A program made the position numbers and the translations under genes. Shown here one piece after another: positions 1 through 64,000 of a stretch of 64,000 nt of DNA; the first letter of the stretch is position 1, and each line of letters starts with the position of its first letter. The stretch is from Vulcanisaeta distributa JCM 11217 (GTDB lineage Archaea; Thermoproteota; Thermoprotei; Thermoproteales; Thermocladiaceae). The DNA lies in contig NZ_BBBJ01000003.1 in the NCBI RefSeq assembly GCF_001316005.1, positions 62,001 to 126,000 of the forward strand, read 5' to 3'. The notes below the pieces were generated by a model that made no database searches, was not told the DNA's origin, and was given only the letters and a program-made list of their open reading frames with translations.

Positions 1-1
1 G

Positions 2-679
2 CAGGAATACGCAAGTCTCATTAAGTACCTGAGGGCTAAGATCCTCGAGAGACTCGGCATTAAGGCTGATTATGAGATTGACCCAACACACCTAGTTAGG
101 ATTGCTGAACTTAAGTTTGGCGTTTTCGTATCGATAGAGAAGCTCATGTACTCAGACGGCATGATCAAGAGGGTCCTTAGGGGGGGTAGTATGGGTACCA
201 TAAGGCCAATAAAGAACTTACTTGAGGATTCAGTAACCGCTGCAATACACGCGGCCTTTTACGATCCAAGGTTCTCGCCGATATCCATTGCCGAGTTTAA
301 GAACTGCGTCCTAGAGGTTACAGTGATATCCCCCCCATTAATGGATGTTGATATGGAATGGGTTAGGAATAACATGGTGCTTGGATATCACGGGCTGTAC
401 ATCGTTGATTCAGGTAAGGCGACAATCCTACTTCCACAAAAGGTGATTGAGATTGCGGAGAATTACTATCAACGGACGAATAAGCAACTCGGCATTAGTG
501 ATTTCATGAAGGAGCTATGTGATTCACTAAAGATGTGTAATCCCACGAGCATTAAGGCCTTTAAGACTCAAATAATATATGAACTACGCCCTGATGGTAA
601 TGTCATTGAACGCAAACTTTACCTTAATAGGTTACTAAGCAATAATCTAAAGCAACAGGCCGTGGCTAATGGACAGTAG
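2..679 (+). CDS. AMMECR1-domain protein (5' end outside window)
   Basis: The frame is open from base 2, so the N-terminus lies outside the window. The visible part has the AMMECR1 fold signature: a segment ending FVSIEK, then GTIRP, then AAFYDPRFSPIS followed by LEVTVISPP, and a later GLYIVDSGKATILLPQ. These match the conserved blocks of the AMMECR1/TIGR00296 family, whose biochemical role is not established; a link to nucleotide or radical-SAM chemistry has been suggested for relatives. A seven-G run at about 180-186 encodes Arg-Gly-Gly where the family usually has a single Gly. The gene ends 56 bases before the next one, which has its own TATA-like element. Family assignment is good; function is unknown. 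Confidence 0.75.
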   Translation, partial: QEYASLIKYLRAKILERLGIKADYEIDPTHLVRIAELKFGVFVSIEKLMYSDGMIKRVLRGGSMGTIRPIKNLLEDSVTAAIHAAFYDPRFSPISIAEFKNCVLEVTVISPPLMDVDMEWVRNNMVLGYHGLYIVDSGKATILLPQKVIEIAENYYQRTNKQLGISDFMKELCDSLKMCNPTSIKAFKTQIIYELRPDGNVIERKLYLNRLLSNNLKQQAVANGQ

Positions 680-744
680 GATTATTAACGACATTTTAAA
701 CACTAAAGATTTATTAAATCGGCCTATATTAAGAATTGAGGTAT

Positions 745-1449
745 ATGCCGGTCATGATTAAGTTTTACATGGTTGTGGGTAGGGATGAGGCTTATGAAAA
801 CGCCATTAGAAGCGTTGTCACGGAAGTTAGGGAGAAATTTAAGGGCAGCGAGAGGAATGTTAATGCCACATTCATTAGGATAAAGCCTGAGGCTGTTGAT
901 GCAGCTCTCAATGCATTAAACATGCCTGAAAACCAAGTACCGCAGAACCTCATATACCTGGTCAAGTCTATGAAGCAGGATGGCGTGACATCGTTACCGG
1001 CATTAATAATCAACGGTAGGAAGATATACGAGGGTCAATTACCGCCGCCGGATGTGGTTAAGCAGACGGTAATGGATGAGGTAGTTACCGCATTATCACC
1101 GCCACAAGCACCACAGCCAGCGCAGCCCGTGGCGCCTATTCAACAGCCAACTCCCCCCCCACCACCAAGCACTCCTCCGCCAGTACAACCCCCCCCACCA
1201 CCTCCACCACCGCCTATAGAGACTAAGCAGCCGGTCGAGACCGCAAAGACCGAGGCCGTGGCTATCGAGAAACCGCAATTACCACCAATACCTACGGCGC
1301 AAGCGCCATTACCGAGTGGCGTAAAGATAGTGGTGGGTAGACCAAGCGATTGCAGAGAATGCATTTACTACGGCGCGAATACAGGTACATGCCTATTATT
1401 TGGGTATAAAATAGTCGACCCAACAAGGCCTCCATGCAAGTCCTCATAA
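745..1449 (+). CDS. Thioredoxin-fold protein with Pro-rich linker and C-terminal four-Cys motif
   Basis: Residues about 1-105 read like a thioredoxin/DsbA-type alpha/beta fold (MIKFYMVVG start, and SLPALIINGRKIYEG, which resembles the cis-Pro region), but no CxxC active site is visible in this part. Then come about 75 residues rich in Pro, Gln and Ala, and a C-terminal segment with four Cys (DCRECIYYG, GTCLLFG, RPPC) that could bind zinc or an Fe-S cluster. I chose ATG 745 over the upstream TTG 736 because an AT-rich TATA-like element (TTTATTAAA, about 710-718) lies about 30 bases upstream. Several 6-7 base C runs in the linker may be over-called. I do not recognise a named family. Confidence 0.6.
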   Translation: MPVMIKFYMVVGRDEAYENAIRSVVTEVREKFKGSERNVNATFIRIKPEAVDAALNALNMPENQVPQNLIYLVKSMKQDGVTSLPALIINGRKIYEGQLPPPDVVKQTVMDEVVTALSPPQAPQPAQPVAPIQQPTPPPPPSTPPPVQPPPPPPPPPIETKQPVETAKTEAVAIEKPQLPPIPTAQAPLPSGVKIVVGRPSDCRECIYYGANTGTCLLFGYKIVDPTRPPCKSS

Positions 1450-1465
1450 TATCCTTTTAAGCTAC

Positions 1466-1741
1466 TTATAGTATTAAATCCACGGTATCGCCAAGGGCCT
1501 GCCCAGGCAATCCTCGCCTAAACCTAACAAGTAACTGACCGTGCTTACCCCCCCATACCCTAAGTACACTCCCTATTATCTCAGTCCCTGTTTTTGATCT
1601 CCACACGACCTTGGCATTAATGAACTTAGCGGCGTCTATCGCGGTTTCAACGCCCGGCACTATGATTATAGCATCCCTTGAGTAACCAATAGTGCCTCTC
1701 CTTATTGAGTATATCCTAGCCTTAACTGTCCTTGCCTGCAT
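1466..1741 (-). CDS. rpl35ae: 50S ribosomal protein L35Ae
   Basis: Small basic protein of the L35Ae family, a component of the archaeal/eukaryotic large ribosomal subunit. The family signature is clear: an N-terminal RIYSIRRGT, then KVVWRSKTGTEIIG, then LLVRFRRGLPGQALGD near the end. The frame stays open to a GTG at 1759, but ATG 1741 (MQARTVKARIYS) is the better start. The TATA box on this strand (1767-1776) lies about 30 bases before it, too close to the upstream GTG for that codon to be transcribed. The gene converges on the thioredoxin-like gene. Confidence 0.9.
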   Translation of the reverse strand: MQARTVKARIYSIRRGTIGYSRDAIIIVPGVETAIDAAKFINAKVVWRSKTGTEIIGSVLRVWGGKHGQLLVRFRRGLPGQALGDTVDLIL

Positions 1742-1766
1742 CGACACGTTACAAACCACAGCCCAG

Positions 1767-1776
1767 AATTTTTAAG
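1767..1776 (-). promoter_or_regulatory. TATA box of rpl35ae
   Basis: On the minus strand the sequence is CTTAAAAATT, centred about 30 bases upstream of ATG 1741. Archaeal TATA boxes sit about 26 bases before the transcript start, so this supports a (near-)leaderless mRNA and decides the start codon. Inferred from position and composition only. Confidence 0.5.
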
Positions 1777-1854
1777 CGCTACTTTCGTGAGTAATCGTGG
1801 CTAAGTCCCCGGAGGAATAATGCTTAAATTCTACAATTAGCCTTTGCCTATCGA

Positions 1855-4387
1855 ATGCCAATAGCGAGGCTTATTGAGTATAAGATCGCACTACCGTCAG
1901 AGCATGCCTTTGACCTATTGATGAATATCGGTAGCGCCGGTTACTTCATGCCAATAAATAGGCCAGGAGTAATACCGGCGCCTAGGGTACCAGGTGAGTA
2001 TTCTGAGAAGATTAGGAGGGTTGAGGACATATCCAGGGAGTTAGGTAGAGTACTAAATCAATACTCAATACCACCACCATCAACTCCGCATGAGGTTAAG
2101 ATTAGCCTATTCAATGAACTCCTTGAGTACATAATTGAGGATGGCGAGGACCTGCTTACGAGGATTAGGCAATACCTGGACTCTATTGAGGGTGTTAGGA
2201 ATGAATACATGAGGTTGAGAGGTGTCGTCGATGTTATGTCATCCGTTGGTGAGGTCATTATGGAAAGGCTGAGGCATTTCTTAGTTGATATCGTTCCATT
2301 AAGTGAGGAGGACTTTAGCGAGTTTAGGAATGCGGTTGCTAATTACGGTGCTGAGGCACTGCCTGTGAAGGTTCAGGATAGGTTTTATGTACTGGTGGTA
2401 TACCCTGAATGGGCTAAGCAGGGACTATTAAATGCATATAAGTTATTTAACACGAATCCTCTTGAAGTACCTACCAACGCTGACCTGGGCTCCATGAAGA
2501 GTAAGTTGGCGGAGTTGGAGAGTAGGTTGGGAAGGCTTGAGCAGGAATTTCGAGATTTCCTGACCAAGGTTAGCGATAGGGCTTACGCGATTATTGACCT
2601 TTCAGATACAATAACTAATATAGTTAGGCAGTACATGGATTCGGCTATTCCTGAGGGTAAGGACGTAGGTGATAGGTTAACGCAGTTAATTAATTCGGTA
2701 AATGATGCTAGGAATAGAATTAGGGAGCTGGAGATAGTGCATGAGGTTCTAGGGTACATGAAGAAGGCCGGTATCTCCTTCGAGGGCCTTAGTAGGCTTA
2801 GGATCAGGGTATTCGCGATTAAGGGTGGCGTGAACGAGGACTTCATTAAGGGACTTATGTACATTAAACGTGATATTGAGGGTACGGACCTATCAATACT
2901 CACGCTCATAGAGCCTCCAGAGGACCTGGACGTGAAGTCACTGGGTAAGGAGGTTTATGAAATAGGTAGGGACTACCTAGTCGATATTAAGTCGGCATTT
3001 GAATTAACAGGTAGGGAGTTAACGGACCTAAGGTCTAGGCTTAAGGACCTGGAGAGGGAGTATGAGGAGTTTGTGAAGGAGTTTAACGAGGTCTCTACTT
3101 ACGGCGTTGATGGCATTAGTAAGGTCAGTGGTGATGTAGTGACGATCGCGGGTTACGTTAAGGAGAGCCTATCAAGTAAATTCGATGACTTATTAGCGTC
3201 ATTACTCAGTAAATTAGCCATTGATGCCAGGGTTAGGAAGGAGAGTAAGGTCGTTTATGTCAGGGAAATAGAGCCGGAGAAGGCGCCAACGCTTGAGGAG
3301 TATCCGAAGCCCATTGATGCGTTTAAGAAGATAACATACATGTATGGAGTACCGAAGTACACGGAGATAAGCCCAATAATACTAACCTTCATATTATTCC
3401 CAGCCTTCTACGGCTGGATGTACCCAGACCTGGGCCACGGCGTAGTACTATCCTTATTCGGCTATGCCCTGTACAAGTCCCGTTACAAGGGACCTAATGC
3501 CTTTCTACGCTCTATATTCGGTGGTAAGTACTCAACGTGGGGGTTGATATTCTTGATGGCGGGTATTTGGTCCATAGCATTCACCTTCATTGAAAGTGGT
3601 ACGGTATTTGGAATAGAGGTATTACCGGCGCCTTCAGGCTTGTTCATGTTAGTGGTACGGCATTGGAGGTGCTCTCCGACTCGATTTACGCAATGCTCAC
3701 GGTGTCAATAATTGTTGGTATAGTATCATTATTGTTGGCATTCGCATTTAAGGCAATTAATGCCTACAGGGGGGGTGGTGAGAGGGACTTGGCCATTGGA
3801 TTCTATGTACCACTGTTCTTCTTCTTCTTATTCCTTGTACTTGCCCTAATGGGCCGGGGGGGTTCGTGCCAGTCATAAGAATTGGTGAAAAGACCCCACT
3901 ATTACAGCCGTTATACCCCCTATTCAACGTAATAAAGAGCTTAATGTGGTATTGGGTATACGCCGTGTTTGCTACGTTAGTAATACTAGTGTATTCACTG
4001 TTTTACTTCAGGGCTAAGTATAGGGGGGGTGTTCCTGGATTTAGTGTTGCGCAATTAGCCGTTGAGGTTGGTGCTGAGGCTGCAATACCAAGTCTCACGA
4101 ATACTATATCCTTCATGAGGCTGAGTATTGTGGCTATAATGCACGCCGTATTCACGGCAATGACTTACGCATGGGCAACATCCCTTGGGTTACTGACCCC
4201 CCCAGCCGGTTTAGCCGTATTGATAGTCTTCAACCTATTAATAATACTTGGTGAGGGCTTTGTAGCCTTTGTGCAAAGTCTTAGGCTTCACTTCTATGAG
4301 ATGTACACGAAGTTCTTCAGCGGTGCCGGTGTATTATTTATACCATTCACACTGGGCTTAAGGTGGGTTAGGCTTCTCATAGTCTAG
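1855..4387 (+). CDS. atpI: A-type ATP synthase/V-type ATPase subunit I (two frame breaks)
   Basis: Subunit a/I of the archaeal A-type ATPase, the membrane stator that carries the proton (or sodium) half-channels. The first about 480 residues are the long coiled-coil cytoplasmic domain; then come ITYMYGVPKYTEISP and YGWMYPDLGHG, classic for the family, and about seven membrane segments. The frame is broken twice: near 3654, where GGG appears as GG inside the expected FMLVGTALEVLS, and at the G run 3857-3863, where five G restore the frame and seven are present. Spliced, the protein is about 840 residues, a little longer than usual for the family. A TATA-like GCTTAAATT lies about 28 bases before ATG 1855. 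The other ATPase subunits are not in the window. Confidence 0.88.
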
Positions 4388-4430
4388 GTATAAAAAGTAT
4401 ATATAGGGCCTTAAGGTACTTATTAATTGC

Positions 4431-4934
4431 ATGGCAATACCCCGCGTTAGGGATGTGATGAAGGAGGTTCTCATAACCGTGAGGGATGATGAACCATTAA
4501 CTGAGGTCATCAGGATAATGAATGAGAGGAACATCGGATCAATAATAGTGACTAATGAGGAGGGTAGAGCCGTTGGTGTGTTTACTGAGCGAGATTTATT
4601 GAGATTGGTTGCGAGTAACGTAGGCCTTGACGCATTAACGGTCGGTGATGTAATGACGAGGAACGTCATAGTCATCGAGGAGGATGCCAGCCTAATAAAG
4701 GCGGTCCATATAATGGCTAAGCACGGTATTAGGCACCTACCAATTGTTGATGAGGATGGCAAGGTCGTGGGTATAATATCGATTAGGGATGCCGCAATAG
4801 CATTGGCGAGGCTTCTCGTCGATATGAACGTGAAGGAGCTTGGCGCCACAGAGGAGGAGGTGAGCATGATTAGGGATCTCGTAAATATTGATGAGGGGGG
4901 GTTTAGGCTATTTAATCGTTATTACGTAGGGTAA
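4431..4934 (+). CDS. CBS-domain pair protein
   Basis: Two tandem CBS domains (about residues 8-60 and 72-125), each with the usual pattern: VRDVMKEVLITV and GVFTERDLLRLV, then VGDVMTRNVIVI and GIISIRDAAIAL. Paired CBS domains bind adenine nucleotides and act as energy or ligand sensors; stand-alone versions of this size are abundant in Thermoproteales and their partners are mostly unknown. A strong promoter, TATAAAAAG then TATATATAGG at about 4390-4407, precedes ATG 4431 at leaderless distance. The 3' end overlaps the convergent lysO-like gene by 27 bases. A seven-G run near the C-terminus may have added a Gly. Confidence 0.85.
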   Translation: MAIPRVRDVMKEVLITVRDDEPLTEVIRIMNERNIGSIIVTNEEGRAVGVFTERDLLRLVASNVGLDALTVGDVMTRNVIVIEEDASLIKAVHIMAKHGIRHLPIVDEDGKVVGIISIRDAAIALARLLVDMNVKELGATEEEVSMIRDLVNIDEGGFRLFNRYYVG

Positions 4935-5844
4935 TAACTCAGGAAGTACCATCGTTATTACGAAACCATTAATAAACGCTATGAAGCCACCGGTCTCACC
5001 CATGTAAAGTCTATAGATCGGTAATGTATCATCCATAGATGTTGCACCACCAATCGATACCAGGGATACATCCCTAAAACCCGCAATCACGATTAGGGGG
5101 GGAATTAATAAGTACGTTAATTGCTCCCTAAGGAAATTGGCTAAAAAGGCCAGGTGCCCACGGCAGGCCCAAACCTAACGCTAAGCAGGGTCCAGCCAAT
5201 GAGTACCACCCCCCCATCCCCCCCATTGACACTCCAAGAGACGCCGCTAATGGTATTCCAACTAGGTAGTGCAGTATTAAGCCACTAACGGAACTACCCA
5301 GTAATGATGTTACTGCGATCACTATACCAAGGTATCCCTGAGTGAGCAATGACATGCTTATTGATGAACCGATATCAAGACCAATCACCAGTATTAATAC
5401 GAATAGCTCAGACGCTATTAAGTAACTAATTATATTCATTATTAACCTGAACCTAATGTAATAACCGAGCAACCAACCAATTACTAAAATAATTAATAAT
5501 GTCAATGGCAACCTAGTGTTAATATTGAAATCTCCATTCACGTTAATCTCCATCATACGCTTGGTATTGATTATGATGCCTATGGGCATTGTAAAGACTA
5601 GGCTCATTATTATAGAGAGTATGGCATAGATTACTGAGTAAAGAATTATGCGTAAAACGTAGTTACTAGCCACGATATTGCCTGCCCAAAGGGCCATCGT
5701 GAATATTAACGCCATAACCACGTATTGCAGGTAATTACCAATACCAAGCTTCTTAACTCTGCCTTTAAATGCGTATCCAATGGCCATGGTTATTGGAAAC
5801 ACCACCAGGAATAGGTCACCAATAATGTCGGCAATGTTTAGCAC
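4908..5844 (-). CDS. lysO: LysO-family lysine exporter, DUF340 (one frame break)
   Basis: Polytopic membrane protein of the LysO (YbjE/DUF340) family, which exports lysine and toxic analogues such as thialysine. The N-terminal half has several hydrophobic helices; the diagnostic C-terminal half reads GGWYSLAGP, then AGFRDVSLVSIGGATSMDDT and a final hydrophobic FINGFVITMVLPELLPY. The two halves are in different frames. The break is at the T run near 5141-5145 (five A on the top strand where four restore GLLANFLREQ). Spliced length is about 310 residues, normal for the family. It stands alone, convergent with the CBS gene; no lysine biosynthesis genes are adjacent. A seven-G run gives SMGGMGGW where relatives have a shorter Gly stretch. 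Confidence 0.82.
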
Positions 5845-5926
5845 ATGGCTCTCTAAAAGGCTCTACTTTTAATTCTTAACAAATACCTATTTATTGTTGG
5901 GTTGCGAATTAATGAATTGAGGAGTA

Positions 5927-6887
5927 ATGCCCCCCCAGGAAAGCATGGATTTAGAGGATTTGGAGGGTATTGGTCCAAAGACTGCGCAATTACTTAAGTC
6001 CAAGGGAATACTCAGCATTAGGCACTTGGCGCTTTTCAATCCTGAGGAGCTCATCGAGTTAACAGACATGACACCTGATAGGGTTGAGAAGATACTGAGG
6101 TCCGCAAGGGACATCGTGTTTGGCAGCAATAGGGTCTCAAGGGCAACGGACTTAGCCAAGAATTTCGAGGGCATTGTTAGGTTAAAGACAAATGTTAGGG
6201 CTATTGATGAATTACTACAGGGCGGCTTAGAGCCCAAGGCCATTTATGAATTCGCCGGTGAGTTTGGTACGGGCAAGACCCAGCTTTGCCATCAACTTTC
6301 AGTGACGGTTCAGTTGGGCCAGGATAGGGGGGTGGTGTTGGTGGTTCAGCTGTTTACCTGGATACTGAGGAGCGTTCTCGCCAAATAGGATTGTTAATAT
6401 CGCCCAGAGGTTTGACCTGGATCCTAATGAGGCCCTGGATAATATATACGTCATTAAGGTGGTCAATGCCGCGGACCTCGAGGATAGGATTAAGTTTGAT
6501 GTTGTCAAGCTTGTTGAGCAGGCTAACGTTAAGCTTATCGTGGTTGACTCAATAATAGCCCTTTACAGGGCTGAGTTTAAGGGTAGGGAGAGACTTGCTG
6601 AGAGGCAGCAGAGGCTTAATTACATACTTGATTGGTTGATGAGGATCGCCAAAGTCTACAATGTGTATGTGGTACTCACAAACCAAGTTCTTGACGTGCC
6701 AATGGGCTACATTGAAGTTAAGAGACCTGCTGGTGGTAATGTGCTGGCCCACGCGGTTACGCACAGGCTATTCCTTAGGAAGTCTAAGGAGGATATTAAG
6801 GTCATGGAGGTTCTCGACTCACCTAGATTACCGTTTAAGGCTAGTGCCATGTTTAGGATCACGGATAAGGGAGTTGAGGATGTATAG
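5927..6887 (+). CDS. radA: DNA repair and recombination protein RadA (two frame breaks)
   Basis: Archaeal RecA/Rad51 recombinase that forms filaments on single-stranded DNA and drives strand exchange. An N-terminal helix-hairpin-helix domain (LEDLEGIGPKTAQLL) is followed by Walker A (GEFGTGKTQLCHQL), Walker B (VKLIVVDSIIALYR) and the C-terminal DNA-binding loops (VLTNQV, PAGGNVLAHA). The frame breaks in the G6 run at about 6326-6331 (four or seven G restore RGGVGGSAVYLDTEE) and again near 6376 (TTT appears as TT in EERFSPNRIVNIAQ). Both sit within about 50 bases, so the product would be destroyed if they were real. Followed after 48 bases by the DRG-type GTPase gene. Confidence 0.92.
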
Positions 6888-6935
6888 TTCGGTTCGTAAA
6901 TTATTTAATTCATAGAGTATTATTAATTCCTAGTA

Positions 6936-8115
6936 ATGCCTGCGAACCTGCCGCCTGAGGCTAAGGCTAAGTGGTTGAAGGTAATGGAGGCTAAGACACC
7001 AGAGGAGAAGTTAAAGGCGCTTGAGGAGTTTCTAAGTGCAGTACCTAAGCATAAGGGTACGGAGAACCTTGTTCACTGGGCTAGGAGGAGAATGGCTCAG
7101 CTCCGGAGGGAGATCGAGGAGAGGAGGATTAAGGAGAGATCGTTGAGGTCCGGCGGCGGTGTCAATATCTACGTTGAGAAGGAGGGTGATGCCCAAGTCG
7201 TTGTTATTGGGCCACCATCATCAGGCAAGTCAAGCCTACTAAGGTGCCTAACAAATGTTAAGGTTGAACCAGATGATGTACCATTCTCATCCATTGAACC
7301 TATACCTGGCATGTTCATTTATGATAACGTCTATTTCCAACTCGTGAAATTGCCTTCAATAAATATTTACGATGCAGACTCAGACGTGAACTCCATGGCG
7401 TTATCAATGATTAGGAATGCAGATAGTGCAATAGTAGTTCTTGACGCTAGCGGTGACGTTGAGGTTCAGTATAACACCCTGAAGAGTATTTTGAGGGAGA
7501 ATGGAATATACATAGTGAGGCCTAGGGGGTTTCGTAACCATAGAAAGAAGACCAACTGGTGGCATTCAGGTTATTGGCAGGCTGGTTAATGGAACTGCTG
7601 AGGATGTTAAGAAGCTATTGGTTAGTTATGGCATAAATAATGCCCTGGTTGTGATTAATGGCGAGGCCACCCTGGACGATGTTGAGGAGTCGATATTTAA
7701 GGACATCGTGTACAAACCATCCCTCGTTTTAATAAATAAGGTTGACCTAGCAGATAATGACTATGTAAGGAACATCGCCACTAAACTGAGTAATGAGACG
7801 TTAGTGCTAACTGCATCGCTCAGGAACTGCATCATTGATTCTAAGGTGCTTAGTGAGTCATTGTTAAGGGTTATGGACTTGATAAGGGTCTACACTAAGG
7901 AGCCGGATGCCAGTACGTACTCACCAAAGCCCTTCGTACTTAAGAGAGGCTCAACGGTGGGTGACTTAGCGAAGAGAATCCATAGTAGGTTTTATGAGGG
8001 ATTTAGATACGCCAGGGTTTGGAGAATTGATAGATTCCCATCTGGCGTTAAGAGGGTTGGTATTAACTATGTCCTTAATGATGGTGATATCGTTGAAATA
8101 CACTCATCATTGTAG
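6936..8115 (+). CDS. DRG-family GTPase with TGS domain (one frame break)
   Basis: Member of the DRG/OBG GTPase family. An N-terminal basic helical region (residues 1-75) precedes the G domain with P-loop GPPSSGKSSLLRCL, a DVPFSS-IEPIPG switch region, and the NKVD specificity motif (LVLINKVDLADN). A C-terminal TGS domain (about 310-390: FVLKRGSTVGDLAKRIHS, ending VLNDGDIVEIHSSL) completes it. DRG proteins bind translating ribosomes with a zinc-finger partner in eukaryotes. The break lies at GGGGGTTT near 7527-7534; removing one base restores RGFVTIERRPTGGIQVIGR. Spliced length about 392 residues, normal for the family. Confidence 0.88.
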
Positions 8116-8156
8116 TGATGAATCCCTTATTAACTGGTTCCCGTATGTATTAAGTA

Positions 8157-8630
8157 ATGAGTTCACAATATAGCGAGTGCATTAGGTTGATTAGGGAGGT
8201 TCTCGAACGCCTAGAGGCAATTGAGGGAGAGCTTGACCTAATTAAGGAGGAATTGAGGGAGTTACATGGTCGGGATACCGCCCAGGTACAGGCAAGGTCT
8301 CAGCAATTGGGTGGTGGCTTACTTAAGGCGATAAGTAATAATTTGTTTCTTGATACGAGGGATGTGATGGCCAAGAGACTCCTTAAGAGATTGATAGATG
8401 AGGGGGGGAAGGTGGTGGTGCTAAGGGATGAGGCAGCAAATAGGGAGGTGGTCACAACTAAGGAGATTATTAGAAAGTTGCTTAGTAAATTACCAATATC
8501 GATTAATGACATTGACAAGCTTAGTGATAGGGAGTATGAATTATTAACAATACTGAATAGGTTGGGGGGGTATGTATTACTGAGGGATAATAAGTACGTA
8601 ATTTCAGAGACTGCAAAAGAATTTATTTAA
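8157..8630 (+). CDS. Conserved hypothetical protein, N-terminal coiled coil
   Basis: Protein of 157 residues with no family I recognise. Residues 1-45 form an amphipathic, heptad-like coiled coil (LIREVLERLEAIEGELDLIKE in style). The rest is a small alpha/beta or winged-helix-like domain with VVTTKEIIRKLLSKLPIS and a C-terminal YVLLRDNKYVISETAKEF that reads like a wing. It lies between the DRG GTPase and rfcS with short gaps (41 and 23 bases), so co-transcription is likely. A link with replication or translation is only suggested by context. Confidence 0.6.
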   Translation: MSSQYSECIRLIREVLERLEAIEGELDLIKEELRELHGRDTAQVQARSQQLGGGLLKAISNNLFLDTRDVMAKRLLKRLIDEGGKVVVLRDEAANREVVTTKEIIRKLLSKLPISINDIDKLSDREYELLTILNRLGGYVLLRDNKYVISETAKEFI

Positions 8631-8653
8631 GAAATGGAGAAAAGAGGTAGCGC

Positions 8654-9644
8654 ATGTCATCTGAGGAAGTACTGTGGGTTGAGAAGTACCGCCCCACGAG
8701 GATTGATGACATTATTGACCAGGATCACGTTAAGGCGAGGGTAAAGGAGATGCTGGCAAACGGCAATATCCCACACCTACTATTCTTCGGCCCTCCTGGT
8801 ACTGGTAAGACTACGATGGCTCTTGCCATTGCCCATGAGCTTTATGGTGATGCCTGGCGTGAAAACACACTAGAACTCAATGCTAGTGACGAGAGGGGGC
8901 ATTGCGATGATTAGGGAGAAGGTCAAGGAGTTCGCGAAGACCATGCCTACTGTGAAAGCGCCCTTTAGATTAATAATTCTTGATGAGGCCGATAACATGA
9001 CACCTGATGCCCAGCAGGCCCTTAGGAGGATAATGGAGATGTACACGACCTCCGTCAGATTTATCCTTCTTGCAAATTACCCCCCCTCCGGCATTATCGA
9101 GCCAATACAATCAAGGTGCTCCCTATTCAGGTTTTCTCCCTTACCTAGGGATGCTGTTCTTGGTAGGCTTAGGGAGATTGCTTCGAGGGAGGGTGTTAAG
9201 GTTACTGATGAGGCCCTCGAGGCCATATGGGACATAAGCCAGGGAGACATGAGAAAAGCAATAAACACACTACAGGCAGCGGCATCATTAGGTGGTTTAG
9301 TTGATGAGGAGGCAGTTTACAGGGCGTTGGGCAAGGTTAGCCCAACCAGGGTTAGGGCGATAATTACTGAGGCTGTGATTGGCGATTTTGGTAAAGCCGT
9401 TAGGGAGGTTATGTCGTTAATAAGGGATGAGGGTGCCGATCCGCTTGACATTATTAAGATAATTCATAGGGAGGTTGTTTCAACGACATCGCAGTTAAAG
9501 GTTCCCGAGGAGCTTAAGCCTAAGGCTGTTTATATTGTTAGTGAGCATCATTATAGGTTACTCAGGGGGGGGTCGAGTGGTGAGTTACAGGTCTATGGCT
9601 TGCTAGCCAGAATTAGGAGGTTGCTTCGTGAGGGTTATAAATAA
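8654..9644 (+). CDS. rfcS: Replication factor C small subunit (one frame break)
   Basis: Clamp-loader AAA+ ATPase that opens PCNA onto primed DNA together with the large subunit. Seen: [15 protein letters not shown], Walker [23 protein letters not shown], Walker [15 protein letters not shown] motif ([14 protein letters not shown]), and the C-terminal collar. The break is at GAGAGGGGGC (about 8892-8896): five G are present, four restore [15 protein letters not shown]. Spliced length is about 330 residues, as expected. Near the end the run at about 9565-9572 has eight G and encodes RGGSS. The large subunit is not in the window. Confidence 0.92.
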
Positions 9645-9713
9645 CTTTTTACGGGGAGAAAGGTTTATAAATAATTAAACAATACGCGAAAAGCTTTAAT
9701 AGGGGGGATATTT

Positions 9714-10729
9714 ATGTCTAACCCCCCCGAACAGGAAAGGAAGGATCAGCAAGGTGGTTCTAATTTATTAAGTAAGTTGAAGGTATCAGGTAAGATTATA
9801 GAATTCAAATCTGAAGGTGAGGAGAAACTCGTATGCCCATACTGTGGTTCAACCACGTTCATATTTGATTATGAGAATGGTCAAGTAATCTGTGCCAAGT
9901 GTGGTTCGGTTGTTCTTGAGCATGTTATTGACTTAAGCCTGAGTGGAGGGCTTTCACGGCTGAGGAGAAGGAGACTAGGGCGAGGGCTGGTGGTCCACTT
10001 AATAGGTTAACCAGTGAGGCCTTGACCACAACGATTGATTGGGCGACTAAGGATGCGAGTGGTAAGGAGCTTGATATTAAGAGGAAGCTTGAGATTCTGA
10101 AGTATAGGAAGTGGCAGCAGAGGGTTAGAGTTCAGACGAGTTATGAGCGTAACATCATACAGGCAATGAATGAGTTGAGCAGGATATCATCTCAGCTAGG
10201 CATTCCTAAGGCGTGCGTTGATGAGGCTATGGGCATTTACGAGCAGGTATTAACCAAGGGCTTGGTTAGGGGGGGTAGGAGTGTTGAGGCTATTGTGGCT
10301 GCCTGCCTACACATGGCCTGCAGGAAGATCGGTATGCCTAGGAGCCTTGATGAGATTAGCCAATACACTAGGGCGAGTAGGAAGGAGGTCGCTAGGTGCT
10401 TCAGACTCATTGCGAGGGAGTTAGGCGTTAAATTACCACTTAGTGATCCTAAACTCTATGTTCCCAGGATTGTTGAGCAATTGAAGCTAAGTGGTGAAAT
10501 ACTTAAGGAGGCGTTGAACATACTCGAGCAGGCAAAGAGGAAGGGTTTAACGGCTGGTAAGGATCCAGCCGGTCTCGCTGCAGCCGCCGTATACATAGCA
10601 TCCCTACTTAAGGGTGAGGTAAGGACTCAGAAGGAGGTTGCCATGGCTGCCCAGGTTACTGAGGTCACCGTTAGGAATAGGTATAAGGAGTTGGCTAGGG
10701 AGTTGAACATTAAAATACCGATAAAGTAA
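9714..10729 (+). CDS. tfb: Transcription initiation factor B (TFB; one frame break)
   Basis: Archaeal TFIIB homologue that binds TBP-TATA complexes and recruits RNA polymerase. An N-terminal zinc ribbon ([11 protein letters not shown] ... [10 protein letters not shown], residues about 43-65) is followed by the B-reader/linker and two cyclin-fold repeats (for example [18 protein letters not shown] and [10 protein letters not shown]). The frame breaks near 9936, where AGCCTGAG should read AGCCCTGAG to give [16 protein letters not shown]. Spliced length about 338 residues. Upstream, TTTATAAATAATT (about 9663-9675) and CTTTAATAGG (about 9692-9701) are TATA candidates, the second at leaderless distance. 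Confidence 0.92.
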
Positions 10730-10779
10730 GTTAAAAGCCTTTAAAAATCAATAATTTCCTTAATCCTCCTGGGATCTAG

Positions 10780-11175
10780 GTGGGTTGCGAAATTTGTGAG
10801 TTGATGAGTAATGAGGAATTGATAATAATGAAAAACGAAAGGATAATAGTCCTCCACAACCCACACCCATTCAATAATGGGCACCTAATAATAGCGCCAA
10901 TTAAGCATCAATCAATTAATGAGATAAGCGCATCATTGCTCATTGAGCTCATGGACATGACTAAAAAATTCATTAACATTCTAGGGAGGGTTTATAATCC
11001 ACATGGCTTTAACGTAGGCATAGCATTAACGCCTCACGTTAATATTCAAGTGGTTCCTAGATGGAATGGCGATGTTAGTTTCATGACTCTCTTCTACAAT
11101 GTTAAGGTTGTTCCTGAAACGGTTAGGGATTCCGTGAGTAAGATAAGGAGCGCGGTGAGGGAGTATGGCCTTTGA
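10780..11175 (+). CDS. HIT-superfamily protein lacking the catalytic histidine
   Basis: HIT-domain protein of 131 residues. The fold markers are present: an N-terminal CEIC, PFNNGHLIIAPIKHQ, HGFNVG, and the C-terminal VVPRWNGDVSFM typical of archaeal and Ap4A-phosphorylase-like HIT proteins. The active-site triad, normally HxHxH or HxHxQ, reads H-V-N-I-Q (codons CAC GTT AAT ATT CAA), so the middle His, the nucleophile, is Asn. The Gly-rich stretch that normally precedes it is also shortened to ALTP. It is therefore probably not a nucleotide hydrolase but a binding relative. GTG 10780 starts the frame; a TATA-like TTTAAAAATC lies about 35 bases upstream. Overlaps the next gene by 11 bases. Confidence 0.78.
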   Translation: MGCEICELMSNEELIIMKNERIIVLHNPHPFNNGHLIIAPIKHQSINEISASLLIELMDMTKKFINILGRVYNPHGFNVGIALTPHVNIQVVPRWNGDVSFMTLFYNVKVVPETVRDSVSKIRSAVREYGL

Positions 11176-11539
11176 AATCATTGATCTAGTGATATCAATA
11201 ATAATATTGATTATTGGATTTTCCGTATTCACGGCATTAGTTAATGATTATAGGATTGTGGTAACTGCATCAAGAATACTTAGGAAGAATATTAAGGTTT
11301 CAGTCTTTCGCGAATTAATGCTGCCTATATATCCCTCATTAATTCATATTAGGATTGTTAATGTTAAGCCATTGACCGAAGGCATTGATGTTGAGGTTCA
11401 TGATAATATGATTAAGGTTATTAATAAGGGCAATGTCATTAGTAATTCTGAGATAAAGATATTAATTGAGGCGGTGATTATTGGCCGTCTCGGTGACTAC
11501 CCGGTCAGGGGGGGCACCATTACATTATCTCCTTACTAA
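11165..11539 (+). CDS. Hypothetical membrane-anchored protein
   Basis: 124-residue protein with one strong N-terminal transmembrane segment (LVISIIILIIGFSVFTALV) followed by a soluble, beta-rich region of about 95 residues. No family recognised. It starts inside the last codons of the HIT-like gene (11-base overlap), so the two are probably translated from one mRNA. The C-terminus runs through a seven-G run (about 11508-11514) and overlaps the convergent gene by 15 bases; the last residues could be wrong if that run is miscounted. Confidence 0.5.
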   Translation: MAFEIIDLVISIIILIIGFSVFTALVNDYRIVVTASRILRKNIKVSVFRELMLPIYPSLIHIRIVNVKPLTEGIDVEVHDNMIKVINKGNVISNSEIKILIEAVIIGRLGDYPVRGGTITLSPY

Positions 11540-11878
11540 TTCTATTACCGTGACTGTCACGAGCACGTCGAGGATGATGTTTATGAAGCAAGCCGTGTAT
11601 AACCCAATGGTGGATGCTGATGGGGGGGTTATTACTGCTAGAACAAGCAATGCCGCGTCCGCGCTCGTCACCGCAAGTACGAGTATTAATGTTATCCACA
11701 TACTCATGATAAAGGAGTAACTCGCCACAGCCAGTAGTGAGTAGACAATGGCTGTCATTAATATGGCTATTAAGAACTTATTCAATGGGTTAAGCATTCC
11801 TAAGTAGGCAAAGTCAAGTACTATGAGTATGAACTCCACGTACCGTATCAACGCCATGTACGTGAATAACCTATACAT
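11525..11878 (-). CDS. Hypothetical small polytopic membrane protein
   Basis: 117 residues with three to four hydrophobic helices (around residues 10-30, 33-52, 55-80 and 90-112) and almost no soluble part. Size and helix spacing loosely recall NuoK/MnhC-type small subunits, but I see no conserved Glu pattern that would support this, so I leave it unnamed. Convergent with the preceding plus-strand gene (15-base overlap) and divergent from rpl13e. Confidence 0.5.
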   Translation of the reverse strand: MYRLFTYMALIRYVEFILIVLDFAYLGMLNPLNKFLIAILMTAIVYSLLAVASYSFIMSMWITLILVLAVTSADAALLVLAVITPPSASTIGLYTACFINIILDVLVTVTVIELVRR

Positions 11879-11978
11879 TGGCTTAGACCTAGAGACCTTA
11901 GCATTAATTAAGCATTCTCTCAGGTAATGCCATGGGTGGTATTAATGCTTATAAAGGGGGTGTTGGTTACGTACGCGG

Positions 11979-12452
11979 ATGTCACAGGCAACGCAACCAC
12001 CAGTTTTACCACCACCGGATCCGCTTGTTAAGCGGCCTAGGTTAATTAGTAGTGGTGGTGTTTTAGGTAATGAGTGGAGGGTTGGCAGGGGGGGTTACTC
12101 AATTGGTGAGGTTAAGGCTGTTGGTTTGACCATTGATGAGGCTAGGTTATTGGGCATTAGTTGATACAAACAGGGATAGTGTTTGGGATGTTAATGTTCA
12201 GAGACTCAGGGATTGGTTGAATAAGATCATTAGGGGTGAGGCATTACCACCTGAACCAGCATTGCCCAAGGCAATTAAGATTAAGCGTAAGAGGGTAGGG
12301 TGTTCAGGGCCTTGACACCCGCTGGCCGTAGGATGAGGGGCTTAATGAGTGTTGGATTAAGGGAGACCCATGTTCATAAGTGGAGGAAGAAGGCTAGGGA
12401 GAGGGCTGAGAAGAGGAGGCATGAGGCTGTTAGGGCGAAGGGCGGTCATTAA
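11979..12452 (+). CDS. rpl13e: 50S ribosomal protein L13e (two frame breaks)
   Basis: Crenarchaeal L13e, present in only part of the archaea. The conserved core is visible across three frames: [12 protein letters not shown], then [23 protein letters not shown], then [20 protein letters not shown], and a basic tail ([20 protein letters not shown]). Breaks lie near 12160-12165 (ATTAGTTGA, one base short) and near 12295-12303 (AGGGTAGGGTGTTCAGG). The Pro-rich N-terminus (LPPPDP) is unusual but plausible. A TATA-like GCTTATAAAGG (about 11948-11958) precedes ATG 11979. About 157 residues once spliced. Confidence 0.82.
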
Positions 12453-12454
12453 AT

Positions 12455-13150
12455 TTAAGCGAGCTTACTTATTATTTCAGGTAGTTGCGTTAGTGAGTCT
12501 ATCTCATAGAATGGCTTAACCGGCAACTGCACGTTTGTCCTCCTCACAAACACCACCCTGAGGTCGAGGAACTTGGCGCCAATGACATCCTCAATCAAGC
12601 CACTAACGATTAAGGCATCACCCGGTGATACACCAGCCCTATTTAGGGCTGCCTGGAAGATCTTAACAGCTGGTTTACCAACCTTCGTTAGGTCCGAGCT
12701 TACAACACCCTTGAAGTACCTAAGCAGGTTATTCTTCAGTAGTATCTTTTTTGCAACGTCGTTGTCAAGGTTCGTGAGTATGTACATGGGTACGTTCATT
12801 TGCGACAATGCATTTATAGCACTGACGACGTCGGGGTATAACTCCGACGTCTCAACCACAAGCGATGATATTGCATTACCGAAGTAATCAAGTTCCGCCG
12901 GACTTAAGCTCAGTGAATACTTCTTTAATAGCGATATCATGGTCTCCCTGGCCAACTGCCTTAATGATCTATAAACACCCTTACTAATCAACATGTTATA
13001 CTTATCCTCCCACTCCTTCTTGAATTGGTTCGTTAATTCATCCAGCGACGCCTTTATATTCAACTCATCCTTAATTAACCTGGCGCTCTCAACCTCAAAA
13101 TGCGTTAGCCTAACTAATGTGTTGAGTACCTCAAAAAACAGCGTCTTCAT
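12455..13150 (-). CDS. HAD-superfamily protein with degenerate active site
   Basis: Haloacid-dehalogenase fold protein, about 231 residues. Motif I, normally DxDGT or DxxGTL, is FFEVLNTLV: the nucleophilic Asp is Glu (codon GAG). Motif II (YILTNLD) and motif III (GKPAVKIF) are present. Motif IV, normally GDxxxND, is VSGLIEDVIGAK with the first Asp missing. It is therefore unlikely to be a normal phosphatase. ATG 13150 is preferred over the upstream start at 13162 because a TATA box (CTTTAAATA on this strand, 13175-13183) lies about 28 bases before it. Convergent with rpl13e, 2 bases apart. Confidence 0.75.
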   Translation of the reverse strand: MKTLFFEVLNTLVRLTHFEVESARLIKDELNIKASLDELTNQFKKEWEDKYNMLISKGVYRSLRQLARETMISLLKKYSLSLSPAELDYFGNAISSLVVETSELYPDVVSAINALSQMNVPMYILTNLDNDVAKKILLKNNLLRYFKGVVSSDLTKVGKPAVKIFQAALNRAGVSPGDALIVSGLIEDVIGAKFLDLRVVFVRRTNVQLPVKPFYEIDSLTQLPEIISKLA

Positions 13151-13236
13151 ACGAAGACCCAAACTCTAGTTGAATATTTAAAGATTAATGTGCACGATGC
13201 CAAACCCTTAAAATACACAGCGTTAGATTAACCAAC

Positions 13237-13674
13237 GTGAAGGCCGAGGTTTGGGTTGAGGTTAGGCCCACGGAGGATGAGGAGAAGGTTAAGAGGGCGT
13301 TAAGTAATGTGTTTATTTACGATGAGATTAGGATCGAGGAGAGTGAGGGTAAGAAATACATCGTTGCCCTGGGAAATGGCTTTAAATCATTGGTTAAGGT
13401 ACATAACCTAATTAAGGAGCAGGGTATTGAGGATAGTGCACGCTCAGTCTTAATGAGGGGCATTGATGGTAATAGGGTCGTATTTCACCTGCATAAGCAG
13501 GCTGCGTATGCCGGTGTCCTCACGTTTGTGACCGAGGAGGGTGAAAGCCCATTAGGTCCCATAACATTCATAGTCGAGACCAACGATCCCAAGAGGCTCA
13601 TTGACTGGTTAGCGCCAAAGACATCAAGGGGGGGTAGGAGGCTCTATGAGGTTCAGCCTCCTGATGATCCGTGA
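13237..13674 (+). CDS. UPF0201 family protein (putative RNA-binding)
   Basis: 145-residue member of UPF0201 (COG1931), an archaea-specific family with an RNA-binding-like fold of unknown role. Seen: the N-terminal VEVRPTEDEEKVKRALSNVF, a central IEDSARSVL, and HLHKQAAYAGVLTFV ... ESPLGPI, all typical. It starts with GTG 13237 just after AAATACAC-type AT-rich sequence. A seven-G run near the end encodes SRGGRR. It is followed after 16 bases by the PRPP synthase gene. Confidence 0.82.
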   Translation: MKAEVWVEVRPTEDEEKVKRALSNVFIYDEIRIEESEGKKYIVALGNGFKSLVKVHNLIKEQGIEDSARSVLMRGIDGNRVVFHLHKQAAYAGVLTFVTEEGESPLGPITFIVETNDPKRLIDWLAPKTSRGGRRLYEVQPPDDP

Positions 13675-13690
13675 AGATAAATTCTAAAAA

Positions 13691-14596
13691 GTGGTAGGTA
13701 GTTCATTAATCGTGGCGAAGTACCTGGTCGCATCATTTCCCTGGTCTTCAGACGTGGGTATTGACGTGGCAAATGCATTGGGATTAACACATGTAGTACT
13801 TGAGACGAAGCAGTTTCCTGATGGTGAATCATACGTTAGGTATCCCGTAGACGTGTCGACGTATGACGGCTTAATACTCATTCAGAGGGCTTATCCCGAG
13901 CAGAACACCAGGCTTATTCAGGCTATGCTTGCGATACATGCTGCACGCGATTTAGGCGTTAAGCACGTCCATGTTATTCTTCCTTACCTACCTACTCAAG
14001 GCAGGACAGGAGGTTTAGGGACGGTGAGCCAGTGAGCCTACAAACAATGCTTTCATTACTATCATCACTTGGCGCATCATCCATAATTACCGTGGATGTC
14101 CACAAGCCTGAGGCCTTCAAGACTGCCAATACGCAGTGCATTAATATTGAGCCCTTCGAATTATACGCAAATAGGCTTAAGGGAATTAAGGACGTAGTAC
14201 TACTAAGCCCGGACATAGGCTCACTATGGAGGGTTAGGAGGGTTAGTGATTACCTAGGTGCTTCCTTTAGTTACCTTGAGAAGTTCCGTGATAGGGTCAC
14301 AGGCGAGATCACAATGAAGCTAAGGAGCTTGATGTCGCTGGTAAGGAGGTTTTCATAATAGATGACATAATAGCGACTGGAGCACAATAATAGAAGCCAC
14401 GAAGATACTGAAGTCCCTAGGTGCGACTAAGGTTCACGCAATCGCCACACACTGTCTATTACTAAATATGGCCGATTCAAGGATGTTCGAGACAGGGATC
14501 TCCTCAATAACCTGTTCCAACACAATACCAACAAAGTACTCCGAGGTTAACGTGGATCAATTAATAATTGACGTACTTAGGAGGTTAATCACGTAG
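13691..14596 (+). CDS. prs: Ribose-phosphate pyrophosphokinase (three frame breaks)
   Basis: Makes PRPP from ribose 5-phosphate and ATP for nucleotide, His and Trp synthesis. Family marks: KQFPDGESYVRYP, a broken PYSRQDRRFRDGEP, ITVDVHKPE, and the PRPP loop, which reads FIIDDIIATG(G)T once repaired. Breaks: near 13996 (CCC appears as CC before TACTCAAGG), near 14319 (AAA appears as AA in MKLKELDVAG), and near 14381 (GG appears as G in ATGGT). All three are single-base losses. The start is uncertain: GTG 13691, or GTG 13712, which fits the AT-rich TATA-like stretch better. About 300 residues, normal for the family. Confidence 0.88.
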
Positions 14597-14628
14597 TGAC
14601 TTATTAACCATATTGGGAAATAAATTAT

Positions 14629-16176
14629 GTGAAGACATTAAGGCATGCAGTGTTGGATTACTTACGCAGGAAGGCACTTGCCGGTGGTTATTCATGGAAT
14701 ATTAATAAAATATCACTATTAATTGAAGCTTTAACGTACCTATTAATGCCGGCCCCCCCACTCATCACGTATTTAATTACCAAGTCATTATTTCTATCAT
14801 TAATTCTGGTGCTAATACCAGCATTGCCCATATTGCTCACGTTAATCTGGGCAATGTACGCGGTGGATGCAGTTAGGGAGAATGTTGAGTGGGAGTTGCC
14901 GTTCTTCATAGTACTGCTAGACATAGTGCATGATGTTGGCGGTGACATAACTCACGCATTTGAGTTAAGTGGTAAGGTTGGGCTTAAGTGGATTGGTAGG
15001 GAGTGGTCATTAATTAAGAGATACGCACTAACCACAAACTCAATAACCAGAGCCATGCAATTAAGGGCTAGGCTTCACCCGAGTATTGAGTTTCAGAGGT
15101 TCATAAATGGCTACGTATCCGTGTGGGGTTATAGTGGTGATGTGAGTAATTACGTGAGGAGTGTTGAGGGTACATACCTATCAACATTGAGTAATAAGTT
15201 ATCCTCGCTATCAAAGCAAATAATAGATATAGTGGTGGCTATAGTTTCATCATTAATAGTATTAATACTCTTTGTGATAATCACGACAATACTCGGCATG
15301 AACTACGCAATACTGTACATCATGCCCGCCGTGGCATTGCTATTGCCGGCAATCATAATGAGGGTTTATCAATCAATACCGTACATAATACGCATAGACC
15401 TCACCCATGATAGGAACACGTACATGGCGTTGGGTACTTCGATTATCATCACCGTCACTTCAATGGCTTATCTCGGGTTAAAGGGAATGATGTTACTAAT
15501 GCTACCGCCCCTTATCTTCTCCATATTGGTAACCCGCAGGATTAATGACATGAAAAACTCAATAATGGCATTACCAGACCTGGCGCGTGATGTGTCAGAG
15601 ATAGTAAAGGCAGGCGTGAGTATGGGCGCGGCGTTTGAGAGGGTCCTTGATAATCCATACCCACGCCCATTAATTACATACCTACAGAGAATGAATCAGC
15701 TTAATGATAACGTTAAGGTTGATGGTCCATGGATAATAAAGTTCACAATAGGTATTCTAAAGGAATTATCTAACCTTGGCTCCCCATCAAAGGCTCTCGA
15801 CAGGCTTGTTGAGGTCCTCCTGGAGCTGAAGTCAATAATAACAAGCATTAGTTATGGGTCAAGGTCACTGCAATTACTTAATTATGCATTACCAATAATA
15901 TTTGCCGGAGTTACGTATATGGGTAGGTTCGTGATCTCAGCAATAGGCTCCATTCTTAAGAACGCACCTTATGCGTTGGTTGGTTTGTCAATACCCAGCA
16001 TTAACACGGTACTAATGCCCTTACTACTCACGGCATACATAATAAGCCTATCCGTATCACTACTAACATCACTACTTAGCAACTTAACCATAAACCCAAC
16101 AATTAGGTATGCATTACCAATACCATTAACACTGGCCTTGATGTTCATGGCCGTGGAAATACCCGTGTTAGCGTAA
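14629..16176 (+). CDS. TadC/GspF-like pilus or secretion platform membrane protein
   Basis: 515-residue integral membrane protein with two type II secretion F-like domains, the inner-membrane platform of archaeal type IV pili. Membrane segments cluster at about 35-75, 195-245, 265-300, 420-450 and 455-515, with cytoplasmic helical domains such as ALPDLARDVSEIVKAGVSMG between them. It is intact. The matching ATPase and two pilin-like proteins lie 2.8 kb downstream on the opposite strand, so the system is split into two transcription units. Start GTG 14629. Confidence 0.78.
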   Translation: MKTLRHAVLDYLRRKALAGGYSWNINKISLLIEALTYLLMPAPPLITYLITKSLFLSLILVLIPALPILLTLIWAMYAVDAVRENVEWELPFFIVLLDIVHDVGGDITHAFELSGKVGLKWIGREWSLIKRYALTTNSITRAMQLRARLHPSIEFQRFINGYVSVWGYSGDVSNYVRSVEGTYLSTLSNKLSSLSKQIIDIVVAIVSSLIVLILFVIITTILGMNYAILYIMPAVALLLPAIIMRVYQSIPYIIRIDLTHDRNTYMALGTSIIITVTSMAYLGLKGMMLLMLPPLIFSILVTRRINDMKNSIMALPDLARDVSEIVKAGVSMGAAFERVLDNPYPRPLITYLQRMNQLNDNVKVDGPWIIKFTIGILKELSNLGSPSKALDRLVEVLLELKSIITSISYGSRSLQLLNYALPIIFAGVTYMGRFVISAIGSILKNAPYALVGLSIPSINTVLMPLLLTAYIISLSVSLLTSLLSNLTINPTIRYALPIPLTLALMFMAVEIPVLA

Positions 16177-16208
16177 GACTTTAAAAGCACTAAGGATCAA
16201 ACGTAGTT

Positions 16209-16382
16209 GTGTACGTACCAAGGACCTTAGTTATTGGTAGGTGCTGGAGATGCGGTAAGAAGCTTTTTAAGTATGATGATTACTACGTGTGCCCCAAGTG
16301 CCATGCCCTTTACTGCCCAACATGCGCAAAGAAAACATTCTATAAATGCCCAGCAGATGGAACACCACTAGAGGCTAGGTGA
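16209..16382 (+). CDS. Small zinc-ribbon protein
   Basis: 57-residue protein with eight Cys in CxxC-like pairs: RCWRCGKK, YVCPKCHALYCPTC, and a final YKCPADGTPLE. The spacing suggests two zinc-binding sites, as in ribbon/RING-like adaptor proteins. GTG 16209 is supported by a TATA-like ACTTTAAAAG (about 16176-16185) about 28 bases upstream. The stop codon overlaps the approach to the next ATG (1-base gap), so the two are translated together. Function unknown. Confidence 0.65.
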   Translation: MYVPRTLVIGRCWRCGKKLFKYDDYYVCPKCHALYCPTCAKKTFYKCPADGTPLEAR

Positions 16383-16383
16383 C

Positions 16384-16839
16384 ATGACCGTCTTAACGGG
16401 CTTGATGTCCTTTACAAAGGGGCACGGTATTAGGGCACTAAGCATTACTGGGCCCAATGGCTTATTCATATCGCAGGCAGTGGATAAAGTATTACTATCA
16501 GCCATAGTTAGCGAACGTGGCTATGTAAAGCTTGATGACGAGCAATTTGAAAAATTATTATTCGCATTCTCACCCATTATTAGTAAGGTAATTAAGTTAA
16601 CAAGTACGAATTACTACACATTCCTTGGTAGATATACATATAGTGGTGATAGGTTTGTCTATGAGCCCTACGTGGACCTCATGAAGACGGTAACGATAAG
16701 TATTACGAAGAAGAGCGTGAGGATTGCGTATGGTGAGAATAAGGTACGTTTAAAGAGGACTAGGAAGGGCTACACACCAGGTAGTATGCTTGAGACACTT
16801 GGTTACATAGTGAGGAGGTTACATGGCAGTAATGCTTAA
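16384..16839 (+). CDS. Conserved hypothetical protein
   Basis: 151 residues, mixed alpha/beta, no transmembrane segment, no motif I recognise. The middle is rich in Tyr and beta-branched residues (TNYYTFLGRYTYSGDRF) and the C-terminal third is basic (KVRLKRTRKGY), which could suit nucleic acid or polyanion binding. It is tightly coupled to the upstream zinc-ribbon gene, suggesting a shared function. Confidence 0.55.
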   Translation: MTVLTGLMSFTKGHGIRALSITGPNGLFISQAVDKVLLSAIVSERGYVKLDDEQFEKLLFAFSPIISKVIKLTSTNYYTFLGRYTYSGDRFVYEPYVDLMKTVTISITKKSVRIAYGENKVRLKRTRKGYTPGSMLETLGYIVRRLHGSNA

Positions 16840-16863
16840 AGCGTTCCATAGTGATTAATCGTA

Positions 16864-17365
16864 ATGTCCCAGGGCATTAAGTTCGAGGTAATAGACGTAC
16901 CAATACCAGAGGGTACAAACGTAATAATAGGCCACAGCCACTTCATAAAGACTCTTGAGGACATTTACGAAGCCTTAGTAAACTCAGTACCAAACATAAA
17001 GTTCGGCCTAGCCTTCTGCGAGGCATCCGGTAAGAGATTAATTAGGCATGAAGGAACTGATGATGAGTTGAGAAAACTGGCCATAGACCTTTGCAGAAAA
17101 ATTGCGGCTGGCCATACGTTCGTGATTTACCTAAGGAATGCATGGCCGATAAACGTGCTTAATGCTATTAAGCACGTGGTTGAGGTGGTGAATATATATG
17201 CGGCTACCGCGAACCCCCCTCTCCGTTATTGTTGCTGAGATAGCTCCTGAGAGGAGGGGGGGTGTTGTTGGTGTTGTTGATGGTCATTCACCACTTGGTG
17301 TTGAGGGTGATGCCGACATTAAGGAACGTAGGGAGTTGGTTAGGAGGTTTGGTTATAAGCTTTAG
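16864..17365 (+). CDS. Adenosine-specific kinase-like protein, COG1839/DUF355 (one frame break)
   Basis: Matches the archaeal COG1839 family annotated as adenosine-specific kinase. Seen: [43 protein letters not shown], and ATANP followed, after the break, by [13 protein letters not shown] and [17 protein letters not shown]. The break is in the C6 run at about 17214-17219; five C restore [10 protein letters not shown] seven-G run directly after it gives ERRGGVV where relatives have one Gly. The 3' end overlaps the convergent minus-strand gene by 26 bases. Confidence 0.78.
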
Positions 17366-17822
17366 GACATTGAGACTTAGCGGCATTAATTATTGAAACC
17401 AACTTCTCCCTAAAACCCTCCAACTCCTTCATTAATTCATTAATTGCCTGCTCAACCAAGGCACTTGGGGGGGCTGCGTCTGAGGGTAGGGATTTAGCAA
17501 TGTTGTCTAGGAATTCCCTGATGTCGGGTGGTAGTGCTGGGTAGGCATTTATTAATTGCCTGGCAATGTTATCATATCCCTGAATCCTCATTAACTCCCT
17601 AACGAAGTACCTAATCCTGCTCTCCGTATTATAATAATCATCTAATAGATTCACGAGGAAGTCCAAGTCTAGATTCACAGAGCACTCCCTGTAGTTAAGG
17701 TCTATGAACCTCAACAAAGTGACCAGGTACTTAATACCGCGTTCACCAACTGCGTGCCTAAACCAACCCTTATTGATTAATTGGGTTACGTAATCCCTAG
17801 CCTCAATAACCTCATTAACCAC
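17340..17822 (-). CDS. Hypothetical helical protein
   Basis: 160 residues, predominantly alpha-helical with heptad-like stretches ([17 protein letters not shown]), no signal peptide or membrane segment. No family recognised. Downstream of the membrane-protein gene at 17854-18473 on the same strand with a 31-base gap, so they may form one unit, although an AT-rich element (AATTTAATT, about 17844-17852) could be a separate promoter. Confidence 0.5.
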
Positions 17823-17853
17823 GTAAAAACCTGGTTAATGCCCAATTAAATTC

Positions 17854-18473
17854 TTATCCATGACTAAGCAACTCGGAGAGGGCCATATGAGTACTCTGTG
17901 TAAGTGCGTAGTCAAGGAAATCCCTAATACCGTCAGGATAACCCTCACTCCTCACACCCTGGCACATACCAATAATTAGCATTATAATTATTGTCGTGAG
18001 TAAGACAGCCATTACATTGCCAATAATTCCAAAGGCAATGTTATTCTTATCCTCGAAATCATCAATGTAATTCCTAACATCATCGTAAACAGCCGCGTAG
18101 ACACCGTGATCAACCTCAACAGGCTTTAGAAAACTCGGCCTAGCCTCCCCCCCTCCTCATTACCATAAATCAACTTAACCATGTAGGTCTCAGAGACAAT
18201 ACCTGCGGCATCAACCACATCATCACCATCACCCTGAGAGGCAAAGAGAACCTCAAAGATATCCTTCATGAAATCCGCATTAAAGATCCTGGACAATGAA
18301 ATAACCAGGGAAAGCCTGGAACCCCCCCTACCTTCTCTCATGAGTGAAGCCATACCGTAGATAACAAATGAAGCAACAGCATAACTAATCCTAATAACCT
18401 CCTTAACTATACCATCACCACCATCGCCAATCAACGACCTAACAAATTCATCAACAACAGAACTACTCATCAA
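17854..18473 (-). CDS. Hypothetical protein with C-terminal membrane helix (one frame break)
   Basis: About 206 residues once the frame is repaired in the C7 run at about 18147-18153 (eight G on the coding strand restore EEGGEARPSFLKPVEVD). The N-terminal half is helical and small-residue rich; the C-terminal part continues with VYAAVYDDVRNYIDDFEDK, then one transmembrane segment (FGIIGNVMAVLLTTIIIMLI) and a tail ending SELLSHG. No family recognised. It lies upstream of another unknown gene and next to the SRP RNA and pilus genes. Confidence 0.5.
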
Positions 18474-18571
18474 ATGGCTCTCGAAAACAGCAAAATAAAC
18501 CTACCGCCCATATTCAATGAAATGAAAAAATTTATTTCCCCCCCATAAACAAGGCAAGAGCAGGGACCAGG

Positions 18572-18905
18572 CCTGGAGGGCCCACCCAGCCCTCCCCCCC
18601 TGGGCAAAACCCAGGCCGATGGGTTCGGAGGCCGAAACCCACGTACCGCCCTATACGGCAGGTCAGGGACCGCCGGTACCCCCCCGATGATAACCGGTCC
18701 CCCCCTGGGGCGTCCACGCCGTAGCCGGTCAACCGTAGGTTGGCTGGTTACGGAACCCGGCGAACCGGGTTAGGCCCGGGAGGGAGCGGCCCTAAGTCGG
18801 GGGGGTGGGCGCGTTCAGGGGGGGGTTGCCGGTTGGAGAATGGGCCGGCGAAATCCCTGGTCTGCCGTATAAGGTGGTACGTGGGGGGGTTGGGTCCCAT
18901 TTCAA
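18572..18905 (+). ncRNA. Signal recognition particle RNA (7S RNA)
   Basis: GC-rich island of about 320-335 nt in an AT-richer genome. The SRP54-binding helix 8 motif reads GGCCCGGGAGGGAGCGGCCC (18773-18792), close to the consensus GGYCCGGAAGGRAGCAGCCC. The long helix 5 is clear: 18642-18669 pairs with 18854-18881, with G-U and compensatory changes (TACCGCC against GGTGGTA and so on). The 5' and 3' ends (GGGCCCACCCA at 18578; TTGGGTCCC to 18898) can also pair, as in archaeal SRP RNA helix 1. The strand is fixed by the helix 8 motif. Six G/C runs in it are exactly seven long, so some helices may carry spurious bases. Ends are approximate. Confidence 0.85.
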
Positions 18906-18911
18906 CTCACG

Positions 18912-18923
18912 TTGTTTCGTTTT
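18912..18923 (+). terminator. T-rich terminator after the SRP RNA
   Basis: TTGTTTCGTTTT follows the closing helix by about 14 bases. Archaeal RNA polymerase terminates at short T tracts. Position alone supports this. Confidence 0.4.
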
Positions 18924-18986
18924 AACATGACGTAACTGGTCATTACATTATAATTGAATTGAGCGTTATTGATAATGAAAGATTGC

Positions 18987-20309
18987 CTATTCCTTACTTG
19001 AGGTTATTTCTTCAATTTCATAATCATTATTACCACCCTTAAGTATGCTTTCCATCTTTGTTAATTCCTTAATTATGTCTATTCCATAGGCCTTACTTAA
19101 CATCTTTAGTTTTATGCTTCTCTCAATATCTATATCGCCAGTGTTCGTTAATACGTTTATGAACTCCAACGTACCATTATTTATCACAGGCTCGACAATG
19201 CTATTGACAATTCTCTTGCCATTCCTTATGCTCATGAAGACTACGCTTGAGAGCAGCTGTAGGTTGCCAATGTTAACGTTTAATGGTGGGTTTGTTAATC
19301 TTAGTAATAATTCCTCAGGCGTTGATGCGTGGAATGTGGTTAGCATGCCATGGCCGAGCGCCGAGGCTTGAAATAGGGCGTGGACTTCTTCACCCCTAAC
19401 CTCGCCAACTATTATGTAATCCGGCCTATACCTCACGGCTAATTTAACGAGGTCGAACATGCTAATCCTGGACTTCTCATCCTCACCCTCCCTAGTGAAC
19501 ATCCTAATCCAGTGTGGGTGTGGTAGGCGTATCTCCGGCGTGTCTTCTATCGTCACTATCTTTGAGTACGTGGGCAACTTACTGGCTATTGCGCTGAGTA
19601 ATGTTGTTTTTCCACTACTCATTGGGCCGCTAATCATTATGAAGCCCTTAAGCTCGGCGATTAACCATAGGTAAGCAGCCGCACTGGGCTTGAGTGTACC
19701 CTTTAAGATTAATTCCTCGAGTGTTAAGGGCTGTGGTGGAAACTTCCTTATGCTAAAGGTTGGTCCTATCGTTATCTCACCGATAGTTCCAGTGAATCTA
19801 TGACCTTCAGGAAGTATTGTCTCTAAGTACGGCTTCAACAATGAGACGGATCTCGGCAATCCTCTCCTGCTAATGCTCATTATGAAGTCCTTAGCCTCAA
19901 CCTCGGAGTTAAACCTAATATTCGTCACTAACCTAATCCCCGGCAATTCCCTATGCACCACGGTTATTGGATACGACCAATTATTGAGCTCAACCTCCTC
20001 GATATTTGGGTCAAAGAGAGGCACCGTTATTGGCCCGTAACCCCCCCTTAAATCCCTTAATAAGTAGTAGATTATTGACTCCGCCAATTGCTTATTGCTC
20101 AAATCCTTCAATACCTCATTTATTGCATCAAGTATTGACGTATTTCTCTGCCTCATGAAATCGATGACTTTACCCTTCATGTCCGTGCACTGCACATCGC
20201 ACTTGGGCTCTTTAACTATGTAGTAGTACGCATCATCCTTCATAACTATTGAGACAGGTACTCTGAAGGTAAACCCATCTATACTTACATTAACTATGTA
20301 ATTGCTCAT
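18987..20309 (-). CDS. TadA/GspE-type secretion ATPase
   Basis: 440-residue hexameric ATPase of the type II/IV secretion superfamily that powers pilus assembly. An N-terminal domain (about 1-190) is followed by Walker A (ISGPMSSGKTTLLSAIAS), an Asp box (VTIEDTPEIRLP), Walker B (YRPDYIIVGEVRG) and a His box (GHGMLTTFHAST). Intact. It is the last gene of a minus-strand run that begins with two pilin-like genes (20884-21327 and 20386-20839), and its membrane partner is the TadC-like gene at 14629. Confidence 0.88.
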   Translation of the reverse strand: MSNYIVNVSIDGFTFRVPVSIVMKDDAYYYIVKEPKCDVQCTDMKGKVIDFMRQRNTSILDAINEVLKDLSNKQLAESIIYYLLRDLRGGYGPITVPLFDPNIEEVELNNWSYPITVVHRELPGIRLVTNIRFNSEVEAKDFIMSISRRGLPRSVSLLKPYLETILPEGHRFTGTIGEITIGPTFSIRKFPPQPLTLEELILKGTLKPSAAAYLWLIAELKGFIMISGPMSSGKTTLLSAIASKLPTYSKIVTIEDTPEIRLPHPHWIRMFTREGEDEKSRISMFDLVKLAVRYRPDYIIVGEVRGEEVHALFQASALGHGMLTTFHASTPEELLLRLTNPPLNVNIGNLQLLSSVVFMSIRNGKRIVNSIVEPVINNGTLEFINVLTNTGDIDIERSIKLKMLSKAYGIDIIKELTKMESILKGGNNDYEIEEITSSKE

Positions 20310-20385
20310 CGATTACATAATCTCAATTGAAGATATAAGCCACTAACGTGATTTTTAATAAACTACCCAATCTACTTGATTGCTT

Positions 20386-20839
20386 TTACTGAGAAATTGC
20401 TATACTCTCTGCAGCAACCTCCTGTCCACCGTCTGTGTGCCCCCCCTCAATAACGACTATGTACTTGTTACCTGTTATGAATTGCGTTGATGATGTCCCA
20501 ACAATGCTTGTTGACTGGCCTGGGTTTAATACCGTGTTTAATGACTGAGTCACTATGGGTGTTTGTGAGTTCTGTGGGTATATTAGTATTGAGGTTATGG
20601 TTATGGGGGGTTGTACCTATGTTTTCTACGGTTATTGAGTATACATTACCTGCCAGTTGTGGGTTGATTATGCTTATTTGTGCCTGTGTTGTTAGTACGG
20701 AGGTTCTTGATTGGAAGTAATTGTACAGCATTATCGCAGCCACTATTACGAAGACTATCATGAGTATCGTGTATATTGGTCCGCTTAAGTCTCCTCTTTT
20801 TTGTCTGTTTATTTTTCTTGTATTACTTCCGTAATACAT
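20386..20839 (-). CDS. Type IV pilin-like protein with class III signal peptide (one frame break)
   Basis: The N-terminus has a basic stretch ending KRG followed by DLSGPIYTILMIVFVIVAAI, the pattern cut by the archaeal prepilin peptidase (PibD/FlaK), with the hydrophobic helix that forms the pilus core. The rest is beta-rich and Thr/Ser-rich. The break is at the C6/G6 run near 20605-20610 (five C restore TTPITITSILIYPQNS); the true end is then ESIAISQ at 20386. About 150 residues. It lies directly upstream of the TadA-like ATPase on the same strand. Confidence 0.72.
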
Positions 20840-20883
20840 CAGTAGGTTAGTCTCAAGTTGATATTTAAGTCACTAATGGTTAA

Positions 20884-21327
20884 TTAAGGCTGGGGGGGAA
20901 TTACGTATTGCGTTGTGTTTGTTTTGTAGATCATGCATATCGTGGTGTTTGCAATGCAGAATTCGGTGTTGATGATGCATTGTTGGTAGGGTATTTGCCT
21001 ATTTATTATTATGTAATTGCCGGGGGGGGCTAGGTAGGTGTTGTTCATGCTTATTTCCATCGTATTGCCTTGGCAGTTCATGTATATTTTACCTAGGTTT
21101 ATTGGTGTATGTCCATTATTATAGATTACTAAGTATAGTTGGTTTGTCGTCTCGTTGGTTACTATCACGGCGTCCGGTATGTATATGCTCGTGCTCGCCA
21201 TTTGATTTATGGAATTCACCAGTGAGAGGGCTAGTCCCATGTGGCTGAGTACGATGAATAGTGCGTATCCTAGGTATATCGAGCCTATTAATAGCATTAC
21301 TTCAGCGATTAATCTATCCAGTGCCAT
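20884..21327 (-). CDS. Pilin-like protein with N-terminal hydrophobic helix
   Basis: 147 residues: a short N-terminus, one hydrophobic helix (about residues 8-32, VMLLIGSIYLGYALFIVL), then a beta-rich extracellular domain with several N-x-S/T sequons and four Cys that could form disulfides. Layout resembles minor pilins or FlaF/FlaG-like proteins but a peptidase site is not obvious. First gene of the minus-strand pilus run, 44 bases before the next. An eight-C run encodes APPGNY. Confidence 0.6.
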   Translation of the reverse strand: MALDRLIAEVMLLIGSIYLGYALFIVLSHMGLALSLVNSINQMASTSIYIPDAVIVTNETTNQLYLVIYNNGHTPINLGKIYMNCQGNTMEISMNNTYLAPPGNYIIINRQIPYQQCIINTEFCIANTTICMIYKTNTTQYVIPPQP

Positions 21328-21439
21328 CCTATTAGTAATCCTCAGCAGGCTTAATAAGGGACTTTAGTGGTTATTTCCGTTGATCCTCGTCTGGTGCGTA
21401 GTGTAAATGTTTTTAAATGGTTTAGTTACGCCTTGACCG

Positions 21440-22054
21440 ATGAGTACTGAGTCTGCTGTTGAGGCTTGGCAGCCTAGGACGTGGGTTGGTAGGTTGGTTA
21501 AGGAGGGTAAGGTTAAGTCTATTGACGATTTATTTAGGCTTAATTTGCCCATTAAGGAGCCTGAGATTATCGACTTCTTCCTGCCGAATCTCAAGCATGA
21601 GGTTGTTAGTATAAACATTGTGCAGAGGCAAACAGACGCTGGTGAGGTTAGTCAGTTCCAAGTGGCTGTGGTTATTGGTAATGAGGATGGTTACGTGGGC
21701 GTCGGCATGGGTAAGGGTAGGCAGGTTAATCAAGCTATTGAGAAGGCTATTAGGGAGGCGAAGCTTAACATAATACCCGTTAGGAGGGGTTGCGGCTCGT
21801 GGCACTGCTCATGTGATGAGCCACATAGTGTTCCGTTTAAGGTTGTTGGTAAGAGCGGTAGTGTTAGGGTCATACTAATACCGGCGCCAAAGGGCGTTGG
21901 ACTTGTGGCTGCCGACGCGGCTAAGGTCGTACTGAGGCTGGCGGGTATTAAGGATGTATGGTCATATGCGTGGGGGGGTGAGACGAGGACAACGCACAAC
22001 CTGGTTAAGGCCACGTACGACGCATTAAGGAAGACCTACGCCTTCTCCATCTAA
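21440..22054 (+). CDS. rps5: 30S ribosomal protein S5
   Basis: S5 with the double-stranded RNA-binding N-terminal domain ([39 protein letters not shown]) and the C-terminal domain ([44 protein letters not shown]). 204 residues, normal for archaea. In [10 protein letters not shown] there is one Gly more than in relatives, at a seven-G run (about 21973-21979). A TATA-like ATGTTTTTAAATGG (about 21406-21419) precedes ATG 21440. First gene of the ribosomal/secretion block. Confidence 0.93.
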
Positions 22055-22106
22055 TTCCGTGGGGGGGCTAAAGCTTAATAAATCATTGGTTTATTGGGCC
22101 TTGACT

Positions 22107-22665
22107 ATGCAGGTTCAGGAGGGTGCGCAAAGCGTTGGGGGGGAGATGCCTTATACGCGGATTGCCGTAATTAGACTTAAGGGCCTGGCAGATACGCCAC
22201 CCGATGTTGAGAAGACCCTCAACCTACTCAGGCTGAGGAGGAGGTATACATGCGTGGTCATTGATGGAAGACCATCATACATGGGTATGCTCAACATCGT
22301 TAAGGATTGGGTCACCTGGGGGCGAGATAGACGCTGATACCCTGGCCGAGTTATTGAGGAGGAGGGGGTAGGCTAATTGGTGATAAGCCGTTGACCGATG
22401 ACTGGGTTAGGAAGTATGGGTGGTCGAGCATCGATGAATTCGCGCTGGCGTACATAAAGGGTGAGGTTAATCAATTATCCTGCCCGGAGAATAAGCCGTG
22501 GCCAAAGTCAGGCAATAAGGTGCTCTGCATACCTGGGTTAAAGCCATTCTTTAGGCTTCACCCGCCATCCGGCGGTCTTAGAAGTATTAAGAAGGGGTTT
22601 AATGAGGGCGGTGATTTGGGTTATAGGGCATTGCCATTAATGAGTTAATACTTAGGATGTTGTAA
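22107..22665 (+). CDS. rpl30: 50S ribosomal protein L30 (three frame breaks)
   Basis: L30 of archaeal type: [60 protein letters not shown] and [15 protein letters not shown] at the end. The frame breaks at TGGGGGCGAG (22318-22325, five G for four), at AGGAGGGGGTAGG (about 22366-22370, five G for four) and near 22626 (GGGG appears as GGG in YRGIAI). ATG 22107 is chosen because TATA-like CTTAATAAATC lies about 28 bases upstream. The first about 13 residues ([13 protein letters not shown]) are not typical of the family, so ATG 22146 remains possible. Confidence 0.88.
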
Positions 22666-22792
22666 TTACCGTTAATTACAATTAATATTACCAATCTCCG
22701 GAATGATGCGCCTAGTTTAGGTTTCGTTTTTCATCTCGTGATGAAGGGAAGGTCATAAAATTTATTAAGGGTTTCAATAGTCAATCGTAGTC

Positions 22793-23274
22793 ATGGTTAG
22801 GCGATTCGAGAAGAAGGCTAGGAAGTATAGGGGGGGTTCGAGGACTCATGGCTGGGGGGGTAGGGTTGGCCAACATAGGAAGAGCGGTTCCAGCGGTGGT
22901 AGGGGGGGTAGGTCAGGGCTTCATAAGCATAAGTGGTCGTTCGTGATGAAGTACGCAGAGGACTCAAGTGGTTACCCATTCTATGGTAAGCATGGCTTTA
23001 AGCAGCCCGAGACCATAGTTGCCGCAAGGCTTGGCATCAATGTTGGTGAGCTTGACTCAATGCTCGATGAATTGGTTAGTAAGGGGGGGTTGGTGCAGGT
23101 AGTTGATGGTAAGTACGTCGTTGATCTATTAAAGATTGGCTTTAATAAGTTGCTTGGTAGGGGGGGTAAGGTTAGTAAGCCCATGGTTGTTAAGGCCGTT
23201 TGGGTTTCGAGGAAGGCTGAGGAGAAGATCAGGGCTGCTGGGGGGGCTCTGTTGAGTTGGTGCGGGGGGGGTAG
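22793..23274 (+). CDS. rpl15: 50S ribosomal protein L15 (one frame break near the end)
   Basis: L15 with [27 protein letters not shown] and a C-terminal [18 protein letters not shown]. The break lies near 23248-23250 (GCTCTG, one base short); the repaired end is VELVRGG and a stop at 23272-23274. The universal motif [15 protein letters not shown] reads here with an extra Gly at two places (RGGS and WGGR), both at seven-G runs, the clearest sign that those runs are three bases too long. Ends 3 bases before secY. Confidence 0.9.
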
Positions 23275-23277
23275 TGC

Positions 23278-24724
23278 ATGGCTAATACTGGGCGTAGATT
23301 CATCGATGTTGTGGAGCCAATACTGCGTTATGTACCTACCGTGCCCAGGCCCAGGGAAGCCCTGAGCATGGGATCAAGGCTGTTCTGGACATTCCTGGCG
23401 GTAACCGTTTACTTATTAATGTCCATAACGCCGCTTTACGGATTAAGTCCTGTGACGCCGTCCTTCTTCCTATCACCGGCCATAGCGGCAATACTGGGCA
23501 TAACCTTCGGCACGCTCGCCCAATTAGGTATAACGCCGATAGTCGTGGCCGGCATAATACTTGAGATACTCGTTTTCTCGGACATGATAAACATAGACCT
23601 TGAGGACCCGGAGGACCAGGCTAAGTTCAATGCACTATTGAAGTTACTTGCAATAGTCTTTGGGCTTCTTGAGGCAGTGGCCCTGGTGACCAGTGGGCAG
23701 TTGGTCCCCGTTAACGCCCTCGGTGGGGGGGCCCTAATCGTACTTCAGCTGTTTATAGCCACAGTAATAATAATTCTAATGGATGACATGATATCCAAGG
23801 GATGGGGGGGACTGGGTAGTGGCATATCGCTGTTTATACTGGTGACGATAGTCAAGCAGATGTTTGCAATGGCGTTCTCACCATTTACCCTGCCAGGTTC
23901 CGTAATACCCTACGGTGCAATCCCCGCGTTAGCTGCGGCGATATACTACGCAATTGGTGGTAAGTTAACCTACCTAATGAGTATATTGTACCAGGTGAAT
24001 TTACCGAGCCTAACGGGCCTAATAGCACGGTAGCCCTGGCGCTCATAGTACTTTACCTGGAGCTCATGGAGTATCGATACCAGTGGCCCTCGTTCAGTAT
24101 AGGGGCTATAGGTACTCAGTGCCTCTGAAGCTCATGTACGTGTCGGTACTACCCATAATATTCACGGCATACACCGTGTATCTAATTGGCGAGGGGGGGC
24201 TAACACTCCTCTGGAGTGCATACAATAAAGCCAACACTAACCCATTCCTCAACTGGTTGGCCTGTGCCCACATGACACCGACAGGCCTGATACCATGCCC
24301 CAACTCACTGCTTTATTACTTCACGGTTGTGCCTAGGAACATCGACGCCGCTTACATAGCGGTTCACATAGTCATGTATGCGGTGTTGTCCGTAATCTTC
24401 GCCATAGTGTGGGTTAACTTAGCTGGCCTGAGTGCGGAGGATCAGGCTAAGTATATAGTTCAGGGTGGAATGCACATACCTGGATTTAGGCCTAGTCCCA
24501 AGGTCATTGCTAAGTTCCTCGATAGGTACGTCAGGATGCTCACAATAATTAGTGGCTTGATTGTCGGCGTTATAGCGGCCCTCGGCGATATTGCCGGCGT
24601 CTTTGGCGGTGGTATTGGCCTGATACTGGTTGTGGAGATCGTGATACAGTACTACACGCTGGCTCTGCAGGAGCAGTTGTTTGAGATTTACCCAGGCCTT
24701 AAGAGACTCCTTGGTAAGGAGTAG
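23278..24724 (+). CDS. secY: Preprotein translocase subunit SecY (two frame breaks)
   Basis: Central channel of the Sec translocon, ten transmembrane helices. Seen: plug region [33 protein letters not shown], after the breaks [20 protein letters not shown], and a C-terminal [19 protein letters not shown]. Breaks lie near 24019 (GGGG appears as GGG before CCTAATAGC) and near 24068 (GGG appears as GG in LMGVSIPV). The conserved KGWGLGSGIS reads [11 protein letters not shown] at a seven-G run (about 23803-23809). About 483 residues once repaired. Confidence 0.93.
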
Positions 24725-24765
24725 GTATGAAAAGTTTATAAATTAAGGCCATACCTGTAATCCTC

Positions 24766-24897
24766 GTGGGTGGCAGACAAAGGACTAGCCTATTCATGAC
24801 GAGTGAGGAAGAGGAGAGGAGGTTGGGTAAGGCATTAACCGAGACCGGTGGTTCAACGCAACAACAGGGTAAGCAGTCTAAGGGAGGTAAGAAGTAA
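24766..24897 (+). CDS. Small hypothetical protein of 43 residues
   Basis: Short hydrophilic protein: an N-terminal GGRQRTSLFMTSEEEERRL, then Gln/Gly/Ser-rich and a Lys-rich tail (GKQSKGGKK). No membrane helix and no family recognised. GTG 24766 lies 26 bases after the centre of a strong TATA box (GTTTATAAATT, about 24735-24745), which is good evidence that it is expressed and leaderless. Its place between secY and the SPOUT gene suggests a role near ribosomes or translocation, but that is a guess. Confidence 0.55.
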   Translation: MGGRQRTSLFMTSEEEERRLGKALTETGGSTQQQGKQSKGGKK

Positions 24898-24929
24898 TTC
24901 AAAACCATTAGCTTTTCTAGTGAGTTTAA

Positions 24930-25798
24930 ATGAAGGTATTAAGGTTAAAACCAATAATTGATATTGCAATACCCAGTGACTTACTCGCGGAGGCTCCTGA
25001 CGATAGGGAGGCCGTTAGGAAGATTGGCTACCTTGGCAGGGGCGCCGCGATATTCCAAGTAAGTAAAATAATCATTTATAGGCATAGGCTGGCTGGCGAG
25101 AGGGACAGGGCTAACTTCATCCTGAAGAACCTTCAATACCTGGCGACACCGCCATACTTAAGGAAGGACTTGTTCAAACTGGATAGGGACCTTAGGTACG
25201 CCGGGCTACTACCGCCATTGAAGACACCTAACCACGCCCCCTGAGGGCATACCGCAAAAGGGCGAGTATAGGGAGGGCATTGTCGTTAGGTGGGATGGCT
25301 ACTTCTCCATAATTAAGATTGGCGATGGCATCTACGCGAAGGTACCTAGGCCAATGCCCCTGGGCACTAGGGTTGTTATTCAGATTGATGCTCCAACCGC
25401 GAGGGACGATACGTATAGGGCTCATGTTATTCCCCCCCGGGACCGCCTAAGTATTTACTGGGGGTTTTGAGACGGAGATTATGGAACTTAGTAGGTTATT
25501 TGATGGCTATAATTACGTAATCCTGACGGGTAAGGAGGGCATTAACATTAGGGATGCCATTGACCAGGTAAGGAATGCCTTAAGTGGGGGGGATAGGGTA
25601 CTCGTGGTCTTTGGTTCTCCATATCACGGTGTTGATGAGATCCTGAGGGCTGAGGGTATGGAGGATTCATTGAAGAGGTATCCATTCATTAATTTCATAC
25701 CTGGCCAGGGTGTTGAGACTGTGAGGACTGAGGAGGCCGTGATAGCGGTGCTATCAATACTAAACCTGATTAGGTACCTGCATGGCTCGTTGCCCTAG
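24930..25798 (+). CDS. SPOUT-superfamily RNA methyltransferase, COG2106-like (two frame breaks)
   Basis: Knotted SPOUT methyltransferase of the archaeal/eukaryotic family usually encoded next to L3. An N-terminal ATP/SAM-fold part (LLAEAPDDREAVRKIGYLGRG, QYLATPPYLRKDLF) is interrupted by an OB-like insert (GIVVRWDGYFSIIKIGDG) and ends in the knot (LVVFGSPYHGVDEIL, NFIPGQGVETVRTEEAV). Breaks lie at the C5 run near 25236-25240 (four C restore NHAPEGIPQKGEY) and at GGGGGTTTT near 25459-25467 (one base too many before GAGACG). About 290 residues; substrate probably rRNA, by family only. Confidence 0.78.
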
Positions 25799-25850
25799 TC
25801 CAGGGAACTAATAATTTTTAAATAGGGTTGTGACTACGTAGGGCTGAACT

Positions 25851-26893
25851 ATGGGTTTAAAGATTCATAGGCCCAAGCGCGGATCCATGGCCTACTACCC
25901 AAGGAAGCGAGCCGAGTCCCTAGTGGCCAAGTTTAGGGTATGGCCAGACCCACGCCCCGGCAAGCCCATTCTTCTCGGCTTTGCGGCTTATAAGGCGGGC
26001 ATGGCCCACGCCGTGGTAATTGATGATAGACCCACCAGTCCATTCTACGGTAAGGAGGTCGTTAGGCCAGTCACAATACTCGATGCGCCGCCCATTAAGG
26101 TGATAGCCTTTAGGGCATACACATATGATCCCTGGAAAAACCTGAAGTTAAGTCTTGGTGAGGTTTGGATGCCCGACGTACCTAAGGATATACTGAGGAA
26201 GATTCCGGTACTCCCCCCCGAGAAGTTCAATAAGGAGGAGATGATGAAGAAAATACTCGATAACGTAGACGTAATAACGGAGGTAAGGGCCATCGCAGCC
26301 ACACAACCAAGGCTTAGTGGTATTGGTAAGAAGACGCCGGAGATTCTCGAGATACCGATTGGCGGTGTTGATGACGTTAACCAAATAATTAAGTTCGCTG
26401 ATTCAATACTTGGTAAGGACGTAAACATCAATGACGTATTTAGCGAGGGCCAATACGTAGATGTCGCGGCAATAACTAAGGGCAAGGGGGGGCTACAGGG
26501 CGTTGTTAAGAGGTTTAACGTTAAGATACTGCCCAAGTGGCATAAGCATAGGAAGGGCTATAGAAGGATTGGAGCCATAGGCCCACAGAACCCGGCCCTA
26601 ACCTTCACGACGCCAAGACCTGGGCAAATGGGGGGGTTGCACAAGAGGACTGAGTATAACAAGAGAATACTTAGGATAGGCATGAATGGCGCGGAGGTTA
26701 CCCCCCCAAGCTCGGGATTTCCGCACTACGGCATTATTAAGGGGGGGCCGTACATCGTCCTCGAGGGCACGGTGCCCGGCGTTGTCAAGAGGCTTGTGAC
26801 GCTCAGGTTCCAGTGAGACCTAGGCCACCTACATACCCAACCGGTAAGGTTCAAATAGTCTGGCTATCAACACAGCCACTGCAGGGTGCGTGA
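25851..26893 (+). CDS. rpl3: 50S ribosomal protein L3 (one frame break near the end)
   Basis: L3: N-terminal RPKRGSMAYYPRKRAESL, then LLGFAAYKAGMAH, the loop WHKHRKGYRRIGAIGP, and TPRPGQM. The break is near 26814 (CCC appears as CC); repaired, the tail reads FPVRPRPPTYPTGKVQIVWL and stops at 26893. Four seven-base G/C runs add one residue each to conserved stretches: TKGKGGLQGV, GQMGGLHKRTEYN, VTPPSSG and IIKGGPY. Followed two bases later by rpl4. Confidence 0.93.
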
Positions 26894-26895
26894 TC

Positions 26896-27734
26896 ATGGT
26901 GTCCCTAGACCTATCACCACTGATAAGGCCGAAGTACACCATACCAACGACAGTGAAGGTGCTCGACTTAAGCGGTAACGCCATTAGCGAGGTTTCATTA
27001 CCTCAACATTTCCTCGAGCCAATAAGGCCAGACCTAATACTTAGGGCATACATAAGCGCATTGACGGCACGACTACAGCCTAAGGGCACTGATCCAATGG
27101 CTGGTAAGAGGACCACGGCGGTGAGTTTCGGTATAGGGCTTGGGCTGGCCAGGGTTCCCAGGGTTAAGGGTAGCCTATGGCCAACTGCCAGGTTTGCACC
27201 AAATGTTGTTAAGGGTAGGAGAGCTCACCCACCCAAGGTTGAGAAGATTCTTCATGAGAGGATTAACAAGAGGGAGCGTAGGAAGGCCATTAGATCCGCC
27301 ATAGCCGCTACGGCAATAAGGGACCTAGTCATTGCTAGGGGGGTCACATTGTTGATAAGGTTCCCCAAATACCACTCATTGTTAGTGATGACTTTGAGAG
27401 GATTGGTGTTATGGCGGATCTAAAGAAGGTTCTTACGTCACTCGGCCTTTGGGATGATGTTGAGAGGGTTGCCGAGAGGATTAGGGTTAGGTCTGGCAAG
27501 GGTAAGATGAGGGGGGGTAGGAGGTATAAGGAGGGCAAGAGCCTGCTCATAGTCACGTCAACGATCGACGCGCCTGTTATTAAGGTCGCTAGGAATTTAC
27601 CTGGCGTTGACGCAATTCCAGTGAGGAACTTAAGTGTCCTATACCTGGCGCCTGGTGGTGTCCCTGGTAGGTTAACCGTGTGGACGTTAAGTGCGATTGA
27701 GGAATTGAGAAAGGGCTTGTTCATGGGGGGGTGA
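26896..27734 (+). CDS. rpl4: 50S ribosomal protein L4 (one frame break)
   Basis: L4 (L4e type): [56 protein letters not shown], then after the break [20 protein letters not shown] and [21 protein letters not shown]. The break is at the G6 run at 27338-27343; four G give the usual RGH, seven would give RGGH. The codon GTG 26890 is also in frame; ATG 26896 follows the L3 stop more naturally. About 280 residues. Confidence 0.92.
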
Positions 27735-27742
27735 GGGGGGGC

Positions 27743-27991
27743 ATGATAGTGAGGTTTGTACTTACAGAGAAGAGCCTTAGGCTTGCCGAGAGGGAGAATA
27801 AGATAACGATTATTGTTCCGAGGAATGCCAGTAAGAAGGAGATTAGGGACTACGTGGAGAAGACGTACAATGTTAAGGTTGAGAAGGTCAACACATTAAT
27901 AACAATGACTGGGGGGGAGAAGAAGGCCTATGTTAAGTTAACCCCTGAGTACAACGCGTATGACTTACTTAGTCGCCTAGGCCTTGTATAA
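27743..27991 (+). CDS. rpl23: 50S ribosomal protein L23
   Basis: L23 of about 82 residues: [42 protein letters not shown] and [16 protein letters not shown] are the family signature. It starts at ATG 27743 or at the GTG 27731 that overlaps the L4 stop. L2 and S19, which usually follow in archaeal operons, are absent here; instead two sRNAs lie downstream, so the operon ends. Confidence 0.92.
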
Positions 27992-28055
27992 TCATCCCCC
28001 CCTTACCTACCTTTAGAATGCTAATCCTAAATTCGTGGCTTCATCGTATTGAGGC

Positions 28056-28112
28056 GATGTCAGGTCGTGGGTTCGTCGTCACCAATCAGCACTTAAGTCC
28101 TTGCATCACTCA
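28056..28112 (-). ncRNA. Box C/D guide sRNA (minus strand)
   Basis: Complete C/D layout on the minus strand: box C GTGATGC (28103-28109), 13-nt guide, D' CTGA (28086-28089), TTG, C' GTGACGA (28076-28082), 12-nt guide, D CTGA (28060-28063). Both C-type boxes differ from GTGATGA by one base. The D guide is CGAACCCACGAC; its complement GTCGTGGGTTCG looks like a tRNA T-arm. The D' guide is AAGGACTTAAGTG, target not recognised. A TATA box (forward GGTATAAAAG, about 28130-28139) lies about 26 bases upstream of the expected 5' end. Ends are estimates. Confidence 0.72.
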
Positions 28113-28128
28113 ATAGCCCTGTACTTAC

Positions 28129-28152
28129 TAGGTATAAAAGTATTTATAATCC
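28129..28152. promoter_or_regulatory. Bidirectional promoter of two C/D sRNAs
   Basis: The stretch holds GGTATAAAAG followed at once by TATTTATAATCC. Read leftwards, the first is a TATA box about 26 bases from the minus-strand sRNA; read rightwards, the second is a TATA box about 26 bases from the plus-strand sRNA. No protein gene starts nearby that would need either. Confidence 0.6.
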
Positions 28153-28167
28153 TAGGCGTAGCACTTA

Positions 28168-28226
28168 CTATGTGATGATGCTTCACCCCCCCCTGAGCTG
28201 TGAGGAATTCTTTAAGTTCTGATGTT
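28168..28226 (+). ncRNA. Box C/D guide sRNA (plus strand), likely 16S target
   Basis: Box C GTGATGA (28172-28178), first guide with a C run, D' CTGA (28193-28196), C' GTGAGGA (28200-28206), 12-nt guide ATTCTTTAAGTT, D CTGA (28219-28222). The last nine guide bases CTTTAAGTT pair perfectly with the archaeal 16S stretch AACTTAAAG that lies in the universal 907-926 region; the match extends to AATTC if one C is missing from the guide. The C run makes the first guide 14 nt, two longer than normal, probably another run-length error. TATA at about 28141-28152. Confidence 0.78.
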
Positions 28227-28288
28227 AATTTAGTCGGTATTTAATGTCATTAGATAAGGTTTATTAGTTCTTTTTAATTATCGATACC

Positions 28289-28774
28289 GTGGACGTAATT
28301 AGGGAGGTTAGTAATGATGACTTTAGGTTCATTTTCATTAAGGATGAGCAAGCTGCTTTAGTGGAGGTTCTATACGTTAAGGGCTTTAGTGAGGAGAAGT
28401 ACAAGAAGTTGAGGAAGTACATAAAGGATAGGCTTGGTGAGGAGTTTTCAGGGATAATAAGCCTTGACTCAGGCAAGGCATTGGCTAAGGTATTACTGGT
28501 GGGTACGGACCAGGTAGGGCAATCGCTGATTAATGACGTAGTAGATAATGAGGTTAGTAAGGTTGATTCCTGGATCTCAAATGGCATAATTAAGGAATTA
28601 ATTGATAAAGTCTCAAGTGAGGTGAAGGAGACTAAGAAAAAGAAGAAGAAATCGAGGAAGAGCAAGAGGAAGAGAAGTAAGAAAAGGGCTGGTGAGACCG
28701 CGAGTAAGTCTAAGGGTAGGAGGAAGAGGAGAAAGACTAAGAGGAAATCCAGTAGTTCAGGGAGTAGTTCGTAA
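28289..28774 (+). CDS. Hypothetical protein with long basic Lys/Arg/Ser tail
   Basis: 161 residues. Residues 1-110 are a compact alpha/beta domain (FRFIFIKDEQAALVEVLYV, KKLRKYIKDRLGEEF); the last about 50 residues are an extreme low-complexity tail of Lys, Arg and Ser (KKKKKKSRKSKRKR, ending SSSSGSSS). Such tails usually bind nucleic acid non-specifically and are seen in some crenarchaeal chromatin or ribosome-associated proteins. No family recognised. Its start (GTG 28289) lies after AT-rich sequence. Confidence 0.6.
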   Translation: MDVIREVSNDDFRFIFIKDEQAALVEVLYVKGFSEEKYKKLRKYIKDRLGEEFSGIISLDSGKALAKVLLVGTDQVGQSLINDVVDNEVSKVDSWISNGIIKELIDKVSSEVKETKKKKKKSRKSKRKRSKKRAGETASKSKGRRKRRKTKRKSSSSGSSS

Positions 28775-28841
28775 ATACCTTAATTATTGAAAATAATGGG
28801 AAAAAAGGCTTTTTATAGGGGTTACTTCCTACGAAGATAGA

Positions 28842-29594
28842 ATGTCCGCAACACCCTTCGAGAAGCCTCAAGGCACAGTAGAGGTACCGCACATAGAGGT
28901 TGATGAAGAGACTAAGGAGATAATTAAGGAGATACTATCTCAAATGAAGAATCCAGTCGAGATACTGTTCTTCACAAGCAATACTTGTGGCAACAGGGAT
29001 ACGAACTGGTGCGTACCAACTGAGGAATTACTAGACTTACTAGCCGAATTAGCACCACCTGGTAAGTTAGTGCTCAAGAAAATTAAGTATGAGGAGAATA
29101 GCGATGCCTTCACTAAGTACAACGTTGAGCCGCAGAGAGTTCCCGTAATATACCTACTTGATGGTGCGATTAAGTACCTAGGTGCACCGCTTGGTGAGGA
29201 GGTAAGGGCGTTTATTGAGACTATAGTTAGGATATCGGTTGGCGAGACGAAGCTCAGGCCCAGGACGAAGAAGGGTCTTGAGGCGTTGGTAAATTCAGGT
29301 AGTAATAAGAGGGTTGAGGTAATGACTGTTGTCACACCATCATGTCCGTACTGCCCATACGCCGTCTTAATGGCTAACATGTTTGCGTATGATAGTAAGG
29401 GTAAGGTTGTTTCAATAACGGTTGAGGCTTATGAGGAGAGCGATATCGCAGACATGTACCAGGTAACTGCTGTACCAACTGTTGTGCTTAAGAGGGAGGA
29501 TCAGGAGGTTGGTAATGTTGAGTTCATAGGTGTTCCTCCAGAAAGTGACCTATTAAAGAAGGTCCTTGATTACAGCGGTGTTAGCATTCAGTAG
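28842..29594 (+). CDS. Protein disulfide oxidoreductase (glutaredoxin-like, two Trx folds)
   Basis: PDO of 250 residues: two thioredoxin folds, as in the hyperthermophile enzyme that makes intracellular disulfides. The C-terminal unit has the active site TPSCPYCPYAVLMAN and cis-Pro AVPTVVL. The N-terminal unit has its cis-Pro (RVPVIYL), but instead of CxxC it has TCGNRDTNWC, two Cys seven residues apart, so its redox centre is atypical. Strong TATA-like GCTTTTTATAGG at about 28809-28820. Intact frame. Confidence 0.85.
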   Translation: MSATPFEKPQGTVEVPHIEVDEETKEIIKEILSQMKNPVEILFFTSNTCGNRDTNWCVPTEELLDLLAELAPPGKLVLKKIKYEENSDAFTKYNVEPQRVPVIYLLDGAIKYLGAPLGEEVRAFIETIVRISVGETKLRPRTKKGLEALVNSGSNKRVEVMTVVTPSCPYCPYAVLMANMFAYDSKGKVVSITVEAYEESDIADMYQVTAVPTVVLKREDQEVGNVEFIGVPPESDLLKKVLDYSGVSIQ

Positions 29595-29641
29595 CTTCCT
29601 CCTTTAAAATTATTAAATCCACGCTTATAAAAGCAACAGGT

Positions 29642-30199
29642 ATGAGAATATTCTTTGTAACAAGTAATGAGGCTAAGTTCCGTGAGGCTTCCCTGGTACT
29701 TAAGGAATTCGGCATAGACCTCATGATTAATAGAGGCTATAGGAAAGTTGAGATACAGAGCGATAACCTTGAAGATATCGTTAACAACGCGCTTCAGTTT
29801 ATATGTGGTGATAATTCCAGTGATTACTTCGTGGTTGAGGATGATGGTTTATTCATAAATAGGCTGAATGGCTTTCCAGGCCCATACTCATCCTATGTTT
29901 ATAAGACGATAGGACTAATAGGTATTCTAAAATTAATGAGTGGTGTTGATGATAGGACGGCCTACTTTAAGTCCGTAGTTGGTCTATGCGGACCTAAGGT
30001 CGGTATTAAATTATTCTCGGGTGTTGTATACGGTAGAATTGCGATGGAGCCCAGGGGGGGTACGGAGGGGGGGTTCGGCTTCGACCCAATATTCATACCG
30101 GAGGGTTATGACAAGACCTTCGCGGAATTAGGCATTGATATTAAGAATAAGTTATCCCATAGGGCCAGGGCATTTAGGCCCTGGGCAATTGGCTATTGA
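29642..30199 (+). CDS. rdgB: XTP/dITP diphosphatase (Ham1/RdgB)
   Basis: House-cleaning pyrophosphatase that removes non-canonical purine nucleotides. N-terminal FFVTSNEAKFREA, VVEDDGLFINRLNGFPGPYSSYV, GGFGFDPIFIPEG and LSHRARAF are the diagnostic motifs. 185 residues, intact. Seven-G runs near 30053-30060 and 30068-30074 (PRGGTEGGFGFD) suggest one or two extra Gly. Overlaps the convergent gene by 7 bases. Confidence 0.9.
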   Translation: MRIFFVTSNEAKFREASLVLKEFGIDLMINRGYRKVEIQSDNLEDIVNNALQFICGDNSSDYFVVEDDGLFINRLNGFPGPYSSYVYKTIGLIGILKLMSGVDDRTAYFKSVVGLCGPKVGIKLFSGVVYGRIAMEPRGGTEGGFGFDPIFIPEGYDKTFAELGIDIKNKLSHRARAFRPWAIGY

Positions 30200-30950
30200 G
30201 TAATCTCTAGGCGATTAACCCTTGTGATTATTACTATTGCTTCATAAATTAATGCCGCGGCTATGCCAATGAGCAGCGCCATTAGTAGGTAGCTACTGCT
30301 TAGTGTTTGGCTATACCTACAAAGTATTGATGTTACTGGTTTGGTTGGCTGTATAACATAGATTATGGGCCTACCTAGGCATACACTATGTATATTGGGA
30401 TTGATGGAGAGCCCGTATTACATATTACATTGCCCGTGATCGTTGGTATCACAATTGCGGAGTTTATCTTTGTCCCGTAGGTTAATAATGAACTTGAGCT
30501 ATTCGTTACTATAGGTGTTGACCCACTATATGATAGTAACTCTATGAAGTAATTGGTCCTTTGAATGGCATAGCTATACGTACCTGACGCACTACTTATT
30601 GGTATTGTTGTTGAGTAGCAAATAGCGGAGTTACTATTTATCACTGTTATATTTACTTCATTAATTGGTAATTGATCATCAGCAAGCCTCATAATTATTC
30701 TAACATTGTAGTTATTGCTCAGGCTTAAGTCGAGTGTTACTGTCGCGTTTGTTGTGGTGATGGTTCTCGTTACGATAAACGTTGTTGATGGATTTACCCC
30801 CCCGCACCTGCTTAATGCCTCATTAATACTATTGTTTATTTGTACTATGAAGGAATTACTCGCGGAATAACCCATTAGTGGTGTGTTAATGATGATTAGG
30901 GCTGCCGTAAATAGGGCTATCGCGATTATTAACCTATATCTAGTCATCAT
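30193..30950 (-). CDS. Hypothetical secreted or membrane-anchored protein (one frame break)
   Basis: N-terminal signal anchor (YRLIIAIALFTAALIIIN), then about 175 residues of beta-rich sequence with many N-x-S/T sequons and Thr/Ser stretches, and after the break a second transmembrane helix (LLMALLIGIAAALIYEAIVI) with a short basic tail. The break is near 30373 (CCC appears as CC in YALGRPIIYVIQP). Topology: a large extracellular domain held at both ends. Similar surface proteins are common in Thermoproteales; no family recognised. Confidence 0.6.
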
Positions 30951-30974
30951 TAGGGGGTGCGTTTCTCTGGTTTA

Positions 30975-31178
30975 TTATAGTTTCCTCACTAGGGGGTCCA
31001 CGTAGCTCTCCACATTAACGGCCGACGTTATTAATCCCTCCCTCTTCATGTTCAATAATGTCCTTACTAAGTGCGTTCTTAGTATCTTAGTTCCGCAGTA
31101 TGTGCAGTAGGGCTTTCCATTTATTAAAACAGTCACCTTAGTTGAACCGCACGCGCTGCACTTAAGCATTAAATTCAC
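30975..31178 (-). CDS. Zinc-ribbon protein
   Basis: 67 residues: an N-terminal zinc ribbon (LKCSACGSTKV ... YCTYCGTKIL, two CxxC pairs 13 residues apart) and a helical C-terminus (RTLLNMKREGLI). Likely a small nucleic acid or protein adaptor; no partner is evident. It sits upstream of the membrane-anchored protein on the same strand with a 24-base gap and divergent from the lhr gene. Confidence 0.6.
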   Translation of the reverse strand: MNLMLKCSACGSTKVTVLINGKPYCTYCGTKILRTHLVRTLLNMKREGLITSAVNVESYVDPLVRKL

Positions 31179-31346
31179 TTTTAGTGTCTGGGTTAATATT
31201 AGATTTACGTTATCATTAAAGGTAATATCTAATGAGGTATTTGTGTTTCTTATTTATAAGTTTCGTGGTTTTGACTTTCACTTTAACTGAAGCAAATGGT
31301 TTAAAATGGGTAGGGACCATGGTGTTAATTGTATAGTGTTGGTGCG

Positions 31347-34282
31347 ATGAGCAATTACGAAGTTAAATCCTCCACGTCAAATAAGGAGTTGGATGATGTT
31401 TACAGGCTACTTCACCCTATAATTCAGTCGGCACTTGTTGAGAAGGGCTTCCTGAGGGCTACGGAGCCTCAAAAACTAGCTATTCCAAAGATATTGAGCG
31501 GCCGTAATGTGTTGATAATAGCGCCAACGGGTAGTGGTAAGACGGAGGCTGCCGTATTGCCAGTCCTCTCAATGCTTAAGTGGGGTATGGATAAGGGTGA
31601 GTTCGCGATAAGGTATATACATTCTCTACGTCACACCACTGAGGGCGTTGAATAGGGACTTACTTGATAGGCTTGTTTGGTGGGGGGGTGAGAGGGTTGG
31701 TATTAAGGTTGGTGTTAGGCATGGGGGGGATACGGACCAGAGCGATAGGGTTAAGCAGAGTAGGGACCCGCCTCAAATGCTCATAACAACCCCTGAGACG
31801 CTTCAGGCAATACTGGCTGGTAAGAGGTTGAGGGAGCACCTAACGAAGCTTAGGTGGATAATCGTTGATGAAATTCACGAATTCGCTGAGGATAAAAGAG
31901 GCACGCAATTGGCACTTACCCTTGAGAGGATTAAGTGGTTGATTGGTAGGAAGCCGCAGATAATTGGTTTGTCGGCGACGGTTGGTAGCCCTGAGGAGGT
32001 TGCTAAATTCCTCGTTGGCGACGACGATGAGTGTGACATAGTGCAGTCAAGCATTGTTAGGGAGATGAAGATGGATGTACTACACCCAGAGCCTACGAAG
32101 GAGGATGAGGAGATGGCTAAGAACGTCTACTTATACCCAGACGCAGTCGCTAGGCTCAGGGTGATTAAGGATCTCGTGAGTAATAATGGCGCGACCATAG
32201 TCTTCGTTAATACACGATCAATGGCCGAATTACTCATGTATAGATTCACAATGCTTGGTTATGACTCGGTGGGCATACACCATAGCTCATTATCTAAGGT
32301 TTCGAGGATAACCACGGAGAGGGCCTTTAAGGATGGTAAGTTAAAGGCCGTTATAGCAACATCAAGCCTTGAGTTGGGCATTGACATTGGCCATGTGGAC
32401 TTCGTGATACAGTATCTATCGCCTCACCAGGTTATTAGGCTTGTTCAGAGGATTGGTAGGAGTGGTCATAGGCTTGATAAGGTTCCGAGGGGGGGCGTCG
32501 TCATAACCGAAGACCTTAATGACACGCTTGAGGCGGTGGCGATAATAAATAGGGCTAAATCGGGGGGGCTTCTTGAGGCTACGCAAATACCTGATAAACC
32601 ATATGATGTGTTGGTTCATCAAATAGTCAGCCTATTAATGATTAAGAATAGGTGGACTATCGATGAACTTTATGATTTAATAAGGAGGGCTTACCCATAC
32701 AGGAAGTTGTCAATTGAGGAGCTTAAGGGCGTGCTTAGGTTCATGAGTGAGGTCCTCAACCCAAGGCTCGCCTACTTCATTGAGGATGAGGGTGTCGTAC
32801 TTAAACCCAGCGGTGTCAGGGCCAGGAGGGAGATGTATAAGTACTTCTTCGATCAGATGTCCATGATACCTGACGAGAAGCATTACCTAGTCATTAACCA
32901 GGCCAATGAGGAGCCATTGGAGTGCTTGATGAGGCATTCGTCGCTGAGTATGGGGGGGAGCCCGGCGTTAAGTTCGTGTTTAGAGGCGGTGTTTGGGTTT
33001 TGCAGAAGATCGTTGGTGACACAATCTACGTGGCACCTGCTAAGGACACTATTGGCGCAATACCATCGTGGGTCGGTGAGGAGATACCCGTACCGTTTGA
33101 GGTGGCGCAGGATGTTGGTAGTATTAAGGAGGAGATGAGCAATTACATAATTAAGGTTGGGCCTGAGGTGACTGCTGACGTGTTTTCAATGAAGCTTGGC
33201 GTTTCTAGGGACACGATTAGGTACGTGGTGGATAAGATAATGGAGCATATGGAGAGTGGCGTGCCAATGCCGTCGCATAGGCTCGTACTTCTCGAGCGTG
33301 TTGGGGACTTGATAGTGCTTTATACTCATGGTGGTACGCTGGTTAATAGGACAATAGCCAGAATACTTGGTGAGGTATTAACGGAGAGGCTTGGTTACCC
33401 CGTTGGTGTTCAGCAGGATGCCTATGCAGTGATACTGCAATTACCGAGGCCTGGCATTGATACGGCGCTCATTCTTCATACGATAATGGACGTGGCGGGT
33501 ATGGATGAGAGGACATTCATAGACTACGCAATGAGGGCAATAACTAGGACAGGGATTTTCAAGAGGAAGTTTGTTCATGTGGCGCGTAGGTTTAATGTCA
33601 TTAAGAAGGATAGGGAATTGAGTGACTTAGCAATTACGAATTTAATAGAGCTTTATAAGGGGTCGCCGGTATTCACGGAAACGCTTAAGGAGGTTCTCAC
33701 TAGGGATTTCGACCTAGATAATACTTACATATTCCTGAAATCGTTAATTAATGGTGAAAGGAGACTAGTAACTATTGAGAGGAGCGAATTTAGTCCAATG
33801 AGTAGGGAGGTTGTGGATAAGATAAGCCATAGGCTCGAGGTAATGGCTCCAGAGAGACTTGATAAGCTTGTTAGGGAGAGTGTTAAGGCTAGGCTATTGA
33901 ATGAGTCGATGACGCTCGTATGCCTCAACTGCGGTTGGGTTGGCTCAGCCAGAAATAAAGACTTACCAGATAGGCCTAGGTGCCCCAAGTGTGGTTCGGA
34001 GAGGCTTGGCGCGTTGAAGATTGATGAGGAGAAGGTTAGGCAGGTAGTTGAGAGGTGGAGGGAGGGTAAGGCCAGGTCTGAGGATAATGAAATAATTGAG
34101 TACATAAATAGGACTGCGGAGCTCGTTGGTAGATACGGCAAGCTTGCGTGCTTGCACTATCCAGTAGGGTTAGGATTGACGATATTGAGGAATTCCTACC
34201 AAAGATAGGCGACATTGATAAGTTGGTACTCGTTATTCATGAACTCGAGAAGAGGGAGTTAAGGAGGAGATTCATGGAGTGA
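31347..34282 (+). CDS. lhr: Lhr-type ATP-dependent helicase (three frame breaks)
   Basis: Large superfamily 2 helicase of the Lhr family (about 970 residues here). RecA1: Walker [20 protein letters not shown] box ([11 protein letters not shown]), SATVGS; RecA2: [29 protein letters not shown]; then the winged-helix and Lhr-core domains, and a C-terminal zinc ribbon (LVCLNCGW ... CPKCGS). Breaks lie near 31610-31620, near 32922 (GGG appears as GG in PLGVLDEAF) and near 34148; repaired, the gene ends at 34282. RHGGDTDQ and AEYGGEPG each carry one extra Gly at seven-G runs. A TTG 31329 start is also possible. Overlaps the convergent gene by 24 bases. Confidence 0.88.
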
Positions 34283-35448
34283 TGCCTCATAGACAGCCTT
34301 AATCAATGCCTCCTCATTCTCATTAACACGAGCTCTCCTTAACTCAACAAATCTCCTATAAACCTCCACGGCCTTCTCAATCCTAAACCTCTCACAGTCA
34401 TTATTCACGCACATGCTGAAGGGTGGTACATCCCTCCTAATAAGCCCAATGACGCTACTCCCCCCCTGCCCAATGTACTTACCACTCATTATCGACGTGT
34501 TAATCCCCCCCACCTTAACCCAATCACCGATTATTGAGCCAAGCTTAATCATGCCTGTGTCAATGCCCATATACCTAATAATGCCTATTGTATTCTTCAG
34601 ATTCGAAGTTACCGATCCAGCCCCCCCAATATTAACCCACCTACCCACGTAGGAGTCGCCCAGGTAACTAAAGTGCTCCTTGAGGCTATGTATATCCATT
34701 ATTGAATTCTTAACCTCACCACCAACCGCATTATTCATGTAGAGTACTGTGCCCTCCCTAACGAATGCGTGAGGTAGCACCTGGAACCTGGGCCGAGCAG
34801 CGATGGGCCCTTAATATAAGTCAATGGCTCAATAATGGCATCTATCGCTATTACATTACCCGCCCTCTCATCAATAATGGCATTACCTGAAATGTCGGAG
34901 TTCACGGTCTTATCACCAATAACTTTCACTAAATACTTAGAATTACTGCGGAGTAATTCAGTATTCCACTTAATTATGGACCAAATACCACTAGCCATTG
35001 GTAAGTCACAATTATTAATCGCATCTTTCACACCTACCCCCCCACGCTCATTAGTAATACTGAGTAGAGACTTATCACCGCATTTAATCTCGAGCCCAGT
35101 CCTCGCATCACTTATTAATTTATTTAACACATCTATCTGAGGAATTAACGATGTGCGCATCCACAGGGTTACTCCACTTATATCCTCAGTACTCTGTACA
35201 TACTTTACTGAATACTTCAGGTTAAGTTTAGACAATATTGAATCAGCAACGCCCTGCCAATACCTAGCTAGATAGTCGCGGGTAACAACGTATATATTCA
35301 CGTCATATCCCAGGCTCATTAGCCATAATGCTACGTGTTCGTAGTATCGAAGACCACCAATTATCAAGTCACTGAGCGGTGTACTAATTGATAATGGGTA
35401 ATAGTTCCTGTAATTATCCTCGATTATTACGACATTATCAAACTGCAC
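34259..35448 (-). CDS. GlmU-like sugar nucleotidyl/acetyltransferase (one frame break)
   Basis: The N-terminus (PLSISTPLSDLIIGGLRYYE) resembles the atypical GlmU-like family of Bacteroidetes (TIGR03991), with a divergent nucleotidyltransferase domain; the C-terminus is a left-handed beta-helix acyltransferase with SYVGRWVNIG, SVTSNLKNT, KLGSIIGDWVKV and NTSIMSGKYIG. The break is near 34783 (GGG appears as GG in SRVLPHAF). At seven-base runs VNIGAG reads VNIGGAG and GINTS reads GGINTS. About 395 residues. Probable role: UDP-GlcNAc or related sugar-nucleotide synthesis. Confidence 0.68.
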
Positions 35449-35471
35449 AATAAGTATTACAGCCGTAATTA

Positions 35472-36023
35472 TTAAGGTTTATTCACACCCTGCCTCTCAA
35501 GCACTAACTCTAAGTATGTCCTTCTCTCAATCCAATCCCTCCTAAGGCCTAGCTTATCTCCAAGTTGGAGTACCTCTTCCGTGGCTCTATTTATCAATTC
35601 TTTATCATTAACCATGGTCTCAACCTCAACAAAGCTGCCTAAATCCTCGACTGTATCTATGTATATCGTGAAGTTCTCATAATTATAAATATCCCTCCTC
35701 TTCACCACCTTAGCCACCTCCTTAAATCCAAGTCTTTTGAGAATTTCAAGGAGACTGTCAAGGTCATTAACAGTAACGCTCAATTCCTCGCGGGTCTTAC
35801 CAACATCACCGATGCGCGGACCCTTATACGTTAACACTATAGTACCGTCACCGTAAATCCTAACCCTAAGCGCCTCATCAGTCTTCGCAAAGTCCCTAAT
35901 TGGACTATTAAAGTATATGTCGGTCTCCTCAGTATGCTCGAGAAACCTCGCGTTTAATGATTTCAGCTTATCCTTAATTACATCATGATTTGAAACCCTA
36001 TACTTAACCTCAACCTCAAACAC
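35472..36023 (-). CDS. cyaB: CYTH-domain protein (CyaB-like class IV adenylate cyclase or triphosphatase)
   Basis: 183-residue CYTH fold: the N-terminal EVEVKYRV gives the ExExK motif, followed by ETDIYFNSPIRDF, ALRVRIYGDG and LTYKGP, and FVEVETM near the end. These residues line the triphosphate tunnel. Archaeal members are usually called CyaB, but many are more likely thiamine- or inorganic-triphosphatases. Intact. Divergent from the APC permease, with a 12-bp palindrome between them. Confidence 0.82.
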   Translation of the reverse strand: MFEVEVKYRVSNHDVIKDKLKSLNARFLEHTEETDIYFNSPIRDFAKTDEALRVRIYGDGTIVLTYKGPRIGDVGKTREELSVTVNDLDSLLEILKRLGFKEVAKVVKRRDIYNYENFTIYIDTVEDLGSFVEVETMVNDKELINRATEEVLQLGDKLGLRRDWIERRTYLELVLERQGVNKP

Positions 36024-36066
36024 GGCACTATAGCCGCGCCCACTAATTTATAAACTATGCCCTGGC

Positions 36067-36096
36067 TTATTGTTTAATTAAATTATTAAACAATAA
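36067..36096. promoter_or_regulatory. Perfect 12-bp inverted repeat between divergent genes
   Basis: TTATTGTTTAAT, six spacer bases, then ATTAAACAATAA. The two arms are exact reverse complements. It lies in the 126-base gap between the cyaB-like gene (minus) and the amino-acid permease (plus), 54 bases before the permease start and just upstream of its TATA-like ATTATTTAAAAT. The most likely meaning is a dimeric regulator's operator. Confidence 0.6.
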
Positions 36097-36149
36097 ACGG
36101 TATTAATGAACAGAGGATTTATAAATTATTTAAAATAACCATTATAACA

Positions 36150-37693
36150 ATGGATAGAGAATACCAAGTCTTCATTAGGGAGTCTACAGGTTTGGTTAAG
36201 GAGGCTGGTTTTTGGGATGCCGTGTCGATAAATATCGCCAACATGTCAATAGGCGCTGCTTTGGCGTCTATAGGCTTTACATTGGCTGCATTACCGAGTG
36301 TGGTTGGTGCGAATTTAGTATTTGCATCGTTAATAGCGGCTCTTCTCGCAATACCACAGGTAATTGTCTACTCAACTCTCATTAAGTACATACCCAGGGT
36401 TGGCGGTGACTACGTATGGTTAGGAAGAGCCTTAGGACCAAAACTAGCCTGGCTAACCAATGGTCTCGTCTTCGGCTTCATAATAGAGAGCCTGGCATAC
36501 TACGCATTGATAGCCTTTGCAGCCGTTTTTCAATTGGAATCGGTATTACCAATATTGGGCATTACCATTTCACTAACGCCCGCTCAGGAGGTTGGTATAG
36601 GCATCGCCTTCTTCGCCATCATAGTCCTGGCCAACATATTGGGCACTAAGTACGGTATTAAGCTAATGACAGCACTAACAGTGATATCACTACTTGGTCT
36701 ATTGGCAGCCATAATCATGCTCTTCATAACGCCTAAGGCGCAGGTCATTAGTGCTGTATCCTCATTATTACCAACTGGCTATACGTATTCAAAAATAGCC
36801 AGCAGTTATACAGGGCCCTACTTCTCCATGAATACAATACTAATGTTATTACCCTTCTTCGCAATATACGTTTATCCATGGCTGAATGCTGGACCAGCAA
36901 TAGCTCCGAGATAAAAGGTAAAAGCGCCCTTCACTGGAACATCCCCCCCATGGCATTCCTATTCTCATTGGTATTCTTAACCCTCGGCTTCGAGGCCATG
37001 TATTACTCGCTGGGCTTTAGCTTCGTTACTGCGGCCTTGTCTAATCCTAACGTTAATGGGTTAGTGAGTGGTAGCTTTAACTTCTGGACAGTAGCGATGG
37101 TCGTATCACATAATGCGGTGTTGAGTTGGTTCATTGGCATTTCATCAGTCACTTGGTACTTAGCGGTTTTAGCTTATGGAGCCATTGTCGTTGTTAGGTA
37201 TTGGTTTGCCCTCGCCTTCGATAGGGTTTGGCCGAGCGCCTTCGCTACGTAAGCCCAAGACTCGGAACACCAATATACGCACACCTATTCGACCTAGCGG
37301 TAACCGCGGCACTAATTGCCGCGGCTGGCTTCCTCTATAACACATTCACGGCGTTATACGGCGCCGTCGTTGAGGCGATAATATACTACATGGTAATCGG
37401 CATTGCAGCGGTAATACTTGCGACGCTTAGGTACTCGTCATTCAACATAAGCAGTAAATCTAGGGCGGTTTTAATAGTATTCGGCTTATTAATGGCTGGG
37501 GGTAATGGCATATTTAACGTACGAGTTCCTAGCCTACCCGCAGATTTGGGGGGGTGGTAACTGGCTCGCCTACGGTGTTGAGCTTGGCGCCGTGCTGTTG
37601 GGGATTACCGTCTATTTGATATCGCGTTATGTTAATATGAGGAGGTTTGGTATTGACATATCCGTGGCCTATGCCGAAATACCGCCTGAATAA
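36150..37693 (+). CDS. APC-family amino acid permease (three frame breaks)
   Basis: Amino acid-polyamine-organocation transporter of about 515 residues with about 12 transmembrane helices. The N-terminal VSINIANMSIGAALASIGF and PRVGGDYVWLGRALGP are the family's first-helix and second-loop motifs. Breaks: near 36908 (one base missing in AIASEIKG), near 37231 (TTTT appears as TTT before GGCCGAGCGC) and near 37500 (five G for four in MAGVMAYL). Substrate cannot be read from sequence. Upstream lies the 12-bp palindrome; downstream the tungstate transporter. Confidence 0.8.
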
Positions 37694-37719
37694 AATTATT
37701 AAATTGAATGTTAATTATC

Positions 37720-37734
37720 AATTATCAGATAATT
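37720..37734. promoter_or_regulatory. Short inverted repeat upstream of wtpA
   Basis: AATTATC-A-GATAATT, a perfect 7-bp palindrome with one central base, directly before the TATA-like ACTTTAATAG (about 37741-37750) that serves wtpA. Position overlapping the BRE/TBP site fits a repressor operator, perhaps for metal or oxyanion control. Composition is AT-rich, so chance is not excluded. Confidence 0.4.
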
Positions 37735-37773
37735 AATAAAACTTTAATAGAGGAGAAAATACGAAATAGTTGT

Positions 37774-38929
37774 ATGGCGAGTACAACCGTTTGGTTAGTC
37801 GTCGGTTTAATAGTAGGTCTTGTAATTGGTGTGGCAATTGGCTATGCGGTTATGCCTCCTAAGGTAATTACCGTCACTAAATATGTTAATGTTACCACTA
37901 CTACCGTTACGACCGCAGTATCAACGGCGCCTTCGCCGTTGGCGCCGCTGGTACCCTGAAGTTCGCGTTTACGGACATTCTCAACGTAATGCAGAGCATG
38001 TATCCAGGCATAACCATAGCCCCAGCCATGTTTAAGGGTAGTGGTGAGGTTGCCCATACAGAGGCGACTACCCAGCAGTTCAGTGTTGTGGCTTCTGCGG
38101 ATACGACGACAATACCCTCCGTATTATTCCCCAACTACACTAACTATGAGATTGCCTTTGGAATCACTCAAATGGTGATAATAGTTAACTTAAACACCAC
38201 GCCGGCCAGGAGGTCTATCAATTATGGCAGCAGGCTCAGTCATACCCACCAATGTCTGCGCAGTATAACGAGACCTGGCAAAAGATTTGGCAAATAATAG
38301 CTCTGAATCCGAACACTGTGGTTGGTGTTTCAAACCCATTCACAGACCCCTCAGGCTACCAGGCGCAGTGCGTCGTTAAGTTAGCCGGCTTAGCATTCTT
38401 TAACAATGCCTCATACCTATACGACGCAATCTATGGAAACCCGAGCAAGTACATGATGAGAAATACGGAAATAGACCTACTAACACTAATGGCTTCTGGG
38501 CAGGTGGACTTCATACTCTCAGCCTACGAGAGCAATGCAATACCACAGACGCAGACATATCATAATACTGTATTCATAACACTACCGCCATTCATAAACC
38601 TCGGCGACCTAAGTTATGTTGATTACTACCACCAGGTTAGCGTTACCTGGACTGAGAACGGCGTCACAAAGACCTTTGCGTGCAACCCCCCCGTTGTTTA
38701 TACAATAACTATACCGTTCCAGGCACCAAATAAGCAGGCCGCGGAGTACTTCCTACTATTGCTCTATAGCCCAATTGGTCAGAAGATACTTAAGGAGTAT
38801 GGTATTCAACCCATAGTGCCTGGCATTGTCTACGGCAATTACAGCGCTGTGCCTAATGCAATTAAACCCTTTGTTGCACCATTAAGCCAGTACCCACAGT
38901 ATGCATCCATATTCCCAAGCCAGGGCTAA
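37774..38929 (+). CDS. wtpA: Tungstate/molybdate ABC transporter, substrate-binding protein (two frame breaks)
   Basis: Periplasmic-type oxyanion-binding protein, membrane-tethered by an N-terminal helix (VWLVVGLIVGLVIGVAIGYAV) and a Thr/Val-rich linker. After the linker: AAGTLKFAF, ADTTTIPSVLF, VGVSNPFTDPSGYQAQ, and a C-terminal FPSQG. Breaks lie near 37925-37955 (entering AAGTLKF) and near 38208 (CCC appears as CC in TPAQEVYQLW). Gene order with the permease and ATPase supports the wtp assignment over other extracellular binding proteins. About 385 residues; start ATG 37774, about 28 bases after a TATA-like element. Confidence 0.78.
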
Positions 38930-38942
38930 GGGAGTTAATGGC

Positions 38943-39767
38943 ATGAATTCATTAAAAATTAACATACCAATTATCCTAATTCTACTAATCTCCATATTCA
39001 TCTTCTCAATCCTCATAATATACCCACTGGCCCTACTCATAGTCCTGGGCTTCCCAATGATACCAAAGGCCCTCTCCGTGATTAGCTTCCTACAGGCGAT
39101 TGAGGTGACCGTGGTCATGTCGACGTTATCGGCAATAATAGCGATAATTATGGGGGGGACACCAATAGCCTACGTAATGGCTAGGTACGACTTTCACCTA
39201 AAGAGCGTCGTGGATGCTATAATCGACATACCAATAATGATACCTCACATAATCGTCGGCATAATGGTCGTGCTGGCCTTCGCCTCATACTACGGTCTTG
39301 GCCCGTTCCTAAAGGCTCACGGCATTAACTTCATAAACACACTTTGGGGTGCCACAACCGCGGTTGCCTTCCTCTCATCAACATACTACATTAGGGTTGT
39401 TGAGGCATCGATTAGGATGATAAGCCCTGAAATGGAGGCTGTTGCGAGGACCCTAGGGGCTAGCCCATTAAGGGTCTTCACGTCAATCATACTACCCAGG
39501 ATTTGGAGGTCAATGGCGACCGGCGCCATATTATCATGGGCTAGGTCAGTCTCGGAAGCCGGTGCCCTATTCATTGTTGCTTATTACGTGTTATTTGGTA
39601 AGAACCTTGTTTACCCAGCCTCGGTATACATCTACGAGAGCTATGTGGGTATTGGCTTGGTTAATGCTGTGGAGTTTTCGGCAGCGCTTGTTGCGGTCAT
39701 GCTCGTGATATTCATCATATATAGGGTCCTGGTTAGCTTAGGTGGTGGTAATGCCTGGTATGGTTGA
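38943..39767 (+). CDS. wtpB: Tungstate/molybdate ABC transporter, permease
   Basis: 274-residue permease starting at ATG 38943. About six transmembrane helices; the EAA loop that contacts the ATPase reads VARTLGASPLRVFTSIILPR, typical of ModB/WtpB/CysT. ISPEME before it and SVSEAGALFIVAYY after it fit the family. Intact; a seven-G run lies at about 39151-39157 in IIMGGTPIAYV. It starts 13 bases after wtpA and overlaps wtpC by 17 bases, so the three form one operon. Confidence 0.86.
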   Translation: MNSLKINIPIILILLISIFIFSILIIYPLALLIVLGFPMIPKALSVISFLQAIEVTVVMSTLSAIIAIIMGGTPIAYVMARYDFHLKSVVDAIIDIPIMIPHIIVGIMVVLAFASYYGLGPFLKAHGINFINTLWGATTAVAFLSSTYYIRVVEASIRMISPEMEAVARTLGASPLRVFTSIILPRIWRSMATGAILSWARSVSEAGALFIVAYYVLFGKNLVYPASVYIYESYVGIGLVNAVEFSAALVAVMLVIFIIYRVLVSLGGGNAWYG

Positions 39768-40815
39768 ATTAAGGAGCGTAGTTGTGCGGCTTAGATACTT
39801 CACCCTAGGTCCAATAAGCACGGCCTTTGATCGTGAGACGTACAACGTAATTCTTGGGCCCACAGGATCAGGTAAGAGTACGTTACTTAAGACGATAGCG
39901 GGTATTTATAGGGTTAGTGAAGGCAGTGTGGTAATCGATGGCATTGACGTGTCTAGGGAACCACCAGAGACTCGTAATGTGTCCTATGTACCTCAGGGTT
40001 ATGCAATTTTTGATCACATGACCGTTTATGAGAATATTGAGTATGGGCTTAGGTTCAAGGGCATTCCCAAGCCGGAGAGGCGTAGGCTCATTATGGAGAT
40101 TGCCAAGGACCTGGGTATTGATTACTTACTTAGTAGGAGAGCCGTTAATCTAAGCGGTGGTGAGCAGCAGAGGGTTGCGTTGGCTAGGGCCCTTGTTATT
40201 AAGCCAAAGGTCTTACTACTGGATGAACCTCTCTCAATGCTTGATAGGGAGACCAGGGATAGGATAATACTAATGCTCAGGGAGTTACCTAAGAAATATG
40301 GTATTACCGTGATTCACGTAACTCATGACTGGGACGAGGCATACTCATTGGCTGATAGGGTATACATCATGAACGAGGGCAGGATAATAGAGGAGGGAGA
40401 GCCTGAGCAGGTATTTAATAGGCCAAGGAGTGTCTTTACGGCTCGGTTCCTCGGATTTCAGAACATTATAAGAGGTTCCGCTAGGGGGGGTAACCTAGTG
40501 GTACTTAATGATGAGGTTAAATTGAGTATTAATGGTGAAGTTGATGGCGATGTTTACGTTTGCATTAGGCCTGAGTGGATTAGAGTTATGGTAGATAATG
40601 GCGTTAACTTAGAGGGTCAGAATGTTCTTAGGGGGGGCATTGTTAATGAGGTTATTAGGAGTAGGATTGGCTTTCAATTATTGGTTTCGGTGGGCAGGGT
40701 ATTAGTATTAACTGCGTTATCTACCACGGCCTTTAAACCCGGTGATAGAGTCCTGTTAATAATACCGAGTGAAAATATTCATATAATTAAGATTGATAAT
40801 GCTGCTAGTGTATAG
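39751..40815 (+). CDS. wtpC: Tungstate/molybdate ABC transporter, ATPase
   Basis: ABC ATPase of about 354 residues: Walker A LGPTGSGKSTLLKT, Q-loop YVPQGYAIF, signature LSGGEQQRVALARAL, Walker B VLLLDEPLSMLD, and H-loop HVTHDWDEA. A C-terminal regulatory TOBE-like domain (about 240-350, IRPEWIRV) follows, as in the MalK/ModC group. Runs of seven G at about 40483-40489 and 40632-40638 may each add a Gly. ATG 39742 and 39760 are in frame too. Confidence 0.86.
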   Translation: MPGMVELRSVVVRLRYFTLGPISTAFDRETYNVILGPTGSGKSTLLKTIAGIYRVSEGSVVIDGIDVSREPPETRNVSYVPQGYAIFDHMTVYENIEYGLRFKGIPKPERRRLIMEIAKDLGIDYLLSRRAVNLSGGEQQRVALARALVIKPKVLLLDEPLSMLDRETRDRIILMLRELPKKYGITVIHVTHDWDEAYSLADRVYIMNEGRIIEEGEPEQVFNRPRSVFTARFLGFQNIIRGSARGGNLVVLNDEVKLSINGEVDGDVYVCIRPEWIRVMVDNGVNLEGQNVLRGGIVNEVIRSRIGFQLLVSVGRVLVLTALSTTAFKPGDRVLLIIPSENIHIIKIDNAASV

Positions 40816-40915
40816 TTAGTATTCAGTTAAATATTTTTCATGCAACTTCTATATTGGTCAATTGTCGAATTCATCTTCAGAAATTAATATAAATCCTTAA
40901 GCTTAACGTTACGTG

Positions 40916-42256
40916 ATGGGTGAGGAATCAAGTAAATGGTTTAAGATAGCAATTGAAGCCTCAAGGAGGTATGGAGGAAAGATAATGGTATTACCCAAGG
41001 TACCTGTCAGGAGCTTACAGGATTTCTCAATATGGTATACGCCGGGCGTTGCCGCGGTTTCCAAGGAAATAAATGCTAATGTTGATAAGTCCTTTGAGTA
41101 CACGTGGAGGTGGAATGCAATCGCGGTTTTAACCGATGGCAGTAGGGTCCTTGGGCTTGGTAATGTTGGTCCAGAGGCGGCTATGCCCGTCATGGAGGGT
41201 AAATCACTCCTCTTTAAGTATCTTGGTGGTGTTGATGCGGTGCCGCTGCCCATTAGGGCAAAGACCCAGGAAGATATTATCAACATAGCTAAGGCCATAG
41301 AACCAGCCTTCGGCGGCATAAATCTCGAGGATATCGAGTCGCCTAAATGCTTCTACGTACTTGATAAGTTAAGGGAGGAGTTGAAGATAGCTGTTTGGCA
41401 CGATGATCAGCAGGGAACGGCAGGCGCAATACTTGCTGGCTTAATAAATGCCTTTAAGATAGTCGGTAAGAAGCTTGAGGACTCAACAATAGCATTAATA
41501 GGCGCCGGCGCTTCCAACATAGCTGCTGCCAGGATACTGATTAAGTACGGAGTTAAGCCGGGCAATATAATACTAGTTGATAGTAAGGGAATACTGCACC
41601 CGGAGAGGGAGGATATGGATAAGTTAATGCTCACCAATCCGTGGAAGTACGAATTGGCGATAAAGACCAACGCCGAGAGAAGGAGGGGGGGTGGTATCAA
41701 GGAGGCTCTCGTTGGTGTTGACGCAGTTGTCGCCGCCTCAGTCCAGGGACCAGGTGTGATTAAGAAGGAGTGGGTCAGGGCAATGAATAAGGACCCAATA
41801 GTCTTTGCCCTAGCGAACCCAATACCGGAGATCTGGCCTTGGGAGGCTAAGGAGGCTGGTGCTAAGGTCGTGGCGACGGGTAGGAGCGACTTCCCCAATC
41901 AAGTCAATAATTCCCTGGTATTCCCAGGGGGGGTTTTCAGGGGGGGTGCATTGGATGCTAGGGTTAAGACGATAACCGATGATATGGTTATTGCGGCTGC
42001 CCAGGAGATTGCTAATTTCGTTGGGGATAAGCTGAGTGAGGATAAGATATTACCGACAATGGAGGAGTGGGATTTCTACCCAAGGGTTGCTGCGGCGGTT
42101 GCCGTGAAGGCTGCGGAGCAGGGTGTTGCCAGAAGGTCATTAACTTGGAAGGATGAGTATAACATGGCTAAGGAGATCATCGCCAATGCCAGGCTAATGA
42201 TTGAGACGCTTTATGGCAAGGGATTAATAAAGGATTTACTTAGTGACCTGGCGTAA
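40916..42256 (+). CDS. maeB: NAD(P)-dependent malic enzyme
   Basis: Oxidatively decarboxylates malate to pyruvate. 446 residues: malic N-domain [41 protein letters not shown]-type block, [10 protein letters not shown], Rossmann [17 protein letters not shown], and [14 protein letters not shown]. Intact. [15 protein letters not shown] shows an extra Gly twice relative to the universal FPGxFRGALD, both at seven-G runs (about 41928-41934 and 41941-41947). A TATA-like ATATAAATCC (about 40888-40897) lies about 25 bases before the start. Confidence 0.9.
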
Positions 42257-42258
42257 AA

Positions 42259-42559
42259 TCACACAGAGTCCTTAATTTGCTCAAGCAGCGAAATTACCTG
42301 CCAGAAGATAACCCTACTAAAAAGTGGCATGTTTGGATCTGCCAATGCCTCATCAAGTATGCTAATGACGGTTGAGGCCTTAAGGCCTGGGCTCATGTTT
42401 GGGTCCATTAAAACCCTAACGGCCTCGCTGGCCGCCCTCCTAATGTTCCTGGGGGGGATTCCCATGTCCTGAACAACCCTTGTTAAGTAATACAGCGCCT
42501 GCTTTATTCTCTCGTCAGTCTCATCCCTGCTTAATCCAGGGGGTTTGCCTACTTGACAT
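42259..42559 (-). CDS. UPF0147 family protein (one probable frame break)
   Basis: Small helical archaeal protein of unknown function. Seen: ERIKQALYYLTRVVQDM, PPRNIRRAASEAVRVL, LKASTVISILDEALADPNMP and WQVISLLEQIKDSV. The frame is open upstream of Met 42465 and the N-terminus is conserved in type, so the gene must start further up. ATG 42559 (MSSRQTPG) works if the C5 run at about 42539-42543 has four C. Convergent with the malic enzyme, 2 bases apart. Confidence 0.75.
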
Positions 42560-42652
42560 GTTGCATCACCGAAAAAGGCCCTCTTTGCTGGTCAGTCGTT
42601 GATAACTAAATATAAAAACATTTTCTTTGCTTAATTCATTGAATGTCCTATG

Positions 42653-42662
42653 ATATTCATAT
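42653..42662. promoter_or_regulatory. Candidate Lrp-type operator half (ATATTCATAT)
   Basis: ATATTCATAT at this position is the exact reverse complement of ATATGAATAT at 42780-42789. The pair flanks the gap before the Lrp/AsnC gene, and AT-rich palindromic pairs are typical of Lrp-family control. Spacing (127 bases) leaves room for wrapping around an octamer. Confidence 0.4.
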
Positions 42663-42779
42663 TTTTTCAGGGATTAAATATGCATGAAATATTTGTGCCT
42701 TCATGAACGTAATAATGATTAATTAGTTTTGGGGGGGTAGGTACGTGAAGAAGATAATTATGTAAAGTGATTAGGTGCG

Positions 42780-42789
42780 ATATGAATAT
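42780..42789. promoter_or_regulatory. Candidate Lrp operator half overlapping its own TATA box
   Basis: ATATGAATAT runs into TTTTTATAAC, the probable TATA box of the Lrp/AsnC gene starting at 42816. Binding here would block TBP, a common way archaeal Lrp proteins repress themselves. Confidence 0.45.
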
Positions 42790-42815
42790 TTTTATAACAA
42801 GCGAATGTTTTTTAA

Positions 42816-43304
42816 ATGAGTTCAGTGGCTACTTCATTGATGTCAATAACCGAGGAGATAGACCAGACTGATATTGAGATTTTAAAGATGTTGCAGGATG
42901 ATTGCAGGATAACCCTCGATGAAATGGCTAACAAGTTGAAGATATCTAAATCAACGGTTTACTATAGGATTAAGAAACTCGAGAGACTAGGCATAATACT
43001 TGGCTGTCATGCCAAGTTAAGCCCCGAGAAGATGGGTAAGGACTATGTGGCGGTGATACTCGTTAAGGCTAAGTATGGCCCTGGCTATCATGAGAAGGTT
43101 GGTCAGAAGTTGGCGAGTATTGGTGGTGTGACGACGGTTTACTACATATTTGGTGAGTGGGACTTTGTGCTTCAGGTTAGGGCCAGTGGTAAGGATGAGA
43201 TTCTTAGGATACTTGAGCAGATAATGAATATGGAGGAGGTTGAGAGGACATCAACATTAATAGTTGCAAAGGTCATTAAGGAGGATCCAAGACTACCCAT
43301 TTAA
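42816..43304 (+). CDS. Lrp/AsnC-family transcription regulator
   Basis: 162 residues. An N-terminal winged helix-turn-helix (DQTDIEILKMLQDDCRITLD ... ISKSTVYYRIKKLERLGII) is followed by a RAM ligand-binding domain (YVAVILVKAKYGP, VYYIFGEWDFVLQVRASG). Intact. Such regulators sense amino acids or other small molecules. Upstream a pair of ATATTCATAT/ATATGAATAT sites suggests autoregulation. Next gene is DNA polymerase, which is probably not its target. Confidence 0.9.
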   Translation: MSSVATSLMSITEEIDQTDIEILKMLQDDCRITLDEMANKLKISKSTVYYRIKKLERLGIILGCHAKLSPEKMGKDYVAVILVKAKYGPGYHEKVGQKLASIGGVTTVYYIFGEWDFVLQVRASGKDEILRILEQIMNMEEVERTSTLIVAKVIKEDPRLPI

Positions 43305-43379
43305 TGCTATATGGTTGATAACTAATAGTTAAAATCAGGAAGAGTAAGTTTAACATACTTGCACCCAAATTACTTAATA

Positions 43380-45747
43380 ATGGAACTAACATTTTGGTTG
43401 TTGGATATTACCTACGGCGTCGTGGGCAGCACGCCGGAGTTAAGGTTATTTGGTATTACGGATGATGGTAAGAGAGTTCTCGTTTTGGATAGGTCGTTCC
43501 GACCGTACTTCTACGTGATACCTACGGGCGACGTGAATGCCGTGCTTAATAACGTTAAGCGTAAGTTGGAGGGTAAGGTATTGAATGTGGAGGTTGTTAA
43601 GCGCAGGTTGTTTGGTAATGAAGTTGACGCCATTAAGGTTACTGCAACAATACCTGAGAAGGTTAGGGAGCTTAGGGAACTTGCTGCTGAGGTTCCGGGT
43701 GTTGAGGATGTGCTTGAGGCTGACATTAGGTTCTCGCAGAGGTACTTGCTGGACATGGGTGTTAAACCAAGTAATTGGGTTGTTGTTGATCAGTGTGAGG
43801 AGGTTAAGGGTAATTACCAGGTTGACCTGGTATGTCTCGCTAAGACTAAGCCTAGGATGATTGAGGAACATAAATTGCCCAATTTTAAGGTGCTTGCCTT
43901 CGACATCGAGGTTTATAACCCAAGGGGGGGTATGCCCAACCCTGATAGGGACCCCGTAATAATAATATCGACAATGACTAAGGAGGATGGCGTTAAAATG
44001 TTTGTGGCTGATGATAATAGGAATGACGCTAAGATAATTAGGGAGTTCCTGGATTACTTCAGGAAGTACGATCCAGACATAGTGGTTGGTTACAATAATA
44101 ATGGCTTTGATTGGCCCTACCTAATCAATAGGTCTTCAAGGGTGGGGGGGTTAGGCTGACCCTATCTAGGATGGGTAATCCACCAGAGCCCAGTGTGTAT
44201 GGTCACTGGTCAATAATAGGTAGGGCAAATGTCGACCTGTACAACTTCATTGAGGAGATTAATGAGATAAAGGTGAAGAGCCTGGACCGAGCAGCCGAAT
44301 TCTTCGGAATAATGAAGAGGAGTGAGCGTGTCTTAATACCTGGCCATAGAATACATGAGTATTGGGATGACAAGAATAAGCGTGAATTACTTCTTAAGTA
44401 TGCCAGGGATGACGTGGTCAGTACTTATGGACTAGCGGAGAAGCTGCTTCCATTTGCGATTCAGTTATCCTCGATATCAGGGCTTCCACTTGATCAGGTC
44501 GGTGCGGCCAGCGTTGGTGCTAGGGTTGAGTGGATGATATTTTACGAGGCGGTTAAGAGAGGTGAGTTGGCTCCTAACCGTGAGGAGAGACCATACGAGA
44601 CCTATAAGGGTGCCGTTGTGCTTGAGCCGAGGCCTGGGCTTCATGAGAACATAGCGTGATAGACTTCTCCAGTATGTACCCAAGCATAATGATGAAGTAT
44701 AACGTCTCACCGGACACACTGGTGCTTGGGGATTGCGGAGATTGCTATGTCGCGCCTGAGGTTAATTATAAGTTCAGAAAGTCACCTGAGGGATTGTACC
44801 CTGGCCTACTTAAGATTCTTGTTGAAAGTAGGCGTAGGGTGAGGGATTTAATGAAGAAGTATCCTGAGAATAGCCCTGAGTGGGTTCTACTTAATGAGAG
44901 ACAGAGGGCGCTTAAGGTTATGGCTAATGCCATGTATGGATACTGTGGTTGGTTGGGGGGGGCTAGGTGGTATAGGCGTGAGGTGGCTGAGGCTGTCACG
45001 GCATGGGGGGGCAGGAACCTGCTTAAGACCGTTATTGAGAAAGCCAGATCCCTGGGCCTACCAATAATCTATGGTGATACCGATAGCTTATTCGTTAAGA
45101 ATATTAGTGATAAGGTTGACGCATTAATCAACTACATAAATAATGAGCTTGGCTTTGAGGTTAAGGTTGATAAGGTGTATAGGAGGGTCTTGTTCACGGA
45201 GGCTAAGAAGAGGTATGTTGGCTTAACAATTGATGGTGAGGTGGATATTGTTGGTTTTGAGGCCGTTAGGGGCGATTGGGCTGAAATTGCCAAGGACGTT
45301 CAGGAAAACGTCGCGGAGATAGTATTGACCACGGGTGATGTTAGTAAGGCGGTTTCTTACGTTAAGTCTGTGATTGATAAGGTTAAGGCTTATCAATTCG
45401 ACATCGACGATGTAATTATTTGGAAGACGCTTGATAAGTCGTTGAATGAGTATAAGGTTTTAACGCCACACGTTGCTGCGGCTAAGCAGTTGGTGGAGGC
45501 TGGTTATAAGGTTGGTAAGGGTGACATGATTGGTTACGTAGTCGTTAAGGGCGGTGGCGCTAAGTTGGCCTATAAGGTTAAGCCGTACATACTTGTTAAG
45601 GATATTAGGGAGATTGATGTTGATTACTATGTTGAGAAGCAGATAGTTCCTGCCGCGATGAGGATACTCGAGGTTTTGGGGGGGATTAAGGAGTCACAGC
45701 TCATGGAGGGTAAGGCAGGTAAATCAATACTTGATTACTTCTCGTAA
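43380..45747 (+). CDS. polB: DNA polymerase family B (two frame breaks)
   Basis: Replicative or repair DNA polymerase with 3'-5' exonuclease. Exo I FDIEVYN, Exo II NNGFDWPYL, Exo III YARDDVVSTYGL; polymerase motifs A DFSSMYPSI, B KVMANAMYGY and C IYGDTDSLF; KKRYVGL before the thumb. About 785 residues. Breaks: at the G7 run at 44144-44150 (five G restore SSRVGVRLTL) and near 44653 (GG appears as G in ENIAVIDFSS). TAWGGR, WLGGARW and NPRGGMPNPD each carry one Gly too many at seven-G runs. Which B subfamily cannot be told by eye. Confidence 0.92.
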
Positions 45748-45782
45748 AATTGAAAATAAATATAAATCAATATTTTACTAGG

Positions 45783-47160
45783 TCACTTGGCTCCTGTACT
45801 CGTCCCGGCCTTACTTAGGTACTCATCAATTGTCATTATTAACATGTCAGTGGGCACCTTTGTTATGTTGCCAACCCTCGACATTATCAGTAACTTAACG
45901 CCCTTGCTCGATGCGACGTCCACGAGACGCTGCGTGCAAACACCATCAAATACAATGGCATACGCATTGGGTAGCTGCTGTAGTGTATCGACGAGGTCCC
46001 TCACGGGTATCCTCTTTATCTCAGTCCAGTGATCATCATATATTATGGCCTCTAGGGTCCCACCAAGCTTCTTCATCTCATCAATGACATTTGGAGGTAG
46101 TTGAGGTACCTCAGGGCTTGGTTGACTTGGTTGCTGAGGCTGGGCTGCTTGTTGTGGCGTTACCTGGGTCTGCACCGCCGGTGGTGTTGGCTGTGGTTGT
46201 GGCAATACCTGGATCTTCTCAGTCTGCTGCGGCTGTTCCTGTATTGGAACCTCTATGGCCTGAGCCTGCGGTATTTCCTGCTGAGCCTGCTGTCTCGCCT
46301 CCTCAATCATCTTTCTCTCCCTCTTCTCAAGGCTCGCCAGGTATTCCTCGGCCGGTATCTTATTCCTAAGGGCCTTCGTTATTTCCTTAGCCGTTAATTG
46401 CTCAACCTCCTTGCCTGGTGGTGCCCTGGCTATGTAATCGATGTCTGCGTACTTAAGCAGTTCCTTGAGTAGCATTTCGCCGCCCCTATCACCATCCACA
46501 AACGCTATTGTTGTCTTCTTCTTACTTAATTCAATAACAGTCTTAGGCACACCACCACTCGAGCCCCCAAGGCCTATCACATTCTTGAAACCGTGCTTAA
46601 CCAGGTTAAGTACGTCTGCTCTACCCTCAACGATTATTATTGTATCCGCCGTATCGACCTCAGGCCCTGCAGGTAGCTTCTCCGGCCCATACTCAACAAC
46701 CTCGGTCTCCCTAATGCTCTCCATGAACTTCGTAATCAACTCCTTAGTGTCGGGTAAAGCCTCATGCTCGACGAGCTTAAGTAACTCCCTAGCCCTATCA
46801 AAGATCTTCTTCCTCTTTTCCTCCCTCAAATCCTTAATCTCAAACCACTTGAACCTTTGCATTGTAAGGTCCCACCTTATCCACGGTCTCTATCATCGCT
46901 GCGACGAGGGCGGTCTCATACCTATCTAGGTTTGATGGTATGTAGACCTTACCAACGGTTTTATCACCCTTATACTCTGTCTCAACCTCTATCCTGCCAA
47001 TCCTACCATTCATTTGAAGTTCCCTTAGGTCAAGTTCATTGCCTAGCAAGCCCTCTGTTTGACTGAATAGTGCGCCTATTATGTCGTACTTCTCCACAGT
47101 TCCCTGAACCTCCACATTGGCGACTATTAGGTACTTAGCCACAATTGTTAAGGCTCCCAT
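45783..47160 (-). CDS. dnaG: Archaeal DnaG-like primase (one frame break)
   Basis: Archaeal DnaG, a TOPRIM protein associated with the exosome and, in some species, priming. An N-terminal VEVQGTVEKYDIIGALFSQT and GLLGNELDLRELQ; TOPRIM EGRADVLNLVKHG and FVDGDRGGEMLL; then a Gln/Pro-rich linker (about 225-290) unique in length, and a conserved C-terminal part (DEMKKLGGTLEAIIYDD, AIVFDGVCTQRLVD). The break is near 46848-46852 (GGTTTGAG, one T too many; repaired KVQVVEIKDLREEK). Start ATG 47160. About 458 residues. Confidence 0.88.
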
Positions 47161-47207
47161 TACGACACCAAGTACTTCATGACTAAAGCAGATTAAAATA
47201 GTTTCTC

Positions 47208-48175
47208 TTGACAAAGCCGGTTGTTAAAGGGCAAGGCTATTTAAAGGGAGTTAATGTGGCATATCGCGTGTCCACGGACCTATTGAAAATTTATGAGCGA
47301 CTCGGCGCCATTGCTAGGGATGCCCTTAGTTATGCAATGTCGATAGTAGAGCCTGGAATGCCTGTGCTTGAGCTATGCGAGAAGGTTGAGAGTAGGATTA
47401 GGCAGAGTGGCGCGAAGCCCGCGTTCCCAGTTAATGTGAGCATTAATGAGATTGCGGCCCATTATACAGCCACAATAGGCGATAAGTCGGTGATACCGAA
47501 GGGTGCCGTGGTGAAGATAGACCTTGGTGCCCACATAGATGGTTACATAGTGGATACTGCAGTAACGGTTACCTTCAACCCAATGTATAATCAATTAATT
47601 AAGGCATCAATGAAGGCGCTGGAGGCGGCGCAATTAAGCATGAAGCCTGGAGTCACACTGACGTCAATTGGTGCTCAGATAGAGAGGGCTATAAGGTCCT
47701 TTGGCTTTAAGCCAATTAAGAACTTGAGCGGTCACTTAATAAGGAGGTACGTGCTCCATGCGGGTAAGTCAATTCCTAATTACGATAATGGTGATAGGCA
47801 GAAGATAATTGAGGGCGAGGTATACGCGGTGGAGCCATTCTCAACGAATGGCGCTGGCTACGTGGATGATGGGCCTCAAGTCACTATTTACCACCTATTC
47901 AAGAACCCAAGTCCTAAGGATCCTCATTACGACGTGCTCTCATACATAAGTAGTGAAATTGGACCATTGCCATTCACCCCCCCAGGTGGCTGGTCTCAAA
48001 ATTCGGTGAGGGTGTTGGTAACGTAATAAGTGAGTTGTACATGAGGGATTACATTTACGGTTACCCGGTATTGATTGAGCATGGTAAGGGCTTCGTGGCT
48101 CAGGTTGAGGATACATTCATTATAACTAAGGATGGGGCTATTCCCGTCGTGAATGTTCTATCATTATTAAAGTGA
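47208..48175 (+). CDS. map: Methionine aminopeptidase, type II (one frame break)
   Basis: Removes N-terminal Met from nascent proteins using two metal ions. Seen: PAFPVNVSINEIAAHYTA (first His), VVKIDLGAHIDGYIVDTAVTV (two Asp ligands), NLSGHLIRRY (His) and VYAVEPFST (Glu), plus the final AIPVVNVLS. The break lies at the C7 run at 47977-47983; five C restore TPRWLVSKFGEGVGNVI. About 320 residues once repaired; the start is uncertain (TTG 47208 or GTG 47254). Divergent from dnaG. Confidence 0.88.
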
Positions 48176-48180
48176 GGAAA

Positions 48181-48897
48181 TCACCTACCAAATCTCCTCT
48201 CCCTCCTTGCATAATCATCAAGTGCCTGCTTAAGGTCCTCCTTGGTTATCTCTGGCCAATACTTATTCAGAATGTATAGCTCGGAGTACGCAGTTTCATA
48301 GAGCAGGAAATTACTTATTCTATGCTCTCCACCAGTCCTAATTATTAAGTCAGGTTCGGGATATGGTTCATCGCCAACATAGAGATACCTAAATAATGCC
48401 TCCTCATTAAGGTCACTAATGTTTAACTTACCACTGTTGTAGTCAATGAGTATTTTCTTAACTGCGTCGATTATCTCCTGCCTACCACCATAAACCACCG
48501 CAAGGTTTAGATAATGATCCGAGTAATCTGCCGTAGCCTCCTCAGTAAGTTCTATTTCCCTACGTACATCCTCAGGCAGTAACCAAGTCCTGCCAATGAC
48601 CCTAACCCTGACCCTATTCCTGTGAATCCTCTCATCCCTCCTAACCTTAATTAATTTCTCCTTTAATAACCTATACAATAGATCCAACTCTAACTTAGAC
48701 CTCCTGAGGAAGTTCTCTGTGGATAGTACGTATACGGTAACGATCTTTATACCAAAATCCAAAGACCAATTAAGAAACTCCTCAACCTTATCCGACCCAA
48801 TTCTATACGCTTCTGTTATTGGTAACCCAACCTTCTTAGCCCACCTCCTATTACCATCTGGTATAACGCCAATATGCACTGGTATTGCGCCTGACAT
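48181..48897 (-). CDS. uppS: Undecaprenyl-diphosphate-type cis-prenyltransferase
   Basis: Makes long-chain polyprenyl diphosphate, the lipid carrier for protein N-glycosylation in archaea. Motifs: VHIGVIPDGNRRWAKK (catalytic Asp), TVYVLSTENFLR, NLAVVYGGRQEI and DLIIRTGGEHRISNFLLYETAYSE-type region. 238 residues, intact. Convergent with map, 5 bases apart, and next to a UDP-sulfoquinovose synthase, which also feeds surface glycans. Confidence 0.88.
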   Translation of the reverse strand: MSGAIPVHIGVIPDGNRRWAKKVGLPITEAYRIGSDKVEEFLNWSLDFGIKIVTVYVLSTENFLRRSKLELDLLYRLLKEKLIKVRRDERIHRNRVRVRVIGRTWLLPEDVRREIELTEEATADYSDHYLNLAVVYGGRQEIIDAVKKILIDYNSGKLNISDLNEEALFRYLYVGDEPYPEPDLIIRTGGEHRISNFLLYETAYSELYILNKYWPEITKEDLKQALDDYARRERRFGR

Positions 48898-49017
48898 TCT
48901 ATTTGCATTCTTGAGGGCATATTTACCTTTTTAAAGTTATGCATTGCTTAATCTACGGTCTTAACCGCTGAGTAATACATTTAATTTAAGGCGTTAAGTC
49001 CTGAGAATGATTGTGTA

Positions 49018-50174
49018 ATGAGGGTATTAATACTCGGTATTGATGGGTACCTAGGCTGGGCATTGGCGTTAAGGCTGGTCAGGAGGGGTCATGAGGTTAT
49101 TGGCATTGATAACTTCTACACTAGAAAGGCCGTGAATGAAGTTGGTTCCGACTCCGCATTACCCATACTCTCGATGCAGGACAGGATTAGGGCGGTTGAG
49201 GAGATTTTTGGTGCTAGGATTGAGTTTATCGAGGGTGATGTTACGAACTATGACTTGGTAAGGAGGGTCATTGAGAGGTATAGACCTGACGCGATTGTCC
49301 ACTTTGCCGAGCAGAGGTCAGCTCCATATTCAATGATGGATGTTGAGCATGCCAAGTACACAATCATCAATAACTTAACATCAACACTAAACGTAATATA
49401 CGCAGTCAGGGAAGTTAAGAGGGATATTCACATACTTAAGATGGGTACCCTGGGTGAGTATGGTTACCCAGCATTTAGGATACCTGAGGATGCCTTTGTT
49501 GACGCGATTATTCAGGGGGGGTTAGGGATAGGATTGTTGTGCCCAGGTGGGCCGGCTCCTGGTATCACTGGAGTAAGGTGTTTGACTCGTACATGCTGAT
49601 TTACGCGAATAAATTGTGGGGTTTAACAATAACCGATTTCCACCAGGGACCGGTTTATGGGACTAGGACCACGGACATCGTTTCTGAGGAGTTGTTCACA
49701 AGGTTTGATGTTGATGATGTGTGGGGGGGCACGGTAATTAATAGGTTCTGTGCCGAAGCCGTTGTTAACCATCCATTAACGATATACGGCAGCGGCCTGC
49801 AGAAGAAGGGATTCACATCTCTTGAGGATACGATAACAGCACTAGCGGCATTAATTGAGAATCCACCGGAGCCTGGTGAGTTTAGGACTGTGCATCACTA
49901 TAGGGAGATAAAGACGTTGAATGAAATGGCTGAATTGGTGAGGAGGGCTGCTAAGCAGGTGCTTGGTTATGAGCCTGAGATAGAGCATTTACCCAACCCA
50001 AGGGTTGAGCCTGAGGAGGATCTTCTTTATGAGCCTGAGAAGAAGGTTTTACCGAAGCTCGGTATTTACGGGCTTACTAGGATAATGGAGGATGAGGTTG
50101 TTACGATGCTTAAGGACCTTAAGCCATACGCTGATAGAATTAAGAGGATTGAGGCATTGTTTAAGCTAGGGTGA
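49018..50174 (+). CDS. agl3: UDP-sulfoquinovose synthase (SqdB/Agl3-like; one frame break)
   Basis: Short-chain dehydrogenase-fold enzyme turning UDP-glucose and sulfite into UDP-sulfoquinovose, used in Sulfolobus N-glycans (Agl3). Seen: Rossmann ILGIDGYLGWALALRL, HFAEQRSAPYSMMD, KMGTLGEYG, and WYHWSKVFDSYM (Tyr-x-x-x-Lys), then DFHQGPVYG. The break is in the G7 run at about 49516-49522; five G give GVRDRIVVPRW. About 385 residues once repaired. VWGGTVINRF carries a probable extra Gly. It is next to uppS, consistent with S-layer glycan synthesis. Confidence 0.82.
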
Positions 50175-50234
50175 GGTGGAGGTGATCTGGCAACACCTAA
50201 ATAAATTAATATTAGTTATTTTTGCCGTAGATTG

Positions 50235-52107
50235 ATGAGATTATTATTCATACATGCAGAGGACTTCTCATACCAGGTTAGAGACAAGGCTGTTGAGAAT
50301 CCAGAACCACTAACGCCAGAGCTTGAGAAGGGCTTCGCAAAGAATGCGCTCGTGGTATTCATGAGCGTTGAGGAAAACGATACTGAGGATCCCAACTACG
50401 TGGATTACGTAGCTGATGAGATTCTGGACGTACTTAATAAGGTCAAGGCATCGCAAATAGTTCTCTACCCATACGCGCACCTAAGCCCCAACTTAGCCAA
50501 GCCAGGTAAGGCATTGAGTGTGTTGCTTGCGGTTTATAATAAGTTGAGGGAGAAGTCGCCGGTTCCTGTTTCGAGGGCGCCCTTTGGTTACTACAAGGCA
50601 TTTGACATTAAGTGCTATGGGCACCCCCCTATCGGAATTAAGTAAGTCCCTTAGTCCAAACATGGTTAGCGCCCAGGCAGTGCAGCAACAAGTGGTTAGT
50701 AGGGACTATTACGTAGTGCTAACGCCGAACGGTGAGGAGTACGATGCGACGAAGTACCCATTTAAGCCAGGTGAGGATGACCTAAAGGCATTGGTTGAGA
50801 AGGAGGTCTTGAAGAGGGAGCTTGAGGGTGGTAAGGAGCCCAGGTACATTGATTACTGCCGTAAATTCGGCTTTGAGTGGGAGCCCATGAGTGACGTGGG
50901 TCACATGAGGTATGGCCCAGCGGCCACGTTGATGATGGAGCTCGTCGAGGACTACGCATGGAGGTTGGCTAACGAGCTCGGCATACCCGTGTTTAAGATT
51001 AGGGGTACCAACATGTTTAGGCGTGGTGAGAGGGCTATTGATGAGCACGCCAGGTTATTCAATGAGAGGATGTACACAATTGAGGGTGATAAGGACGAGT
51101 TAATAATGAGGTACGCCGCCTGCTTCCAGCAATTCGCAATGATTAGGGATTGGGTGCTGAGTTATAGGGACATACCAATTGGCATGCTTGAGGTCGCTGA
51201 TAGCTATAGGTATGAGCAACCTGGCGAAACAGTGCTATGCTTCAGACTTAGGAGGTTCTATATGCCGGACCTCCATATATTCACGAGGGACCTCAAGAAC
51301 GCCATGGAGGTCGCCCTAAAACTCCATGAAATAATATTCAGAGAGATTAGGAAGTTGGGTAGGGATTACGTGAGCCTGTACAACGTAACTAAGCAGTTCT
51401 ATGATGAGCACAGGGATTACCTAATCGAGTTGGCTAGGCGTGAGGGTAAGCCAATACTCGTCAGGATAATGCCAGAGCAGAAGTATTACTGGGTCCTCAA
51501 TGTTGAGTTCCACATAGTTGATGAGTTGAGGAGGCCGAGGGAGATAGCCACGTTCCAGTTCGATGTTGGTAATGCCCAGAGATTTGGTATTAAGTATAGG
51601 GATGAGAATGGGGGGGAGGTTAGGTACCCAGTGATTATACACACTGCAATAATAGGTAGCGTTGAAAGGTACATATACGCACTTCTCGACACTGCGGCAA
51701 TTGCCGAGTCTAGGGGGGGTGAGGTTCCGAGGTTACCAACATGGGTCTCGCCAATACAGGTTAGGGTGATACCAATTAGTAAGGAGCACCTAACCTTTGC
51801 AAATGACGTTGCCTCGAAACTTGAGGATAGGATGATTAGGGTTGACGTTGATGATAGGTTTGACGAGACGCTGTCAAAGAGAGTTAGGGATGCAGAGACC
51901 TTCTGGGTACCCTACATCGTGGTGATTGGTGATAGGGAGGTTAAGACCGGTAAATTGAGCGTCAGGATTAGAGGTACTCAGAAGCCCGTTGATATGAGTG
52001 TTGACGAACTCATTGGCAGGATTGAGGAGGAGATTAAGGGTTATCCAAGGAGACCACTTACAATGCCTAAGTACCTAAGCATGAGACCTGCGAGCATAAT
52101 AACCTAA
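50235..52107 (+). CDS. thrS: Threonyl-tRNA synthetase, archaeal type with editing domain (one frame break)
   Basis: Charges tRNA-Thr. Residues about 1-133 are the archaeal editing domain (LLFIHAEDFSYQV, PFGYYKAFDIKCYGHP), then the class II catalytic core (DVGHMRYGPAATLM, KIRGTNMFRRGER, YRYEQPGE, RRFYMPDLHIF) and the anticodon-binding domain (VSPIQVRVIPIS). The break is in the C6 run at 50623-50628, where five C restore GHPLSELSKS, exactly at the domain boundary. Some crenarchaea do split editing and catalytic parts into two genes, but here the linker sequence is continuous, so I read one gene. DENGGEVRY has an extra Gly. Confidence 0.88.
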
Positions 52108-52164
52108 TACTCAGTGCTCTTCCCAATCATCACCCATCAGGCAGCAGCCCTTATCCTCACCAAC
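52108..52164 (-). ncRNA. Box C/D guide sRNA (minus strand)
   Basis: On the minus strand: C GTGAGGA (52154-52160), 13-nt guide TAAGGGCTGCTGC, D' CTGA (52137-52140), TGG, C' GTGATGA (52127-52133), 12-nt guide TTGGGAAGAGCA, D CTGA (52111-52114). Spacing is canonical. A TATA-like GGTTTAATTTTTCC (about 52183-52196) lies about 26 bases before the expected 5' end. It starts right after the thrS stop, antisense side. Targets not recognised by eye. Box C differs from consensus by one base. Confidence 0.7.
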
Positions 52165-52227
52165 TTAAACGGTTATAAGGAGGAAAAATTAAACCTTTTA
52201 ATTTTGAAATAGAATTGTTATTAATCA

Positions 52228-52893
52228 TCAGCCCGATACGCCGTACCAGGGGACCCACTTAGACCAAATTAGCGTGTGTTCAAATGTGGCGCTTATGCCT
52301 ATGAAGAATGCCAGGATACCAGATAGTACTAATAAGATCATGACTATGATACCCACGTACCTGCCAACATTACCTCTTGGCAACATGGCACCTGGGCTAA
52401 TGAGCATGGCAAGCCCAAGCAGTATGTACATGGCGCTCGCAAATAAAGGCTCCGTAGTTAACCCATGCACCAGAATATCAACACCATAAACAATAACCGG
52501 TATACTAAACAATGCTATGGGTAATGCCAAATACCTCAAGTCCGCACCTACGTACATGGCTAAGCCGAGCATTAATGTAACTAGGCCAAATATTGGCCAA
52601 GCGTCAGAGAAGACTAGGTTATATGGACCTGGGAGTGGCCAAGTCATTGTGGCCCAAAGGCCGGTGGCCATTGCGTAAATTCCAACACCAATGAAGAATA
52701 GACTCAAGCACTTATTCACATTAGGGCAAACAGTAACTCCCTGTGTCTTCTCCATTGTTTCAACCCTAGCTCCATCAGTAGCCATCTTAGGTCTTCTAAT
52801 AAAGTTCATAAAGACTCCATACGCAGCGGTTATTAGTGTTATTCCAAGTGTCATTAACCAGATGTCCAGCGTATCCATAAAGAGACCAGCCAT
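52228..52893 (-). CDS. DUF981-family membrane protein
   Basis: 221 residues with about six to seven transmembrane helices and the family block GLWATMTWPLPGPYNLVFSD. Function unknown; members are common in Sulfolobales and Thermoproteales. A short soluble loop holds one Cys pair (VCPNVNKC). Upstream (52919-52935) GTTTATAA-T-TTATAAAC is both a palindrome and a TATA candidate on this strand. Intact. Confidence 0.75.
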   Translation of the reverse strand: MAGLFMDTLDIWLMTLGITLITAAYGVFMNFIRRPKMATDGARVETMEKTQGVTVCPNVNKCLSLFFIGVGIYAMATGLWATMTWPLPGPYNLVFSDAWPIFGLVTLMLGLAMYVGADLRYLALPIALFSIPVIVYGVDILVHGLTTEPLFASAMYILLGLAMLISPGAMLPRGNVGRYVGIIVMILLVLSGILAFFIGISATFEHTLIWSKWVPWYGVSG

Positions 52894-53109
52894 TATCCAT
52901 CACCAAGTGCACTCATTTGTTTATAATTTATAAACTAGTGAATAGATGCATTTAGTGCATTAATCTTTATAATTAAAAATTCATCGTTTTATATTGTACT
53001 AAATAATATATAAATAAATGTTTATGAACATAAAAAATATTCATATGTATTCTCGATTATTCTTAATTTACGAAAAATCGATTTAAATTCCAGAACCAAG
53101 TTATTTGCA

Positions 53110-54279
53110 GTGGTTAGGTTTAGTGAATTACCGCCTGAATTCTGGAGGGAATTTAGGCTTTGGCGTAGTGTGGGTAATGAGCTTAATGGCTTGTCACCGC
53201 CTGGGAACTTCGTTGGTTCTATGAATTACCCCCACATTAATGTTGGTGCATTAATTAATGATGGTAGCATTGATGCATCAATACTTGACAACCCAGAGGA
53301 GTGGTTTAAGCATGGCTTCACACAATGGGATATTGTTAAGCTTAGGTCTAGGATAGTACTTAGTAGGATTAAGGTCTCGGTTAGGTCATTCAATAATTCC
53401 ATAGTCAATAAGATTCAGGAGTTAAGCATTGGGCGTAACCCAGTTGATGTTGAGGTTAGGTTGAGGAGGTTAGTGCTTAGGGCGTTGGCTGATGATTACC
53501 ACGCGCCGCTTGGTAATGTTGGTGAGTTAAGGGATTTGAGAATAACGTCTAATGTTAGTGCCGAGAGAATAGTTGAGAGGTTAATAAACGATTATGATGC
53601 GGATGCTAGGACGGCAGTCATTGAATTATACCGTGGTTCAATACCTGTGTCCCGCATACAACGTATCTTCGCAGTCGGGTTGTTGGGTGATAGGAGGTTT
53701 AGGAGGTTGGTTCCAACCAGGTGGTCTATAACGGCAGTCGACTCAATAATTGGTGATCACCTTAGGGATGAGGTTATTGAGTATGATGAGGTTGGGCAGG
53801 TGGAGGTTCACGAGATGGAGTACATGGGGAATAGGTACTTTGTGATACTTATGCCAGGTCCCTGGAGGTATGAACTCATTGAGTTGAAGATGCCCGGCTC
53901 GGTATGGAATAGGGGCGGTAGCTCGCCCAGGGTATTCGTAGACTACGAGGGGACGAGAGGCATGAAGGGGTATGCGGAGAGTACGGGTGGCGCGTTTTAC
54001 GCAATTAGGCTTGGCATCCTTGAATATCTCAATAAGGTTGGTAAGCAGGCATCGGCGATAGCAATTAGGGAGGTAACGCCGGAATATAAGGTTCCCGTTG
54101 GTATTTGGCAGGCGAGGGAGACTGTTAGGAATAGCATGGGGATTAATGTGAGGAGGTTTTCGGACGTTAATGAGGCGATTAATTACGTGAGCAACTCATT
54201 GCTAACAGGGAGTCTATGGCTTAATTACAGTCGACTAATCAGGGAGTTTAAGAGTGACTTGATTAAATTCCTCATTTAA
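53110..54279 (+). CDS. nreA: NreA-like DNA repair protein
   Basis: Archaeal Nre family, linked to survival of DNA damage and PCNA binding in haloarchaea. 389 residues: SPPGNFVGSMNYPHINVG at the N-terminus, ITAVDSIIGDHLRDEVIEY, ILMPGPWRYELIELKMPGSVW, and YAESTGGAFYAIRLGILEYL. The N-terminal zinc finger of the Nre class is not visible and I see no obvious PIP box at the C-terminus. Intact. TATA-like GATTTAAATTCC at about 53080-53091. Its end overlaps the convergent ctaB by 8 bases. Confidence 0.83.
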   Translation: MVRFSELPPEFWREFRLWRSVGNELNGLSPPGNFVGSMNYPHINVGALINDGSIDASILDNPEEWFKHGFTQWDIVKLRSRIVLSRIKVSVRSFNNSIVNKIQELSIGRNPVDVEVRLRRLVLRALADDYHAPLGNVGELRDLRITSNVSAERIVERLINDYDADARTAVIELYRGSIPVSRIQRIFAVGLLGDRRFRRLVPTRWSITAVDSIIGDHLRDEVIEYDEVGQVEVHEMEYMGNRYFVILMPGPWRYELIELKMPGSVWNRGGSSPRVFVDYEGTRGMKGYAESTGGAFYAIRLGILEYLNKVGKQASAIAIREVTPEYKVPVGIWQARETVRNSMGINVRRFSDVNEAINYVSNSLLTGSLWLNYSRLIREFKSDLIKFLI

Positions 54280-55123
54280 TGAGTGATAGTGCCATACCGA
54301 TTACTAGGAAGACAGTCAGTACAGGCGAGCTTGCTTGAACATTTGCCAGAACACCTCTCTACTGGGTTTAATTATGGCCTTAACGCTGTAGTAACTACTC
54401 CAGGCTGCCGTAATGAGCAGTATGATTAACCCAATGAGGTTTTTAAGAATGAGTATGTAGAGGAGTAGCATGTATACATTCGAGAATACATTAAGTAGTG
54501 CCACCATGATCATGGCCTTTTCCTCACTCATCTCGAGAGGCAACATCTTAATGCATGTTCTTGAGTAGTCATCCTTAGCCCTAATTACCAGGCTCCATAT
54601 GTGCGCGGGTATCCATAGGTATATGGCCATGGATAGTAGGAAGGCTTCAAGGTCCAGTGGTCTCGCTATGGTCCACCCAGCCAGTAGAGCTGCATTACCA
54701 GCCACACCGCCAATTAGGATATTGCTCCAGCTCCTGCACTTCAGGAGTACCGTATAGATTATTGCGTAGAGGAACCAGCCAAGCACCACGAAGATCGTGG
54801 GCCACAGGCCAAGCCACACGTATGATAAGGCGAAGCCAAGTAGTGATAGGGCCAGGGACTCAATTAATGCTGCGCCTGGGCTTACCCGACCTGCGGGTAT
54901 TGGCCTGTTCCTAGTCCTACTCATTTTGGCATCAATATCTCTCTCATAGTACATGTTAAATACTGCAGAGCCGCCCGTGCTTAATAATCCAACAATGGCC
55001 AATTCACCTATGTAGGTTACGCTTACGCTCGGTGCTGCTGCGAATATGTATCCAGCTATTGCAGCGAGTACAAGCAGCCAAATAACCCTGCTTCATCAAT
55101 ACTACGTAGTCCTTAATCGCCAC
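54272..55123 (-). CDS. ctaB: Protoheme IX farnesyltransferase (heme O synthase; two frame breaks)
   Basis: UbiA-superfamily membrane enzyme making heme O for terminal oxidases. First Asp-rich motif NMYYERDIDAKMSRTRNRP, second DDYSRTCIKMLPL, nine hydrophobic helices. The N-terminus lies in another frame: a break near 55091 (AAGCAGG, short of the expected KPRVIWLLVL). A second break near 54335 gives the usual C-terminus (FKQASSPVLTVFLV) and a stop at 54272. Start GTG 55123 (VAIKDYVVLMK). Suggests an aerobic or microaerobic respiratory chain. Confidence 0.82.
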
Positions 55124-55278
55124 ATTCGATAATGATTAATTATTACATTAAAAACTTTATTTCAAAATCCATGCTAAGGTAATTAGTGAATACCTGTTCA
55201 ATTAATTTAACATTAACAACCCAACCCCCCCTTATTTTATTTAATAACAATAAAGCCTAAACAGCGCTCATTAATAAT

Positions 55279-56889
55279 GTGAAGGTTGGTGTCGTAATTA
55301 AGGCACAGAGTCCCAGGGCATTTTGGTTTAGGGTATTTGATAATGTTGAAGATAGAATAAACGTTGGTACGTTCGTAACCCTGGAGAATTATGAGAATAG
55401 GGCTAACGGTCCAATACTCGCCAGGATAACCAGGGTCATTAGGCACAATTACCTCGTTGATGATAGGGTCATTGCCCAGTTGGGTAATGAGGACGTTATA
55501 AACACATTTAGGGACTATGGAATAGACATTCAATATATCGCCCAATCAACCCTGGCTAGGGCATCAATCATTGGCTATAGGGTTGGTACGCGATTCTCTA
55601 AGCCGCTGAAGCCTCCAAAGCCCATGGACTTCGTATACCTACCAACAGAGGGCGAATTAAGTAAGTTGCTAAGGCTTGATTATGATGGTGTTAGGCTTGT
55701 CATTGGCAGTATTAGGTCACTATCAATACCTGCCGAGTTAGACGCGAATAAATTGGTATCTCACCACTGCGCAATACTGGCGGCCACGGGTGGCGGTAAG
55801 TCCTGGCTTGCTGGGGGGGTCATTGTTGAGGAGTTGGCGTTGAGGGCAGAAATACCAATAGTAATAATTGACCCGCACGGTGAGTACTCGGCAATGCAGG
55901 TTCCCAAGTCCTTAAGCGATGATGCTAAGTACGTGGCTAACCTCGTTAGGGTATACGTACCCGGTAAGGTGGATACCACAAGCCTTGATGATTACTTCAG
56001 GGCTAGGTTTGGTGTTGAGAGGAGGTATGTGAGGTTTGGTATTAATCCGAGGTCACTATCGCTAAGGCTCATGGAGGGGGTTACTAGACCACTATTACGG
56101 ACTCACTGATGCCCAGAGGAGGATTCTTGAGGAAGCTTGGCAGTACATTGGCATGGATAATGAGTTAACGGGCTTGGACGAGTTCCTTAATGACCTAGAG
56201 AAGAGTGGCGGTAAGGCTGTTAAGGGCTATGGCAATGAGCTAGCCCTATCCACATTACTGACTAAGGTTAAGATGCTCATCGAGAATAGGCCATTCTTCA
56301 TAACAAGGCCAGGCGAATTCTATGGCAATGAACCAATAAGGCTCCTGGACATTAAGGACTTAATGGAGTATGGAATCCACGTATTAGACCTTAGCGGTTT
56401 AGACTTAATAGATCAGCAGGCTCTCGTAGCCTGATTCTAAATAACATATTTAGGTTATCAACAATGAGGAGGGATAAGCCAATCTTTATAGTTGTTGAGG
56501 AGGCCCACAACTACGCGCCATCTGTTGGCTCATCATTGAGTACATCAACGTTGATTAAGATTGCCAGGGAGGGCCGTAAGTTCGGCGTTGGGCTATGCAT
56601 AATTAGTCAAAGGCCATCTAAGGTGCACCCCCCCGACGTATTAAGTCAGTGCTTGACTCAAGTCTTTAAGAGGATAATAAACCCAGTCGACCTTAGGTAC
56701 GTGAGGAATGTTGTCGAGTTCATCTCTGATGAGGACCTATGGGAGGTGAGGGTACTTAATGAGGATGATGCGTTGGTAACGGGATTAGCTGTACCAATGC
56801 CATTACCTGTTAAGGTTAGGGATAGGTTAACAGAGCATGGAGGTGTAACGCCGACATTAACGCCGAGAGGCGATATTACTAAAATGTAA
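55279..56889 (+). CDS. herA: HerA-type DNA helicase/translocase (two frame breaks)
   Basis: Hexameric bipolar translocase that works with NurA and Mre11-Rad50 in end resection. An N-terminal HAS barrel (about 1-110), Walker A LAATGGGKSWLAG, Walker B IPIVIIDPHGEYSAM, and a second half with IFIVVEEAHNYAPS and LCIISQRPSKVHP. Breaks: GGAGGGGGTT near 56077-56081 (five G for four, restoring EGLLDHYYGL) and near 56430 (CCC appears as CC in ALVALILNNIF). About 535 residues. The partners nurA, mre11 and rad50 are not in the window, although NreA is two genes away. Confidence 0.88.
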
Positions 56890-56955
56890 TTCAAGTATAA
56901 TTTGAGTATAATAGAGTCAGGTAAAACTTTTATTGCACTCTCGTGAACGGTTATT

Positions 56956-57924
56956 GTGCGTATAATCCTCGGCACACCAGTGAATTCGAGACCCAAGCCC
57001 TGGCTTTATTTCCGTGTACCTGCCATAATGGTTAATGCCTTTGACATTATTAGGAATAGAGTCGATAGAAAGGGACACGTTATAAAGAATGTACTGCAGT
57101 ACGATGGTGAGGTTTGGATGGATAGTGGTGGTTTTCAATTTCTAAGGCACGGCAAAATACCCGACATCGAAGATTTAGCTAGGATCTATGATCAATACTG
57201 GGATGTTAGGTATTTCCTAAACCTTGATTATCCACCAAGCCCAACCGATGATGAACATGAACTGGAATTAAAATTAAGGAGGTCACTCATTAATTATGAG
57301 TATTTAGCTAAGAAGTTTGATAACGTCCTACCAGTAATTCATTACCACTGGAGAACCAGCGTAATCACTAAGTACGTGCTTAAGTACCTGGATTTCAACC
57401 CAGACTGCATAGCAATAGGCGGCTTGGTACCTTACGTATTAATAAGTAGGGGCGTGCCCAGGGACTCGCGAAGGTCAGCACTGAGGTTTTTACTGAATAT
57501 TAAGCAGGAGATAGGCATGTGCATACACGTACTTGGCCTTGGCTCACCAGTAATAAATCCAATACTTAAGCTAATTAACGTCGATAGTACTGACACAAGT
57601 ACCTGGAGGGTTAAGGCAGCCTATGGCAAGGTTGTTATGCCAGGCGGTGGTGAGAGGCACGTTAGTGGTAGACCCATTAACTTTGGAGGTAAGGAGGCCA
57701 CGGATGATGACTTGACGAGGTTATACGCATTCCTTAAGGCCACAGGCTTTCCTATGATTAATCAATTTAATGAGATCGCAACGAGCTTTGAGTATAGGGC
57801 CTTAGTTAATGCGTGGGTTGTGCTTAACAGTTTTGAAGTGCCGGGGGGGAGTGGCGTGTTTAGGGCTATGTATGAAGAATTTGCGAGGGAGGTTGTGGAG
57901 CAGGTAATCGAGGGTGCGCGTTAG
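56956..57924 (+). CDS. TGT/DpdA-like guanine transglycosylase-fold protein
   Basis: 322 residues with a TIM-barrel TGT signature: WMDSGGFQFLRHG, NLDYPPSPTDD, PVIHYHWRTS, CIAIGGLVPY, and IHVLGLGSPV. The classical TGT zinc motif (CxCxxC) is missing and there is no PUA domain. Instead VDSTDTSTW resembles the DS-x-SW stretch of DpdA, the enzyme that puts preQ0 into DNA. It could therefore be a DNA- or tRNA-modifying transglycosylase. Intact. It is followed 15 bases later by an unknown gene, probably co-transcribed. Assignment is by motif only. Confidence 0.68.
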   Translation: MRIILGTPVNSRPKPWLYFRVPAIMVNAFDIIRNRVDRKGHVIKNVLQYDGEVWMDSGGFQFLRHGKIPDIEDLARIYDQYWDVRYFLNLDYPPSPTDDEHELELKLRRSLINYEYLAKKFDNVLPVIHYHWRTSVITKYVLKYLDFNPDCIAIGGLVPYVLISRGVPRDSRRSALRFLLNIKQEIGMCIHVLGLGSPVINPILKLINVDSTDTSTWRVKAAYGKVVMPGGGERHVSGRPINFGGKEATDDDLTRLYAFLKATGFPMINQFNEIATSFEYRALVNAWVVLNSFEVPGGSGVFRAMYEEFAREVVEQVIEGAR

Positions 57925-57939
57925 GGATTATATTTATTA

Positions 57940-58314
57940 ATGCTAAGGGATCCTCATGTAATTACCGTGAGAAAAACCCAGAAAAATTGCTTAACGCTTA
58001 TTGTGGATGTTTGTAATGATACCCTGGATAGGTTTAAGGGTTTTATGAATACGGCCATTAGGAGGGCTGGTTTTGGAGGTGCGGTGAGGGTGCTGGTTTA
58101 TAAGTGTAAGGAGCTTGATTTTAATAAGTATATTAGGGAATTGAATTCCGTGGTCGCTAATAACTTCTCAGTATCTGTATTCGTTTACGAATTTGACGAT
58201 ATGAACTCGTTAATTAATGAACTCAATAAGAACATATTCAGTGGTTGTGATAGTTACAGCGTATTATCAACAATTGATTTACCGGTAAACATTAGTTATG
58301 AGAAACTGAAGTAA
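57940..58314 (+). CDS. Hypothetical protein downstream of TGT-like gene
   Basis: 124 residues, alpha/beta, no signal or membrane helix. Two to four Cys (QKNCLTLIVDVCND, YKCKELDF, SGCDSYS). No family recognised. The 15-base gap to the TGT-like gene implies one mRNA and a related function. Its last bases meet the 3' end of an antisense C/D sRNA. Confidence 0.5.
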   Translation: MLRDPHVITVRKTQKNCLTLIVDVCNDTLDRFKGFMNTAIRRAGFGGAVRVLVYKCKELDFNKYIRELNSVVANNFSVSVFVYEFDDMNSLINELNKNIFSGCDSYSVLSTIDLPVNISYEKLK

Positions 58315-58366
58315 TCAGCTTAGCCCAGCACATCATTGGTCAGGCCTTGCAAGCATCATCACTTAA
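58311..58366 (-). ncRNA. Box C/D guide sRNA in the 3' UTR of the DUF2848 gene
   Basis: On the minus strand: C GTGATGA (58356-58362), 12-nt guide TGCTTGCAAGGC, D' CTGA (58340-58343), C' ATGATGT (58330-58336), 11-nt guide GCTGGGCTAAG, D CTGA (58315-58318). It begins just after the stop codon of the minus-strand gene at 58369, with no clear TATA box of its own, so it is probably processed from that mRNA. It also abuts the end of the plus-strand gene at 58314. Targets not recognised. Confidence 0.72.
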
Positions 58367-58368
58367 TG

Positions 58369-59046
58369 TCACTCAATCCAGTAATAATGATCTATGGACC
58401 TATTAAGTACTGGGTCGTAGAGCTCAATCTCGAAGTAACCACTGGGCTTTATCTGACCCTTTATTGTTGGTATTGTGCCTGAGAAAACAACCACATTCTT
58501 CAGGTCGGGCACGACCTCGCGTATTAAGTCAACGAGCTTCTCTGGCGTAAGTAGGAACTTCATGGTACCCTCCTGATATAGGGTCTTCTTATCGTCCTCA
58601 AGTATCCAACTCCTCAGTACCAAGTCATCCCAGTGATCCTCAATCTCCTTAAGCGGCCATGCCCTCCTCGCAACAATCTTTGGATACATGTGCTTACCAG
58701 CAAGTACGCTGCATCTCTCGGCCTCCCTATCCGTGTGATCACTACCAACAGTTACGTAGATCTCATCCTCATTCTTAATCAACAATACATACTCAACCTC
58801 ACCGCTGTGCAAGTCGCTTACCTTCCTAATGTAGTTGCTCGTGGTTACCAAGTACGGCTGTAATATGTATATTTCGGGTATGTTCTTAGGCCCACTAATG
58901 CCTATCCTACTTAGCTCCTCAACCTCCTTCTTAATAATGTCCGTAGTCCTCCCTGACCAGACAAAAATCACTAGGTCACTAACGGCGATTTCAATGTCTC
59001 TCTCATTACCGTTCTTAAACTCTATAGTTACATTAAGTCTATGCAT
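58369..59046 (-). CDS. DUF2848 family protein (FAH-like fold)
   Basis: 225 residues. The diagnostic stretch VTVGSDHTDREAER, PKIVARRAWPL and HWDDLVLRSWI places it in DUF2848, a family of enzymes related to fumarylacetoacetate hydrolase with unknown substrate. Intact. Its transcript probably runs on into the C/D sRNA at 58311-58366. Start ATG 59046; a TATA-like CTTTATAAACC on this strand (about 59060-59070) lies about 20 bases upstream. Confidence 0.8.
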   Translation of the reverse strand: MHRLNVTIEFKNGNERDIEIAVSDLVIFVWSGRTTDIIKKEVEELSRIGISGPKNIPEIYILQPYLVTTSNYIRKVSDLHSGEVEYVLLIKNEDEIYVTVGSDHTDREAERCSVLAGKHMYPKIVARRAWPLKEIEDHWDDLVLRSWILEDDKKTLYQEGTMKFLLTPEKLVDLIREVVPDLKNVVVFSGTIPTIKGQIKPSGYFEIELYDPVLNRSIDHYYWIE

Positions 59047-59151
59047 AGACGAACTCTGGTTTATAAAGCAATAACCTTATTAAATTTTTGGTTCCATATT
59101 CAGCCTAAGTGAACGGAAATACTAATAAAATCCTGATTCAACACTGTCGAG

Positions 59152-59613
59152 ATGATTTCTGAAATAGTCAGGGTGGGCCTCGTCTCGGAGATTAGGCTAA
59201 CAATACCGAGCGCTGATGATGCACTTGATTACCTAAGGCTAATGCTAAATAATCTAATAGGCTTGATGGCCTCAATACCCCCCCCAGCCCTGGCTCAAAG
59301 TGTCAAACCTGAGATACCGATATTCGTGAAGCCTGCCGATGGTGAAGCCGAAATATCAATACACTACTCACCTCTGATGCCATTAATAAGAATTAGAACG
59401 TCTAAGGACTTGATAAGTAAGGTGAGCGGTATTAACTTTATAGGTGTTGTATTAGATTCAGGAGGAACCATACTAAAGATGTACAAGAGTAAGGATGAGA
59501 TGAGTAGGGATAGGGAGAAGATACTCCTTCTCTTCAGGGTTTTCATGAACTCTGACGTAGAGTTGCAGCCATTACCAAGCGTGCCCAAGGGACAGGGCGG
59601 TGTCATCATTTGA
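59152..59613 (+). CDS. Conserved hypothetical protein upstream of L37Ae
   Basis: 153 residues, alpha/beta, soluble. Residues 1-45 are helical with hydrophobic faces (ALDYLRLMLNNLIGLMASIPPP); the rest contains VVLDSGGTILKMYKSKDEM. A seven-C run (about 59280-59286) encodes the Pro stretch and may be over-called. No family recognised. It heads the L37Ae-Brix-Pcc1 operon at a 49-base gap. Confidence 0.5.
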   Translation: MISEIVRVGLVSEIRLTIPSADDALDYLRLMLNNLIGLMASIPPPALAQSVKPEIPIFVKPADGEAEISIHYSPLMPLIRIRTSKDLISKVSGINFIGVVLDSGGTILKMYKSKDEMSRDREKILLLFRVFMNSDVELQPLPSVPKGQGGVII

Positions 59614-59662
59614 CGAAGTCATCGATAGAAATGCTTTTATTTAGTTAAATGCTAGGTCCCTG

Positions 59663-59941
59663 ATGCCATTTAGCCATACAAAGATTGTAGGGCCCACGGG
59701 AAGGTACGGCGCTAGGTATGGCATGGGCGTTAGAAGGAAGGTCCTACAAATAGAGGTTAAGCAGAGGGGTAAGCATAGGTGCCCAAGGTGTAAGTCACTG
59801 GTTAAAATGGAGAGGATAGCCTTTGGCATTTGGAGGTGCCCGAAGTGCGGTTATACCTTCGCCGGTGGTGCCTGGGTTCCACAGACGATAATGGGTAAAA
59901 CACTGGCTACCGAGGCTGCGGCTAAGCAAGGCACTAAGTGA
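59663..59941 (+). CDS. rpl37ae: 50S ribosomal protein L37Ae
   Basis: Zinc-ribbon ribosomal protein of 92 residues: GPTGRYGARYGMGVRRKV, then HRCPRCKSLVKMERIAFGIW and WRCPKCGYTFAGGAW, the usual C4 ribbon. Intact. Its stop overlaps the GTG start of the Brix gene. In archaea this gene commonly leads a cluster with Brix, Pcc1 and prefoldin, as here. Confidence 0.93.
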   Translation: MPFSHTKIVGPTGRYGARYGMGVRRKVLQIEVKQRGKHRCPRCKSLVKMERIAFGIWRCPKCGYTFAGGAWVPQTIMGKTLATEAAAKQGTK

Positions 59942-60544
59942 GTAATGCCATAATGGGCCTTATAGTATTAACATCATCAAGAGACGCCAGCATTAGAATG
60001 AGGCAATTCCTCAATGAATTGGAGTTGGTTATTCCAAATGCGGTTAAGGTGAATAGGGGGGGTAAGTCATCAATCATTGAGATTGCGGGTAAGGCATTAA
60101 GCTTGGGGGGGGCTAATAAGATACTTTATATTGGTTCTAGGGGGGGCGGCAATCCAGGGTTTATCCGGTTCCTAAGAGTTAAGGAGGGGGGGTAATTGAG
60201 GTATTGCCGTATTTAATAAGGATATTTGGTGTTAAATTGCTTATGGACATGCCCGTTAACGTTACGCATAGGCAAAAGGCGCGTAGCGGGGGGGTTGTGG
60301 TATCCCTGAGGGAGTATACGGAATTAATAGACATATTGGGCGAACAGCTTGAGCTGCCGAGTATGAGGTTTATGACTTTGAGAGCATTAGGGGGGGTATG
60401 TATGATGTTGTTTTCCTGATTCACAGAATTAATGGTGAGTATGAAGTACAAATATTAAATGGTAAAGACCTGGGGCCTTACGGTCCATTCCTGAGGATTA
60501 GCGATGTTATGTATACAAGGCTTAGGGTGATTAGGATTGAGTGA
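59938..60544 (+). CDS. Brix-domain ribosome biogenesis protein (two frame breaks)
   Basis: Archaeal single-domain Brix (Imp4-like) protein, an rRNA-processing factor. Seen: LIVLTSSRDASIRMRQFL, ALSLGG-ANKILYIGSRGG, GFIRFLRV, then YLIRIFGVKLLMDMPVNV and a C-terminal VVFLIHRINGEYEVQIL, GPFLRI. Breaks: G7 run at about 60186-60192 (five G restore KEGVIEVLPY) and the G7 run at about 60391-60397 (five G restore ALGGMYDVVF). About 200 residues. NRGGKSS and LSLGGANK also sit at seven-G runs. Confidence 0.85.
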
Positions 60545-60785
60545 GTGTGAATTTAGGGCAATGTTTCACTTGGAGGGTGTTGATAGGGAGTTGGTTATTA
60601 AGTCATTTAGGACTCTCGAAAAAGAGATGAGGTTTGGGAGGGGGGGGTTTGTGAGTGTTGATGTGCGTAATAATGACGTAGTAATAACGGTCTGCGCTAA
60701 GGACTTAACAAGCCTGAGGAGCCTAGTTAGTGGGGGGGTTATGAAGTCGCTATACCTAATATTCAAGGTTGAGGAGCTTGATTAA
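60537..60785 (+). CDS. pcc1: KEOPS complex subunit Pcc1
   Basis: 82 residues, the small dimerising subunit of KEOPS, which makes the t6A tRNA modification. The pattern FHLEGVDRELVIKSFRTLEKEM, VVITVCAKDLTSLRSLVSGG and a C-terminal YLIFKVEEL is typical. TTG 60537 overlaps the end of the Brix gene (8 bases). Two seven-G runs (FGRGGF, SGGVM) may each add a Gly. Confidence 0.82.
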   Translation: MSECEFRAMFHLEGVDRELVIKSFRTLEKEMRFGRGGFVSVDVRNNDVVITVCAKDLTSLRSLVSGGVMKSLYLIFKVEELD

Positions 60786-60871
60786 ATCGTGAATTCGCAT
60801 GTGTAGGGTGGTGTAACCCATAATTAACGTGAGGATTAATATTTATTAAGGCTTAGATCAATGGCGCCTTA

Positions 60872-61261
60872 ATGAGTTCATTACCACCATCGCTACAGTC
60901 AGACCTGGAGAAGCTTCAGGCACTGCAGGATCAATTAAATAGTGTTAGGGTTAGGAAGCAACAATTCGAGAGCGAGCTTAAGGAGGTTGAGAGGGCTATT
61001 TCGGAGATTGAGAAGATACCGGCTGAGAGTAAGGTCTATAAGATCGTCGGCTCATTCCTAGTCCTGGTAACCAAGGACCAAGCACTTCAGGAGCTTAAGG
61101 ATAGGAAGGAGCTCCTTGAACTTCATATAAAGACCTTGTCTAGGCAGGAGAGTATGTTGATGAAGCAGATTGAGGATTTGAGGACCCAGATAAATGAGGC
61201 GTTGGCGAAGCTCCAGGGTGGAGCCGGCGGGGGGGTGCTAAAGGCGGTGGTTAATGAGTAG
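60872..61261 (+). CDS. pfdB: Prefoldin subunit beta
   Basis: 129 residues, two long coiled coils (about 8-50 and 75-115) joined by a beta-hairpin (KVYKIVGSFLVLVTKDQAL), the architecture of prefoldin beta, which passes unfolded protein to the thermosome. Intact. A TATA-like AATATTTATTAAGG (about 60838-60851) precedes it, so it may have its own promoter. Its stop overlaps the next ATG by 8 bases. Confidence 0.92.
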   Translation: MSSLPPSLQSDLEKLQALQDQLNSVRVRKQQFESELKEVERAISEIEKIPAESKVYKIVGSFLVLVTKDQALQELKDRKELLELHIKTLSRQESMLMKQIEDLRTQINEALAKLQGGAGGGVLKAVVNE

Positions 61262-61605
61262 TAATAATGAAGTGCTTAATGAAATAGTTAATGTGGTTGC
61301 TGAGGAGGTTTATAAGTACTTGATGCGTAGGCTCCCTGAGAAGCTTCTTGAGGACATAGTAATTAATGTGGGGGGGTTTACAGACATTAGTAATTACACG
61401 CTTGAGATAAGCATTGATGCGATGACGAACCACTATTGAGGGGGGGCTTGACGACATCATTAATGACGCGGTTGAGTTTGGGTTTAAAATAGCGGATTAC
61501 CTAATGGATAAGTTTAGGAGGGGGGGTGAATTAATTGGTTTATCAGTTGGAGAAATTGAGAGAATTGCTGAGGAATACGCAAAGAGCCTGCGTAATAACA
61601 CATAG
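61254..61605 (+). CDS. DUF3194 family protein (one frame break)
   Basis: Small archaeal protein nearly always encoded after prefoldin beta. N-terminal NEVLNEIVNVVAEEVYKYLM, then VINVGGFTDISNYTLEISI; after the break LDDIINDAVEFGFKIADYLM and GLSVGEIERIAEEYAKSL. The break lies near 61430-61440 (ACTATTGAGG before a G7 run), exact repair unclear. About 117 residues. Overlaps the DHH gene by 71 bases if the DHH start at 61535 is right. Confidence 0.7.
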
Positions 61606-62527
61606 ACACGCAGACTTGGATGCATACGCATGTGGGGTGGCTACTAAGGAATTAATTAATAGGCTTGGTATCGATGCAATCCTCATAATTCCTGAGGGCC
61701 CCCCCTCCAGCGATGTTAAATCCTTCATCACTAAACTCGGCATTAATTACCAAGGCTTAGGCAACTGTAATGAGACGGACTTGATATTCCTGGTTGATGT
61801 CAGTACATACGCCCAATTAAATGAGCTTCGGAACGTGATTAGCAATAAGCCTGTGGTGGTTATTGACCATCATGAGGTGCGTAATGCTATTCCTACGGTG
61901 TCGCTTATCGACCCTAGCGCCACGAGTTGTTCTGAAATCATTGCCCAGGTATTTAGGGAATTGGGGGTTTGAGCCGAGTATTGAGAGCGCCACATTACTT
62001 ATTGGTGGTATACTGAGTGATAGTGGTAGGTTGAGTAGGGCTAGGCCTGAGACCTTTGAGGTATTAGCGTGGTTGCTCAAATTGGCAGGTAGGATTATAG
62101 AGATATAATTAATGCGATGAGTGAGGAGGTTACGTTTTCTGAGAGGATGGCTAGGGTTAAGGGTTTACTTAGGATGAGGGCCTATAGAGCTGGTGAATAC
62201 ATAATATGCCTAAGCAATGTGAACGCCTATGAATCATCACTTGCTGACGTATTAATAAAGTCGGGCTGTGATGTAGCATTGGTGGTTTCGGAGCATGATG
62301 GAGAAATGAGGTTATTTGGCAGGTGTAGTAGGAGAATTGCTGAGAGGGTCTCATTGGCTGAGGTCTTTAATGACTTAGCACGGTACTTCGGTGGCGAGGG
62401 TGGCGGTCACGCGACGGCCGCTGCCTTAAGTGTTAAGGCCAGGATTGACGCAACGACAATGTTGATAAAGGCTTTGAATAGTATTGAAGAGAGGCTTGGT
62501 ATTAAGGCGTCGAGAATAATTGAATAA
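61535..62527 (+). CDS. DHH-family phosphoesterase (two frame breaks)
   Basis: Metal-dependent phosphoesterase of the DHH/RecJ-like group, possibly a nanoRNase or pyrophosphatase. Motifs: VITHRHADLDAYAC, LIFLVDVS, VVIDHHEVRN (DHH), GGILSDSGRLSRA, and the C-terminal DHHA1 GGEGGGHATAAA. Breaks: TTGGGGGTTT near 61963-61967 (five G for four, restoring RELGFEPSIES) and near 62094 (GGG appears as GG before ATTATAGAG, restoring AGRDYRDIINAM). About 330 residues. Last gene of the operon. Confidence 0.83.
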
Positions 62528-62566
62528 GTTATTTTAACTATTAATGGCTGGGCGCGTTAGGGCTTA

Positions 62567-63929
62567 TTACCTTAATCTTAATTCCATAATAACCTTGTCA
62601 ATTAAGGGCATTGGTTCTCTAGGTTCATTAACCATACGATGCGCATTTACATTAATCACAACATCATTAACGCTTACGGTACTCACACCAACTCCAACAC
62701 CTACATTACCCACCTGAGCATCAAATGACTGATTCGTCCTGGCTACCCCGTTAAATAACTGCAGTGTGCACCATGAAACCTCACTTAACTGCGATTGATA
62801 TATTGGCGATAGGTATTGCGTTGGGGGGGTTACCGGTATTACCGATTTGTTGAAGAAATCATACGCCTGCAAATAGCCTCCAAATAGTAATGAGCCATTG
62901 AGTAGGTATAACCCCCCCATTGGGTAATCCTTCGTTTCATAAACAGGTATTGAATAGCCGCTCTGCGTCACGTAATTGACCTGAAGCAGGTAGTAAGTAC
63001 CTGGTAAGCATGTTGGATTTATTAACGTGCCATTTGACAGTAGGAGTATTGGCGATGCATATATCACAGGCCCGAAGCGCAAGTCTCGGTCTTTGGTATA
63101 TTGCATATCCATAATTCGTTATTTCACCAATGGTTGTATTAGGACTAAGAGTTATGTGGGTTATCAATGATGAATTAACGTACTCACTAAATGAGTAGCT
63201 AAGGACTTGAAGTACCTCCTGAAAGCCCGAGCTTGGCCATGAACTCGCATTAATGCCTTGACCAACCCACATGGTGAATATGCTTAATCCAGGTAAACCA
63301 ACCTCGTAATACTCACTGACGCTATTGGTGGCTGGGTTATAGCCGTAGTAATAATTCCATAGGTAATACGGCTCACCATTGAGGGCAACCAAGTAACCAC
63401 CAACCGTACTTAACCCACTTAATACCTGCGCAAGACTTTCATTGCTTGTTTCGAAGGCGAAGACCACATACTCCATGTTATTTAAGTCCTCGGTTATTAA
63501 TACGTACCAATTCGCATACGTGGGTTGTGGATATAGTAGGTATAACGGGACTTTTAATGCCCACGTAATACCGCCGGTGTCGTTTGCGATAGCTGTTGCA
63601 TTGAGCAAAACCTCCTGTTGTATGGTGGTTCTTGACGCATTGATTACGTATAGTGTGAACTCCCTACCTGCCGTTGCCACCCAGATAGGTGTTATGTTGC
63701 TAATCAATGAGTCTTCACGATAAGTTAATGGGTACACATTAACGATGTTACTTAGGAACTGCACTGTGGGTCTTGAGTCCGTTAGGTTCATGCTTATTAC
63801 ATATGTCGTGTAGACTACCGGTGTAGGTGCTGGGCCATAAATAGTACCTGCGTAGGTAATAAATGAGATAAATATCAATAAAATCACTAGAGATACTGTA
63901 AATAATATCCACTTATTAGTCATCATCAT
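62567..63929 (-). CDS. Hypothetical secreted or surface protein (one frame break)
   Basis: About 454 residues once repaired. N-terminal signal anchor (WILFTVSLVILLIFISFI), then a Tyr-, Asn- and Ser-rich extracellular domain with many N-x-S/T sequons (for example NLTDS, NASRT, NESLA) and no second membrane helix. The break is near 63105 (IYTKDRDLRFGP after AITN-type sequence; one base missing). Start ATG 63929, with TATA box 26 bases upstream. No family recognised; likely S-layer associated or a surface enzyme. Confidence 0.6.
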
Positions 63930-63947
63930 TATTTAACGTTGTGCTAC

Positions 63948-63960
63948 AATTATATATAAG
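63948..63960 (-). promoter_or_regulatory. TATA box of the secreted-protein gene
   Basis: CTTATATATAATT on the minus strand, centred about 26 bases before ATG 63929. It picks the first of three consecutive ATG codons as the start of a leaderless mRNA. Confidence 0.5.
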
Positions 63961-64000
63961 TTTCTCACCGCTAAGAGTTACTGAAATTATGAAACAGAAG

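Follow-up and report, generated by a model that had tools for sequence, protein, structure and literature searches.

The 64,000-nucleotide window of the Vulcanisaeta distributa JCM 11217 draft that we analysed contains 108 G/C runs of exactly seven bases and a further 11 of eight, on either strand (positions 1-64000), a pattern that extends through the whole genome. In this draft from a hot-spring archaeon, most G/C runs of at least four bases are about three bases too long; this stretching is almost certainly a sequencing error and not biology, and we put at roughly 90% the probability that the peak is an artefact of how the draft was sequenced and assembled. The histogram of G/C runs in the window rises sharply at length seven, with 64 runs of length four, 17 of five, 6 of six, 108 of seven, 11 of eight and none of nine or more, while A/T runs fall smoothly with length to a longest run of six. 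Under a first-order Markov model, the window would be expected to contain 347 four-runs and 8.7 seven-runs, and none of 50 simulations gave more than 16 seven-runs. The initial annotation had described a G/C peak at exactly seven, with few sixes or eights and nothing longer, and no such peak for A/T; both descriptions hold, and the whole-assembly histogram that it proposed gave 3,857 isolated G/C seven-runs (2031 + 1826) and no G/C run of nine or more, a length also absent from the genome of JCM 11216. The surplus of seven-runs was mirrored by a deficit of four-runs: AGGGGT occurs 507 times in the window's genome versus 1,909 times in the finished relative G008, and four- and seven-runs together amount to 285 per 100 kb, as against 291 four-runs per 100 kb in G008.

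Alignment of the window's seven-runs to three single-contig relatives revealed four-runs opposite them in 80 of 86 comparisons. In a transition table against a finished relative, four-runs of G/C had become seven in 35 of 67 cases, while G/C runs of three were kept in 629 of 636 and A/T runs of four in 62 of 64; overall, G/C runs of two to three and A/T runs almost always have the same length as in relatives. Two clean genomes used as controls each kept 52 of 52 four-runs, and the equivalent table for JCM 11216 gave a change from four to seven in 47 of 70 cases. An alignment artefact that yields 2n-1 bases was considered and rejected, as runs of five become seven or eight and runs of three stay three. 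Relative to G008, 30 of the 35 four-to-seven sites lie inside open reading frames (ORFs) and five outside, which bears out the earlier argument that selection on reading frame does not explain the pattern. The change in length tracks the length and base of the run and not gene function or coding status, with coding sequence, non-coding sequence, SRP RNA and 23S rRNA affected alike. The proposal that many seven-runs sit where a four-run is needed does not extend to every affected site: at 26486 and 41927, for example, relatives have interrupted runs that are three bases shorter overall.

All eight runs originally singled out in conserved genes do have a length of seven, and Pfam matches confirm the identities of the L15, SecY (spread over two ORFs), L3, malic enzyme and family B DNA polymerase genes. 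All are G runs on the forward strand. In the L15 gene, the run at 22830-22836 is three bases shorter in G008, G004 and G010 and that at 22854-22860 is GGGG in the same three genomes, as are the runs at 23804-23810 in the SecY gene and 45005-45011 in the polymerase gene; JCM 11216 has seven at all four sites. In the malic enzyme gene, the run at 41940-41946 is likewise three bases shorter in G008, G004 and G010 and seven in JCM 11216, while that at 41927-41933 is three bases shorter in all four relatives compared. The same holds for 26630-26636 in the L3 gene, and at 26486-26492 in that gene the relatives, including JCM 11216, have interrupted G runs that are three bases shorter. The extra residues are absent from the single-contig relatives at eight of eight named sites, and the added glycines and prolines are a side effect of the addition of three bases. 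Three runs reported as untouched are indeed GGGG in the window, at 45269-45272, 51002-51005 and 53912-53915 on the forward strand; G008 and G004 also have GGGG at the second of these, and JCM 11216 has GGGGGGG at the first and third. The positions originally given for all these runs were accurate to within one base, save for the last, which had been placed at 53916. A gene described as GlmU-like, in which extra glycines had also been noted, could not be confirmed by family search, as the range queried contains stop codons and the region has short ORFs only, but relatives have plain GGGG at two of the four seven-runs inspected there (60140, 60186, 60288 and 60390).

Functional RNAs, which a real in-frame expansion would be expected to spare, were not spared. 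In approximately 2 kb of 23S rRNA, we found 41 insertions unique to the window's genome, versus zero or one in each of five relatives, which agree with one another in run length across this gene. The 23S rRNA was used because the 16S rRNA returned no match in the window's genome, and since the 23S rRNA returned none in JCM 11216 or Thermocladium modestius, the rRNA comparison is limited to one affected genome. The region of the SRP RNA gene (18594-18889, forward strand) contains six over-long G/C runs, beginning at 18594, 18679, 18699, 18799, 18818 and 18883, each exceeding its counterpart in G008 and G004 by three bases, and the SRP RNA score falls below Rfam's cut-off. Six runs of exactly seven had been claimed for this RNA; the number stands, but across 18560-18930 five are of seven and one is of eight. 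tRNAs, with none in the window and two in 28 stretches, were too few to help. As the 23S rRNA is equally affected, a working, inherited expansion is very unlikely.

Across 61 genomes the peak was found in only three: that of the window, Vulcanisaeta distributa JCM 11216 and Thermocladium modestius JCM 10088, the latter two being JCM drafts from different genera. Ten of eleven same-genus relatives have between zero and five seven-runs, and the sole exception is JCM 11216. Occurrence therefore follows the data set and not descent, as closer relatives are clean. The ceiling of eight is not absolute, given that T. modestius has eight runs that are longer. In two further JCM drafts it is the A/T runs of six that are anomalous, a mirror image of the G/C pattern, so that a nucleotide-specific, length-dependent error appears for G/C from length four in three drafts and for A/T at length six in two others, and losses of one base from GG occur in four JCM-type drafts. 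According to PMC8044849, similar long G runs are found in unrelated JCM drafts, among which Thermogymnomonas acidicola JCM 13583 is named. Our survey of 300 Thermoplasmata genomes, from which that strain was possibly not drawn, gave a highest count of 1,139, in a 3.6 Mb genome, and none with several thousand.

These comparisons bear on the two biological readings of the pattern. A lineage-specific mutational process that adds three bases, for instance by slippage on G/C tracts of at least four, would keep reading frames intact through its usual step of +3 and could account for the partial agreement in site status between the window and JCM 11216. We nevertheless regard it as extremely improbable, since the same inserts occur in SRP RNA and 23S rRNA, A/T runs are spared and the closest relatives do not share the expansion as descent would predict, the JCM 11216 agreement alone running contrary to this. 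In addition, JCM 11216 lacks the insert at three of the eight named sites, exactly where substitutions interrupt its run, which argues that the insert follows the letters and not ancestry. Of the two readings originally offered, a run-length artefact is thus strongly supported by the rRNA and SRP RNA inserts and by relatives without extra residues, while real in-frame expansion or mutational bias is unsupported. It is also conceivable that the sequencer over-called G/C tracts of at least four because of a genuine chemical property of these tracts in the hot-spring strains, whether base modification or unusually high structural stability, in which case the artefact would map biology. The membership of all three affected genomes in one family and the partial site agreement would suit such a feature, but the effect is absent from JCM 16159 and JCM 14467, which belong to the same genus, and similar long G runs are reported from unrelated JCM drafts, leaving this reading very unlikely.

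We therefore favour nucleotide-specific homopolymer over-calling, in which G/C homopolymers with a true length of at least four would be lengthened by a step: four would be written as seven between about one half and two thirds of the time, and five and six each as seven or eight, with shorter G/C runs and A/T runs almost always correct except for the occasional GG-to-G loss. The usual step of +3 leaves the reading frame intact at those sites, and proteins gain one glycine or proline. Flow-based sequencing (Ion Torrent PGM, 454), which derives run length from signal height, is known for homopolymer length errors, and Ion Torrent software probably recalibrates homopolymers separately for each nucleotide, with a threshold of four; a wrong calibration of this type may be the cause. 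The errors seen here resemble those of flow-based platforms: they are confined to homopolymers and symmetric between strands, and elsewhere single bases are lost and ORFs broken. They differ in their step of approximately +3, onset at four, restriction to G and C and peak at exactly seven, and a limited literature search brought up no account of a step of this kind from length four in G/C. No paper was found for the affected accessions. Descriptions of other JCM programme drafts name Ion PGM reads and Newbler 2.8, and by extension the over-calling probably arose in flow-based sequencing with Ion PGM and Newbler. Flow sequencing as such is insufficient, as the finished G008 was itself produced from 454 flow reads with Newbler, yet is without the effect. 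A fault in how the assembler or a polisher decoded the consensus or the run lengths, with the flow signal itself sound, is a less likely source: a faulty run-length table would also produce the sharp step, the usual ceiling of eight and the lack of strong context dependence, but signal calibration accounts at least equally well for the GG-to-G losses and for the thresholds that differ by nucleotide between the two groups of JCM drafts.

The distinction between affected and untouched four-runs was poorly predicted by flanking bases (AUC 0.50 to 0.60), and a flanking-base motif acting as a switch was rejected in the absence of a strong effect. Tests for local clustering along contigs were negative for G000 (p = 0.87) and for G020 (p = 0.27), and clustering in G003 was slight (p = 0.017). 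The window and JCM 11216 agree in site status more often than chance predicts (odds ratio 4.6, p = 0.002), an observation that counts against an artefact, as shared inheritance would also produce such agreement.

Through homopolymer over-calling, public data acquire spurious amino acids and spurious DNA-structure motifs. Proteins from affected drafts would carry false glycines and prolines within universal motifs, the two Vulcanisaeta drafts have fragmented ORFs, and the affected genomes score low in estimated completeness (67, 67 and 47%). The error is also present in two other public genomes of this family, one of which appears in a published G-quadruplex table: PMC7565180 lists T. modestius JCM 10088 at 7.381 motifs per kb, among the richest archaea, and PMC8044849 reports paired long G runs in it. 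The same genome is thus already an outlier in both surveys, and in the accessible portions of either text we found no treatment of it as a sequencing error. A histogram of G/C and A/T run lengths flags such assemblies immediately. By our own count in the style of G4Hunter, motif density is 2.17 to 2.91 per kb in the three affected genomes, versus 0.68 to 1.04 in G008, G004 and G010.

Within the window, G/C homopolymers of 4, 5, 6, 7 and 8 bases number 64, 17, 6, 108 and 11, respectively, and none exceeds 8, in agreement with the pile-up at exactly 7, with few runs of 6 or 8 and none longer, described in the initial annotation. The accompanying claim that A/T runs lack such a peak also holds, as the longest in the window is 6. 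A first-order Markov expectation for the window is 347 four-runs (G/C runs of exactly 4) and 8.7 seven-runs (exactly 7). Counting across the whole assembly (2,076,046 bases in 19 contigs, 67% complete) gave a distribution that is not flat, with 2031 + 1826 isolated seven-runs and no G/C run of nine. In a 264-kb sample, comprising the window and ten 20-kb stretches, four-runs had a density of 99.6 per 100 kb and seven-runs one of 185.6, 285 in sum; the finished genome taken to be V. distributa IC-017T (G008; 2,374,137 bases) has 291 four-runs per 100 kb and zero seven-runs in the 180 kb sampled.

To compare individual runs, the assembly was aligned to G008 at 85.5% identity, requiring matching flanks. 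This revealed that G/C 3-runs kept their length at 629/636 sites and A/T 4-runs at 62/64, while the 67 G/C 4-runs of G008 read 7 in 35 cases, 4 in 25, 5 or 6 in five and 1 or 3 in two, and its eight 5-runs read 7 in four, 8 in three and 5 in one. When two unaffected single-contig relatives, G004 and G010, were each compared with G008 as clean controls, four-runs were retained in 52/52 cases in each. In reverse, 50 of the 108 window seven-runs passed the flank rule, and opposite them G008, G004 and G010 carry a four-run in 80/86 comparisons, a five-run in 5/86 and a three-run in 1/86. Eight runs had been singled out as adding residues to conserved motifs of L15, L3, SecY, malic enzyme and a polymerase, genes whose names are supported by Pfam; all eight are 7 long in the window and 3 bases shorter in G008, G004 and G010. 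V. distributa JCM 11216 (G003) reads 7 at five of the eight sites; at the other three its run is interrupted by substitutions and the shorter form is present.

The same lengthening is found in functional RNAs. Over ungapped columns, a stretch of 2,080 bases from the 23S rRNA gene (contig C10) matches five relatives at 96.0 to 98.1% identity, yet it is 118 to 124 bases longer than its counterparts. At sites where all five relatives share one G/C run length, 2-runs are intact in 139/139 cases and 3-runs in 76/78, while the 26 4-runs read 7 in 14, 8 in one, 5 in three, 4 in seven and 3 in one; 5-runs read 7 or 8 in 8/9 and 6-runs in 4/4. This gene part holds 41 private insertions, of which 32 consist solely of G or solely of C, versus 0 or 1 in each relative. 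The non-coding SRP RNA in the window, as had been proposed, also carries over-long runs, with six sites each exceeding their G008 and G004 counterparts by 3 bases; it scores 77.9 bits, under Rfam's 96.5, compared with 135.5 in G004, 137.2 in G008, 133.4 in G010 and 112.8 in the affected JCM 11216. Ribosomal RNA with such inserts would presumably be usable by no cell. The initial annotation had left open whether the runs were an artefact or a real mutational bias, and the inserts in 23S rRNA and SRP RNA argue for the former and against a biological origin. We consider it almost certain (probability about 0.98) that the peak is a property of the record and not of the organism, an artefact of some kind.

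Thousands of isolated seven-runs occur in only three of 61 genomes surveyed, namely the assembly holding the window (3,857), JCM 11216 (NZ_BBBI; 4,803) and Thermocladium modestius JCM 10088 (BBBF; 7,958), the other 58 having 0 to 310. An even draw of 398 genomes from the phylum, which did not include T. modestius, returned only the first two as outliers, the next genome having 340. AGGGGT is correspondingly depleted, with 507 and 542 occurrences in the two Vulcanisaeta drafts versus 1,909 in G008, and 202 in T. modestius versus 775 in G014 of the same genus. JCM 11216 and T. modestius JCM 10088 are JCM drafts, and the assembly holding the window is presumably a draft from that collection too. 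In the class Thermoplasmata, three genomes of 1.8 to 3.6 Mb (G574, G654 and G678) each exceed 1,000 isolated seven-runs.

The error is governed by run length and base, beginning at 4 in G and C, sparing about a third of four-runs and usually ending at 8, a ceiling broken by T. modestius, which, unlike the two Vulcanisaeta drafts, has 8 G/C runs longer than 8. In flow-based sequencing, signal height gives run length, and therefore a wrong per-nucleotide calibration beyond a threshold would over-call G and C in this pattern; we consider such a flow-signal origin probable. Ion PGM reads and Newbler 2.8 are reported for other drafts of the JCM programme in PMC3907737 and PMC4031335; a literature search by the accessions of the affected records found no paper on them. 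Two observations do not fit a flow-signal origin neatly. G008 is clean despite its 454 flow reads, assembled with Newbler according to the sequencing description in PMC3035369. In addition, site status agrees between the window and JCM 11216 beyond chance (counts of 37, 14, 11 and 19; odds ratio 4.6, p = 0.002), although the bases on either side of a run are poor predictors of that status (AUC 0.50 to 0.60).

Two further JCM drafts show a second anomaly. In Vulcanisaeta sp. JCM 16159 (BBDN; stretches L170-L174 and L074) and JCM 14467 (BBDM; L175-L179), G/C runs are normal, A/T 6-runs are scarce (5 in 120 kb and 6 in 100 kb, versus 33 in 180 kb of G008), and A/T 7- and 8-runs are enriched (14 + 5 and 17 + 3, versus zero in G008). 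Comparison of the window, draft stretches L074 and L088 and stretches of JCM 11216 with G008 showed single-base loss from GG/CC pairs at 8/725 in JCM 16159, 3/414 in JCM 14467, 15/2800 in the window and 12/2827 in JCM 11216, versus 2/2485 and 3/2271 in clean controls. The two affected Vulcanisaeta drafts have 12.5 and 12.4 ORFs per 10 kb versus 9.8 to 10.0, such fragmentation accompanying the GG/CC losses; SecY is spread over two ORFs at 23278-24724 of the window.

The artefact has a consequence in print, as the affected T. modestius JCM 10088 appears, at 7.381 motifs per kb, in a table of archaea with more than 6 G-quadruplex motifs per kb (PMC7565180), together with Thermococcus celer JCM 8558 and Methanoculleus chikugoensis JCM 10825; high values are there possibly tied to extremophilic life. 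A second survey, which records paired long G runs in T. modestius JCM 10088 and also names Thermogymnomonas acidicola JCM 13583, put aside a set of genomes that includes T. modestius (PMC8044849). The terms homopolymer, artifact or artefact, sequencing error and Ion Torrent are absent from the main texts of both papers. A G4Hunter-style count gave 2.17 to 2.91 motifs per kb in the three affected genomes versus 0.68 to 1.04 in G008, G004 and G010, with JCM 16159 and JCM 14467 at 1.22 and 1.45.
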